Assembly: GCA_022828595.1 (NCBI GenBank) | Contig: JAKGHH010000005.1 | Span: 60,507,655 to 60,571,654 of the forward strand | Source: Nelumbo lutea | Taxonomy: Eukaryota > Streptophyta > Magnoliopsida > Proteales > Nelumbonaceae | Reading direction: 5' to 3' | Length of the DNA: 64,000 bases | Part shown: in pieces, positions 1-64,000 of the stretch | Numbering within the stretch: position 1 is the stretch's first letter | Layout: every line of letters begins with the position of its first letter | Program-made: the position numbers and the translations under genes | Notes under the pieces: generated by a model | What the model was told of the DNA's origin: nothing | Databases searched by the model: none | The model's input: only the letters and a program-made list of their open reading frames with translations

Positions 1-24
1 TCAGGTACATATGTAGTATGGGGC

Positions 25-221
25 ATCCATCAAGGGGCTTTATCTGGGGATATCTAGATTAAATCTGATCAAATTAGATGATCATAACTAAGGTTCAAAA
101 TTTTGATACAGGCCGATACGCCGGATCCATCAAGGGGCTTTATCTGGGGATATCTAGATTAAATCTGATCAAATTAGATGATCATAACTAAGGTTCAAAA
201 TTTTGATACAGGCCGATACGC
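25..221. repeat. 100-bp direct tandem duplication
   Basis: Positions 25-121 and 125-221 are essentially identical, at an offset of exactly 100 bases. Each copy holds genomic flank, the 9-bp target GATCATAAC, and the first ~32 bases of the MITE that is complete at 189-429. The duplication therefore happened after the MITE inserted. Confidence 0.9.
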
Positions 222-429
222 ATCGGTCATCGGCCTGTATCTTGGCTTGCCTTTTATTTTATTTTTTTAGTTTTTCTTTCAAACTGGTTCAGAGGGGATG
301 GTTTAAGGCCTGTCTACCCCCTGAACCAGGTCAGACCTCGAAACAACCCCTGTGGGGACGTATTGGGAAGCCACTGATACGATATGTATCAGCCGATACG
401 GCCTGATACATATCGAAATTTTGAACCTT
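189..429. mobile_element. Mutator-like MITE with 9-bp target duplication
   Basis: The 241-bp element has terminal inverted repeats: it starts with TAAGGTTCAAAATTTTG and ends with AAATTTTGAACCTT. The interior holds further mirrored blocks of the GATACAGGCCGATACG type. It is flanked on both sides by GATCATAAC (180-188 and 430-438), a perfect 9-bp duplication, which is the length Mutator-like transposases generate. No transposase is encoded, so it is non-autonomous. A short open frame across it is not credible as a gene. Confidence 0.75.
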
Positions 430-438
430 GATCATAAC

Positions 439-844
439 CTTCCAGCCTTTCTTATGATACTATGGGCACTATCTATTGAAGTCTTTATGGGTTGGATGGT
501 TAAGGTCTTTTGGTCAAGAAAAAAAATTTGAGGTAGATGATTACCAATTGAGGGCAATAGGATAGTGGGTCTTATTCCTTGGATGTGTCATTTCTTTACT
601 GTTGTGTTGTGTCCTATCTTAAGGCTCCATCCTAGGCACTTTTATCTTTACAAAAACCTTACAGACTGCTGAAATATGAATAGATTCAGAACTACTTGGA
701 TATTACAAATAATCAAATATCTCAGTGCCACTTCTATAAAAGCAAAGCTCGGTTATCGTATTATTAAAAGCATGTTTAACAATGAAAAGCAACACCATTG
801 ATCTGTAGCATGAACCATCAGAAAGTCAATATGATTGTAGATGT
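439..844. other. Intergenic, nothing recognised
   Basis: AT-rich sequence without a convincing ORF, RNA gene or repeat structure. Confidence 0.5.
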
Positions 845-1552
845 TTGTATTTCTCTACTAACGTTTTGTTTATAGATTATGACTCAACTTTACCTTGGCC
901 TATAATTGGGGAAATTTACCACCTTGCCCTCCAAAGTAGCCCATTTTGCTTTGGATGTTTAGAATTATTATTAAGAGCAGCTATCTTATGGTCAGTTTGG
1001 GAAGAAAGGAATAATAGAATCTTTAAAGGAGTGGAGAAATCCAAGGAGGCAATTGTAGAAAGGATAATTATTATGACTATTCATTGGTTGAAAACTTTGG
1101 ATTTGTTTAAAGACTTCTCAGCTAAAGACATTTACAGAAATTGGGAAGTAGTGGCTTCTACAACTTCCATGAAACCTATTGTGCGAGAATTGTGATCCCC
1201 ACCAACACAACAAAGTGTGAAATTGAACTTTGATGGGAATTCAAGAGGTAACCCGGGCCTTTCAGGTATAGGAGTATTCAGAGATGAAAATGGCAGAATT
1301 GTGGCTTTGTTTTCAGGACCAATAGGAGTGGGGGACTCATTGAGAGCGGAGGTGATGCTGGTCTTGCTTCAAGGTGTAAGATATGCAAAACAGTTGGGGT
1401 TACACCAAGTTGAGATAGAGGGAGACTCTGAATTGTCGATTGAGTGGCTGCGGTCTAGTAAGTTGGGAGCCTGGATTTATAGACAGCCCATAAGGGAAAT
1501 CCTCAACATAACCAGGGAGATCGGTGCATGCTTCAAATGGAAGTTATATTAA
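845..1552 (+). pseudogene. LINE remnant: end of zf-RVT region plus RNase H domain
   Basis: Two adjacent open segments in different frames make the C-terminal part of a plant LINE ORF2. The first (845-1195) ends with the WSVWEERNNRIFKG stretch typical of sequence just after the zf-RVT domain. The second (1217-1552) is an RNase H-like (RVT_3) domain with LNFDGNSRGNPG near its start and EGDSELSI in the middle. The frame is broken between them and the C-terminus is cut, so it is dead. See the opposite-strand LINE piece at 1648-2827, which may be the other half of the same element. Confidence 0.7.
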
Positions 1553-1647
1553 TGAAGTTACCGTTTCCAATAAAAAAAAATGTTCAGAATTATTACCTCC
1601 TCTATGAGAGGTCAGAGGATGAAATTTTAGTAAATTAAAAATAAAGA

Positions 1648-2827
1648 TCAAGAATTTAACAATTTTGATAGGTGGAATCTATCAAAGTGAGTTGGGAATG
1701 GTTGTATGGTAAATTTGATGGCTTTAGCAAACTGATAGGAAATTAGTAAATGGTATCCAGACTCACCATCAAATTTACAGAGGACACACCAATGAGGAGA
1801 CAAACAGCTATTGGGTCTTTTTCTTTGAAGTAAATCTCCTGTATTAACTCTTTCCAGAAAGGCTTCCCAACAGAAACTCCCTACCTTCGGAGGTATAAGT
1901 TGACACCACACCTCTTTAACAGGGAAGGACAGTCCAACAGAAGAATGTTGTATTAGGGCCTTAAAGAAAGAGGCATAGGTGTAGGAACCCGAGGGGGTGA
2001 GTGTCCAAATTCTATTGTCTTCCTTTGTTGTCTCTAGGAAAATCCCTTCAAGGATGGATAATAAGGTTGAAATACAACCTAATTCTGTGTCCCTGATATC
2101 TCTTCTCAAATCCAGGTTCCAACCGAATCCAGAAGGTGAGTTAAAGAAGGTACAAGGAAGGAGGAAACTGGTTCATTTTTAAGGGTAGAGATAGCAAAAG
2201 TAGTTGGAAATTGATCTTTCAAAGGGGAATCCTCAACGCAAAAATGTTCATAGAATTTTATTAGGTTGCCTGAGTGCAAGTCATACCTGATCTAGGGAGG
2301 GACCATGAACAAAGTAGCTTGAATAGCTTTCTAGGGAGATGCTCTTGTAGTCCTTGCTAGAATCCCAGAATCCCATCCATTATCTGCCACCCCATAAATA
2401 CTTCCCACTCTTAACCCAAAGCTTTTCTTACTCTTGTAGTCCTTATGTTCCCAATTCCCAAACCTCCCTCCTTACTCCTACACATCACCTCCCACCTAAC
2501 CCTATAGTCCTCCTCCCCCATCTCCCAGAGAAAATCTCTCATAAGTTTTTCCAACCTGCTAGCCACCCTAATCGGAATCTTAAAGACTGACAAAAAATAG
2601 ACAAGAAGGTTAGCTAGTGTGGACCTAATTAGGGTGATTCTCCCTCCAAGAGACAAATAGTTTTTCTTCAAATTGGCAAGTCTCTTTTCAAACCTCTCCA
2701 CAACCGGAACCCAAAATTCATCTCTCTGAGGATTATCTCCCAATGGCGAACCAAGGTAGTTTAAGGGCCAATGGTCAGTTTTCATCTCTTTGTGCCATAG
2801 ACAAAACAAAGTTGTTTTCTTCAACAT
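1648..2827 (-). pseudogene. LINE remnant: RT thumb and zf-RVT domain
   Basis: On the minus strand, 2827 to 2411 encodes the end of a non-LTR reverse transcriptase, with YLGSPLG, the LSLGGRITLIRSTL thumb stretch and LGIGNI. After a decayed spacer, 2109 to 1648 encodes a zf-RVT domain (VWCQLIPPKVGSFCWEA, then C-x2-C in WCVLCKF). Order and orientation are those of a LINE ORF2 read right to left. No catalytic YADD region or endonuclease is seen, so it is 5'-truncated or decayed. Confidence 0.75.
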
Positions 2828-3252
2828 TTATCTCATATATTCGGATACTTAAACCTGAACCCCTTATCTTTGTACTCAATACAGGGACTATCTCATGGCA
2901 TGTCTGCGGTGATTCAATGAAGAACATTGACGACAGTCATTACATCATCTTGCAGAGTTCAGGCTATTTTGAGTAGTCAGTCTTGAGTTGTGTACGTGAA
3001 AAATGACCTGCAATATGGATGCATAATTCCTTATAATGGGGCTGAGAATAAATGTGTGGAGATGCATATGTTCAACATCAGAGACATGGTATAGTGTATG
3101 ATCTGCAGCGGTGGGACCAGTGTGGTTTGGATTCCCATTCCTAATGGTTCTCGATCATGAAAGCACTAGGAGAAACAGTGAACGCCCAGGTGGTATCTTC
3201 ATTGTAATTTCATATCATGCTGCACAATCATCTTTTTTTGTACATATTTAAT
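2828..3252. other. Intergenic, nothing recognised
   Basis: Sequence between two minus-strand LINE remnants. It may include decayed LINE DNA, but no domain can be read from it. Confidence 0.4.
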
Positions 3253-3913
3253 TCATGATGTATTCATTTTTGGGCAGAGGGAAAGAGAATTAAACATTAT
3301 AATCAGTTGTTTTGTTTTGAGAAATGTAACCATACATTCATTGGTAGTCACAATGTGTAGTCTACGTGAGAGGATGCAACGGGTACTAAAAAAATTGAGT
3401 CCATCTGCAACCAAGTTTAATTCCTTAGAGATCCGCTTCCTTTGGACAGAAAAGGCCAATAGGATATATCTAGTTTCATTGAGATAGGGGGTTATTTCCC
3501 AAGGCTCCTGTCCACTACCAGCATCATCTAATGGTATTGGAACAATCCCCTTCAATAGCAAAGAAAATATCCAAATCTCTTGCCATAACTTCTTATAACA
3601 TGGTAGTGTTCTCTCTCGTAATCAAGGAAGTTGGTTAAACAATAACACGACCAAGCCGGGGTTCCATATCAATCGAGACTCTTTTTAGTATTCTTCATTG
3701 GAATTTGGAGTTCGCATATCCTGATATCATGTCGCAGGACAATCCGGAGATGCGAACGCGGCTGATTACTTGATGGTCATAAAATCCAGCAATTTTTGTA
3801 GCGAGACTGAATTTGAAATTAGGCCGATTAAAAGGAAATGCTCCAAAGAGGAAACTGTTAAAATTAATTTTGATACCTGTGAAATATTTTTGCATTGGCA
3901 AGGTTTTAATCAA
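3253..3913 (-). pseudogene. Probable second LINE RNase H remnant
   Basis: Two minus-strand open pieces resemble the start and end of a LINE RNase H domain. Around 3870-3740 lies KINFNSFLFG followed by AGFYDHQ, like the DGS...AGI..RDHQG block. At 3520-3400 lies PWEITPYLNETRYILLAFS followed by ISKELNLVADGL, like the PW.I.PYL.ETR and RE.N.VADALA blocks. Frames are broken and the first catalytic Asp is replaced. The call rests on motif resemblance only. Confidence 0.45.
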
Positions 3914-4490
3914 CCTTACTGAAGCCTGGGTGCGTTGAGAATTTCATAATGTTGCGTTGAATTTCAAGGAACTTAAAAAGGTTAGAGAAAATTCGCATAG
4001 GTATCCTGTACTTGGCTGAGTGCCAATTTAGTATCTTAATTTTAAGTGACAATCTAGTACCCACCGTCAGTTACGTATATCATGTAATCTTACATGTAAT
4101 TTAAAAATTAAAAATGTTAAAATTATCCTTTAAAATAAAATACACCTTCATCATTTTTTCAACAAAATCCAAAGACTCGCCGCTAGCCACCACCATGGCC
4201 AAGCCAGTGTTTTTTTTAATATAAAAGCAAGATGAGACCATCGATTTAGTATTTCAAGCTCACAGAATGTATTACCATGAAAAAAAAAATGGAATTCGCC
4301 AAAAGTTTCTTCTCTCACACTATCTTTTTCTGAACTGTTTATAGGAAAACAAAATCTCCTGAGCTACATAATGTATAAGACCATCTTTCTGTGGGGCTAC
4401 TAAACCCTCAAATTACTCTTCTGATTCTCCCCATGCTAAACTGAGCCCAACACTGCAATTTGCCCCCAGCTTCTACACTCCCAGAATTAC
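3914..4490. other. Intergenic, nothing recognised
   Basis: AT-rich DNA with short A and T homopolymers (for example T8 near 4209 and A9 near 4279). It may contain the decayed 3' untranslated end of the minus-strand pseudogene to its right. Confidence 0.4.
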
Positions 4491-4496
4491 ATTATC

Positions 4497-5151
4497 AATC
4501 TCGTGAAGCACTGGATGAATCGTCACTGGATTCCCCTGATTGTGGACTATCTGCCATCTTCTGAATTGAATCAACATCCCCATCACTGGAGAAAGTATGT
4601 ATTCGAAGAGTGTCAAGATCTTCATCTGTAACACCAAATATTTCTTTGACAGTTCAGATAGATAAAATATCTTCCCAAAATGGGCCTGAACAGGAAGCTT
4701 TCGTTTTAAACCCTTTTCCGAGTATCTTGACATATCCATTACTACTGGACCATTTTTTCGCACAATCCGTCTTGAGATTTCATTTAAAATTTCAGCAACC
4801 TGGGCATCATCCAACATGGATGCTTTTCTGGGTTGAATTAGATCAGCAACCAAGTTTCTCTTGAATCCACCAGGTCCATGGCCTTCTCCTGAATCCACGG
4901 AAAGTCTTCCTCTACTTCCTCCTCTTCTTCTATTGGCTTCTCTGTTCTAGAGTTTGCTTGTTGCTGAACTGAAGCTTCTTCGCTCCTCTTCTTTGCCATT
5001 GTTGAAACCTGGAGAGAAGTTCTGCATCTATGCTGATGATTAGGCACAGATAAGGATGAAGGTTTAGGGAAGATGAATAAACCACTCTTTGGAGGCGCAG
5101 GTTAGTAATACTGGCAGACCAAGCTCCGAGCAGCTGTGAACAACAAGCCAT
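4497..5151 (-). pseudogene. Decayed copy of a conserved plastid-type plant protein
   Basis: Read right to left, three frames join into one recognisable plant protein. 5151 onward gives a Ser/Leu-rich transit-peptide-like start (MACCSQLLGAWS). 5047 onward gives a Glu-rich segment ending DFPWIQEKAMDLV. 4890 onward gives LVADLIQPRKASMLDD, VAEILNEISRRIV, KGLKRKLPVQ and FYLSELS. After a further frame change the C-terminus reads EIFGVTDEDLDTLRIHTFSS and ends SSSASRD with a stop near 4497. The middle of the family protein, between the PWIQEKA and FKRNLVADL blocks, is missing, and there is another small deletion after FYLSELS. No introns are evident. I recall the family as a conserved plant protein of unknown function; the motif match is from memory. 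Confidence 0.6.
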
Positions 5152-5428
5152 TGCTGCTAAGTTTCTGCGTTCCTCCTCTCTAATCTCTCCACCTCCGCAA
5201 ACAGCCTAGTTTCTTGTCGTTTTAATGGTGGATTGGTGACTAAATTTCGTCATTTTCAAGTCTTTCCTTTGCAAAATAAATCCAAACCGCTTCTTTATTC
5301 TTCAGAAACAAAACCAGCTTCCTCAAATCTTTCACCCTAGGCAAAACCACTTCCAGTTGGAAGTTGGAACCCATAAAAAATCATCCACCGACCACTCCAC
5401 ACCATGGACCATGGTGGTCACAAAACCG

Positions 5429-5438
5429 CTATAAAAAC
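5429..5438 (+). promoter_or_regulatory. TATA-like box
   Basis: GCTATAAAAAC lies about 90 bases upstream of the ATG at 5523, which opens only 9 codons before a stop. It may be the promoter relic of the decayed coding segment to its right. Confidence 0.25.
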
Positions 5439-5592
5439 ACCACCCATCCCTCCTTAACCTTCATCACTTCACTTCGTTCTTAATTTCTACCGTCTCTCAT
5501 TTGCTCGCCAGTTCCTTTGTAAATGGATTTCATTATATCTTCCAAGAACTAACCGACTACTCTGGAGATTGAGAAGACCCTGAAACCCAAAA

Positions 5593-5933
5593 CCCCATCA
5601 CAAGCCGCCTGTATCTAAAACCTTCCCACGCCTCCGAAACCTTGGTCAAAGACGACGTTCTTCGGCTCATCCGCCACTACAAGCGCGTAAACAAAGTCTA
5701 AAACGCTCTCCATGCGCTCCTGAGTTCGTCTTTCTCAGGAGGGGCAGATAATGCCCCCATCCGCCTTTCTCAGACGCTTTCTCTGCGCTCCTTCGCGAAG
5801 GAAGAGAAGATAGCAACTGTAGTCGCCGAAGCAACTTCTGTAGTTGCAGTAAGTGGTGGCGGTGATGGAACGTTGGAGTTTGAAAAGGTTGTCTTTTCGG
5901 TTTGGATTCATTTGATAATGAATATTAGATGAA
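5593..5933 (+). pseudogene. Coding-like decayed segment, family not recognised
   Basis: One forward frame reads through about 110 codons with a single in-frame stop. It includes ETLVKDDVLRLIRHYKRVNKV, then the stop, then NALHALLSS and LRSFAKEEK. GC content is clearly higher than in the flanks, and a TATA-like box and short 5' leader precede it. I do not recognise the protein. A pseudogene of a helical-repeat protein is possible. Confidence 0.3.
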
Positions 5934-6104
5934 ACTTAAGGGCGGCATTTGTGTCTTTTCCTATAAATACTTAAAGGTGAATTAAGGGCAGGTACTACAT
6001 TATAGCAAAATAAAAAGGGAGAAGTACAAATAAGAATTCCAGTTATTAGATTGTCACATTTTAGTTTGGATATTAAATTAACACTCGGCCTACAGGGTAT
6101 TTAT

Positions 6105-6350
6105 AGGAAAAATTTCCCAAAAATTATTATTAAGGGTGATAATAAATGTATCATTGATTGCCTAAACAAGGTTGTGGATCCACCATGGAGTCGAGTCTGA
6201 AGACTATTATCGAGGAATGTATGCAGATGAGCATGCTCTTGGATCATATTTGTTTCTACCAGCATGTTTATCGAGAAGCGAATCGGGCAGCGGATTTAGT
6301 AATGTGGTTCTTGACACTTCCAACCCCCCACGGTCGCTTGCTTATATTTG
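6105..6350 (+). pseudogene. LINE RNase H fragment
   Basis: A forward frame gives KIIIKGDNKCIIDCLNKV, the middle block of the plant LINE RNase H-like domain. It shifts frame near 6175 and continues as SLKTIIEECMQM, ICFYQHVYREANRAADLV, the REAN..AD end of the same domain. Neither end of ORF2 is present. Confidence 0.65.
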
Positions 6351-6849
6351 TTTTTGTAATTTTTTATGACATATTACTCCCGTCTCGTGTATTATAAAAA
6401 AATATCACATCAACTGATTTTTTATTTCAAGCATCGTGTTCTCATTTCATTGGATGCAGGAAATGTTTTCAAAGAAATGAATCGGGATTCACTGCGAACA
6501 CAAGTATATGGATTTGTTGCAACAAGTAGTGATCACCCTAGCCAGCGTTGAAGACTTGTATTTGCAGCGGATCCCATGGAAAATATATATACAATTATTT
6601 AAAAGACAATCTAATCATATTTGAAAAACTTTTATCAATCACAAACTCATGTGATTTTTTCGTTTTTAAAGGACAAATCTCATGTGAATTTGACTGAATA
6701 CTAGTTGATGGAAAATTTTGGTTGTTTGGAAATTTAGGCTTCGTCCCCATTCCAAACAGCCAAAGTTTTCCCCGTGATTGTTGTTACTTGTCAATTGGGA
6801 TGATGATACCGGTTGATTGGTTATCAGGTATTCAGGTACCACTCGCCAA
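6351..6849. other. Intergenic, nothing recognised
   Basis: AT-rich sequence. It may include the 3' trailer of the LINE fragment to its left, but no clear poly-A or target duplication was found for it. Confidence 0.4.
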
Positions 6850-7580
6850 CCTCGTAGGGTTGCATAATGGATTGGATTGAATATAGATCCATGCTATCTA
6901 TTTGATAAAATCCGATTTGATTTGATTTAAATGTATAGTTTTACAATGGTTGGCTTTTTCCTTTTCATCTTTTAAGTCGGTAGTTTTTAGTTGTGATTGT
7001 CATGAAAGGGGTGACTTTGGCAATCTTTTTCTGTGTATCTCGATTTCTTAGAGTTTCTTGATGAATTTTGACTTTGTTGAAAGTCCGTCCTCCTTTTTTA
7101 ACGTTTTCATCTTTTTACTGTTTGTAGAGTGGTTACAAGAATTTCTCCTAGTGCTCAGGATTTATTATTTCTTTATCAGCACTTTGTTTTGGGTTTGTCT
7201 TTTCTTTTTTTGTTTACTATTGCTGATTGTACTCTCATGGATTGTATTTGAGATTCTAAGCATTCTTAATAAAATTAGCCATTGCCTTAAAAAAATGTAT
7301 AGTCTTATATATACTTAAAATTTATATTGTATCTTTATAAAGTTGATTCAGTTTGAATATTAAGTTTTTACTAAATTAGCATAGGTTCAAGTTTAATGCA
7401 TGCTATTATTTATTTATTTTATTAATAACATATGATATTTTGATAATTTTAAATTTAATTTATTAACTCTATGTGATATATGATTCCAATGAATATGATA
7501 TGATTCAAATTCGAATATAAATATATCAAATTTGGATCTACCTATACCCGATTAGATTCAATTTATTTGTAGCTCTGAGT
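6850..7580. mobile_element. Dispersed MITE-like repeat, copy 1, split by an insertion
   Basis: 6850-6939 plus 7293-7580 align, with many substitutions, to 15165-15590 inside the eIF4B intron. Shared blocks include GATTTGATTTAA, ATATATACTTAAAAT, TACTAAATT and a common right end GCAGCTCT/GTAGCTCT. The two ends are imperfect inverted repeats (GGGTTGCA... against ...TGTAGCTCTG), which suggests an hAT-like MITE. A 353-bp retro-insertion interrupts it. Confidence 0.55.
6929..7303 (+). mobile_element. Poly-A retro-insertion with 11-bp target duplication
   Basis: AAATGTATAGT occurs at 6929-6939 and again at 7293-7303. The intervening 353 bases end in AATAAAATTAGCC...CCTTAAAAA and are absent from the sister MITE copy at 15165-15590. 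A-tail plus direct target duplication is the mark of target-primed reverse transcription, so this is most likely the 5'-truncated 3' end of a LINE, or a SINE. A long hydrophobic open frame inside it is only T-richness. Confidence 0.7.
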
Positions 7581-7650
7581 AAGGTGGGAATTGATCTAAA
7601 ATATTCTACAACCAGTCAGAAACCTTACCAACTGAGCTAATTCCAACCTT
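7581..7650 (-). mobile_element. tRNA-derived SINE head or tRNA relic
   Basis: The minus strand reads as a degenerate tRNA: a 7-bp acceptor pairing with one mismatch (AAGGTTG against CCACCTT), a near-consensus A box (TTAGCTCAGTTGGTA) and a B-box-like GATCAATTCCC. The anticodon arm has a 4-bp stem with a 10-base loop and there is no proper D stem, so it cannot be a working tRNA. Internal pol III boxes in this spacing are typical of plant SINE heads. Confidence 0.6.
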
Positions 7651-10600
7651 CTCTAGTCTGACTTGTTTGAATTATAAGCTACTTATTCTATTGTACTCTC
7701 TTTTGATTAAAAAATAAAGAATACATAATAGAAGAGGTCTATCTCTCTCTTCCATTGCATGAATCATTTGGTGCATCTTTTCGTATGAATTGTTGGTTTT
7801 TTAGTTGGGAAAAGATTTAGGGGGAATTTTGACTAGTCTTTCTAAAGGATCTTTCAGGCTTTTCAAAGCTCATAAGACCTATAGCGGGCTTTTGCGTTTG
7901 GCAAACAAAAGGCAAAAAGCTAAAAAGATATCCCGTCGAAAAGCTCAATAAAGCTCAAAATTGTCCAAAGTCCGGAAGCTTCATTTGAAGCTTTTGGTCT
8001 TTTCGAGCTTATGGGATCTCGATAGGGGTCATTCGAAAAACCTTCATTTTCACTCTCACATCCTGCTCAAAGCGGATAGGCCTCGTAAACGAACGAATAT
8101 CCACACCAGGTATGGAGCACTCCTTCCTCTTCTTTCTTCCTACCTTTTTTTTTTTCTTTCTTCTTTGATCTGAATCTCTATTCTTACCTCTATTTTTTAG
8201 ATTGATCACTATTGTTTTAGGCTTCTCACTTTAGCATTCTTCATGCATTTTCCTGTTCATTAAAGTTTCTAGGTTTCTAGTCGCCAAAGTCATCAAGCGC
8301 TCGAGAATATCTTTTCATTTTACAAGATCTAATCACTGTGTGTACAGTCCAAGGTCAGAAATTAGAGTTGTCACTAGTTACCTAGAATAATCCAACTACA
8401 AAACTTGTAGTTCTTAGATTTTTTAGAATTTGTTATTTTCATGTTTTATTTTATGATTCCATTGTTCATTTTGTAGACTGCATTTGAAATCAAGCAGCCA
8501 CTTGATTATTCCTTTCACCAGGTATGCCATTTCTTTTTCTTATTTTGATATATGAAATAGTTATTATTCGAATAACCCAACAAATTAGAGTTTTCACCTC
8601 GCCTCTTCTTCTCTGTGTCTGTGTTATGTGGATCTAACCACCAATCCTGAATTGGTGGTACAGAGTAAATGATCTTGTGAATAATTAAAGCCTTTGGGTT
8701 TCCTCAACAAAAGACAAAGCTGGACAACAAAAATAGGACTTGATCACTTCTCTAGTGAGTGAATTGCTAGCTCATTTGTTGACTTTCTTTCACTAAAGTG
8801 AATGGAAGAGGGGTCAATTGCTAAAACGTTGAAAGCCAGAACAAATTGGAATGATGGGCTGTGAATTCACATTCATGGTAATTGTATTTTTCTTTTTTTT
8901 TTTAATCAGCATGTCGTGGTAATTTTTGCATAAAATTGAAAGCCATCCAAATTGTTGAAACAACAGGAACATTTGTTTTTGTATGACTGCATCTGATTGA
9001 GTTGCATATGTTTTGTCATGGTGTCGTCATCATCTCTAGACAGGAAACTCTCTAAAATTAAAACGGGAATGTTTTTAGAAAGGAACTTGAATTCAAGAAC
9101 AAACAAGCTATTGGTGGGCTTCCATAAAGACAATCTAGTAATAGATTGACAATATGTGCCTCAAGCAGGCCATTTGCATAAGGATTCATTGAATTAGAAC
9201 TATATTTTATGTTTCCTCCTATTGACTCTACTTATTCATAATTAACTCCCACTATTAATAGTTGTTAGATCCATTTAAATTTTATAATTTAAATAATATC
9301 ATTCTCACATAAAAAGTATATGTTGTTGACAAGGTTGGTACCTAGCTAGGTGGGTGGTAAAATGTTCTCATCACTATATTGCTATTCTAACCTATTAAAA
9401 GGAAAAATTGCAGGGAGGTACCCTGTAATAAGGTTTAGCTCAGTTATTAAGATCACAAATGGCAGGGAGGTACCTAGGTACCTTGGTTGTAGCTTATCTG
9501 GATTCACACCAAATTGGCAGAACGTTCAGCCACATAAAAGTATTTAATTGAAATGATTCCCACATGAGTGTAATGTGAGACTTGTTTGATTTGTTCAATT
9601 TCATCAACCTAAGGCTCTTTTGCGTACCTTATCTTTGCTTCAACTTATGTGTAAATGATAACAAATATGAAGGATATACAGAAAATAGACTATAAAGGAT
9701 TGTCAAGGATATACAGTATATGTATATATCCTTTGAGTAGTTAGGTTCGAGGCCCTATTTTCTTGTTTGTCAACTTTAAGTTTATCTCTGTAGTGGTTGT
9801 TTCTCCATTTAGAATACATCTGTTGTATTTGACATAAATCCATATGTGTTGGAATTTTCAGAATGTAAGAAATTATACAACAAAGGATGACCTAATATGC
9901 TCGAGAGATGAATAAGAGAAGTGTTGTTGGAGCCATTCAATCAAAAGAAACAGAACATACTCTCAAGTGCTTTCGAGACCTGCACATCATCTAATGAGCT
10001 CAAGAACATGTCCCAGTAATTACAGTTCACCTTTCTTGGTCATTCTGGAGGTGATTTTCACAGAAAGTTTCCATATCTAAAATAGAGCATGATCACCTAC
10101 AACGACCTAGCATTTCTCCTAAACCTTCAGATTTACCTTCAGCTTGTGTTGCGAAATTGTACTTAACCTCTTCCAAGTCAAACCTCTTGGCAACATTGAA
10201 ACCGGTACTGTGTGGACACAATGACGATAGCCACCTTCCCGTGGGAGCTCTTGGACAGTGTTGATTTTATGTAATGGTTGTGATCCATATTCAGCAATGA
10301 TCTGTACTTGACCGTCTTCCAATTGAATAACCATTTTATTTGGTTTTAGTTAACTATAAGTGGGGTTTTCAATTGAATACATGTGTGCTTAAGTGGGTAT
10401 AGTTGTCTAATTTTTACTTGCAGCTTGAAATTTTAGATTCAATCCTTAGTGCTTTTGGTTTAAGTGGGTTGGGATTAGTTTTAGTTTTATATTTAAATCC
10501 AATTGGCTGTAATGATTTGTTGCATGGATATTAAGAAAAATGATTTGTTTATCTATTGATTGTAGCTTTTAGAGAAATTCGAAGTTTTAAATAGACTCTT

Positions 10601-11540
10601 ACCTGCAACTTGAAATTTCAGATCCAATCCTTAACGTTTTTAGTTTAAATGGGTTAGGATTGCTTGTAGTTTTCATATAAATCTAATTTACTTCAACGGA
10701 AATACATGAGTTGGGTCCATTTTAATATTTAGCAAAAGTAAATATGAGTGGAACTTGCAAGTACTATTTATATGTTTGAATGTGTTACTAGGTCCTATGC
10801 ATAACATTTCACATGTATGTAAAAGGGATCCACAAGTGTGTTTGTCATGGTCTTTGGGTCTTTCTAGCTTTGGAAAAAATCTTTGAAAAATATTGTAACC
10901 AAATGGTCTTTGAAGATCTATCTGTGAAAGTTTATTGGTCTTTCACTGTTTGAAGATTTTCCTAAAAAGACTTGCCAAATGCCTTGTTGTGAAAGACACA
11001 ATCTCAAAAAGATGCATCTCCACCAAATGGTTTGTGAGTTGCCAAAATCTTTATGCAAAAGCTAACATGTCTTTTGGTTGTCAAATCTTCCAAATATCTT
11101 CCAAAAAGGAATTACCAAATGACACCTTACTCGTAACCCCCTCCATTAATAGGTTGAAGATTGGAAAAATCCCTTCTAGAGAAATTCTTATCTGTCAGCA
11201 TTGAAGAAGGTGAAGAGATTGTGGAAATCTTCTGAGGGAATCAACTCAAATGGAAACATGTACCCATTCTTTTTTCCTTTTTATTTTCTTGCCCTTCTTG
11301 CCCCCTCCTTTATTTTTTTTTTTCTTCCCTTTTGTTTTTCTGCCACGTCTCTCTTCTGCGAACTTTAATATACCAATCTAACGGTTAGAATAATGGGTTT
11401 AACAGAACCATCATTACCCATCTAGCCCAGACGATTGAACCATTGACTCGGAAATAAAAGCATTTCTATTTCCACATCGGTTTTTAAAATATTGATTATA
11501 ACCATAAATCTCCATTGTTCTTCCTCTCTTACGTTTGTGA
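7651..11540. other. Long intergenic stretch, no convincing gene
   Basis: AT-rich DNA without a gene I can support. A 36-base block at 7732-7767 recurs exactly at 11877-11912. At 9436-9510 a second very degenerate A-box-like TTTAGCTCAGTT is seen with a weak B-box-like GGATTCACACC. A 71-codon minus-strand frame at 10119-10334 shows no known motif. T-rich and A-rich runs give several spurious frames. Confidence 0.5.
7732..7767 (+). repeat. 36-bp dispersed exact repeat, copy 1
   Basis: This block is identical over 36 bases to 11877-11912 in the same orientation and ends ...TGCATGAATCAT. It probably marks a shared mobile-element fragment, as copy 1 lies 80 bases beyond the SINE-like head. Confidence 0.8.
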
Positions 11541-11546
11541 ACGTGG

Positions 11547-11700
11547 TTACAGGCAGTGTTTAGAAAATCGAATCGGACTGGCCGGTTAAATTGGTTGAAC
11601 CGTAATCCAGGACCTTGACCGGTTCGATCATACCCGCTGACCAATCGATCAGAGGGATCTGTGCCTGATTCGGTTGTCTGAACGGTAGTTATAAGTTGAA
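11547..11700. repeat. Dispersed GGTTGAACCG-type repeat
   Basis: The stretch contains ACTGGCCGGTTAAATTGG, TTGAACCG and GACCGGTTCGATC. It resembles the mixed-orientation 'cgaaccggttcaacc' sequence also present at 57313-57616 and 59020-59300. It is likely a non-autonomous DNA transposon family; ends were not resolved here. Confidence 0.35.
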
Positions 11701-11876
11701 CTAAGTAAATCTCCATTTATGATTTATATCTTCGGATTCTCAGTGCTTGGTGTTGGATCGGTCGTGTTAGAATCAGAAGCAGCTCTGCGAGTCTGCTACC
11801 TGACCTCATCCTCGGCTTTACTTTATCCTCGCTTGCACGGCAATATAAATACACATACAATTTACAGTTTACGCAT

Positions 11877-11912
11877 AAGAGGTCTATCTCTCTCTTCCAT
11901 TGCATGAATCAT
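11877..11912 (+). repeat. 36-bp dispersed exact repeat, copy 2
   Basis: Exact match to 7732-7767. It sits about 650 bases upstream of the eIF4B-like transcript region, just after an ATATAAATAC TATA-like run near 11842. Confidence 0.8.
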
Positions 11913-12640
11913 GCATGATGATATCTACCAACAAACAATCACTCCCAAGTTCAATCCTTCTTCAGGATGCTTTCTTTACACGCTATATATATTGTCCTCT
12001 TATCCCATCTCACTCACATGAACCAATTCATAAACGGGCCCGTTTCGGATCTATATACGAGAGCTATAAGGAATCAGGTATAAAACTCCTGATGAGTGAT
12101 GAAACCCCGAAGACGCGCATTATGATATGAGGCTCCGGGTCTGGATAAATGAACCGCACTTAACGACCGCATTAACCCTTTCCATTTGCATACACACGAT
12201 TATGGGGACAACTGTTGGCACATAATGGAAAGGGAATGGGGGGCTGCGTGAGTGAAGTTCCTTGAATTTGTTGCGAAGAACGAACCCGAGAAAAACCGAG
12301 GGCGGGATGCACGTGCTAACGCAAACGGGAAATCCGGTTTTACCCAGATTCGGAATTAGGATTTATGGAAAGAAGAAAACACGGGGAGTTTACTTTAATT
12401 TATTTTTTAATCAGAAGCCGTCCATCTCTGAAGTGTGAACACGCGTTGGCATCACAAGGCCTACTTGCCAAATCCTAAATCCCTAGTCCCAGTTGTAATA
12501 CAGCACAGCACAGCACAGCATCCCCAGCGGCCCAGCCTAGAGTAATAATAAATAAAATGGAGGCTTTCCATACCAAGAGTTTTATCAACCAAACAACAGA
12601 GGTAGAGCAGAGAGCGAGGGCTAGCGGGAGAGAAGAGAGA
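11913..12640 (+). promoter_or_regulatory. Putative promoter and 5' leader of the eIF4B-like gene
   Basis: This 0.7-kb interval lies directly upstream of the eIF4B-like start codon. 12560-12640 is purine-rich leader with AGAGAGAAT before the ATG. An upstream in-frame ATG at 12557 has no stop before 12641 and could add 28 residues, but family N-termini favour 12641. No unambiguous TATA box was found. Nothing else recognisable is present. Confidence 0.4.
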
Positions 12641-15600
12641 ATGGCGACCACTGTATCTGCATGGGCGAAGCCTGGGGCATGGGCCCTCGACTCGGAAGAA
12701 CACGAAGCTATGGAGCTTCTTCAGCAGCAGCAGAAGGACGACGCTAGTGAAAAGAGTGATGGTCATATCGACTACGCCTCCAACTCCAATCCCACCCACC
12801 AACAACCTCTCACCTCAGATTTTCCTTCTCTCTCCGTAGCTGCTGCCACCAAATCCAAGAAGAAGAAGGGCCAGACTTTCTCCCTTGCCGAATTCAACAC
12901 CGGCAACTCTGTCACATATGGTTCCGCCAAAGCCGCTCAGTCCAACCTAGCCAAGGGTCTCACCACCGATGAGCTTCTCATGCTCCCCACCGGCCCTCGC
13001 GAGCGCACTGCCGAGGAACTTGAGCGTGCTTCCTCCCGTGGATTCCGTTCTTATGGTTCCGGCGGCATGCATGAAAACGGCCGTGGTAGTAGGTATTCTA
13101 ACGGCGATGATGCTTCGAACCCTAGGTGGGGCTCTTCTAGGGTTTCCGATGAACCCCGCAGGAACGGAAGTTTTCACAGGGAACCTGCTCCTTCCCGTGC
13201 TGATGAGATTGACGATTGGGGTGCCGCAAAGAAATCTGTGGCTGCTCCGCCTCCGTTTGAGCGCAGAGAGAGGAGTGGTTTCTTCGATTCGCAATCTAGG
13301 GCTGACGAATCGGGCAGTTGGGTGACGAACAAGACCTTCGTTCCATCCGAAGGACGAAGAGTGGGGTCAGGAGGTGGATTTGAGAACCATAGGGATAGAA
13401 GGGGAGGTTTTGAGATGTTTCAGAAGGAGTCGTCCTTCGGTAGCGGTGCAGATTCGGATTCTTGGGGGAAGAAGAGGGAAGAGGGCAATGGAAGTGGAAG
13501 GCCGAGACTTGTTTTGCAGCCACGAACTTTGCCATTGAGCAACGGCGATCAGCAACAGCCTGGGTCCGTGACTACGACCAAAAGCAAGGGTTTGAACCCG
13601 TTTGGAGAGGCCCGACCAAGGGAGGAAGTTTTGGCGGAAAAAGGTCAGGATTGGAAGAAGATTGACGAGCAGCTCGAGTCGATGAAAATCAAGGAGGTTA
13701 GTAATGGAGGTCCTGCTCATAGTGATGGCCCGTCGTTTGGAAAGAAGAATTTCGGAACGGGGGACGGAAGGACTAGTCTACCTGAAGACCGGACGGAGAG
13801 AAGCTGGAGGAAGACGGATTCAGTTGATGTTCCTACCCCGAGGTCTGCCCTTGTCTAAACCGTTCTATCAATTCATGATTGTTCTCTTTCTGAGTAACAT
13901 GAACTAACTAATTCTTCAGTACCTATTAGTTACTTATTTTGATTGCACATGTGCATCAAGGAAATTTATGTTCGATTTTACATCTTTGGGTTTCCGCAAT
14001 GATTATTAAACAACTAATTGTCATTGGGAATCTGAATCTCTAGATGTCTTGTCTCGAAGTTTATAAGCATCTGTTCGTTGCTAATATGTGTCCTGTCACC
14101 TGGAGGTCATTGTTTCGTTTTTGACTGTATGCTGTGTCTCTCTTTGATAGATTTCTTTCTATTGGCACCTGTCTAGTGTAACTAAGATATATGAATACAG
14201 AGAAGCTTTAATTAGGGTCTGCATTCCCTGAGCTGCTATTGGAGTTAAATAGCTATTCTCAATTGTATCTGTAATAATGATTTGTGGAAAAGAGGTCCTT
14301 TATTAGAATGTTGTTCTAGCTGTAGCTGTACAGTATATCCGCTGGTATCGTCAGGTTTTTCATTGAGGTTGTCTGTGATCAACAATAAGCAGCTTCTTAC
14401 TCATCATATGCATTAGAAGAGCAGGCTTTTTGGTAACTATGTGCCGGACTAGTAGGGTAGCTCTGACTTTTTTCAAATTACATATTAGATGGTCATATCC
14501 CAGATGGTTGGGATAAGGCTCACATGAGTTGTACATTATCAGTTTGATATTTTGATTTTCTGAATTGCTTAAGTTTGGTTATGCAAATATTACTCAGTAA
14601 TCTCATAGGTAGCTTCTGATATCCATGCAATCCTAATTCTTGTGTTCTAAGTTTTTTATTACTAGACTTCATTCAAGTCATTGTTGCAATGAATTATTTC
14701 ATGGTAGTGTTAAATTTGTTCAGCTAAATAGTAGGGTCATATGTTTGAAAGCTGTTTGTTGCCTTGGTTAATGAATACCTATCTTAGTTAATTGATTTAG
14801 TTAAATAGCAAAACTGATGTCAGACTCCTCATATGGCTAGCAGTTATTATTTTATTCATTTATTTTTAAGTGATGGAAGCCTGAATGTATATTGTATCAT
14901 TTCATTTTCTTTAGTCTGCGATAAAGAATCACAAATTAGTAGCCGAATTAACAAATTTGTATATTTAAAGTCAAGATTACAGTGATAGCCCTGTGATATA
15001 TTGGGAATATGGTGAACAGATTGTATATTATTTTACTGCTTTTTGGTCAGCCTCTCTTGCATAGATTCACTTGATTTTGTTACTATAAAAAAGAATCACG
15101 TTAATCTTGATCAAGTCACTGTTAACTGAACATCTGTAAAACAAATTCTTGGTCAAGTTCTCTCAACATGTGGATCCACCCCTATAACATTCAATATAAT
15201 CAGATTTGATTTAATTTAAAAATATATGCTCATATATACTTAAAATCTATGTTGTATGTATTAGTAAAGTTGATTTGAATTTTGTGCCTTTACTAAATTT
15301 TCATATGTTCAAGTTTTATTTAAGTAATTTTCAATTAATTTTGTTCATAAAATATAGTATCAAAGCCATTTTTAGTTAATAGCAAAAAAGAAGCCATTTT
15401 TAGTTCACTTTATTAATTCTTCATAATATTTTGATTAATTTTAGTTTAATTTATTTTATACTATTTGATATCCAATTGTAATTCAAATTTTCATTCAATC
15501 TGACATAAATCCAATGGATAAGATCCAATTGAAATTTGAACATAAATGGATTAAATTAGATTTGACCCATTTGCAGCTCTAGCAGACATGTCTCCAAAAT

Positions 15601-15818
15601 CTACTGTAAATGCTGATGACAGGAGTCTGGGTGCAGCTTACTAATTTGGTATAATCCGTGAATGTTAATTGTTAGGTAAGCTCAGACTTGGTTACAAAAC
15701 CTGTCTTGACCCTCTTATGTAAAAGGTTGAACTCCACTCTATTTGGTTGACTCCCAAAGTTCTCTCATGATCTCTCATTTATATATCCTTTATGCTTTTT
15801 GATTGTATCCTTCATATA

Positions 15819-15850
<32 letters not shown>

Positions 15851-16781
15851 GAGACAAGATACATTCTTCCGTCCTTAATATGTGTGCACTCTATTTTTGT
15901 CTCACTCATCTCCTTCAGCTAGACTGCATGTTAAAGCAATGCTGTTGCTGCAAGGAAAAAGCAGGATAAAATCAATAATCAATTAACTGATAATACTACT
16001 AGCTTGAAAAGGAATCAAGAGATGTTTCAGTTACTTTGTTCCTCTGTTTTGTGCATGTTAACCTCTATGTGGTAACACAACTTTGATGTCATTTTGGAGG
16101 AATTAAACCAAAAACTTTGATGTCATTTTGGAGGAATTAAACCAAACCATGTCTTGCTGCAGGTTAGGCTGTTATTATCTTTTTTACTTGTATTTATATC
16201 ACGATTTACACAAATATGGTAGTTGATATGAACCCGCTATCCCTTTAGCAGCCTCGATTCATTATTCCATCTTTTTTCCAGGTAGTCTTTATAAGCCGGT
16301 AGAAAGTTAATAATTTTTCAAACTACTGTATTGTTTTATTTCCTTGTAAATTGACAGATATCCCACCTATATGTGTCTATTGTAAGAATTTGAGTCTGCA
16401 TTATATGACTAAATCTTACCGTGCATATATTATAATGCTTCAAATAAGCTTGTAATATGGCCATACTGATATTATATATGTGAGTAAACATTAAAGAACA
16501 CGGGTAAGTATGAAACAGTTGTGGGTGCCCTATAGCCCCATGTGCCACAGACATCTGATCCAAATTCTGTTTTGCAACAAAAAGGGAGAGGGAAGGGAGT
16601 CGGGATGCTGGGGTAGTGGTTGCTCGGACCGGCTTTCATTCCTGAATCCTGATGCTTGTAGTCTAGCAATCTATCTGTATCATTTGCTTTGGGCTTCGAA
16701 CCTTATTTAAATTCTCACAGTAGTAGTCTTGTGTGCAGTGCTAGTAAAACCAACGATAATGAAGGCGTTGCTGTAAACTGA
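12641..16781 (+). CDS. Eukaryotic translation initiation factor 4B-like (two exons)
   Basis: Coding sequence is join(12641..13842, 16739..16781), 414 residues. Plant eIF4B promotes eIF4A/4F helicase activity during cytosolic ribosome recruitment. Seen: the N-terminus AWAKPGAWALDSEEHEA, DFPSL at about residue 60, a Lys-rich KSKKKKGQTFSLAEF, LPTGPRERTAEELER near 115, RWGSSRVSDE, the RPRLVLQPRTLP block at about 287, NPFGEARPREEVLAEKGQDW at about 319 and ERSWRK near the end, all diagnostic of the plant family. The protein is hydrophilic, Gly/Ser/Arg-rich and mostly disordered. Reading on in exon 1 gives only SALV and a stop. Splicing at AG|GTCTGC (13842/13843) to the TTGTGTGCAG acceptor (16738) restores a family-like tail, ASKTNDNEGVAVN. 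It is shorter than the ~530 residues of Arabidopsis eIF4B. The start at 12641 is chosen on homology. The exon is GC-rich against AT-rich flanks. Confidence 0.88.
15165..15590. mobile_element. Dispersed MITE-like repeat, copy 2 (intronic)
   Basis: Uninterrupted relative of 6850-7580, sharing GATTTGATTTAATTTAAA, CATATATACTTAAAAT, a TTACTAAATTTTCAT block and the right end CCATTTGCAGCTCTAG. It acts as the empty-site comparison for the retro-insertion in copy 1. Confidence 0.55.
15819..15850. repeat. Compound (CT)n(CA)n microsatellite
   Basis: About ten CT units run straight into about six CA units inside the eIF4B intron. Confidence 0.95.
16081..16145. repeat. 34-bp tandem duplication in the eIF4B intron
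   Basis: 16081-16111 and 16115-16145 are identical over 31 bases, separated by AAA. Confidence 0.95.
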
Positions 16782-17141
16782 GGATGGAGAGATTAGCAAT
16801 ACGACTTTGAAGGCTGAGCTACAAAAAAACTTTTGCTGAAGAGGTGTCGGATTGATAAGATTATTAGTTTATTAGTCCAATTTTACTTTTGTTTTTTCTT
16901 CAATTTTGTTTTAATCCCATCTGGGGGGTTTACTGTGGAATGCGGGACTGCCAGTTTTTGTAGCTTTTTTTTTTTTTTTTTTTTTTTAAGTAGCTTGTTT
17001 TTATTATTTTTTTTAGGTTTGGACTCGTATCTAGCCGAGAGATGAGCGCACTCAATTATTTGTATGCATATTGTTTCTATATTTTTTAAATGAAGTTTCT
17101 GTGCTTAGCAGATTTTTGATTCTAATTTCGTGACAAATAAA
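16782..17141 (+). terminator. 3' UTR and poly-A signal of the eIF4B-like gene
   Basis: Sequence after the stop at 16779-16781 contains a 23-base T run (16965-16987) and an AATAAA at 17136-17141. A second AATAAA lies near 17201. Which of them is used cannot be told from sequence. Confidence 0.4.
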
Positions 17142-18344
17142 GCAAGAGAAATTATGTCCTTATTTGCTCCTAAACAACGGATTTAAATCTTTTGAACAAA
17201 TAAAGCAAACTTAAAATAGACCCAAAATGTAGGTTTTCACTAATGACCAATCGGTTTTGGGTGATAAACTCTCGACCTAAGTTAAAATAAATATAATTTT
17301 AGTATATATATATATATATACATAAATATATAATGAATATACACTGTTATTGTAAAATTATTTTTAATAAATATTATATTTTTAAAAATTATTTTCTATA
17401 ATTATTAATTGATATAAGTGAAATTAGTTATTTACAATATTATTTAGATATTTAAATAATATTGTTATTTAAAATTTCAAAATATTAATTATTTATTGAA
17501 TTTAATAATTCATAAAATTATAATTAGTACTATTATTACATAATTCGTCATTAATTTTGTAAAATATTAAATTATTATTAATATGAATATTATGAAATTT
17601 ATTATGATTAATTTTCTTTTTTAATTTATTACATAATTTTTATTTTAACTATTTAAAATTTAGTCATTTAAATATTTAAATAATATGTAAAATATTTAAC
17701 TTTTTTCATTATTTGAATTTTAATTATTTTAATATTATTTTAGTTATTGAAATATTTAAATAATGTTTTATTTTTTAATGTTAATTTTTATTATTTTAAT
17801 AACATTTAAATTGAATAATTCATAAAATTATAATTTATATTGTTACTACATAATTTCATGATGAATTTGGTAAAAATATAGAATTATTAATAATATGAAT
17901 ATTATTAAATCTATTATAATTATTTTTTTGTTTTGAATAAATACTTAAAGTTAGTATATAATTCCATTATAATATTTAAATAATTCTGAAATTTTTTGAT
18001 TGAAACTTTCATAGATGTACATAAAAAATTCTGAAATACAAAAAGAATCCTCTTGTATTAAGTAATCAACAATTCCCTTTTCTTCAGACAAGTAAGGAAT
18101 ATTTACATAAAATACAGTATCTAACTAAAATGTCCGAACGAATGAAATTCTAATGACTATGTCTAGGTATGGGCATTCTCTCACCACTAGTCCATCATAA
18201 TACAACCCTACATTTTAACAAGATAGTTACGAATTTATGATATAAAGGCTTTCTTGCTTTAGTTTTCTCCTTGAGATGTTAATCTCCATCTATCCGGCCG
18301 AGAATATAACGGGCTCCATTTTGAATAGGGTTTGAATCCATCCT
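17142..18344. repeat. Extremely AT-rich stretch with a 300-bp-period duplication
   Basis: Almost pure A/T from about 17280 to 17960, with a (TA)n run near 17304. Blocks at 17503-17640 and 17803-17940 align at an offset of 300 bases: both start AATAATTCATAAAATTATAA and both contain AATATGAATATTAT. The stretch ends where the GC-rich Tat LTR begins. No gene is seen. It could be a scaffold-attachment-like region or a decayed AT-rich transposon. Confidence 0.6.
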
Positions 18345-19082
18345 GATGAAGGAAGATTGGCCCGATCTCTTCATTATGTGACACGTGGCAGAAACGACAG
18401 CTCGACAGAAGGGGCCAAGCTCAGGCGGGGACAAGGGGACACACCGCCGAACTAACCCACCTTGTAACAGCTCGGGATAGACTTCGCCGAACTGACCCAC
18501 CTTGTAACAGCTCGGGATAGACTTCACCGAACTGACCCACCTTGTAACAGTTCGGGATACTTCCGAGCTCAAGATCGCCTCGCTCAGCACTTCGCATCAT
18601 CTTCTACGCACCAAAGCCAAACAAGTCGTACCATGCCTGACACCAGGGAAGTCCGTGCCCGAGGGCGCCATGCCTGACTGACTTGGGATCTGACGTTTGG
18701 CAGCAGCACTCTAAACGGCCACCTGCCACCGCCACTGACGCCGCCATCTCCAGTTAGACGGTTAGGCAGTGACGGTTCTGTCTCAGCAGAAGGGACGACG
18801 GCCGAGTTGACAAGCGCAAGGGTAATCATACCCGATCTGACAAGGGCCTCGGGACGAGTACACGAAGTGACTATAAGAGCCCCCTGCCCCCCGACAACGG
18901 AGGTATGCAAACTTTGCGCTATCTGGTATTACCTTGCTTTTGAAAGATTCTAACTTGAGATTCGGAGCCTCTACACCGGGTTCCCCCTGGAGCTTTCCCA
19001 TCTCCTCCGTTTCAGGTTCCCTGCTACCCCGTTCAGAAGCAAGGCAGCGGACAGCTAAGACCGGTCGGATCGCGCTCCATCA
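18345..19082 (+). mobile_element. 5' LTR of Tat-lineage Ty3/gypsy element
   Basis: The right end is fixed by CATCA just before the primer-binding site. The left end is placed at TGATGAAGG (18345) because TGATG/CATCA form the usual inverted LTR termini, giving 738 bp. The left boundary could lie up to ~70 bases earlier, where GC-rich sequence starts. A CTATAAGAG TATA box is at 18871. Three tandem 40-bp units lie in the U3 part. No second LTR copy is visible before the assembly gap. Confidence 0.6.
18447..18562 (+). repeat. Three tandem 40-bp units in the LTR U3
   Basis: The ACTGACCCACCTTGTAACAG motif recurs at 18451 (with one change), 18491 and 18531 at an exact 40-base period. Repeated U3 blocks like this often act as enhancers in LTR elements; function here is inference. 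Confidence 0.85.
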
Positions 19083-19084
19083 AT

Positions 19085-19102
19085 TGGCACCGTCTGTGGG
19101 AA
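19085..19102 (+). promoter_or_regulatory. Primer-binding site of the Tat element
   Basis: TGGCACCGTCTGTGGGAA follows the LTR end after two bases. It matches the TGGCGCCGTCTGTGGG-type sites usual in Tat-lineage elements, with one change (GCGCC to GCACC). Confidence 0.7.
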
Positions 19103-19167
19103 AACGCTTCAAAAAGCCTCCCCCCAAACTTCGATACCCCCTTTTTTCTTCAAAAAACCCAACACTC

Positions 19168-20589
19168 ATGGCCTCCTCCAGCAACACAAGACGTGGCACG
19201 GAGACAAACGCCATCGGGGAGCAACTTCAGGTCCCCGTAGTGTGCGTTGGACAGTTCACCATCCCCCTTTCGGCGGATGGGATCCCCATCCTGAACACGC
19301 CACAAGCAGTGGCACCCGTAAACCCTCCTACCACAAACGTCCCCTTTCCTCTCCCCATTGAGACAACCTTCACTGAACCAACTGCCGTCCACCTGGCAGC
19401 TAGCCAAGACCGATTGGAGGACCTGATGCAGTGCATGCGGGCAATGCAAGCCCAAATGCAACAGTTCTAGCAACACCAGCTTCACCAGCACCAAGTGCTG
19501 CACAACATCTCCCAGTATCACTATCAACAGCAGTTCCCCCAACTGCCACTGAACCAACCACTACTTCCTCCTCGCCACCCCGCTCCGAGGCCGGTCAAGG
19601 CCTTCCCGCAGGATGGGCGCCCCCGCCAGGCGAAGGCCTCCCGGCCCCAGAACCACCCCAACAGCCAGGCCTCGTTCCCAGGCCAAAGGGAGAAAAATGT
19701 CATCCCCGCCTCGCAACCCGCAGGCGGGTCGGGAACCTCACCCGCGAGGTCGGCACCCCGGCGCTCCCAGCCCGAGCTCCCGCTCACCGAAAACCGATTC
19801 AGCGCCCTGGCGGCAGACCACCAGCACTTCGGGCCCATCGAGCTCGGTAACACGGAGGCCAGCAGCGCCAGCACAAGGCCCGCTCAACGGCGAAGGCACC
19901 GGCGAAGTCGCCAAACTGCCACCCGCGCCTTGTCGGAATTCAGAGGCAAAGCCACGAGCTCGGACGAGGTAGGGGCTACCTCGGCTCTCTCCGTTCCTTC
20001 CCCCCTCGCATCGGAACTCCTGGCGGTCCCCTTACCCAGAGACTTCAAGCTCCCACCTTTGGACAAGTACGACGGGTCCTTCGACCCCAACGACCACGTT
20101 GACGCCTTTCAGTTGCAAATGCACCTCGCCAGGGCTAGCGAATTGTGCATGTGCGTGGCCTTTACCACCACCCTCAGGGGGGTAGCCCGCACTTGGTACA
20201 GGAACCTAGCCCCCGGGTCGATAAAGTGCTGGGCCCAGTTCGTGCAAGTCTTCACCACACACTTCGTCACCAGTCGACGGTGCCCCAGAACAGAGGAAAG
20301 CATATTCGGAGTGGTCCAAAGAGAAGGAGAATCTATTCGGGGCTACATCAAGCGGTTCAACGAAGCATGCTTGCAAATACCGCGGTTGGACCCCGCAGTG
20401 CAGCTCGCGGCGGCCAAAAGAGGGGTGACGCACAAAGAGTTCAAATGGCACATGGTGGCCAACCAGCCCGCGACCGTGGCCGAATTCCTCAAACTCGCAG
20501 ATAAGTTCATGAGGACAGAGGAAGAAATCAACGAACCGAAGGCGGGAACGAGAAAAGAAAGAGAGAAGGCGAGCTCTCCAACCCGGTGA
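19168..20589 (+). pseudogene. gag: Tat-lineage gag, interrupted
   Basis: Structural capsid polyprotein of a Ty3/gypsy retrotransposon. It starts at ATG 19168 after the PBS. The first 100 codons end in an amber at 19468-19470 inside a Gln/His-rich stretch, and the same frame continues to 20589. A Pro/Arg-rich linker comes first. Next is the conserved retrotransposon gag domain (LPPLDKYDGSFDPNDHVDAF, GVARTWYRNLAPGSIKCWAQF, EGESIRGYIKRFNEACLQI) at about 20040-20400. The frame ends in TGA at 20587 and pol continues in another frame, so gag and pol are joined by a frameshift, either mutational or programmed. GC-rich unlike its surroundings. Confidence 0.85.
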
Positions 20590-23500
20590 ATAGAAAACAC
20601 CCGACCCGGGAGCCGAAGCCGAACCAGTCCTTCCGGGCCCCCCTAGCAGTTCGGACGGACTACACGCCGTTAAACACGAGGCGGACAGAGATCTTAATGA
20701 CGATCAAAGACGCTCCGTATGTTAAGTGGCCACCTCGCCTAAAAGGAAATCCGAACGAGAGAAACAAGAATTTGTATTGTAGTTTCCATAGAGACCATGG
20801 TCATAGCACCGAACAGTGTAATAACCTCCAGGACGAGATAGAGGGACTCATCCGTCGCGGATACTTGAGAAACTTTGTACAGCACAGCAATGACAATAAA
20901 GCATGTCGGCAAATGGAGCACGAAAAGGATGCCCCCGAGTCTAGCAACAGACCTGCCGAACCATTTCAGAAGCAGCCTCCGGAAGAGAGGCCAGTTCGGG
21001 GAACCATCCATGTAATAGTGGGAGGTTCGGTGGTAGCGGGGTGTACCTCGGCAGCAGCCCGGACTTCAGTTCGCGAAGCAGCCCTCGAAGAACGGAACCC
21101 CCCCAAAAGACCAAAGACTGAAGAACCAATCTTTTTCACGGAGGACGACGCGCGAGGAGTCCACTACCCCCATGATGACGCGCTTGTCATTAAGCTAAGG
21201 ATCAGCGACTTCGAGGTCAGGCGTGTACTCGTAGATTCGGGCAGCTCAGCGGACATCCTCTTCAAATCAGCATTTGACCAGCTGCAGTTAAAGAGGAGCG
21301 AGCTGAAGCCCGCGAACACTCCCTTGGTAGGTTTCAGCGGAGAGGAAGTCAGGCCCCTCGGAAAAGTAACTGTCCCTGTGGAAGTCGGCACATGGCCTTG
21401 TGCGGTCAGACTCAACCATGATTTCCTGGTGGTCGCGACCCCCTCCCCATACAATGCCATAATAGGGCGGCCGATCACGCATATCCTACGGGCGGCGGTC
21501 TCCACCTACTATTTGGCCATGAAGTTCCCTACGGACTTCGGTATAGGGGTAGCGCGGGGTGACCAGCTCGAGTCCCGCAAGTGCTACGTTGCCGCCCTGA
21601 AGGGAAAAACTAAGGCGGCCGACGACCTCGAATTGGAGCGGCCGACGGAGCAAGGTGAGGAGCGAGCTTCGCCCACGGAGGAAACAGTCGCAATCCCGAC
21701 TTCAGCTATGGACCCAGCTCGCACACTAAGCATCGGAGCTTCCATCGAAGACCCCCTACGAGCTGAACTGGTGAGTTTTTTACTTCAAAATTTAGATATT
21801 TTTGCCTGGTCCGCGGCCGACATGCCCAGCATTAGCCCCGGACTGATAACTCACAAGCTTAATACTGACCCTGTAGTCAGACCTGTTAGACAGAAGAAAC
21901 GCAACTTAGCCCCAGAACGCTGGAGAGCGGTCGACGAGGAGGTTGAGAAGCTCCTCGCAGCAAACTTCATAAGGAAAGTCCACTACCCGAGCTGGGTGGC
22001 CAACCCGGTGTTGGTAAAAAAGGCAAGCGGCAAGTGGCGCATGTGCGTCGACTATACCGACCTGAATCAAGCTTGCCCGAAAGATTGCTTCCCCCTCCCC
22101 AGAATTGACCGCCTAGTGGACGCGACCTCGGGAAACGAGTTGCTAAGCTTCCTGGACGCCTACTCGGGCTACAACCAAGTTAGGATGGACCCATCCGATG
22201 AGGAAAAAACCAGCTTCATAACCGAGTTCGGCCTGTATTGCTACAAAGTCATGCCCTTCGGACTAAAAAATGCTGGGGCAACTTTCCAAAGACTTGTAAA
22301 TAAGCTATTTCGGCCCCTGATTGGTACGAAGATAGAGTGCTATGTAGACGACATGGTCGTCAAGACTCAGTTTTCACAAGAGTTAATACAAGACTTAGAT
22401 TCTGTTTTCCAAATCCTGCGTCAGTTTAGCATGAAGTTGAATCCCAACAAGTGTGTCTTCGGCGTCACCTCGGGCAAGTTCCTAGGCTACATTGTCAATC
22501 GACGCGGTATTGAGGCGAACCTGGACAAAATAAAAGCCATTCTAGATATGAAACCACATCGGAAAGTAAAAGAGGTTCAGAGGCTAAACGGCCGCATAGC
22601 CGCTCTAAGCCGCTTCTTGTCTAAGTCAGCAGACTGCTGCCTACCCTTCTTCAAGGCAGTCAAAGGCAAAGGGTTCGAGTGGACCCAGGACTGGTAGTTC
22701 GCGTTCGACGAACTAAAAGGTTACCTCACTAGTGTGCCAACCTTAGCTCGGCCCGAGGTGGGCGAGGTCTTACAACTGTACCTCTCGGCGAGTGACGAGG
22801 CGGTCAGTTCGGTACTAATAAAGGAAATAGACCGGGTCCAACGACCCATATATTATGTTAGTAAAATTTTGCAGGGAGTAGAGGCAAGGTACCCGGAGAT
22901 AGAAAAACTAGCATACGCCCTAGTAATAGCAGCTCGGAAACTCCGCCCGTACTTCCAGGCTCACACCGTCATCGTCCTAACTGACAAACCTCTTAGACAA
23001 GTTTTACTCAAACTCGAAGTCTCCGGTCGACTAACGAAATGGGCCATCGAACTCAGCGAGTACGACCTCCAGTACAAACCGAGAACCGCTATCAAGGCCC
23101 AAGCTTTGGCAGATTTTATCGCCGAGTGCACTTTCAGCCACGAAGCTCCACAGGTTGAGCCCGAGGTCCCCATTTGCGGCGAACTCGGAGCTCCTGAGCC
23201 CATAGAGTTTGAACCCCGTGAAGTAGCACCCAGTGTGGCATCTCTCCTGATCAGGCGAAGAGCGAATTGGGATGAGGAGCCCTGGATCCTTCACGTGGAT
23301 GGTTCCTCGAACCGGCAGGGCAGTGGAGCTGGAATAGTCTTGTGCGGCCCGAGCGGCACAAAAGTAGAGTACGCACTATGCTTTGAGTTCGCGGCATCCA
23401 ACAACGAGGCAGAGTACGAAGCACCAATCGCCGGGCTGGACCTAGCGCGAAAGGTTAAGGCAAAACACTTGGTCATCTGCAGCGATTCTCAGCTCGTGGT

Positions 23501-24990
23501 AAACCAAGTTACCGGCGAATACGAAGCACGCGATCTCTCCATGATTGCATATTTGGCCAAAGTAAAAGAAGCCCTGCTCAACTTCCGGTCACACATCATC
23601 AGGCAAATCCCGAGGTCCGAAAACACTGAGGCCGACGCCCTATCCCGGTTAGCCAGCACGAGTCACAACAATATGAGAACTGTGTACATAGAAGACTTAC
23701 CTCGGCCTAGTATTCTCGGGGGGACAGAGGAGGTCGCTCCAATCTTAGAAGCAGAGCCGAGCTGGATCGATCCACTCGCGAGCTTCCTGATAGACGGAAC
23801 CCTCCCTGCAGAACGCAATGCGGCCAAGAGGGTGCAGCGCCAGGCGGCCAAATATGTCATAATAGACGAACGGTTATACCGACGGTCGTACACGCTCCCC
23901 TATTTGCGGTGCCTGCAACCTACCGAAGCTGAGTTTGTACTCCGCGACACTCATGAAGGCCTGTGCGGCGGGCACTTGGGGGGCAGAGAACTCGCCCAAA
24001 AGGCACTTCGACAAGGATACTACTGGCCAACGATGAAGGCAGAAGCTGTCGAGCTCGTCAGAAAATGCGACAAGTGTCAAAAGCACACTAACATCCACCA
24101 CCAACCTGCCTCTGACCTCAAATACCTCGCCAGCCCGTGGCCCTTTGCACAATGGGGCATCGACCTACTAGGGCCATTCCCACCAGCAACAGGCGGAAGA
24201 AAATTCTTAGTTGTTGCAGTAGATTACTTTACGAAGTGGATAGAAGCCGAACCTCTGGCAACTGTTACGACCCGAAACATACAGAACTTCTTTTGGAAGA
24301 ACATAGTATGTCGGTTCGGATTACCTCGGGTTCTAATCTCCGACAACGGCAAACAGTTCGAGGATATCAAGTTCCAAGAGTGGTGCCAGGACATGGGGAT
24401 TCGGCAAAATTTCACGTCAGTCGTGCACCCACAGGCAAACGGCCAGACGGAAGTGATGAACAGAGCCATCCTGCGCAGACTGAAAGCACATCTGGATCGT
24501 GCTAAGGGATTGTGGCCCGAAGAGCTACCAAGTGTCTCATGGGCTCACCGAACGACTGAAAAAGCAGCCACGGGAGAAACCCCCTTCAACCTCACCTACG
24601 GCACTGAAGCGGTGATCCCAGCGAAAATCAAAATACCAACGTTGCGATTAGAAACATACGACGATCGGACGAACGGAGACGAGTTACGCACCAACCTTGA
24701 CCTACTGGACGAGGTAAGGGACCTCGCGCACATCCGAACAGTGGCATACCAGTAGCAGGTAGCTCGCTACTACAATAGCAGAGTAAAGCAACGAAGCTTC
24801 CGAGTCGGCGACCTGGTCCTCCGTAAGATTATGGTGCCCGAACCCGGCGTCGGCAAGCTTGGACCTAATTGGGAAGGGCCCTATAAAGTAAAAACTGCGT
24901 TGGGGGGCGCATACGAACTCGAAACCTTGGAAGGCAAAACGAGTACCCCGAACGTGGAACATCGTAAACTTGAGGCGATACTACCTATAA
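20560..24990 (+). pseudogene. pol: Tat-lineage pol: protease, RT, dual RNase H, integrase
   Basis: One frame interrupted by TAG at 22695 and 24753. In order: a Cys/His knuckle (YCSFHRDHGHSTEQC) near 20780; aspartic protease (VLVDSGSSADILF) near 21230; reverse transcriptase (KWRMCVDYTDLNQACPKD, YVDDMVVK near 22340); the RNase H that follows RT (YPEIEKLAYALV, ALADFIAE). A second, archaeal-type RNase H follows (HVDGSSNRQGSGAGIVL, NNEAEYEA, CSDSQLVVNQ, NTEADALSRLA). Integrase follows, with its HHCC finger, D-D-E core (GIDLLGPF, ISDNGKQF, NGQTEVMNR) and the [14 protein letters not shown]-terminal block. There is no chromodomain. The second RNase H is the hallmark of the Tat lineage. No clean stop follows the C-terminal block, so the 3' end is decayed. 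Confidence 0.9.
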
Positions 24991-25199
24991 ACCACCTAGC
25001 GAAGTGGACGAAATCAGGCCATGTGCCACAAGGCAAGCCGAGGAACTTCAGCACATTATCAGCTCGGCAAAAATCAATTCGCGGCATAAAAGGCCACGGA
25101 AATTTAAAAACCCGACAAAGAAACAGCTCAGGGAAGATGAGCAATGGGAAAAGACACTCCATTGCAAGAAACAGTACACTGGCAAAAAAAAAAAAAATT

Positions 25200-26159
25200 T
25201 TACATGCCTGGAGCCACTTCTTCGCCATCGGAAGGCACTTCAACAACACCCGAAGGCCCTGCCTCTCCTTCAGAGTCCGGCTCGCCATCGGCAGCATTGG
25301 CCATCTCCTGAGTTATACGCGAAGTGGTTATGGCACTTACATCGAGGTCGGGGTATGTATTCCAGATCATCCACCGGCTCAACTTGAACCCCCTCCTGTA
25401 AGAGTCCACCATCAGATCGTCAAAACGCGGGGAGGCAATGTAGTCTTCAACTGCCTTCTTCTTGGCGTCTTCAATGCCTTGGGAAAAAAATCTGTGTTCT
25501 CTCCCTAATGTCCTCCTAAAGATACTCGACTTGATGCTGCAAATCCAACTTCAAGTCCGCCATATGCTTGACAACTACCCCATGGCCTCGGCGTCACGCT
25601 GAGACCTCGCCTGTCTGGCCATCGCGATGCGAGCAGCCTTTTCAGCAGCATAAGCAGCCGCCTCAGCAGCCCGGGTATTTGCCTCTGTGGCACGGAAGGC
25701 TTCTTCAGCAGCATGAGCGGCAGCCTCAGCAGCTCACGCCTGTCGCGAGCTCCTCTCCACTTGGGCCGCCAAGGCATGAATCGAAGAATTCACATACCAA
25801 AAGAAACAAGTGAGCAAAATGATAGCAGAAGCAACAGAATAAAAAAGAAAGATAGAATCTAACTTACCACAATGGCATTGCGTTACGGCAACGGCAAGTG
25901 ACCTGATTCAAGGGAAGATCCGTCCACGCCGCGACATCCTCGGGCAAAGTAAGTGTCCCTACTCTTTTCTGAAGAGCGTAGTTTCGGCGTCAACACGCTC
26001 CTAAACTCCCCTTGAGCTCCCGAGCCTGAGGGCCCAGCCCGCGTAATGAGCAGACCCGGAGTGAGCAGGAGCACCTTGAGTACGCAGGAGCGCCCGTAAT
26101 GAGTGGTTTCAGGGAAAGGCGCCCCGGCAGTCTCGTGCACCGGTGGAGTCACTTCGGGC
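25200..26159 (-). pseudogene. Antisense additional ORF of the Tat element, decayed and probably spliced
   Basis: Tat-lineage elements often carry an extra antisense ORF between pol and the 3' LTR. Read right to left from the gap edge: TPPVHETAGAPFPETTH, then DLPLNQVTCRCRNAM near 25880, then a consensus donor TG|GTAAGT at about 25868. Next is an Ala-rich helical stretch (AAEAAAHAAEEAFRATEA, AAEAAAYAAEKAARIAMARQ) at 25740-25600. The C-terminal part is EDAKKKAVEDYI, DDLMVDSYRRGFKLSRWM and an acidic tail, with a stop at 25200. Stops and frameshifts break it in several places. The likely role (coiled-coil protein of unknown function) is family knowledge. The N-terminus lies in or beyond the gap. 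Confidence 0.6.
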
Positions 26160-26259
26160 NNNNNNNNNNNNNNNNNNNNNNNNNNNNNNNNNNNNNNNNN
26201 NNNNNNNNNNNNNNNNNNNNNNNNNNNNNNNNNNNNNNNNNNNNNNNNNNNNNNNNNNN
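26160..26259. other. Assembly gap (100 N)
   Basis: Exactly 100 undetermined bases, the usual placeholder for a gap of unknown size. The Tat element loses its 3' LTR here and the tandem array begins on the other side, so true distance, order and array length on this side are unknown. Confidence 0.98.
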
Positions 26260-27131
26260 CGCATGAGATCGAGACGTTGGAAGGGAGGTAGGTACCCCAC
26301 GCCTAAACGTTGGCAACCAAAGAAAGTACTATTAATGAGTTCGGGATTGATGATGTCCTCAATAATGTTTGAAATGATGATGTTATTGAAGAGGACGAAC
26401 CAGGAGAGCACGTGTCCATCATCATACTCGTGAACTCTTCAAAACTTACCAACCACTCTCATCGGAGTCAACACCACGAATATCTTCTTTTAGTCTGCGA
26501 TCAAACATTTATCGTCCCCTAGATTTCGGAGAACCTCTTCCAACTCTTCTATTGATATTGACTTGTTCCCATCTATGTTAAATATCTTAGATGCATGTCT
26601 CGGATCCTCTACAACCTTTTCCAAATGAACCCTATTCGTGTTCAAGTCAATAAACTTGTTTAAATCAACATCCCCAAGCCGTCCAAATCAATCACCTTCA
26701 CCATCTTCCACTATTCTTCTTCCTCGTCGGGTTTCCCTGTTCTGCATTATCCAACCCAAGTAAAAGCAAAAATAGATTTGGCTAGAAAAAGGCATATGAA
26801 TGGAAAGCTAAATTAAACAAGAAGCAGCGGGGACCCGACAGGTGGCTAAGATTCCGACCACCAGCTGGAGACACAGGAAGCACGGTGGGGAGGCCTCTAG
26901 ATTCAAACCTTTGGCTCTCATAAAAGATAGAAGACATGGAAAGCTTGAAAAATTGCATTAATTAATGTTATAATTACATAATATTTATAGATTGAAATAG
27001 ATATCAAACCTATTCAAACTCAAACTCTTAGACTCTGTGTAGGACTCCATGTAAGATATCTTAATCCATCTCAAAATCTATCCTAACATAACAAATTCTA
27101 TCTTATTAAGAAACTCCTATCACTCTTATCA
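26260..27131 (-). repeat. Array unit 1 (cut by the gap)
   Basis: Pol tail 26260-26333, CML 26334-26759, leader, a degenerate PBS at 26912 and LTR about 26926-27131. The PBS/LTR junction is altered (GGCTCTCATAAAAGATAG). Confidence 0.75.
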
Positions 27132-28204
27132 TAACAACCCTTACGTATATCCGGACTGCGGCTTACCAAAAGCTAGGAGCCTGGTATTATATTGCCCGAA
27201 TCAAGAGACGCAACTTCCGAGCTGACAATCTTGGAATTTAGAAAATTATGGTGCTTGAGACCGATCTAGATAAATTCGAACCGAATTGGGAGGTCCTTAT
27301 AGAATATGACAAGTGCTCGGTGAAAGGACTCACGAGCTCAAGATGTTGGAAGGGAGGTAGGTACCCCGCGCCTAGAACGTTGGCAACCAATGAAAGTACT
27401 ATTTATGAGTTCGGGATTGATGATGTCTTAAATAATGTTTGAAGTGATGATGTTATTGGAGATGATGAACAAGGAGGGCGCGTGTCCATCATCATACTCT
27501 TTAACTCTTCAAAACTTACCAACCCATCTCCATCGGAATCAATTCCATGAATGATTTTCTTATAGTCTACGATCAAACATTTATCGTCCCTATACTTCTG
27601 AATACCTCCTCCAACTTTTCTAATGATATGGACTCGTTCCCATCTACGTTATATATAATAGACGCGTGTCTCAGATTCTCTACAACCTTTTCCGAATGAA
27701 CCATATTCGTGTTCAAGTCAATAAATTGTTTAAATTAATAAAACCAATTGCCATCCAAATCTTCCACCTTCGCCATCTTCTACAACTCTTCTTCCTTCAC
27801 CGGGTTTCCCAAGTTCATCCATTATTGAACCCAAGTAAAAGCTAAACTAGAATTGGCTATAAAAAAGAGATATGTGTGGAAATTTAAATTAAACAAGAAA
27901 CAGCAAGGACCCGGTGGGTGGTTACGATTCCGGCCACCAGCTAGAGACATTGGAAGCACGGTAGGTGGCCTCTAGATTCAATCCTTTGGCTCTCATACCA
28001 TGATAGAAGACAAGGAAAGTTTAAAAATTTGCATTAATGAGTTTTTTAATTACATATTTATATATTGAAACAGATATCAAACCTAATAAAACTAAAACTC
28101 TTAGACTCTATGTAGGACTGTTTGTAGTCCATCGTAATCTATCTCTAACTCTATCAAAACATAACAAATTCTATCTTATAAAGAACTGCTAATAGCCCTT
28201 ATCA
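27132..28204 (-). repeat. Array unit 2
   Basis: Complete layout: pol tail 27151-27403 (plus strand), CML 27404-27836 with frameshifts, PBS 27988-28000, LTR 28001-28204 (204 bp). Confidence 0.8.
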
Positions 28205-29279
28205 TAACAGCCCATACATATATCAGGACAGCGGCATACCAAAAGCTAGTAGCCTGGTATTATAATGCCCGAGTCAAGAGACGCTACTTCCGAGTTGACA
28301 ATTTTGGATTTTAGAAAGTTATGATGTTTGAGACCGATCTAGGTAACTTGGGACCGAATTGGGAAGGTCCTTATAGAGTATGACAAATGCTCGGTGAAAG
28401 GATGCACGAGCTCGAGACGTTGGAAGAGAGGGAGGTAACTCGCGCTTAGAATGTTGGCAACCAATGAAAGTACTATTTATGAGTCCGGGATTGATGATGT
28501 CCTAAATAATGTTTGAAGTGATGATGTTATTGGAGAGGACAACCAGGAGGGTGCATGTCCATCATCATACTCTTGAACTCTTCAAAACTTACGAACCCAT
28601 CTCCATCGGAATCAACCCCACGAATGCTCTTCTTATAGTCTGCAATCAAACACTTATCATCCCCCAAACATCTGAGTACCTCCAACTCTTCTAGTGATAT
28701 GGATCCGTTCCCATCTACGTTAAATACCATAGACGCGTGTCTCAGATCCTCTACAACCTTTTCCGAATGAACCCAATTCATGTTCAAGTCAATAATCTTG
28801 TTTAAATCAATAAACCCATTGCCGTCAAAAATCAACCACCTTCGCCATGTTCTACAAATCTTCTTCCGTCACCGCGTTTTCCAAATTCTCCATTATCAAA
28901 CCCAAATAAAAGATTAACTATAATTGGCTATAAAAAAAGATATGAATGGAAATCTAAATTAAACAAGAAACAGCGATGACCCGGCGTGTGGCTACTTATT
29001 CCGGCCACCCGCTATAGACATTGGAAGCACGGTGGGAGTCCTCTAGATTCAAACATTTGGCTCTCATACCATGATAGAAGACAAAGGAAAGCTGGAAAAT
29101 TTGCATTAATGAGTATTATAATTACATCATATTTATAGATTGAAACAGATATCAAATCTATTCAAACTCAAACTCTTAGACTCTATGTAGGACTCTATGT
29201 AGTTTTTCTTAATCCATCTCAAACTGTATGCTAACATAACAAATTCTATCTTATTAAGAACTCATATTCACCCTTATCA
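28205..29279 (-). repeat. Array unit 3
   Basis: Pol tail 28226-28476, CML 28477-28906 (one open frame covers 28527-28835), PBS 29059-29071, LTR 29072-29279. Confidence 0.8.
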
Positions 29280-30306
29280 TAACAGCCCATACATAGATCC
29301 AGACTGCGACTTATCAAAAGCTAGTAGCCTGTTATTATAATGCCCGAGTCAAGAGACGCTACTTCCGAGTTGACAATCTTGGACTTTAGAAGTTATGGTG
29401 TTTCAGAACGATCTAGGTAAGTTGGGACCGAATTGGGAAGGTACTTATAAAGGGAGGTAGGTACCCCGTGCCTAGAACGTTGGCAACTTAAGAAAGTACT
29501 ATTTATGAGTTCGGGATTGATGATGTCTTAAATAATGTTTGAAGTGATGATGTTATTGGAGATGATGAACAAGGAGGGCGCGTGTCCATCATCATACTCT
29601 TTAACTCTTCAAAACTTACCAACCCATCTCCATCGGAATCAATTCCATGAATGATTTTCTTATAGTCTACGATCAAACATTTATCGTCCCCTAGATTTCA
29701 GAGTACCTCTTCTAACTCTTCTATTGATATGGACCCGTTCCCATCTACATTAAATATCATAGATGTGTGTCTCGGATCTTCTACAATGTTTTCTGAATGA
29801 ACCCTATTCGTGCTCAAGTCAATAAACTTGTTTAAATCAATAAACCAATTTCCGTCCAAATCAACCACTTTCGCCATCTTGTACAACTCTTCTTCTATCG
29901 CCGGGTTTCCCAAGTTCTCCATTATCGAACCCAAGTAAATGCTAAACTACATTTGGTTATAAAAAAGAGATATGAATGGAAATCTAAATTAAACAAGAAA
30001 TAGTGAGGACTCGGTGGGTGGTTACTATTCCGACCACCTGCTAGAGACATAGGAAGCACGGTAGGAGGCCTCAAGATTCAAACCTTTTGCTCTCGTACCA
30101 TGATAGAAAACACGGAAGGTTTGAAAATTTGCATTAATGAGTGTTTTAATTACATCAGAATTATAGATTGAAACAGATATCAAACCTATTCAAACTAAAA
30201 TTCTTAAACTCTATGAGGACACTATGTTGTCCATTTTAATCCATTTCTAACTCTATCAAAACATAACAAATTCTATCTTATAAAGAAGAGCTAATCACCC
30301 TAATCA
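29280..30306 (-). repeat. Array unit 4
   Basis: The pol tail is internally shortened (29301-29503). CML 29504-29936 keeps its N-terminal frame open because the usual amber codon is TAC here. PBS 30088-30100, LTR 30101-30306. From 29937 rightwards it is nearly identical to unit 20. Confidence 0.8.
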
Positions 30307-30946
30307 CAACAGCCCATACTTATATCCAGACTGTGACTTACCAAAAGCTAGTAGTACGGTATTATAATGCCCGAGTCATGATACGCTACTTCCGATTTGA
30401 AAATATTGGACTTAAGAAAGTTATGGTACTTGAGACCGATATAGGTAAGTTGTGACCGAATTGGGAAGGGACTTATAGAGTATGACAAGTGCTCGGTGAA
30501 AGGACGTACGCGTTTGAGACGTTGGAAGGAAGGTAGGTACCCAGCGCCTAGAATGTTTCCAATTGCCGTCCAAATCAACCACCTTCGCCATCTTTTACAA
30601 CTATTCTTCCATCGTTGGGTTTCCCAAGTTTTCCATTATCAAACCCAAGTAAAAGCTAAACTAAAGTTGACTATAAAAAAGAGATATGAATGGAAATCTA
30701 AATTAAACAAGAAATAGCAAGGATTTGGCGGGTGGTTAATATTCCGACCACCTGCTAGAGACATAGGAAGCACGGTAGGAGGCCTCTAGATTCAAACCTT
30801 TGGCTCTCATACCATGATAGAAGACAAGGAAAGTAAAATTTGCAATAACGAGTGTAGGATTCTATGTAGTCTTTTTTAATCCATCTCAAACTCTATTCCA
30901 CCATAACAAATTCTATCTGATTAAGAACTGTTAATAACCCTTATTA
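30307..30946 (-). repeat. Array unit 5 (short)
   Basis: The pol tail (30328-30558) is fused directly to the CML N-terminal part (30560-30648), so EF-hands 3 and 4 are deleted. The LTR (30815-30946) lacks its middle including the TATA box. Same deletion joints as unit 21. Confidence 0.8.
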
Positions 30947-32020
30947 TAACAACCCATACATATATTCGGACTGCGGCTTAAGAAATGCTAGTAGCCTGGT
31001 ATTATAATGCCCGAGGCCAGAGATGCTACTTCCGAGTTGACAATTTTGGAATTTAGAAACTTATGGTGATTGAGACCGATTTAGGTAAGTTGGGACCGAA
31101 TTGGGAAGGTCTTTATAAAGTATGACAAATGCTCGGTGAAGGGACGCACGAGCTCGAGACGTTGGAAGGGAGGTAGGTACCCCGCGCCTAGAACGTTGGC
31201 AACCTAAGAAAGTACTATTAATGAGTTCGGGATTGATGATGTCTTAAATAATGTTTGAAGTGATGATGTTATTAAAGAGGACGAACCAGAAGAGCGCGTG
31301 TTCATCCTCATACAATTGAACTCATCAAAATTTACCAACCCATCTCAATCAGAATCAACCCCACGAATGATCTTATAATCTGCGATCAAACACATATCAA
31401 CCCACAGACTTCTGAGTACATCCTCCAACTCTTCTAGTGATATGGACCCGTTTCCATCTACATTAACTATCATAGACGTGTGTCTCAGATTCTCGACAAC
31501 TTTTTCCGAATCAACGCTATTCGTGTTCAAGTTAATAAACTTGTTTAAATCATCAAACTCATTGTCATCCAATTCAACCACCTTCGCCATGTTCTACAAA
31601 TCTTCTTCCGGCGCCGGGTTTCCCAAATTCTCCATTATCGAACCCAAGTAAAAACAAAACAAGAATTGGCTATAAAAAAGAGATATGAATGAAAATGAAA
31701 ATTAAACAAGAAACAACGATAACCCGTCGGGTGGCTACGAATCCGGTCACCCGATAGAGACATAGGTAGCACGGTGGGAGGCCTCTAGATTCAAACCTTT
31801 GGCTCTCATACCATGATAGAAGACAAGGAAAGTTTAAAAATTTGCATTAATGAGTGTTTTAATTACGTCATATTTATAAATTGAAATAAATATCAAACCT
31901 GTTCAAATTGAAACTCTTAGACTCTATGTACGAATCTATGTAGTCTATCTTAATCCATCTCAAATTCTACCCTAACATAACCAATTCTATCTTATTAAGA
32001 ACACCCAATCACACTTATCA
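30947..32020 (-). repeat. Array unit 6
   Basis: Pol tail 30968-31218, CML 31219-31648, PBS 31801-31813, LTR 31814-32020 (207 bp). Confidence 0.8.
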
Positions 32021-32918
32021 TTACTGCCTGAAATATATCCGGACTGCGGTTTACCAAAAGCTAGTAGCCTGGTATTATAATGCCTGAGTCAAGAGACGCT
32101 ACTTCCGACTTGACAATCTTGGATTTTAGAAAATTATGATGCTTGAGGCCGATCTAGGTAAATTGGGACCGAATTGGGAAGGTCCTTATAGAATATGGCA
32201 AGTGCTCAGTGAAAGGATGCACGAGCTCGAGACGTTGGAAGACATGTAGGTACCTCGCACTTAGAACGTTGGCAACCAATGAAGTTACTATTTATGAGTT
32301 CGGGATTGATGATGTCCTAAATAATATTTGAAGTGATGATGTTATTGGAGAGGATGAACCAGGAAGGCGTGTGTCCGTCATCATACTCTTTAACTCTTCA
32401 AAACTTACCCACCGAATGAACCCTATTTGTGTTCAAGTCAATAAACTCAATCAATAACCCATTGTCGTCCAAATCAATCACCTTCGCCATCTTCTACAAC
32501 TCTTCTTCCGTCGCCGGGTTTCCCATGTTCTGCATTATCCAATCCAAGTAAAAGATAGAATAGAAATAGCTAAAAAAAGCATATGAATGGAAAGCTAAAT
32601 TAAACAAGAGGCAGTAGGGACCCGACGGGTGGCTACGATTCTGACCACCAGCTGGAGACACAGGATGCACAGTGGGAGGCCTCTAGATTCAAACCTTTGG
32701 CTCTCATACCATGATAGAAGACAAGGAAAGTTTGGAAAATTGCATTAATTAATGTTATAATTACATCATATTTATAGATTGAAACAGATATCAAACCTGT
32801 TCAAATTGAAACTCTTAGACTCTATGTACGAATCTATGTAGTCTATCTTAATCCATCTCAAATTCTACCCTAACATAACCAATTCTATCTTATTAAGAAC
32901 ACCCAATCACACTTATCA
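32021..32918 (-). repeat. Array unit 7
   Basis: Pol tail 32041-32293. CML 32294-32548 has lost EF-hands 3 and 4 by a deletion near 32410, a joint similar to unit 22. PBS 32699-32711, LTR 32712-32918. Confidence 0.8.
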
Positions 32919-35745
32919 TAACAGTCCATACATATATATGGACTACAATTTACCAAAAGCTAATAGTGTGGTATTATAATGACTAGTCAAGATACGCTAC
33001 ATCCGAATTGACAATCTTGTATTTTAGAAAGTTAAGATGTTTGAAACCGATTTATGTAAGTTGGGACCGAATTGGGAAGGTCCTTATAAAGAATGACAAG
33101 TGCTCGGAGAAGGGACGCACGAGCTTGGGACGTTGGAAGGGAGGTGGCTACCCCGCGCCTAGAACGTTGGCAACCAATGAAAATACTATTTATGAGTTCG
33201 GGATTGATGATGTCCTCAATAATGTTTGAGGTGATGCTGATATTGGAGAGGACAAACCAGGAGTGCGCGTGTCCTTCATCACACTCTGTAATTTTTCAAA
33301 ATTTACAAACCCATCTCCATCGGAATCAACCCCACGAATGATATTCTTATAGTTTGTGATCAAACACTTATTGTCCCCTAGACTTCTGAGTACCTACTCC
33401 AACTCTTCTAGTGATATGGACCCGTTCCCATTTACGTTGAATAGCATAGACGTGTGTCTCGGATTGAAAGAATGGTAGGATCCATCTAATGGACGCCATA
33501 AAGGTTGCGGAATGGGTGGGGCAAATTTCAAAAATTTCCTACCTTCTCCCAACTGGGAATCATATTCCCTGAATTTAGAATACAATATTCAAGGATCTAC
33601 TTGAACCCTAATCAAACCAGATCTGTACCAAAAGATAAATGGGAGGATTATACCTGATCCGGAGAAGCAGTATCTCCCAAAGTTGGTGTTCACGCCCAAA
33701 GAATGCTCCAAGATCTGTTCCTGCTGAAGATGACACAGCTGTGGATGGAATAGAACCAGCAGGGTGCGTCCTACACACTGGATCCTTCACAAGAATCCCC
33801 TGGATGTACTAAACACTGAATTCTCTCAGTCTTTCTTGCAAGACTGATGTCAAGAACTGGTTTCTTGACTTTCTTTTCTGCAAAGATCAAGTCTTGCAAC
33901 AATGCAGATGGCGACGGCAGGAGGAGATTTCCAGAAACGAAAAGGCTGAACTGTTTTCTTTTCTGGAGAGAATGAGATCTAATCTCAATTCGCAGGAACC
34001 CTTCTTGCTTACAAAACCTCTTGGATCGAAATCTGATTTCTCTCTCTTGGTTCATTCGAAAATCTCCTCCCTTTCTTCTTGATTAAGAAATCTCCTAATT
34101 AGGAGTTATCCCAATCCAAATCAGTATTTGGATAGGGGATAATCTTAATCCCTTTCCCAGATAGAGTTAGCTTACTCCTGATCTTATCAGGAGGTTACCA
34201 GATTCAAATCTGATTTGAATTTGGTCTCTAAGAGTGGATAAGGCTAAGAGCCCAATCCTTTTTGCTAACTTCAATCTCAAATTCGCCCCAAGGATGGGTG
34301 ATCATATCAGCCCACCTCGAAATGGGCTTCTGCCCCATTAAGTGTTCAGTGTCTAATTACTTTCCAATCTGCTGCCCAGTTGGGCATCTTTGTATGGCAT
34401 GGGACCCAAGCATTGATCTACACACCAGCCACATGGGTTCGTCCCAGCCTTTAATACAAGGCCCAACCGAATTCACTAAAAAACTCAATGAACCCCTTGA
34501 GTCCATCATATGGACCCTATGGGCCCAACACTTACCCTAAGTTGTCCATGGGCCAAGCCATCTTATAAAAACCCAGGGACTGTGGGCAGGTGCAAGATTA
34601 GCCCATCAGGTATTATCCTCAATGGTCTTACACTTAACCTCTCAGCCCTTAATGATCAAGCACTGCCCAACAAGAGAGGACCTCTCCCTCGGTTGCAAGG
34701 AACAGTGTCGCACTGTCCTCTCACATGGATCCCGGGAATTAAAACCATTTGCAAACAATTTGAAATCGTACATATATATATAAATATATTAATTTTGCAA
34801 AAAAAACAAAATTCCAACGATTGAAATCAACTGCCGGCAGTTTGGTTTCCATCAGAGAGAGTGCATTCCCGATCATTACCCTTTGTCCGACAAAGTGGCT
34901 GATTCTGTCACTATGACCACCCACTCAGATTAATTCTCAAACTGCCCCAACATACCCAGGTTTTGATCCCCGCTAAGGATCTCACTGATTTGCATATCAA
35001 AGGTAGCCTGATCCAACACCTAGTGAAGTGTCATAATCGAGTCTAGGGTCAGGTGTAACTTTCCAGTTTTGCCCATCTATCTCCAAGGTCCAGGGTAAGA
35101 CTGGAAATCTGGTCCGGTTCAAGGATTCAAGTAATCCCATGCTGTATGTGCCTCGGGTCTTACCCTGATGGCTGAGACAGGCCATCCCAACACTTGGTGG
35201 CACACCAGTATCAGCCTTGGCAGGATAAATCTCCCCAGACTTATCCAACGGCTGTGAACATTTAAAACTAACATGAGTCTCTACAAATGTCCAGTTTTAG
35301 GGTTTTACACAGAATTAAACCAAACAACATGAATCAAACATGCACTTTATTTATTTCCACTAAATAACAAAAGTACATCAAAATGATTGAAGCTAAGGGC
35401 ATACAAAACTGTCTAACACGGATCCTCTACATCCTTTTCCGAATGAACTCTATTCGTGTACAAGTCAATAAACTTGTTTAAATCAATAAACCAAATGCCG
35501 TGCAAATCAACCACCTTCGCCATGTTCTACAAATCTTTTTCTGGTGCCGGGTTTCCCAAGTTCTCCATTATCTAACCCAAGTAAAAGTTAAACTAGAATT
35601 GGCCAGAAAAAAGAGATATGAATGGAAATCTAAATTAAACAAGAAATAGCGAGGACTCAACGGGTGGTTACTATTCCCACCACCTGCTAGAGACATAGGG
35701 AGCACGGTAGGAGGCCTCCAGATTCAAACCTTTGGCTCTCATACC
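32919..35745 (-). repeat. Array unit 8, split by a solo LTR
   Basis: Pol tail 32940-33193. The CML starts at 33194, is interrupted at 33464 by the solo LTR and resumes at 35420-35580. The unit ends at its PBS (35733-35745), which is joined straight to the next CML copy with no LTR. Confidence 0.8.
33465..35419. mobile_element. Solo LTR of a large LTR retrotransposon, 5-bp target duplication
   Basis: A 1,955-bp block begins TGAAAGAATGG and ends GTCTAACA, with TG/CA termini. It is flanked by CGGAT on both sides (33460-33464 and 35420-35424). The flanking CML sequence joins perfectly once the block and one CGGAT are removed. No gag or pol domain is present, so it is a solo LTR left after LTR-LTR recombination, or a similar non-coding element. 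Orientation was not settled; the minus strand starting TGTTAGACAG looks more LTR-like. Confidence 0.8.
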
Positions 35746-36419
35746 ATCAGAATCAACCCCACGAATGATTTTTTATTGTCTCGGATCAAACACTTATCGT
35801 CCCCCAGACTTCTGAGTACGTCCTCCAACTCTTCTAGGGATATAGACCCATTCCCATCTACGTTAACTATCTTAGACGCGTGTCTCGGATCCTTTACAAC
35901 TTTTTCCGAATGAACCCTATTCGTGTACAACTCAACAAACATGTCTAAATCAATAACCCATTGCCGTCCAAATCAATCACATTCGCCATCTTCTACAATT
36001 CTTCTTCGTCACCAGGTTTCCCATGTTCAGCATTATCCAACCCAAGTAAAATCTAAAATAGAATTGAATAAAAGAAAAAACATATGAATGGAAAGTTAAA
36101 TTAAACAAGAGGCAGTGGGGACCCGACGGTTGGCTACGATTCCGACCACCATCTGGAGACATAGGAAGCACGATGGGAGGCTTTTAGATTCAAACCTTTG
36201 GCTCTCATACCATGATAGAAGAGAAGGAAAGTTTGTCAGATTGCATTAATTAATCTTATAATTACATCATATATATAGATTGAAACAGATATCAAACTTA
36301 TTCAAACTCAAACTCTTAGACTCTATGTAGGACTGTTTGTAGCCTATCTTAATCCATCTCAAAATCTATCGTAACATAACAAATTATATCTATGTAAGAA
36401 CTGCTAATAACCCTTATCA
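35746..36419 (-). repeat. Array unit 9 (no pol tail)
   Basis: CML 35746-36046 begins abruptly inside EF-hand 4. PBS 36200-36212, LTR 36213-36419. Confidence 0.75.
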
Positions 36420-37495
36420 TAACAGCCCATACATATATCCGAACTGCGGTTTACAAAAAGCTAGTAGCCTGGTATTATAATGCCCGAATGAAGTGTCGCT
36501 ACATCCGAATTGACAATCTTGTATTTTAGAAAGTTATGATGTTTGAAACCGATTTATGTAAGTTGGGACCGAATTGGGAAGGTCCTTATAGAGTATGGAA
36601 AGTGTTCGGTGAAGGGATGCACGATCTCGAGACGTTGGAATAGAGGTAGGTAACTCGTGCCTAGAACGTTGGCAACCAATGAAAATACTATTTATGAGTT
36701 CGGGATTGATGATGTCCTAAATAATGTTTGAGGTGATGCTGATATTGGAGAGGACAAACCAGGAGTGCGCGTGTCCATCATCATACATTTGAACTCTTCA
36801 AAACTTACCAACCCATCTCCATCGCAATCAACCCCACGAATGATTTTCTTATAATCTGTGATCAAACATTTATCGTCCCCAGATTTCTGAGTATCTCCTC
36901 CAACTCTTCTAGTGATATGAACCCGTTCCCATCTACGTTAAATATCCTCGGCGCGTTTCTCAAATTCTCTACAATGTTTTCCAAATCAACGCTATTCGTG
37001 TTCAAGTCAATAATCATGTTTAAATCAATAAACCCATTGCCGTCCAAATCAACCACCTTCGCCATGTTCTACAAATCTTCTTCCATCACCGCGTTTCCCA
37101 AATTCTCCATTATCAAACCCAAATAAAAGATTAACTATAATTGGCTATAAAAAAGAGATATGAATGGAAATCTAAATTAAACAAGAAACAGCGATGACCC
37201 GGCGTGTGGCTACTATTCCGGCCACCCGCTATAGACATTGGTAGCACGGTGGGAGTCCTTTAGATTCAAACCTTTGGCTCTCATACCATGATAGAAGACA
37301 AGGAAAGCTTGAAAATCTGCATTAATGACTGTTAGAATTACATCATATTTATAGATTGAAACAGATATCAAACATATTCAAACTCAAACTCTTAGACTCT
37401 ATGTAGGACACTATGTAGTCTATCTTAATCCATCTCAAACTCTATCCTAACATAACAAATTCTATCTTATTAAGAACTCCTAATCACCCTAATCA
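36420..37495 (-). repeat. Array unit 10
   Basis: Pol tail 36441-36693, CML 36694-37121 (EF-hand 2 reads DLDGNGFIDLN, without the Trp of most units), PBS 37276-37288, LTR 37289-37495. Confidence 0.8.
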
Positions 37496-38571
37496 TAACA
37501 GCCCATACATATATCCGAACTGCGGCTTACCAAAAGCTAGTAGCCTGGTATTATAATGCCCAAGTCAAGAGATGCTACTTCCGAGTTGACAATCTTGGTT
37601 TTTAGAAGGTTATGATGCTTGAGACCGATCTAGGTAAGTTGGGACCGAATTGGGAATGCCCTTATAGAGTATGGCAAGTGCTCGGTGAAGGGATGCACAA
37701 GCTCGAGACGTTGGAAGAGAGGTTGGTACGTCGTGCCTAGAACGTTGGCAACCTAAGAAAGTACTATTTATGAGTTCGGGATTGATGATGTCCTCAATAA
37801 TGTTTGAAGTGATGATGTTATTGGAGAGAACGAACCAGGAAAGTGTGTGTCCATCATCATACTCTTGAACTCTTCAAAACTTACCAACCCATCTCCATCG
37901 GAATCAACCCCACAAATGATCTTCTTATAATCTGCGATCAAACATTTATCGTCCCCAGATTTCTGAGTACCTCCTCCAACTCTTCTAGTGATATGGACCC
38001 GTTCCCATCTACGTTAAATATCATAGACGCGTGTCTCGGGTGCTCTACAACCTTTTTCGAATGAACCCAATTCATGTTCAAGTCAATAAACTTGTTTAAA
38101 TCAATAAACCAATTGCCGTCCAAATCAACCACCTTCGCCATCTTCTACAACTCTTCTTCCATTGCTGAGTTTCACAAATTCTCCATTATCGAACCCAAGT
38201 AAAAGCAAAACTAGAATTGGCAATGAAAAAGAGATATGAGTGGAAATCTAAATTAAATAAGAAACAACAAGGACCAGGTGGGTGGCTACGATTCTGGCCA
38301 CCTGCTAGAGACATAGGAAGCACGGTGGGAGGCCTCTAAATTAACACCTTTGGCTCTCATACCATGATAGAAGACAAGGAAAGCTTGAAAATCTGCATTA
38401 ATGAGTGTTATAATTACATCATATTTATGGATTGAAACAGATATCAAACCTATTCAAACTCAAACTCTTAGACTCTATGTACGAATCTATGTAGTCTATC
38501 TTAATCCATCTCAAATTCTATCCTAACATAACCAATTGTATCTTACTAAGAATTGCTAATAACCCTTATCA
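37496..38571 (-). repeat. Array unit 11
   Basis: Pol tail 37517-37768, CML 37769-38199, PBS 38352-38364, LTR 38365-38571. Confidence 0.8.
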
Positions 38572-39647
38572 TAACACCCCATACATATATCCGGACTGCG
38601 GATTACCAAAAGATAATAGCCTGGTATTTCAATGCCCGAGTCAAGAGACACTATTTCCGAATTGAGAATTTTGGACTTTAGAAAGTTATGGTGGTTGACA
38701 CTGATCTAGGTAAGTTGGGACCGAATTGGGAAGGTCCTTAGAGAGTACGACAAGTGCTCGGTGAAGGGACGCACGAGCTTGAGACGTTGGAAGACATGTA
38801 GGTATCTCACACTTAGAATGTTGGCAACCAATGAAAGTACTATTTATGAGTCCGGGATTGATGATGTCCTAAATAATGTTTGAAGTGATGATGTTATTGG
38901 AGAGGACAACCAGGAGGGCGCATGTCCATCATCATACTTTTTGAACTCTTCAAAACTTACCAACCCATCTCCATCGGAATCAACTCCACGAATGATCTTA
39001 TTATAGTCTGCGATCAAACACTTATCGTCCCCTAAATTTCTGAGTACCTCTTCCAACTCTTCTAGTGATATGGACCCATTCCCATCTACGTTAAATATCA
39101 TAGACGCGTGTCTCGGATCCTGTACATCCTTTTCCGAATGAACTCTATTCGTGTTCAAGTCAATAAATTTGTTTAAATCAATAAACCAATTGCCGTCCAA
39201 ATCAACCACCTTCGCCATCTTCTACAACTCTTCTTCCATCGCCGGATTTCCCTAATTCTCCATTATCGAACCCAAGTAAAAACAAAACTAGAATTGGCTA
39301 TAAAAAAGAGATATGAATGAAAATGAAAATTAAACAAGAAATAGCAAGGACTCGACGGGTGTTTTCGATTCCGTTCCCTTGCTAGAGACATAGGAAGCAT
39401 GGTAATAGGCCTCTGGATTCAAACCTTTGGCTCTCATACCATGATAGAAGACAAGGAAAGTTTGAAAATTTGCATTAATGAGTGTTTTAATTACATCATA
39501 TTTATAGATTGAAACAGATATCGATTTATACAAACTCAAACTCTTAGACTCTATGTAGGACTGTTTGTAGCCTATCTTAATTCATCTCAAAATCTATATT
39601 AACATAACAAATTCTATCTGATTAAGAACTGCTAATAACCCTTATCA
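38572..39647 (-). repeat. Array unit 12
   Basis: Pol tail 38593-38846. CML 38847-39277 contains an open frame of 124 codons. PBS 39429-39441, LTR 39442-39647. Confidence 0.8.
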
Positions 39648-40626
39648 TAACAGCCCATACATATATCCGGACTGCGGTTTACCAAAAGCTAGTAGCCTGG
39701 TATTATAATGCTCGAGTCAAGAGACGCTACTTCCGAGTTGACAATCTTGGATTTTAGAAAGTTATGATGCTTGAGACCGATCTAGGTAACTTGGGACCGA
39801 ATTGGGAAGGTCCTTATAGAGTATGACAAATGCTCGGTGAAAGGATGCACGAGCTCGAGACGTTGGCAATGATGTTATTTGAGAGGACGAACCAGGAGAG
39901 CGCGTGTCCATCATCATACTCTTGAACTCTTCAAAATTTACCAACCCATCTCCATTGGAATCGACCCCACAAATGATCTTCTTATAATCTGCGACCAAAC
40001 ATTTATTGTCCCCCAGACTTCTGAGTACCTCCCCAAACTATTCTAGTGATATGGAACCGTTCGCATCTACGTTAAATATCATAGATGCGTGTCTCAAATT
40101 TTCTACAACCTTTTCTGAATGAACTCTATTCGTGTTCAAGTCAATAAATTGTTTAAATCAATAAACCAATTGCTGTCCAAATCAACCACCTTCGCCATTT
40201 TCTACAACTCTTCTTCCATCGCCGGATTTCCCTAGTTCTCCATTATCGAATCCAAGTAAAAGCAAAACTAGAATTGGCTATAAAAAAGAGAAATGAATGG
40301 AAATCTAAATTAAACAAAAAACAATGAGGACTCGGTGGTTGGCTACGATTCTGGTAACATGCTAGAGACATAGGAAGCACGGTGGGATGCCTCTAGATTG
40401 AAACCTTTGGCTCTCATACCATGATTGAAGACAAGGAAAGTTTGAAAATTTGCATTAATGAGTTTTAATTACGTCATATTTATAGATTGAAACAGATATC
40501 AAACCTATTCAAACTTAAACTCTTAAACTCTATGTACGAATCTATGTAGTCTATCTTAATCCATCTCAAATTCTATCCTAACATAACCAATTGTATCTTA
40601 CTAAGAACACCTAATCACACTTACCA
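39648..40626 (-). repeat. Array unit 13
   Basis: The pol tail (39669-39867) is truncated at its 3' end and fused to CML 39868-40257. PBS 40409-40421, LTR 40422-40626. Confidence 0.8.
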
Positions 40627-41701
40627 TAACAGTCTATACAAATATTCAGACTGCGGCTTAGGAAAAGCTAGTAGCCTCGTATTATAATACCCGAGTCAGG
40701 AGACACTATTTCCGAATTGAGAATATTGGACTTTAGAAAGTTATGGTTGTTGACACCGATCTAGGTAAGTTGGGACCAAATTGGGAAAGTCCTCAGAGAG
40801 TACGACAAGTGCTCGGTGAAGGGACACATGAGCTCGAGACGTTGGAATATAGGTAGGTACTTCGCACATAGAACGGTGACAACCAATGAAAGTACTATTT
40901 ATAAGTTCGGGATTGATGATGTCCTAAATAATGTTTGAAATGATGATGTTATTTGAGAGGACGACCAGGAGGGCACGTGTCCATCATCATACTCTTGAAC
41001 TCTTCAAAACTTACCAACCCATCTCCATCGGAATCAACTCCATGAATGCTCTGTTATAGTTTATGATCAAACACTTATCGTCCCCTAGATTTCTGAGCAC
41101 CTCTTCCAACTCTTCTAGTGATATGGACCCGTTCCCATCTATGTTAAATATCAAAGACGCGTGTTTCGAATCCTCTACAACCTTTTTCCGAATGAACCCT
41201 ATTCGTGTTCAAGTCAATAAACTTGTTTAAATAAATAAACCAATTTCCGTCCAAATCAATCACCTTCGCCATCTTCTACAACTCTTCTTCCGTCGTCGGG
41301 TTTCCCATGTTCTGCATTATCCAATCCAAGTAAAAGATAGAATAGAAATAGCTAAAAAAAAGCATATGAATGGAAAGCTAAATTAAACAAGAGGCAGTAG
41401 GGACCCGACGGGTGGCTACGATTCTGACCACCAGCTGGAGACACAGGATGCACAGTGGGAGGCCTCTAGATTCAAACCTTTGGCTCTCATACCATGATAG
41501 AAGACAAGGAAAGTTTGGAAAATTGCATTAATTAATGTTATAATTACATCATATTTATAGATTGAAACAGATATCAAACCTATTCAAATTAAAACTCTTA
41601 GACTCAATGTAGGACTCAATGTAGTCTATCTTAATCCATCTCAGACACTATCCTAACATAACAAAGTCAATCTTATTAAGAACTCCTAATCACCCTTAAC
41701 A
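40627..41701 (-). repeat. Array unit 14
   Basis: Pol tail 40648-40898, CML 40899-41330 with frameshifts, PBS 41482-41494, LTR 41495-41701. Confidence 0.8.
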
Positions 41702-42551
41702 TAACAACCCATACATATATCCGGATTGCGGCTTACCAAAAGCTAGTAGCCAAGTATTATAATGCCTGAGTCAAGAGATGCTACTTCCGAGTTGACAATC
41801 TTGGAATTTAAAAGTTATGGTGCTTGAGACTGATCTAGGTAAGTTGGGACCGAATTGGGAAGGTCCTTATATAGTATGACAAATGCTCGGTGAAGGGACG
41901 CACGAGCTCGAGACGTTGGAAGGGAGGTAGGTACCCCGCGCCTAGAACGTTGGCAACCTAAGAATATATTATTTATGAGTTCGGGATTGATGATGTCTTA
42001 AATAATGTTTGGAATGATAATGTTATTGGAGAGGACGAACAATGAGAGTGCGCGTCTATCATCATAGTCTTGAACTCTTCAAAATTTACCAACCCATTTC
42101 CATCGGAATCAACCCCACGAATGATCTTCTTATAGTCTGCGATCAAATACTTATCGTCCCCTAGACTTATGAGTATCTCCTCCAATTCTTCTAGTTATAT
42201 GGACCCGTTCCCATCTATGTTAAATATCATAGACACGTGTCTTGGATCCTCTACAATCTTTTCTGAATGAACTCTATTCGTGTTCAAGTCAATAAACTTG
42301 TTTAAATCAATAAACCAACTTCCGTCCAAATCAACCACCTTCGCCATCTTCTACAACTCTTCTTCCATCGCCAGGTTTCCCAAGTTCTCCATTATCGAAC
42401 CCAAGTAAAAGCTAAACTAGAATTGGCTATAAAAAAGAGATATGAATGGAAATCTAAATTAAACAAGAAATAGCGAGGACCTGACAGGTGGTTACGATTC
42501 CGGCCACCTGCTTGAGACATAGGAAGCACGGTGGGAGGCCTCTAGATTCAA
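41702..42551 (-). repeat. Array unit 15 (PBS and LTR lost)
   Basis: Pol tail 41723-41973, CML 41974-42405, leader to about 42551, where it is joined directly to another CML copy. Confidence 0.75.
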
Positions 42552-43181
42552 AATTTACCAACCCATCTCCATTATCATACTATTGAACTCTTCAAAATTT
42601 ACCAACCCATCTCCATCGGAATCAACCCCACGAATGCTCTTCTTATAGTCTGCAATCAAACACTTATCATCCCCCAAACATCTGAGTACCTCCAACTCTT
42701 CTAGTGATATGGATCCATTCCCATCTACGTTAAATATCATAGACGCGTGTCTCGGATCGTCTACAACCTTTTTCGAATGAACCCAATTCATGTTCAAGCC
42801 AATAAATTTATTTAAATCAATAAACCAATTGCCGTCCAAATAAACCACCTTCGCCATCTTCTACAACTCTTCTTCCATCGTCGGGTTTCCCAAATTCTCC
42901 ATTATCGAACCCAAGTAAAAGCTAAACTATAATTGGCTATAAAAAAAGAGATATTGATGGAAATCTAAATTAAACAAGAAATAGCGAGGACTCGACAGGT
43001 GGCCACTATTCCGACCACCTGCTAGAGACATAGGAAGCATGGTAGGAGGCCTCTAGATTCAAACCTTTGGCTCTCATACCATGATAGAAGACAAGGAAAG
43101 TTTGAAAATTTGCATTAATGAGTGTTTTAATGCCCGAATTATAATGCAGTCCACACATAAATCTGGATTCAAACCTTATCA
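42552..43181 (-). repeat. Array unit 16 (no pol tail, rearranged LTR)
   Basis: CML 42552-42915, PBS 43069-43081. The LTR (43082-43181) is interrupted after the GAGTGTTTTAAT block by a piece of pol-tail-like sequence. Confidence 0.7.
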
Positions 43182-44258
43182 TAGCAGTCCATACATAAAT
43201 CTGGACTATGGCTTACAAAAAGACTAGTAGCCTGGTATTATAATGCCCGAATGAAGTGACGCTACTTCCGAGTTGACAATCTTGTATTTTAGAAAGTTAT
43301 GATGTTTGAAACCGATTTATGTAAGTTGGGACCGAATTGGGAAGGTCCTTATACAGTATGGAAAGTGTTCGGTGAAGGGATGCACGAGCTCGAGACGTTG
43401 GAAGAGAGGGAGGTAACTCGCGCTTAGAATGTTGGCAACCAATGAAAGGACTATTTATAAGTTCGGGATTGATGATGTCCTAAATAATGTTAGAAGTGAT
43501 GATGTTATTGGAGAGGACGAACCAGGAGAGCACGTGTCCATCATCATACTCTTTAACTCTTCAAAACTTACCAACCCATCTCCATCGGAATCAATTCAAT
43601 GAATGATATTCTTTTAGTCTACGATCAAACATTTATCGTCCCCTAGATTTCAGAGTACCTCTTCCAACTCTTCTATTGATATTGACTCGTTCCCATCTAT
43701 GTTAAATATCATAGACGCATGTCTCGGATCCTCTACAACCTTTTCCAAATGAACCCTATTCGTGTTCAAGTCAATAAACTTGTTTAAATCAATAAACCAA
43801 CTTCCGTCCAAATCAACCACCTTCGCCATCTTCTACAACTCTTCTTCCATCGTCGGGTTTCCCAAGTTCTCCATTATCCAATCCAAGTAAAAGATAGAAT
43901 AGAAATAGCTAAAAAAAAGCATATGAATGGAAAGCTAAATTAAACAAGAGGCAGTAGGGACCCGACGGGTGGCTACGATTCTGACCACCAGCTGGAGACA
44001 CAGGATGCACAGTGGGAGGCCTCTAGATTCAAACCTTTGGCTCTCATACCATGATAGAAGACAAGGAAAGTTTGGAAAATTGCATTAATTAATGTTATAA
44101 TTACATCATATTTATAGATTGAAACAGATATCAAACCTATTCAAATTAAAACTCTTAGACTCAATGTAGGAATCTATGTAGTCTATCTTAATCCATCTCA
44201 AATTCTACCCTAACATAACCAATTCTATCTTATTAAGAACACCCAATCACACTTATCA
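43182..44258 (-). repeat. Array unit 17
   Basis: Pol tail 43203-43453, CML 43454-43886, PBS 44039-44051, LTR 44052-44258. Confidence 0.8.
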
Positions 44259-45336
44259 TAACAGTCCATACATATATATGGACTACGGCTTACGAAAAAC
44301 TAGTAGCCTGGTATTATAATGCCCGAGTCAAGAGACGCTACTTCCGAGTTGACAATCTTGGATTTTAGAAAATTATGATGCTTGAGGCCGATCTAGGTAA
44401 ATTGGGACCAAATTGGGAAGGTTTCTTATAGAATATGGCAAGTGCTCGGTGAAAAGATACACGAGCTCGAGATGTTGGAAAAGAGGTAGTTACCTCGCGC
44501 CTAGAATATTGGCAACCAATGAAAGTACTATTTATGAGTTCGGGATTGATGATGTCTTAAATAATGTTTGAAGTGATGATGTTATTGGAGATGATGAACA
44601 AGGAGGGCGCGTGTCCATCATCATACTCTTTAACTCTTCAAAACTTACCAACCCATCTCCATCGGAATCAACCCCACGAATGATCTTCTTATAGTCTGCG
44701 ATCAAACACTTATCGTCCGCCAGATTTCTAAGTACCTCCTCCAACTCTTCTAGTGATATGGATACGTTCCCATCTACGTTAAATATCATAGACGCGTGTC
44801 TCGAATTCTTTACAACATTTTCTAAATGAACCCAATTCGTGTACAAGTCAATAAACTTGTTTAAATCAATAAATCAATTGCCGTCCAAATCGACCACCTT
44901 CACCATCTTTACAACTCTTTTTCCACTGCCGGGTTTTCCAAGTTCTCCATTTATCAAACCCATGTAAAAGCTAAACTAGAATTGGCTATAAAAAAGAGAT
45001 ATGAGTGGAAATCTAAATTAAACAAAAAACAGCAAAGACTCGGCGGTTGGCTACAATTCCGATAACCCACTAGAGACATAGGAAGCACGGTGGGATGCCT
45101 CTAGATTCAAACCTTTGGCTCTCATACCATGATAGAAGACAAGGAAAGTTTGAAAATTTGCATTAATGAGTGTTTTAATTACATCATATTTATAGATTGA
45201 AACAGATATCAAACTTATTCAAACTCAAACTCTTAGACTCTATGTAGGACTGTTTGTAGCCTATCTTAATCCATCTCAAAATCTCTCCTAACATAACAAA
45301 TTCTATCTGATTAAGAACTGTTAAAAGCCCTTATCA
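44259..45336 (-). repeat. Array unit 18
   Basis: Pol tail 44280-44533. CML 44534-44961 has a 104-codon open frame spanning EF-hands 3 and 4. PBS 45117-45129, LTR 45130-45336. Confidence 0.8.
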
Positions 45337-46412
45337 TAACAGCCCATACATATATCAGGACTGCGGCATACCAAAAGCTAGTAGCCTGGTATTATAATGC
45401 CCGAGTCAAGAGACGCTACTTCCGAATTGACAATTTTGGATTTTAGAAAGTTATGATGTTTGAGACCGATTTAGGTAAATTGGACCAAATTGCGAAGGTA
45501 TTTATAGAGTATGGAAAGTGCTCGGTGAAGGGATGCACGAGCTCGAAATGTTGGAAGAGATGTAGGTACCTCGCGCCTAGAATGTTGGCAACCAATGAAA
45601 GTACTATTTATGAGTCCGGGATTGATGATGTCCTAAATAATATTTGAAATGATGATGTTATTGGAAAGAACGAACCAAGAGAGTGCATGTCCATCACCAT
45701 ATTCTTGAACTCTTCAAAACTTACCAATCCATCTCCATCGGAATCAACCCCACGAATGATCTTCTTATAGTCTGCGATCAAACACTTATCGTCCGCCAGA
45801 TTTCTAAGTACCTCCTCCAAATCTTCTAGTGATATGGACCCGTTTCCATCTACGTTAAATATCATAGACGCTTTTATCAGATTCTCTACAATGTTTTCCG
45901 AATGAACCCTATTCGTGCTCAAGTCAATAAACTTGTTTAAATCAATAAACCAATTTCCGTCCAAATCAACCACTTTCGCCATCTTGTACAATTCTTCTTC
46001 TATCGCCGGGTTTCCCAAGTTCTCCATTATCGAATCCAAGTAAAAGCTAAACTAGAATTGGATATAAAAAAGAGATATGAATGGAAATCAAAATTAAAGA
46101 AGAAATAGCAAGGACCCGGCGAGTGATTACGATTCCGGCCACCTACTAGAGACATTGGAAGCACAGTAGGGGGCCTCTAGATTCAAGCCTTTGACTCTCA
46201 TACCATGATAGAAGACAAGGAAAGTTTGAAAATTTGCATTAATGAGTGTTTTAATTACATCATATTTATATATTGAAACAGATATCAAACCTATTCAAAC
46301 TAAAGCTCTTAGACTCTATGTAGGACTGTTTGTAGTTTATCTTAATCCATCTCAAAATCTATTATAACATAACAAATTCTATATGATTAAGAACTGCTAA
46401 TAATCCTTATAA
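45337..46412 (-). repeat. Array unit 19 (most intact CML)
   Basis: Pol tail 45358-45608, CML 45608-46038, PBS 46192-46204 (one extra change, GACTCTCATACCA), LTR 46205-46412. Confidence 0.8.
45608..46027 (-). CDS. Captured calmodulin-like (CML25/26-like) ORF, longest intact copy
   Basis: A 139-codon ORF from ATG 46027. It starts MENLGNPAIEEEL, the exit helix after a lost EF-hand 1. EF-hand 2 is DLDGNWFIDLNK, with Trp and Lys where Gly and the bidentate Glu belong, so probably not calcium-binding. EF-hand 3 is NVDGNGSISLED (first Asp replaced, last position Asp). EF-hand 4 is DSDGDGLVSFEE, canonical. The last ~20 residues (FPITSSFQILFRTSSIPDS) are antisense retroelement sequence. Most other copies have an amber at the codon that is TAC here. 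The parent family are small plant Ca2+ sensors of ~150-190 residues with four EF-hands. The TRIM-like LTR upstream on this strand could promote it. Whether it is expressed is unknown; it may be a pseudogene. Confidence 0.5.
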   Translation of the reverse strand: MENLGNPAIEEELYKMAKVVDLDGNWFIDLNKFIDLSTNRVHSENIVENLIKASMIFNVDGNGSISLEDLEEVLRNLADDKCLIADYKKIIRGVDSDGDGLVSFEEFKNMVMDMHSLGSFFPITSSFQILFRTSSIPDS

Positions 46413-47466
46413 TAACAGCCCATACATATATTCGGACTGCGGCTTAGGAAAAGCTAGTAGCCTGGTATTATAATGCCCGGGTCAAGAGACACTATTTCCG
46501 AATTGAGAATTTTGGACTTTAGAAAGTTATGGTGGTTGACACTGATCTAGGTAAGTTGGGACCGAATTGGGAAGGTCCTTAGAGAGTACGACAAGTGCTC
46601 GGTGAAGGGACGCACGAGCTTGAGACGTTGGAAGACATGTAGGTATCTCACACTTAGAATGTTTGCAACCAATGAAAGTACTATTTATGAGTTCGGGATT
46701 GATGATGTCCTGAATAATGTTGGAAGTGATGATGTTATTGGAGAAAATGAACTAGGAAGGCGCGTGTCCATCACCATATTCTTGAACTCTTCAAAACTTA
46801 TCAACCCATCTCCATCGGAATCAACCCCACGAATGATCTTATTATAGTCCCCCAGATTTCTGAGTATCTCCTCCAACTCTTCAAGTGATATGGACCCGTT
46901 CCCATCTACGTTAAATATCATAGACGCGTGTCTCGGATCCTCTACAATGTTTTCCGAATGAACCCTATTTGTGTTCAAGTCAATAAATTTCTTTAAATCA
47001 ATAAACCAATTGCCGTCCAAATCAACCACCTTCGCCATCTTCTACAACTCTTCTCCATCGTTGGGTTTCCCAAGTTCTCCATTATCGAACCCAAGTAAAT
47101 GCTAAACTACATTTGGTTATAAAAAAGAGATATGAATGGAAATCTAAATTAAACAAGAAATAGTGAGGACTCGGTGGGTGGTTACTATTCCGACCAACTG
47201 CTAGAGACATAGGAAGCACGGTAGGAGGCCTCTAGATTCAAACCTTTTGCTCTCGTACCATGATAAAAAACAAGGAAAGTTTGAAAATTTGCATTAATGA
47301 GTGTTTTAATTACATCAGAATTATAGATTGAAACAGATATCAAACCTATTCAAACTAAAATTCTTAAACTCTATGAGGACACTATGTTGTCCATTTTAAT
47401 CCATTTCTAACTCTATCTAAACATAACAAATTCTATCTTATAAAGAAGAGCTAATCACCCTAATCA
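46413..47466 (-). repeat. Array unit 20
   Basis: Pol tail 46433-46687. CML 46688-47095 contains a 117-codon open frame (start at 47038) with a small in-frame deletion between EF-hands 3 and 4. PBS 47248-47260, LTR 47261-47466. From about 47096 it matches unit 4. Confidence 0.8.
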
Positions 47467-48109
47467 CAACAGCCCATACTTATATCCAGACTGTGACTTA
47501 CCAAAAGCTAGTAGTACGGTATTATAATGCCCGAGTCATGATATGCTACTTCCGATTTGAAAATATTGGACTTAAGAAAGTTATGGTGCTTGAGACCGAT
47601 ATAGGTAAGTTGTGACCGAATTGGGAAGGGACTTATAGAGTATGACAAGTGCTCAATGAAAGGACGCACGCGTTTGAGACGTTGGAAGGAAGGTAGGTAC
47701 CCAGCGCCTAGAACGTTTCCAACTTCCGTCCAAATCAACCACCTTCGCCATCTTCTACAACTCTTCTTCCATCATCGGGTTTCCCAAGTTCTCCATTATC
47801 GAACCCAAGTAAAAGCTAAACTAGAATTGGCTATAAAAAAGAGATATGAATGGAAATCAAAATTTAACAAGAAATAGCGAGGACCCGGCGGGTGGTTACG
47901 ATTCCGGCCACCAGCTAGAGACATTGGAAGCACGGTAGGTGGCCTCTAGATTCAATCCTTTGGCTCTCATACCATGATAGAAGACAAGGAAAGTTTAAAA
48001 ATTTGCATTAATGAGTGTAGGATTCTATGTAGTCTTTTTTAATCCATCTCAAAATCTATTATAACATAACAAATTCTATATGATTAAGAACTGCTAATAA
48101 TCCTTATAA
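47467..48109 (-). repeat. Array unit 21 (short)
   Basis: Pol tail 47488-47719 fused to the CML N-terminal part 47720-47809. The LTR (47975-48109) lacks its middle. Near-duplicate of unit 5. Confidence 0.8.
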
Positions 48110-49004
48110 TAACAACCCATACATATATCCGGACTGCGGCTTAGGAAAAGCTAGTAGCCTGGTATTATAATGCCCGAGTCAAGAGATGCTATTTCCGAGT
48201 TGACAATCTTGGTATTTAGAAAGTTATGGTGCTTGTGACCAATCTAGGTAAATTGGGAAGGTCCTTATAGAGTATGACAAGTGCTCAGTGAAAAGATGCA
48301 CGAGCTCGAGACGTTGGAAGGGAGGTTGGGGCCCCGCGCCTAGAACGTTGGCAACTAAACAAAAGTACTATTTATAAGTTCGGGATTGATGATGTACTAG
48401 ATTATGTTTGATCTGATGATGTTATTTGAGAGGACGAACCTGGAGAGCGCGCGTCCATCATCATACTCTTGAACTCCTCTACACATACCCACCCAATCAA
48501 CCCAATTTGTGTTCAAGTCAATAAACATGTTTAAATCAATAACCCATTGTCGTCCAAATCAATCACCTTCGCCATCTTCTACAACTCTTCTTCCGTCGTC
48601 GGGTTTCCCATGTTCTGCATTATCCAATCCAAGTAAAAGATAGAATAGAAATAGCTAAAAAAAAGCATATGAATGGAAAGCTAAATTAAACAAGAGGCAG
48701 TAGGGACCCGACGGGTGGCTACGATTCCGACCAACTGCTAGAGACATAGGAAGCACGGTAGGAGGCCTCAAGATTCAAACCTTTTGCTCTCGTACCATGA
48801 TAGAAAACAAGGAAAGTTTGAAAATTTGCATTAATGAGTGTTTTAATTACATCAGAATTATAGATTGAAACAGATATCAAACCTATTCAAACTAAAATTC
48901 TTAGACTTTATGTAGGCCTATTTGTAGTCTATCTTAATCCATCTCAAAATCTATCCTAACATAACGAATTCTATGTGATTAACAACTGCTAATAACCCTT
49001 ATCA
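48110..49004 (-). repeat. Array unit 22
   Basis: Pol tail 48131-48373. CML 48374-48632 carries the same type of internal deletion as unit 7. PBS 48785-48797, LTR 48798-49004. Confidence 0.75.
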
Positions 49005-50073
49005 TAACAGCCTATACATATATCCGGACAACGAATTAACAAAAGATAGTAGCCTGGTATTATAATGCCCGAGTCAGGAGACACTATTTCCGAATTGAGA
49101 ATATTGGACTTTAGAAAGTTATGGTTGTTGACACCGATCTAGGTAAGTTGGGACCAAATTGGGAAAGTCCTTATTAAGTATGACAAGTGCTCGGAGAAGG
49201 GACGCACGAGGTTGGGACGTTGGAAGCGAGGTAGGTACCCCGAGCCTAGAACGTTGGCAACCTAAGAAAATACTATTTATGAGTTTGAGATTGATGATGT
49301 CCTCAATAATGTTTGAAGTGATGATGTTATTGAAGAGGACAAACCAGGAGAGCGCGTGGCCATCATCATACTCTTGAACTTTTCAAAACTTACCAACCCA
49401 TCTCCATCGGAATCAACCCCACTAGTGATATTCTTATAATCTGCGATCAAACATTTATCGTCCCCCAGATTTTTGAGTACCTTTTCCAACTCTTCTAGTG
49501 ATATGGACCCGTTCACATTTACGTTAAATATCATAGGCGTGTGTCTCGGATCCTCTACATCCTTTTCCGAATGAACCCAATTTGTGTTAAAGTCAATAAA
49601 CATGTTTAAATCAATAACCCATAGCAGTCCAAATCAATCACCTTCGCCATATTCTACAATTCTTCTTCCGTCGCCGAGTTTCGCATGTTCTGCAATATCC
49701 AACCCAAATAAAAGCTAAAATAGAATTGGCTAAAAAGCATATGAATGGAAAGCTAAATTAAACAAGAGGCTGCAGGGTCCCGACGAGTGATTACGATTCC
49801 GACCACCTGCTAGAGACATAGGAAGCACGGTAGGAGGCCTCTAGATTCAAACCTTTGGCTCTCATACCATGATAGAAGACAAGGAAAGTAAAATTTGCAA
49901 TAACGAGTGTTTTAATTACATCATATTTAAAGATTGAAACAGATATCAAACTTATTCAAACTCAAACTCTTAGACTCTATGTAGGACTGTTTGTAGCCTA
50001 TCTTAATCCATCTCAAAATCTATCGTAACATAAAGAATTCTATGTGATTAAGAACTGCTAATAACCTTTATCA
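49005..50073 (-). repeat. Array unit 23
   Basis: Pol tail 49025-49276. CML 49277-49708 has a 108-codon open frame at 49277-49603. PBS 49857-49869, LTR 49870-50073. Confidence 0.8.
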
Positions 50074-51016
50074 TAACAGCCCATATATATATCCGGACTG
50101 CGGATTACCAAAAGATAATAGCCTGGTATTATAATGCTAGAGTCAAAATACGCTACTTTCGATTTGACAATCTTGGACTTTAGAAAATTATGGTGCTTGA
50201 GACCGATCTAGGTAATTGGAACCGAATTGAGAAGGTCCTTATAAAGTATGACAAGTGCTCGGAGAAGGGACGCACGAGTTTGAGACGTTGGAAGGGAGGT
50301 AGTTACCCCGCTCCTAAAACGTTGGCAACATAAGATAGTATTATTTATGAGTACGTCCTCCAACTCTTATCTTATAGTATGCGATCAAACACTTATCTTC
50401 CCCCAGACTTCTGAGTACGTCCTCCAACTCTTCTAGTGATATGGACCCATTTCCATCTACGTAAACTATCATAGACGCGTGTCTCGGATCCTCTACAACT
50501 TTTTCCGAATGAACCTTATTCGTGTACAACTCAATTAACATGTTTTAATCAATAACCCAATGCCGTACAAATCAATCACCTTCGCCATCTTCTACAACTC
50601 TTCTTCCGTCGTCGGGTTTCCCATGTTCTGCATTATCCAATCCAAGTAAAAGATAGAATAGAAATAGCTAAAAAAAAGCATATGAATGGAAAGCTAAATT
50701 AAACAAGAGGCAGTAGGGACCCGACGGTTGACTACGGTTCCGACCACCAGCTGGAGACATAGGAAGCATGGTAATAGGCCTTTGGATTCAAACCTTTGGC
50801 TCTCATACCATGATAGAAGACAAGGAAAGTTTGAAAGTTTGCAATAATGAGTGTTTTAATTACATCAAATTTATAGATTCAAACAGATATCAAACCTATT
50901 CAACTAAAACTCTTAGACTCTATGCAGGACCGTTTGTAGTCTATCTTAATCCATTTGAAAATCTATCCTAACATAACGAATTCTATGTGATTAAGAACTG
51001 CTAATAACCTTTATCA
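50074..51016 (-). repeat. Array unit 24
   Basis: Pol tail 50095-50350 fused into CML 50351-50646 with part of EF-hand 4 lost. PBS 50798-50810, LTR 50811-51016. Confidence 0.75.
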
Positions 51017-51838
51017 TAACAGCCCATATATATATCCGGACTGCGGATTACCAAAAGATAATAGCCTGGTATTTCAATGCCCGAGTCAGGAGACACTATT
51101 TCCGAATTGAGAATTTTGGACTTTAGAAAGTTATGGTGGTTGACACTGATCTAGGTATGTTGGGACCGAATTGGGAAGGTCCTTAGAGAGTACCCTAGAT
51201 CTTCTTATAATCGGCGATCAAACATTTATCGTCCCCTAGATTTCAGAGTACCTCCAACTCTTCTAGTGATATGGATCCATTCCCATCTACGTTAAATACT
51301 ATAGACGCGTGTCTCGGATCGTCTACAACCTTTTCCGAATGAACCCAATTCATGTTCAAGTCAATAAACTTGTTTAAATCAATAAACCAATTGCCGTCCA
51401 AATGAACCACCTTCGCCATCTTCTACAACTCTTCTTCCTTTGCCGTGTTTATCAAGTTCTCTTTTATCGAACCCAAGTAAAAGCTAAACTAGAATTGGTT
51501 ATAAAAAAGAGATATGAATGGAAATCTAAATTAAACAAGAAATAGCGAGGACCCGGCGGGTGGCTACGATTCTGTCCACCCGCTAGAGACATAGGAAGCA
51601 CAGTGGGAGGTCTCTAGATTCAAACCTTTGGCTCTCATACCATGATAGAAGACAAGGAAAGTTTGAAAAATTGCATTAATGAGTGTTATAATTATATCAT
51701 ATTTATAGATTGAAACAGATATCAAACCTATTCAAACTCAAACTCTTACATTCTATGTAGTCTATCTTAATCCATTTCAAAGTCTATCATAACATAGCAA
51801 ATTATATTTTATTAAGAACTCTTAATCACCCTTATCAT
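51017..51838 (-). repeat. Array unit 25
   Basis: The pol tail (51038-51193) is truncated and joined to CML 51194-51476, which lacks EF-hand 4. PBS 51630-51642, LTR 51643-51838. Confidence 0.75.
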
Positions 51839-52833
51839 AACAGCCCATACATATATCCGAACTGCGGCTTACCAAAAGCTAGTAGCCTGGTATTATAATG
51901 CCCGAGTAGGGAGACGCTACTTCCGAGTTGACAATCTTGGACTTTAGAAAGTTATGGTGCTTGAGACCAATCTAGGTAAGTTAGGACCGTATTGGAAAGG
52001 TTCTTATAGAGTATGACAAGTGCTCAGTGAAGGGATGCACGAGCTCGAGACGTTGGAAGGGAGGTAGGTACCCTGCGTTTAGAACTTTGGCAACCTAATC
52101 AAGTACTATTTATGAGTTCAGGATTGATGATGTCTTCAATAATGTTTGAAGTGATGATGTTATTAAAGAGGACGAACCAGAAGAGCACGTGTCCATCATC
52201 ATACTCTTGAACTCTTCAAAACTTAACAACCCATCTCCATCGGAATCAACCACACGAATGATCTTCTTATTGTCTGCGATCAAACATTTATCGTCCCCCA
52301 GACTTCTGAGTACCTCCTCCAACTCTTCTAGTGATATGGATCCATTCGCATCTACGTTAAATATCATAGATGTGTGTCTCAGATCCTCTACAACCTTTTC
52401 CGAATCAACGTTGTTCATTTTCACATCAATAAATTTGTTTAAATCAATAAACCCATTGTCGTCTAAATCAACCACCTTCGCCATTTTCTACAACTCTTCT
52501 TCCATCGCCGGGTTTCCCAACTTCTCCATTATCGAACCTAAGTAAAAGTTAAACTAGAATTGGATATAAAAAAGAGATATGAATGGAAGTCTAAATGAAA
52601 CAATAGACAGCGGGGACCCAATGAGTGGCTATGATTCTTGCCTCCCGCCAGAGACATTGGAAGCATGGTGTGAGGCCTCTAGATTCAGACTTTTGGCTCT
52701 AATACTATGATTGATGATAAGGAAAGTTAGAAAGATTGCATTAATTAGTGTTATAATTACATCATATTTATTGACTAAAATAGAGATTAAACCTATTCAA
52801 AATGAAAATCTTAGACTCTTTCTAGGACTCTAT
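51839..52833 (-). repeat. Array unit 26 (LTR cut)
   Basis: Pol tail 51858-52113. CML 52114-52541 has a 124-codon open frame starting at 52484. A diverged PBS (GGCTCTAATACTA, 52695-52707) follows. The LTR (52708-52833) stops abruptly where gypsy pol sequence of the edge unit begins. Confidence 0.8.
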
Positions 52834-53140
52834 GGAGAGGCCAATGCGCTTTCAAAGTTGGCCAGTGCAGGTGACGTTACGAGAAGGACATGTGTTACAC
52901 GGGATCCACGATGGTTTTTGTGGAGGACACCGGGGGGAGGGGGCTGGGCGCTTGTCCAAAAGGCATTAAGGCAAGGATATTATTGGCCTATGATAAAGGT
53001 GGATGCACTTGAGCTCGTCCAAAAGTGTGATAACTACCAAAGGCACGCCAACCTATTTCACCAGCCCACCGCCGACCTCAAGTACTTATCCAATATTATC
53101 TAGAAGGAAGGTAGGTACCCCGTGCCTGGAACGTTGACAA
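52834..53140 (+). pseudogene. Ty3/gypsy pol fragment at the array edge
   Basis: EANALSKLAS at the start is the end of an archaeal-type RNase H. It is followed by WALVQKALRQGYYWPMIK, LELVQKCDNYQ and HQPTADLKYLS, the integrase zinc-finger block. A deletion then leads to the same pol 3' tail seen in the array (GGTAGGTACCCCGTGCCTGG). Other units lack the upstream part, so this copy is closer to a full gypsy element. Confidence 0.75.
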
Positions 53141-53512
53141 TATTATTGGAGAGCACGAGCTAGGAGAGAACGAGCCCATTATCATACTCTTGAAGTCTTC
53201 AAAACTTACCAACCCATCTCCATTGGAATGAACCCCACGAATGATCTTCTTACAGTCTACGATCGAACACTTATCGTCCCCTAGACTTTTGAACACCGCC
53301 TACAACTCTTCTGGTGATATGCACCCGTTCCCATCTGCATCAAATATCATAAACGCGTGTCTCAAATCCTTTACAACCTTTTCGGAATCAACTTCACTCA
53401 TGTTCAAGTCAATAAACTTGTTTAAATCAATAAACCCATTGTCGTCCAAATCAACCACCTTCACCATCTTCTGCAACTCTTCTTCTGTCGCTGGGTTTCC
53501 CAAGTTCTCCAT
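53097..53512 (-). pseudogene. Edge copy of the captured CML fragment
   Basis: Starts MENLGNPATEEELQKMVKVV. EF-hand 2 is DLDDNGFIDLNK, EF-hand 3 is DADGNGCISPEE (canonical ends), then an in-frame amber at 53300-53302, then EF-hand 4-like HSNGDGLVSFED. It is more family-like than the array copies (Gln where they have amber or Tyr, and EVDSEKVVKDLRHAF) but has its own lesions. It is therefore a sister rather than the direct ancestor. Its 5' breakpoint coincides with that in the array, and it abuts a gypsy polypurine stretch and LTR. Confidence 0.7.
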
Positions 53513-53540
53513 TATTGAACCCAACTAAGAAAGACCGACT

Positions 53541-54522
53541 TGATGATACTGAAACCACCAACGACAACACGCTCCGCGACCTCCAAATGGTGATTGCTCT
53601 AATCACGAACTGTCCAAATCGATTAGATCCAATGGCTCCTAGGTAGGTAATCGCTCAAATTTTGAGTTTGAAATCGGTTGAGTGGGTTTTTGACATCCAT
53701 GGAATTTACAGTCCACGTGACGTTCGTGCATACCTGAGACACAATCTTGCTCTAAGGTTGAGTCATTTGGGTTGTTCAAATTTGACCCATAGGTCAGATT
53801 TTAGCCAAACTAGTGATCGGGCCAAGTTCACCTAAACTCATTATGAACTCCCATCCCGAGTTGAGCACCTTAGGCACAAGAGTGGGAAGCAATTGATGAA
53901 GCGTAATTTGGCCTAACCCGTTAGTTCGCGAACACGTGGAGTAACCTAATGATTAGATGACAACTCAACATTTCCGAACACCTCAATAGGCTAGGTTAGC
54001 TCGAGCATCTCAGATACCTTGGCTAAGACCAAGGTCCGAGTAGCTTGTGGTGTCCCAACCTGCCGAGGTGCCACATAGCCCTATTCTAGAAGCTAGCCAA
54101 TCATCTCCAACCTCTCCGGGATTACACCGCATGTCAACGAGCCTTATCCTTATCCCGCCTAGATCGGATGGACTCGATAAGCCTTATTAGCTCACACGAA
54201 GTCTATCTCCGAGTGCAAAATGGACTCTTGGTTATGCGGGCCGGAGATCTCCGATATGTTTTGTGAGGCCTACGACATTTCGCCTATATAAGGGCATCAC
54301 CTCCAGACTCACGAGGTACGCGCGATTTAGCTCTCGTACTCTCATACTTATAAGCAAACTAACTCGCTACAACACTCTTCGTTAACTTAAGCATCGGAGT
54401 GCCTACACCGGGTAAAGCACCTAAGGACCTCTGATACTGCTTTTCTTGCAGTTTGACCGGCCACGTGTTAGACCGATGTCAAAGCTACCTTCCAGTTAGG
54501 AGCACCGGATCGCGCATCATCA
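53541..54522 (+). mobile_element. 3' (or solo) LTR of a Ty3/gypsy element
   Basis: A 982-bp block with inverted ends TGATGAT...ATCATCA. A CCTATATAAGGG TATA box lies near 54283. Tat-LTR-like text (CGGAGTGCCTACACCGGGT, GCACCGGATCGCGC) parallels CGGAGCCTCTACACCGGGT in the Tat LTR at 18.9 kb. It is preceded by purine-rich AAGAAAGA and followed by no primer-binding site. Together with pol sequence upstream in the same orientation, this fits a 3' LTR. Confidence 0.65.
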
Positions 54523-55293
54523 AGAACCATGGGCATTTATTAAATAAACACTGCCACATAGGCACTATTTTAACATTTCCCCCATTATGTGAATCCGTAC
54601 ACATAGGGACTTACAAAAGTAGGCTTTGGTTTATATGCGTGCTTATCGTTGGGGGAAGCTTCATTTTAGTGCATCCTCCAACGGGTAGGTGTTTATTCAC
54701 TATTTTGTTGATGTGATGCTTAATGTCACTTAAGTGCCAATAAATGAGTTCATTATTGATTTTCTCAGTTTTTCAAACAAATCAAGTACAAAACGTTTAG
54801 TAAATAAATATTCACAATTCTGAAAACATACATTTCTTAAAGTACGTTTTTTGACAATTGTCTAAAACCTCCCATGCAATTAATTTTCAGTCCCACTCCA
54901 TTCATATGTGACATCACATGACTGATATATTTTTTTAAATCCTAAAATACCCTTTTAAAACTCCTAAACTGTATGACCAACCCCTTACTTTAGACGCGAG
55001 AATGAAACAATTCTGGGCTGAGATCGAAGGTAACATTACCTGAACAAACGTTTTATTTGCACAGTTAAACCTCTAATGATGAACTCTGCCTCTCAATCTC
55101 ATATGGAAGCTTTTCTAATATTATTTCCACATCTTCCTCAAAAACCAACTATTGAACCTCCCCAGCTTGAGGCAATTACCATTGATCAAGTCAATGATAC
55201 GCCCAGCTGAGGGGACAGAGAAACAAGCATCGAATCGAAAGGGATTTGGGGTTTTGTTCGGTTCTATGGAAAATCATCATCCAAATCTCTCCA
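54523..55293. other. Intergenic, nothing recognised
   Basis: AT-rich sequence to the right of the gypsy LTR. Short open frames here show no family motif. Confidence 0.45.
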
Positions 55294-55555
55294 ATGGTGA
55301 GCCTATCCCTCAAATGTGGAGACTGCAGCGCCCTTCTAAAGTTTGTGGAAGAAGCTCAAAAACATGCAGAGCTCGCTTCTCACTCAAATTTCTCCGATCA
55401 ACGCAAGCAGTCCTAAATCTCGTTTGCACTACTTGCGAAAACCCTTACGGCCCTACCGATCCAACACTGAAAGTGATTTGCATACGCAAAGAACTGGGCA
55501 CATTGATTTTTCTGATAAGAAGATAGAGCTGAACATGGATGGAGTCCTATCCTAA
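55294..55555 (+). pseudogene. Frameshifted zinc-finger pseudogene (UBA/PUB-UBX type protein)
   Basis: From ATG 55294: MVSLSLKCGDCSALLKFVEE, AQKHAELASHSNFSD, a frameshift, STQAVLNLVCTTCEN, a second frameshift, then ESDLHTQRTGHIDFSDK. This is the Cys/His N-terminal zinc-finger region (C-x2-C pairs and TGH) that I recall from plant ubiquitin-associated-domain proteins. No intron is seen and nothing downstream of the finger is kept, so it is a partial, probably processed copy. The exact parent is uncertain. Confidence 0.5.
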
Positions 55556-55667
55556 ATTCGGAAACTCCAATTTCACAGGAAAGTAAGGTACATGATGCAT
55601 CAAACACGAAAGATACAATAAGAAGACAGAGCTGAGCTCTGTATGAAGTCCTATCTTAAATTCGGAG
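55514..55667. repeat. ~50-bp local duplication, 104 bases apart
   Basis: 55514-55563 and 55618-55667 share ATAAGAAGA.AGAGCTGA, GGAGTCCTATC/GAAGTCCTATC and TAAATTCGGA. The duplication includes the end of the zinc-finger pseudogene. Confidence 0.7.
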
Positions 55668-57304
55668 GTTACTGGAACCCAATCTATTCTTTACATTTAG
55701 GGATGTTTAGGTTTTCTCAGATTCTTCCAACTTGAAAAAAGATATATATATTTTCACGACAGAGTATATCACTGAGCTGATGCAAGACAATACAAAACGC
55801 CAACCGAAGAGGGCCATGGATATAGCAACCGAAAGATATTTGTAGCACCTTGACCAAGGGTAGAGGAGTAACGGAGGAGAACATCTGAATTTTCAAGTTT
55901 AACCACTTGTGCAAAAGGAGGGCAAAGATATTAGATGCAAAGAAGACTGGCTCCACAACTGAACAATCAAAATCAAGGATGGGTTTTACCATAACATAAT
56001 GATCAGCAAGCACATTGTAAAAGTAAAGATGATTAATATCATCCTCCGCTGAAAAAACTCCATCACTATCCTTGTTTAGAAGTAATATCTTGGGCACATA
56101 CTGATGCCAACTTCTAAAACTATGTCAGCAAACAACTCTCCTAACAAATCAAGTCTTGATTGAGAGGCTAGTGTCCGTTGGAGATTTTTCTTGATTTATT
56201 GGGTGAGTGCAGTTAGATAAGCAGCTCTCCTTGTGACATTCTCGTGAAACCTATAAGAGAAACGCCTCTTTATGAAACTGAAGCTACTTGAGTTAGGCGT
56301 CATTTCTATTGTTACTTGAGTTCTGCTTTTGTTCTTGATATTTTTTATCAGTTGGGTTTTATTTTGAAAATTCGAGGAATAGTAGAGGATAAATACAATA
56401 TTTTGTTTTTCAATTTTGATTTAAAGCTTAACCTGACATATTTCTATGTTATCTGAAGCTTAAAGCCTTAAAATTTGGATTTATATCATGCCTCATGCTT
56501 TGTTGTATGCCTGAATCTGTTAATCTTGTATCTAGTTTTCTAAAATCTGCATGCTCAAGAAGACAAAGTACTTTAGAAGATATCTTTTGAATCGGTTAAT
56601 CTTGTATCATGCATCATGTAAAAGTCAAATAGAAACCTTTCCCACTAATATCAACTCAAGGGACAGATTTTGAGCTACAACTCATCTTTTGAACTCATAT
56701 GACTGAATTTTTCTTGATACGGGTGGGAAGATGAAAAACAAGGGTTGGGCGGTCAATCATTTGTGATTAATCTTTAGAAAGGGCACAATTAAGATAAGAG
56801 AGAACTTTTTCTTTACAAAAAGATTTTGTTTAATTCGTTTTTATAGGGGGCACACCCACTGTGCTTCACGATCAACAGCCACCACTGGTCCTCCCCACCT
56901 TCCCATATCTCCTTCCCCCTCTTCCTTGTTCTTTTTCTTCCTTTTGCATTCCTTTTTTTGGTTCTCCTCCAACAACGATGATTCGATGAGATGGGGAACG
57001 ATCTTCTTCTTCTTTAAGTGCTGAATAAGAGCAATGTTGGGTTTTTGATTTAGGCAGTATTGGAATCAAGGCTTCGTTCTCTACCTCCGTATGTATTCAG
57101 AAGCAACTCAAATGCAGTACAATTTGGAAATGTTTTCTTCAGGAAGCAACATTTTCAGTGTTAGGAGGCCTATTTGACGCTACTGAACACCACCCAAGAC
57201 TTGTGTGGCTCATGCTATTGCCCAGAAGGTGAAATCTTTTGATGGTTTTCAAAGGTGGGACCCATTAGTCATCACCTAGCTAGTTAATTGGAACCCAAGT
57301 TATT
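55668..57304. other. Intergenic, no supported gene
   Basis: A 126-codon minus-strand frame at 55717-56097 (NKDSDGVFSAEDDINHLYFY near its start) is the longest here. I do not recognise it and see no supporting signals. The rest is AT-rich. Confidence 0.4.
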
Positions 57305-57624
57305 GTTTAAGTCATCATTTTCGAACAGCCGTTAATCCGGACGGTCAGACTGTTGGGTAGGGAACTGTTCAGGCAAATTGGTTCTATTTTATTTCAAATT
57401 CGGTTTTTGGTAAAAAATTGTTAAATCGGTTAATAATTTATTGATCCGAGCAGTTGAATCATTGACCCGTTCAATGGTTTTTGGCTGTCTTTTATTTTTA
57501 ATTTTTTAATTTTTGTTGTCAGAATGGGTTATTCATTTGAACCGGATTATTGAACTGTTGATCTAGAAATCGGTGGCTAGATCAATTCCGTTTCCAGGTC
57601 ATTTTTTAAAACCATGGTTTAAGT
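57305..57624. mobile_element. hAT-like MITE with 8-bp target duplication
   Basis: GTTTAAGT occurs at 57305-57312 and 57617-57624 around a 304-bp element. Its ends are weak inverted repeats (CATCATTTTCGAA against TTTTAAAACCATG). The interior has GAACCGGATTATTGAAC-type motifs shared with 11547-11700 and 59020-59300. Eight-base duplications are typical of hAT elements. Confidence 0.55.
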
Positions 57625-57633
57625 TAATCCTTA

Positions 57634-57895
57634 GGCTGTATTTGGTTGCAATGCAAATAAACTTATATTGATGCAAAACTATGATAGTGCAAATGATTTG
57701 AGATGTTTTATTTGAACTTTTGCTTCAATTTTTATTTTATTTTATTTGATTGCAGTACAAATGAAGTAAATTAAGACATTAAGCAGAACAAAGCAAAACC
57801 CAGAACAAGATTAATAAGAATTTGTATTTTTTTCATTTGTACTTCCATGCATTTATACTAATTCAAATAAAATTGCACTGCAACCAAACACAGCC
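57634..57895. mobile_element. MITE with GGCTGTGTTTGGTTGCA-type inverted repeats
   Basis: The left end GGCTGTATTTGGTTGCAATG pairs with the right end CTGCAACCAAACACAGCC; about 25 bp inverted with few mismatches, 262 bp total. Flanks are TTA and TTG, a likely mutated 3-bp target duplication. Confidence 0.75.
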
Positions 57896-58867
57896 TTGGT
57901 GTCTAATGCTTATTTTAATCATGAGCAAATGTGTCATATATCACTTATAATGAACAATTGGTAGGGGATCTGGATTCCAGATACTCAATGTCATCCTACC
58001 ATCAACTATCAAGACTTGTGACTTACATGTAGACCTCTTCACGGGCCGTACTTTGAGCCGAGCCTATTCAAAATTTAGCAAAAGCCAAACCCGAGCCTGG
58101 CCCATGAACAGGTCTACTTACATGCACATTATACATCACCGGAACGTGGGTCTTAATTTATAAAGGAAAATTGTCTTTAATCAAAAGCACATCTAAAAAA
58201 TGACCTTGGTCACTTCCTTCTTTCAAATCTGTATTTTCTTCATTCTTCTTTTTATTTTATTTCCTTTTGTGTTCTGTATAAAAGAAGTGAAACAAATTGG
58301 ATAATGGTTACTAGTTAGAGGCTTCAGTTTGTGGTTGTATTTATGTCATCTGGCCTAAGAAGACGCTCATAATTCTGGATGCCATTTATATGCAATGACA
58401 CAAATTTGACCTGCAATTGCATGAATTTGATCTCATATTTGGAGGGATGCCAAAATGACCATCTCAGCTAGTAGTTGATTGATACATCGGTTGGACTTAG
58501 ATTGGAGATGAAACCCCATCTACACACTAGGACAATTTTTTGGGGATATATGGAGCACATGCTTGTCAGTTTTCATAGATAAATTAAATTCTGTTTGGAC
58601 AATTTTGTTCTATCTCGTGTCATGAAACTAAAAACGGATGTGTTTGCAAGGCTTTGCTACTCAACCCTAATAGAAAATTTTAAATAACATATAAAAATAT
58701 TAAAAATGATGGATTTGATACATTTTGTCATATCCAATCAAATATCCAGCATCCTACCTGAAGAATATATTTAAAAATATTTATTATTCGTTAAGACAAA
58801 TCACAAATCCAGCTCAACATGGCCTGTACCAAAATCTTTTTTAAGTATAGTTGAGTTTGAGATTCTC
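57896..58867. other. Intergenic, nothing recognised
   Basis: AT-rich sequence without coding, RNA or clear repeat signals. Confidence 0.45.
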
Positions 58868-58982
58868 TAAGGTTACGTTTGGTTTGAAGCAAAAGGTAGG
58901 GAAACTTATACAAGTTTTGTAAAGGTTTTTCTATCTTTTCCTTCCTTTCCCTATTTTTTCCTTCAAACCAAATATAACCTAA
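58868..58982. mobile_element. Short Tourist-like MITE, TAA duplication
   Basis: A 109-bp element (58871-58979) with ends GGTTACGTTTGGTTTGAAG and CTTCAAACCAAATATAACC, flanked by TAA on both sides, as PIF/Harbinger-type elements leave. Confidence 0.75.
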
Positions 58983-59019
58983 GAGCGATAGACATTGTAG
59001 AGGGCAAAAAAGGATAGAC

Positions 59020-59300
59020 TTACTCGGAGAATGAACTGGTCAGGAGTTCGTTCTTAGGTCGAACGGTCCGACCATTTGGAATGGTCGGCCTGTTCTAACA
59101 AAAAAATTAAAAAAATAAAAATGGTCAAAACTGTTGAATGGTTCAAATGGTTCAACCACCATGGGTCAGTGGTTTGCTAACCAAATCAACGTTTTTTTTT
59201 TTGCCAAAATATGGTTTTGGCAAAAAATGAAACTGATCACTTGGCCGGCTCCTGGTTTTCTGGTCTAACCATCCGGTTTGGTCTAGTTTTGAAAACCATG
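59020..59300. repeat. Dispersed repeat related to the hAT-like MITE
   Basis: Contains GAATGGTTCAAATGGTTC, CCATCCGGTTTGGTC and the right end GTTTTGAAAACCATG, like 57313-57616. The left end was not resolved. Confidence 0.4.
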
Positions 59301-59511
59301 GACAAACTGCTGGTACTTTACTATGGAAGTATTTTTATCAAGACTATATATTAATGGAACTTCATCCTCCAATATTTAGGGGCAGAGCAAGATTAAGTGG
59401 GTTGCATACGTGTTAGAACACGGTTGGGTGACCAGCCTTCATTGTAAAATGTTGTCTCCAGCTCGTATCAAAATCTCTATAGATTCATCATCATTGGGAG
59501 ATAGAACAGTA

Positions 59512-59739
59512 AGGCCCCCTTTGGTTCGCAAGAGTAGGGGTTTGGAATTGGAATGGGAATGGGCTATTCCAATTCCAACTGTTTGGTTGGGTGGAATTGA
59601 AATCTCATTTCCATTTTTGTTGGAATGATATTCCTTGGTTCATTTGAGGGAATGGTCATTCTCTGCCCCTCCTTTGAAAATTAAATTCCATTCCTATTGA
59701 TTCCAATTCCCATTCCTATTCTTGTTTGAAAACAGGCCA
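59512..59739. mobile_element. Probable MITE with GGCCCCCTTTGGTTCGCAAGA ends
   Basis: The left end GGCCCCCTTTGGTTCGCAAG and right end CTTGTTTGAAAACAGGCC are imperfect inverted repeats. The interior is rich in GGAATTGGAATGGGAATGGG and its complement, so the whole folds into a hairpin. An open frame across it is spurious. Confidence 0.5.
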
Positions 59740-60964
59740 CTTCGACAAGAGTAGTACGAATCCACCAAGAGGTGAAGTCTATTTTCCTACAAAGAATCAA
59801 TTACCAATGGAGCATCTCAAAGATGGGAAAGTTCATTTTCAAGAGTAAGATTAATTTAATAAATTAATTAAAGAAGAGCACGTGCTTCACTTTCAACAGC
59901 TGAAAGAGTAAAAAATTGAATAGATCGTGCCATGGTGAAGATCCATAATGATCTCTAACTCTAAGGTAGTGTTCTTTTTCTGGGTTTTGAGAGGGAGAAA
60001 CTTGGTCAATGGGATTTTGATTTTTATTGACTAAGAATCCCATGTTCTTTTTTCAGATTTATGTGGGGACCAGTGAAAGTTTATTTTCCTAGGTATAACT
60101 ATACCCATCTCTTAGGTGGATAAATAACTTTCCCACCTTAGGAGAAAGTTGCCAATACTTGAATGAAACAAAAATGCCTCTTGTAATAATGAATTTTTAT
60201 GATTAAAATGGTCATTGCCTTATTTATATGGGAAATAAAAGAACATGGGTAAATGCACTTACTCATGTAAGTATTTCTCAGGAAAGACTTACCCGAATAA
60301 ATGCATTTACCGAAAAGCAAAAAAGAACTATACCTGCTCCTGCTTGAGAAGTAGTGCAAGCACCATCAAAATTCACTTTGATCTAGTTGTAAGGTGGGAA
60401 TGGAGTTGAGGGATTATAACAACAGAATCATCCGGATTCAAAACAATCAAAGAAAATAAATTCTGAATAGAAGATTGAATTGAAACAACCACTTGATGAG
60501 GATCAAACTTAATTTCTTCTAATCACCTAGCCTTCCAAATACACTAAATAGTGATTGTGCATTTTGCAAAAGTAGAGATAAAATGTTGAGCAAGAGGATT
60601 ATCTAAAATGGACCCAATTAGTACACCGATTCCTAAGGTCCCAAGAAGGAGAGGCATCAATATTCAGTGCAAATGTGCAATAGCAGCATGCGGAATATGC
60701 CTAATAACTGGACTAAAGAATAGAAGATGTTGTAGTGAACTAGTGATTCTTCACTATGACAACAAATTTTACATTGAGAGTGACATTCCAAACTAGTTCA
60801 TCACATTGTGAATCTTGATGAGAGGGAACATAAATATTAAGAATTGCACCCGCAATTTCTATTGTAAAATGAGTATTTAATAAATCCTGCTTCCTTGTAT
60901 TAGACTCTTGATGAATCAGCAAAGCAACCTTTCCCCTCAATTTTACTCTGGCAGATTAAACCTG
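59740..60964. other. Intergenic, nothing recognised
   Basis: AT-rich sequence without a supported gene. Confidence 0.45.
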
Positions 60965-61350
60965 TAAGGCTACGTTTGGGAACGATTCAAATGGAGTGTA
61001 AATCTCGGTTCAGGGTAAATTTGCACTCTGGTTCATTTTTGCTTGTATTTGACAGCGTTACATTTATGCATTGACAAATGATAGACCAATGCATATTTAC
61101 ATTGATAATAAGATGTAAAAGTACATCAATAAAAAAGAAGTAAATTTGCATTCAAGTGGGCTTTTGATAAAAAAGAAAGACATATGCTTTATTAGAATTT
61201 GTGTTTGCATCCATTACAGCTAAAAGCCTGTTTTGTAAGAAGGTAAATTTGTCAATACAAAATTAACCCAATTTTACAATTTATATGATCCGTTTTACAC
61301 TCTACAATTTGCATTCACATTTATTTGCATCATTTCCAAACACAGACTAA
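60965..61350. mobile_element. Tourist-like MITE, TAA duplication
   Basis: A 380-bp element (60968-61347) with ends GGCTACGTTTGGGAACGATT and ATCATTTCCAAACACAGAC, flanked by TAA at 60965-60967 and 61348-61350. The interior repeats TTTGCATT and ATTTGCAT motifs in both orientations. Confidence 0.75.
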
Positions 61351-61425
61351 GGGTCTTCCTTCAACCCATGGATATGAAAGAATATCTATACTCCATCCCA
61401 AGCCAATATTCCATTGAATTATGTT

Positions 61426-61472
61426 AAACTAATTTACCTAATTGAATTATGTTAAATTAGGTAAATTAGTTT
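61426..61472. repeat. Perfect short hairpin
   Basis: AAACTAATTTACCTAATT is followed after about 10 bases by its reverse complement AATTAGGTAAATTAGTTT. No T-run follows that would mark a pol III terminator. Confidence 0.85.
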
Positions 61473-63217
61473 ATACAAGGATTATAATGCTTGGGTAAAT
61501 TAGTTCATATATAACCCAAAAATAATGCTTGGGTTGGAATCAATTTGGTTTTGCCCAATTGAAAAAGTCATAAAGGTCTTTCCACTTGGATTTTGTTTAA
61601 TAAAACCCCTGCATCACACAAATAGGGTCCTTGCTAGGTTAGATAGGTCAATTTAATTAGCATAACTTAATCAGCTATATAATGTAGTTTATATTGACAT
61701 AAAAACACTTAGATTAATTATACCAATACGTGGTTAAGTTAATTAAGATAAAAAAAAGCCTTGACATTAATAAAGACTTGCCTTATTTTGTTATAGATAT
61801 ATTATCAAAGATTATTAGTAAATTAATTAATTAACAGCCTTTGATATATAGATTTCATTTTATTAATAACAAATTAATTAGTTAACTACCATTGATTAAT
61901 CAATTTTCTATTTACCTATTTTTATTAGGTAAAATACTTTTTTTTCTGAGGCAATAATATACTGTTTATGTTTCTTCTTAATTCCTTCTGTCATCATATT
62001 AGATATCGAATGTTCCCATGCATTGCACGGGCCCTACTAGTATCAATATATAAAACAAGCCTAAATTTACAAAAATAAATATCAAATATAGTATAACATA
62101 TAAAAAAAAATGTCTAAACCTAAATTCCCTCTTAGTTCTAAAGAACTTTAAATGAAAATTTTAAATGGGGTGAGAGAGAGAACATTTCAAATCCTATACC
62201 ACTAGGGCTGCAACTTAGGTTGGGTTGGGTTGAAGTTCAAATTAAGGAAAAGGGTTGAAAAGTGTGAACCCGGCTTAATTTTGGGTTGGGTTATGATTGA
62301 GGTCTTGGTTAACCTAAACCAACTTAGTTTCATATTATATAAGCATTCATGATTCATGCGTGTATTTAACTACTTCTGTATATATGCATATACGCATGTG
62401 GAATGTATGTATATATTTGAGCAACCATGCATCTCTCTCTCTCTATATATACCTATCTATCTATATACACATACATTCATACTTACATATATAATTATGT
62501 TATATACCTATATATGTATTTATACTAACAATTTTGTTTTTAAAGGCAATTTTTTTTCAAATACATTATAATTATGTCATTTTACACGTGATGATGATAA
62601 AATTGAATTGGCCTACTATTGTCCAAGAAATAAGAGCATCCAACAAAAGAAAGTTGAGAAATCAGGCCAACCCGAACCCGGCCTGAAAACTTCAAGTTGG
62701 ATTAGGGTTGACCACTTGACGTGAATCCAACCTAACACAGTTAAATTAAATATTTATAAAATAGTATCTTCTCAGACTCCAATTTTAATAGAACCGGATG
62801 GAGTTAAAATCAAATTCAGACCTATTCTCATCCAATTATTATTAATGAGATGCAAGTTTTAACAATCAAATTCGGGATAACTGATTAAAGTCAAATCGGG
62901 TATCGGACTTTCGAGTCCGTTGAAGGAATACTTATGCCACAAAATGACAAGATTAATTTGATAATAAAAAACGAAACAAAAGTAAAGGGTTTTAGCCTAT
63001 TACTCCTGTATTTGCATAAAAACCCTTCTTATTACCTTACGTTTTATCACTGCAGTGACTACTGATTAGGGCCCTCCCGTCATGTGAGGTTATCTTGGGG
63101 CTCCGCCAGTCCGCTCCCGATCCTTGCTCCGATCCCCAAACCCGACGGTATCACAAATCCTTTCTTCACATTTCCCTCCAGAAAGTCAGAAACAACCACC
63201 GTCGCCAGCCTCGATTC
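61473..63217. other. AT-rich intergenic DNA upstream of the PPR gene
   Basis: Contains a CT/TA simple-sequence region at about 62431-62520 and GGTTGGGTTGGGTTG at 62219, which resembles one end of an hAT-type MITE. No partner end was fixed. No gene is seen. The last ~150 bases are GC-richer and are probably the PPR gene leader. Confidence 0.45.
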
Positions 63218-63289
63218 ATGGGGTTGTTAAGTGCTCTCTCGTTGATAGCAGTCATCTTCTCAGTTGAACTGTTGAAGTCTCGTACATAA
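63218..63289 (+). CDS. Short upstream ORF in the PPR gene leader
   Basis: A 23-codon ORF, MGLLSALSLIAVIFSVELLK..., ends 64 bases before the PPR start codon. It is hydrophobic. If the transcript starts upstream of it, it would lower PPR translation. There is no evidence of a function of its own. Confidence 0.25.
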   Translation: MGLLSALSLIAVIFSVELLKSRT

Positions 63290-63353
63290 TCACCATCGAA
63301 CAAATTTGAACCCTGGAGCTGGAGGAGAATCATGATTACCGATCGTCTCCGCC

Positions 63354-64000
63354 ATGAAGAATGCTGCCCTTGCTTCTTCATCTCTCTTTACAGATGTCCG
63401 AGCAACCGCCAACCGTTACGCTGCCCTACTGCAGCTCTGCTGCCCCCAAGGTCCAAAATCTTACTCCCTTGCACGGAGTGTCCACGCCCACATGATCACT
63501 TCAGGTTTCAGGCCACGCGGACACATCCTCAACCGTTTGATCGACATCTACTGCAAGTCCCGCAACATCGCTTACGCCCGCCACCTCTTTGATGCAATTC
63601 CCAAACCAGACATTGTTGCCCGGACGACCCTGATTTCTGCTTACTCCGTTGAAGGGTCATTGAAGCTTGCGCGAGAACTATTCGATGGAACGCCGGTAAG
63701 TGTTCGTGATACCGTTTCCTACAATGCGATGATTACGGGGTATTCGCATAATGGTGACGGTCACTCCGCCGTTAAGCTCTTCTCTGACATGAGGTGTGAC
63801 TGCTTGCGACCCGATAATTTCACGTTGACTAGCGTTCTCAGTGCGCTGGTCCTTATTGTCGATGATGAATTGCAATGCCAACAGTTTCACTGCACCGTGG
63901 TAAAGTCAGGATTGGAATCTGTTGTGTCTGTGTTGAATGCGCTTATATCTCTTTATGTGAAGTGTGCAGGATTCTCTTCGTCATTGATGAACTCTGCTAG
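63354..64000 (+). CDS. Pentatricopeptide repeat protein, At1g25360-like (N-terminal part)
   Basis: Open from ATG 63354 to the window end without a stop: 215 codons, no intron. PLS-class PPR proteins bind organellar RNA and act in editing or processing in chloroplasts or mitochondria. Seen: a short start (MKNAALASSSLFTDVRATAN), then LLQLC, ARSVHAHMITSGF, HILNRLIDIYCKSRNIAYAR, LFDAIPKPDIVARTTLISAY, DTVSYNAMITGYSHNGDG, and PDNFTLTSVLSAL. These are successive PPR motifs of ~31-36 residues in the order I recall for the Arabidopsis At1g25360 family (DYW subclass, about 790 residues). The C-terminal E/DYW part lies beyond the window. Start choice: Kozak-like GCCATGA and the family N-terminus. It is GC-richer than the flank. 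Confidence 0.88.
   Translation, partial: MKNAALASSSLFTDVRATANRYAALLQLCCPQGPKSYSLARSVHAHMITSGFRPRGHILNRLIDIYCKSRNIAYARHLFDAIPKPDIVARTTLISAYSVEGSLKLARELFDGTPVSVRDTVSYNAMITGYSHNGDGHSAVKLFSDMRCDCLRPDNFTLTSVLSALVLIVDDELQCQQFHCTVVKSGLESVVSVLNALISLYVKCAGFSSSLMNSA

Follow-up and report, generated by a model that had tools for sequence, protein, structure and literature searches.

How does a fragment of a host calcium-sensor gene come to stand in a long tandem array, fused in its copies to the control sequences of retroelements? The question is raised by a 64,000-nucleotide stretch of chromosome 5 of the American lotus, Nelumbo lutea, here called the window. The sequence from which a satellite started is often unknown. 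In lotus, several breakpoints within the array are legible together with the donor gene and the sources of both retroelement parts. This makes it possible to work out in which order capture, death, tandem growth and decay took place, and to date them across two species.

A tandem array of composite units

The array spans positions 26260..53537 of the window (minus strand, taken as the sense of its CML and LTR sequences). Searching with the reference unit (36736..37810, minus strand; unit position p is window position 36735 + p), nhmmer found 33 pieces in the window, of which 32 lie inside 26260-53537, all in one orientation (+). The 33rd piece, at 24722-24989, is the pol tail of a different element. 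No inverted units were seen, as minus-strand self-comparison gave no row at E 1e-20. The array amounts to 22.8 unit-equivalents of ~1,075 bp (23.2 counting the right-end copy) in head-to-tail series, as in the long monomer arrays of satellite DNA. The original observation of a tandem array at this place is borne out, although its figure of about 27 units was too high. Mean pairwise identity between units is 86%, computed on those 23 pieces that span 600 columns or more. Coverage of at least 80% is reached by 19 pieces for the CML part, 26 for the leader, 25 for the primer-binding site (PBS), 20 for the LTR part and 22 for pol. The array is absent from the list of Tandem Repeats Finder, for which the longest period handled is 500. 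Directly to its left is an assembly gap of 100 N (26160..26259), in which the left edge lies.

Read on the minus strand, each unit runs from a small-element LTR through PBS and leader into a sense CML25 fragment, and then into an antisense Ty3/gypsy pol tail. In the reference unit, the LTR lacks its outer ~30 bp (37289..37500, minus strand; self comparison and cross comparison with six dispersed elements, L011-L016). It is followed by the PBS (TGGTATGAGAGCC; 37276..37288, minus strand), one base off the initiator-tRNA-Met primer site. The leader (37131..37275, minus strand) matches the same six elements, partly or wholly. The CML25 fragment (36743..37120, antisense to the plus strand) is found by tblastn with CML25 and by blastn with the donor gene. 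The pol tail, from the integrase C-terminal side and with a stop in common among units, lies at 37514..37770 (plus strand; tblastn with the pol end of an 18-kb element in the window). The repeated order of pol tail, antisense CML, leader, PBS and LTR is as first described. Each unit is indeed a composite of gene and retroelement, although it draws on two elements rather than one; the CML is antisense only to the pol of the second element and in sense with the small LTR element.

Across the array, 36 sites have four or fewer mismatches to the initiator-tRNA-Met primer site. Of these, 25 occupy the place of the PBS within a unit (one mismatch in 19, two in two and three in four); the other 11, with four mismatches each, lie away from it. 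An extended resemblance between the PBS region and the complete initiator tRNA was also considered; it seemed good by eye but mostly failed a shuffle test: 16 of the 25 copies were matched by at least 49 of 200 shuffles, and nine by at most 14 of 200. ARAGORN found nothing in the whole window, nor did Rfam in 26000-54700.

A likely single capture of CML25

The donor CML25 gene is intact and lies on chromosome 4. Among 30 donor-to-window alignments, 26 end at one donor base and 17 start at one base. Because the copies share these boundaries, the unit likely stems from a single capture event. The host fragment stands directly behind element sequence at the leader-CML junction, as in gene transduction by LTR elements. 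Of the small element, the array contains no more than the 5' half, and the captured piece is not enclosed by the two LTRs of one element.

The dispersed relatives of the small element speak for a fusion in sense. In L011, L013 and L015, homology to the unit ends at the CML junction, and none of the six fetched elements contains CML. Other host-like pieces are present between the LTRs of L013 and L016. An open frame of L012 matched no Pfam family. For the lipoyl-ligase-like frame of L013, solved structures offered no relative. A CML-like piece on chromosome 6 (48.09 Mb) was rejected as a copy of the unit, as it is without all other unit parts.

The most donor-like CML copy is at the right end of the array (53144..53525, minus strand). 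It is 85.6% identical to the donor, versus at most 83.5% for the units, and diagnostic sites, for which at least 10 copies and 60% agreement were required, also mark it as the most donor-like. It has the common 5' boundary, and its start is 6 nt from the common 3' boundary. To its left is a pol fragment resembling the integrase zinc-binding domain (52839..53105, plus strand; PF17921, E 7.2e-5, 23.3 bits, just under the curated cut-off of 25.5). To its right is a 982-bp LTR (TGATGAT...ATCATCA; 53541..54522, plus strand), which we read as the 3' LTR of a Ty3/gypsy element and whose 5-bp flanks differ from each other. Lying between pol end and LTR, this copy fits capture by that element about equally.

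Such an arrangement brings to mind a different parentage, in which a Tat/Retand-type Ty3/gypsy element took up CML as an antisense frame between its pol and 3' LTR, and the repeat-prone region at its 3' end expanded into a satellite. Both within units and at the right end, antisense CML has the pol tail as its neighbor, with the LTR coming next at the right end, and antisense frames and tandem repeats are known from such 3' regions. A pol tail is present in every unit; the left part of the element would be across the gap. We nevertheless consider this origin unlikely. The small element's leader runs straight into CML, in the same sense, the unit holds the LTR and primer site of another element, and four fetched pol loci (L049-L052, 4 kb each) contain no CML. 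The antisense frame in the unit has EF-hands rather than the TRP28 domain. The 18-kb element in the window has two antisense frames as well, neither of which matched a Pfam family.

Short LTRs with an adjacent primer site do alternate with internal parts, and the minus-strand order of LTR, PBS, internal part and LTR repeats along the array. The array might accordingly be seen as a tandemly arrayed TRIM, a gene-carrying mini LTR element chained by recombination of shared LTRs. Precedents are given in sections of PMC4717578, where tandem arrays are reported in 35 of 43 plant genomes, together with 30 TRIMs that carry gene fragments. Here, however, the internal part closes with the pol tail of another element, and the LTR that adjoins this tail is truncated by ~30 bp. 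Internal parts are therefore not bounded by a complete LTR at both ends, and the joins between repeats do not coincide with natural LTR ends, which makes a TRIM origin quite improbable.

Growth of the array

The array contains rearranged junctions that record its growth. J1 (30545..30580) joins unit position 1013 to 298 and recurs near 47722. J2 (32400..32425; 79 to 246) recurs near 48493 and in a second array described below, where J3 (35740..35752; 556 to 84) is present too. J4 (39860..39880) joins position 988 to 2. The two occurrences each of J1 and J2 in the window are 16-17 kb apart, a recurrence that indicates multi-unit duplication. Unit pairs ~17.1 kb apart are sisters in the tree, and mean identity is 88.0% for the 14 pairs at an offset of 16.05-17.25 kb, compared with 86.2% for the other 239 pairs. 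Thus, as judged from these repeated junctions, the array probably grew by unequal exchange between copies, in line with the recombination among neighboring copies that had been proposed. Short inner branches of the tree would also fit a burst, and most of the signal that separates unequal exchange from rolling-circle amplification is now lost.

One unit is interrupted by a 1,954-bp TG...CA insert (33465..35418) with a 5-bp target duplication (CGGAT), which we read as a solo LTR. The insert is younger than the unit it interrupts, and the second array has an uninterrupted counterpart.

Decay and predicted silencing

At CML codon 82, 22 of 26 units carry a stop and the right-end copy has Q. For this count and for the diagnostic sites, tblastn rows were discarded if they were in plus orientation, fell outside the array or began before query position 58. 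Likewise, a stop (TAG in 20, TAA in one) occupies one pol codon in 21 of 23 pieces. These common stops indicate that the founder unit was already dead before amplification. The sole open CML frame (45611..46027, minus strand; 139 aa, from ATG to past the donor's end) has Tyr where those 22 units have the stop.

Transitions of the C-to-T type affect 13.6% of CG, 11.2% of CHG and 6.5% of CHH sites; transitions at A/T sites stand at 1.8%. The excess at CG and CHG suggests long methylation, and we predict that the array is silent and has no coding function. Windows of 25, 40 or 60 columns revealed no segment that is significantly conserved once its sequence context is accounted for (lowest family-wise P 0.117). 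Selection on part of the unit was considered for the PBS region, which is low in raw diversity, but the signal was not significant once context was allowed for. Variation is about equal at the three codon positions (0.137, 0.117 and 0.140, with a shift of the reference frame towards the end of the fragment).

The array may be a source of CML-homologous RNA, as had been suggested: the donor stretch has 570 21-mers, of which 41 have an exact counterpart in the array, with matches reaching 30 but not 40 nt, and the LTR in each unit could drive reading in the CML sense. That it works as a small-RNA source tuning CML25 is very improbable, given the lack of context-independent conservation and the even variation among codon positions. 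Moreover, the units all face one way, so there is no built-in hairpin.

Distribution in two lotus species

A second array of ~5 kb is found at 42.02 Mb of the same chromosome and has J2 and J3 in common with the first. The tree of both arrays used pieces of at least 500 columns, which leaves out those flanking the solo LTR. Both arrays end at assembly gaps, and they may be one array split by scaffolding. Their orientation, unit phase and gaps agree with this reading; one of its predictions fails, in that no LTR of the 18-kb element was found in ~24 kb to the left of the other gap.

The composite was found only in these two arrays, both by DNA search (39 of 902 candidates scored) and by protein search (150 of 208 scored), each count of places being a lower bound. 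Within that scope, no scattered single units were seen, and the composite is not abundant at many genomic places as satellite DNA is. A satellite in formation, as first proposed, is a poor description of an array that is old and decayed. The array is local, decayed and satellite-like, and not a spreading satellite.

Two proteins of the Asian lotus, Nelumbo nucifera, that are named CML25 (P0001 and P0004) resemble pieces of such an array. P0004 reads through J4, so at least this rearrangement is likely older than the split of the two lotus species, as is, likely, the array itself. These proteins are also a warning to annotators. An assembly artefact, for which the 100-N gap and the gap beside the second array might speak, is scarcely credible against ~14% divergence between units, an internal insert with a target duplication, a published assembly built on PacBio long reads, and N. 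nucifera proteins derived from a like unit, P0001 with two CML segments in a row.

Proposed origin

We think it probable that the array is a ~23-copy chimera that arose by one template-switch capture, grew by unequal exchange, and is silent and non-coding. During reverse transcription, the small element's leader would have been linked to CML25 mRNA through a short stretch of similarity, and the product then joined to a Ty3/gypsy pol end. One already damaged copy would have been duplicated in tandem. Out-of-register exchange would then have copied multi-unit blocks, recorded by the repeated junctions, and DNA methylation would have silenced and eroded the array. We infer these steps from the parts of the unit, the common capture boundaries, the common stops, the recurring junctions and the C-to-T excess. 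We rejected a clean nesting of the small element within pol, since its LTR lacks the outermost ~30 bp.

A broader proposal, which we hold to be evenly balanced, is that a small family of lotus LTR elements repeatedly captures host genes (CML25, lipoyl ligase and a kinase), and that one capture, combined with a second retroelement, became the three-parent monomer of a locus-specific satellite older than the split of American and Asian lotus. If true, this would provide a traceable path from host gene to satellite monomer.

Comparison with known systems

Ogre and other Tat elements are described in parts of PMC7004042 and PMC11963269 as having tandem repeats in their 3' regions, and satellites derived from them. 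A 2025 survey of Tat/Retand elements reports an antisense frame with a TRP28 domain in 97% of clusters. The lotus array is similar in its tandem growth beside a Ty3/gypsy pol end and in its antisense frame beside pol. Unlike the systems described there, its unit additionally contains a piece of a host gene, with LTR, primer site and leader contributed by a second element, and the array is confined to one or two places on one chromosome.

With TRIMs, as portrayed in sections of PMC4717578, the array shares the alternation of short LTRs with internal parts, and gene-carrying small LTR elements exist among them. Maize TRIM arrays contain few LTRs, most often three with two internal parts, in the same sections; the lotus array runs to ~23 units, each with a pol tail of foreign origin, and its LTR is truncated.

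Template switching is a described route of gene capture by LTR elements in the main text of a review (PMC13317346), in which the word satellite has 0 occurrences. As in maize Bs1, described in the same text, an incomplete host gene piece is joined behind element sequence. Unlike Bs1 as presented there, the piece captured in lotus was amplified in tandem.

Extent and composition of the array

We find a true tandem array at 26260-53537 of the window (C5:60507655-60571654), as the original prediction held, although its figure of ~27 copies was too high. An nhmmer search with one reference copy of the ~1,075-bp unit (36736-37810) returned 33 pieces, 32 of them within the array. These all lie on the same strand and amount to 22.8 unit-equivalents, or 23.2 if the CML copy at the right end (53144-53525) is counted. 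The 33rd piece (24722-24989), outside the array, represents the pol tail of a different element. Units were compared using the 23 pieces of 600 columns or more, whose pairwise identity averages 86.3% (range 79.9-95.4%).

The array is immediately preceded by an assembly gap of 100 N and interrupted by a 1,954-bp TG...CA insert (33465-35418) with the target duplication CGGAT, which we read as a solo LTR. The flanks of this insert, when joined, align gap-free to a second array on C5 (92.6% over 121 bp, versus 87 to 88% for other units there). The published N. lutea assembly comprises 843 Mb in 1652 contigs, 1597 of which are anchored to eight pseudochromosomes (PMC9325450). Elsewhere, the window holds a plant eIF4B3-like factor gene (12479-13858; Pfam eIF-4B), 99% identical to an N. 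nucifera protein over 88% of the query. It also contains a zf-RVT frame (1648-2172), of a type found beside reverse transcriptases, an ARMH5-domain frame (4473-4946), and a 100-bp unit present as a tandem pair (25-221; 100% matching).

Origins of the unit

Read on the minus strand, the unit consists of LTR, primer site, leader, CML fragment, and antisense pol tail, the order originally predicted. Its primer site differs by one base from the initiator-tRNA-Met site. The LTR, primer site, and leader come from a dispersed family of small elements, presumably Copia-type, judging by what its LTR and primer site look like. Each of the six loci fetched (L011-L016) has a pair of LTR stretches that are 83.6 to 93.8% similar to each other, and the pair spans 1.6 to 2.5 kb. 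No CML25 match was present in any of the six; homology to the unit stops at the CML junction (unit positions 395-398) in L011, L013, and L015, and earlier in L012, L014, and L016. Between their LTRs, L013 and L016 carry host-like pieces, a lipoyl-ligase domain (L013:1942-2283; E 3e-14) and a protein-kinase domain (L016:2487-2993; E 2.6e-24), respectively, which suggests that the family captured genes repeatedly.

The pol tail is 47 to 58% identical (matches of at least 67 residues) to the pol end of a Ty3/gypsy element at 18-26 kb in the window. All four of the dispersed 4-kb pol loci fetched (L049-L052) show it together with an integrase zinc-binding piece, and none of these stretches contains a CML, leader, or LTR part. 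We call the Ty3/gypsy elements behind the pol tail putatively Tat/Retand-like; neither of two antisense frames tested showed the TRP28 domain that typifies Retand. The Ty3/gypsy element in the window, separate from the array (18200-26160), has a 5' LTR and frames for gag and pol, with Pfam matches to gag, RT, RNase H, and integrase. It ends abruptly at the N gap, its LTR is unlike the 982-bp LTR at the right end of the array (53541-54522), and it may not be the true neighbour of the array.

The top CML25 match genome-wide is an intact 190-residue gene (C4:35474951-35475520), taken as the donor and 93.7% identical to N. nucifera protein P0002; two paralogues match the array worse. The captured stretch runs from codon 65 to 14 nt beyond the stop, with likeness extending ~10 nt further by eye. 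One donor base on the 5' side is the end point of 26 of the 30 donor-to-window alignments, and one on the 3' side is the start point of 17. Donor identity is highest in the right-end copy (85.6%; units, at most 83.5%). Of 19 sites where the units agree on a residue different from P0002, this copy matches the donor at 11 and the units at 5, and differs from both at 3. A single capture is indicated by the five changes in common and by the common boundaries, and further change in the founder of the unit by the eleven donor-state sites. A degraded CML25-like piece also occurs on C6 (L047:1962-2215; 48.09 Mb), with no other unit parts alongside it in that locus.

Amplification and decay

The unit was already dead when amplified, since stops in both of its coding pieces are shared. 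At CML codon 82, 22 of 26 units have a stop, two have Tyr, one has Trp, and one has Val, and the right-end copy has Gln. One pol codon reads TAG in 20 of 23 pieces and TAA in a single piece; the remaining two, which read AAG, both carry the out-of-phase junction J1. The one copy with an open CML frame has Tyr at codon 82 and is best read as a chance reversion.

Two out-of-phase junctions each occur twice in the array: J1 at ~30558 and ~47722, and J2 at ~32413 and ~48493. A tree of 23 units pairs 27448 with 44577 (96/95), 29548 with 46730 (100/100), and 30559 with 47720 (94/93), and places 26378 and 43500 within one clade of four. Mean identity at offsets of 16.05-17.25 kb is 88.0% (14 pairs), versus 86.2% for the remaining 239 pairs, and inner branches are short relative to the median end branch (0.056). 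Together, these features suggest that fast initial growth, for which rolling-circle amplification could have provided the first step, would have been followed by copying of multi-unit blocks via unequal exchange.

The second array (about C5:42019332-42024514), on the opposite strand, contains six unit pieces above 500 bp in length plus a 79-bp one. J2 and another rearranged junction, J3, are also found there, in unchanged order. In agreement with these common junctions, its piece B2236 groups as sister to 31264, and B4765 to 35744 (both 100/99). The partner of B4216, whose collinear counterparts were not long enough to enter the tree, is 38889 (98/95). One side of the second array is bounded by a 100-N gap; on the other side, ~70 bp separate it from a truncated LTR like the one at 53541-54522. 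Inverting the stretch between the two gaps would join both arrays head-to-tail. Our guess is that they are one array split by a scaffolding error, which is possible because the contigs (N50 1.34 Mb) were ordered by Hi-C (PMC9325450); the left flank in the window would then not be the true neighbour of the array. It is no more than a guess, since the corresponding prediction for the second breakpoint failed: no LTR of the Ty3/gypsy element at 18-26 kb was found in the ~24 kb left of the other gap.

The N. nucifera CML25-like protein P0004 reads through the derived junction J4. Twelve alignments span this part, the only gapless one being to window 40151-39765 (84.5%, 129 residues). Thus, the array is probably older than the split of the two lotus species, dated to 13.86 million years (PMC9325450), unless the gene model mimics the junction. 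C-to-T type transitions reach 13.6% at CG, 11.2% at CHG, and 6.5% at CHH, with A/T transitions at 1.8%; this context-dependent excess is what would be expected from long cytosine methylation. No segment of the unit stands out as conserved. The genome was searched once at the DNA level and once at the protein level; among the matches listed, which give lower bounds, only the two C5 arrays contain the composite.

Comparison with known systems

Satellites can be seeded by the 3' regions of Tat-clade elements (PMC7004042), and antisense frames are described in the 3' region of Retand elements (PMC11963269). TRIMs occur in tandem arrays and can carry gene pieces (PMC4717578), and gene capture by LTR elements is known (PMC13317346). 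A limited search of the open-access literature returned no description of a captured gene piece inside a satellite unit. We file the array as local and satellite-like, with a chimeric monomer that combines two retroelements with one gene.
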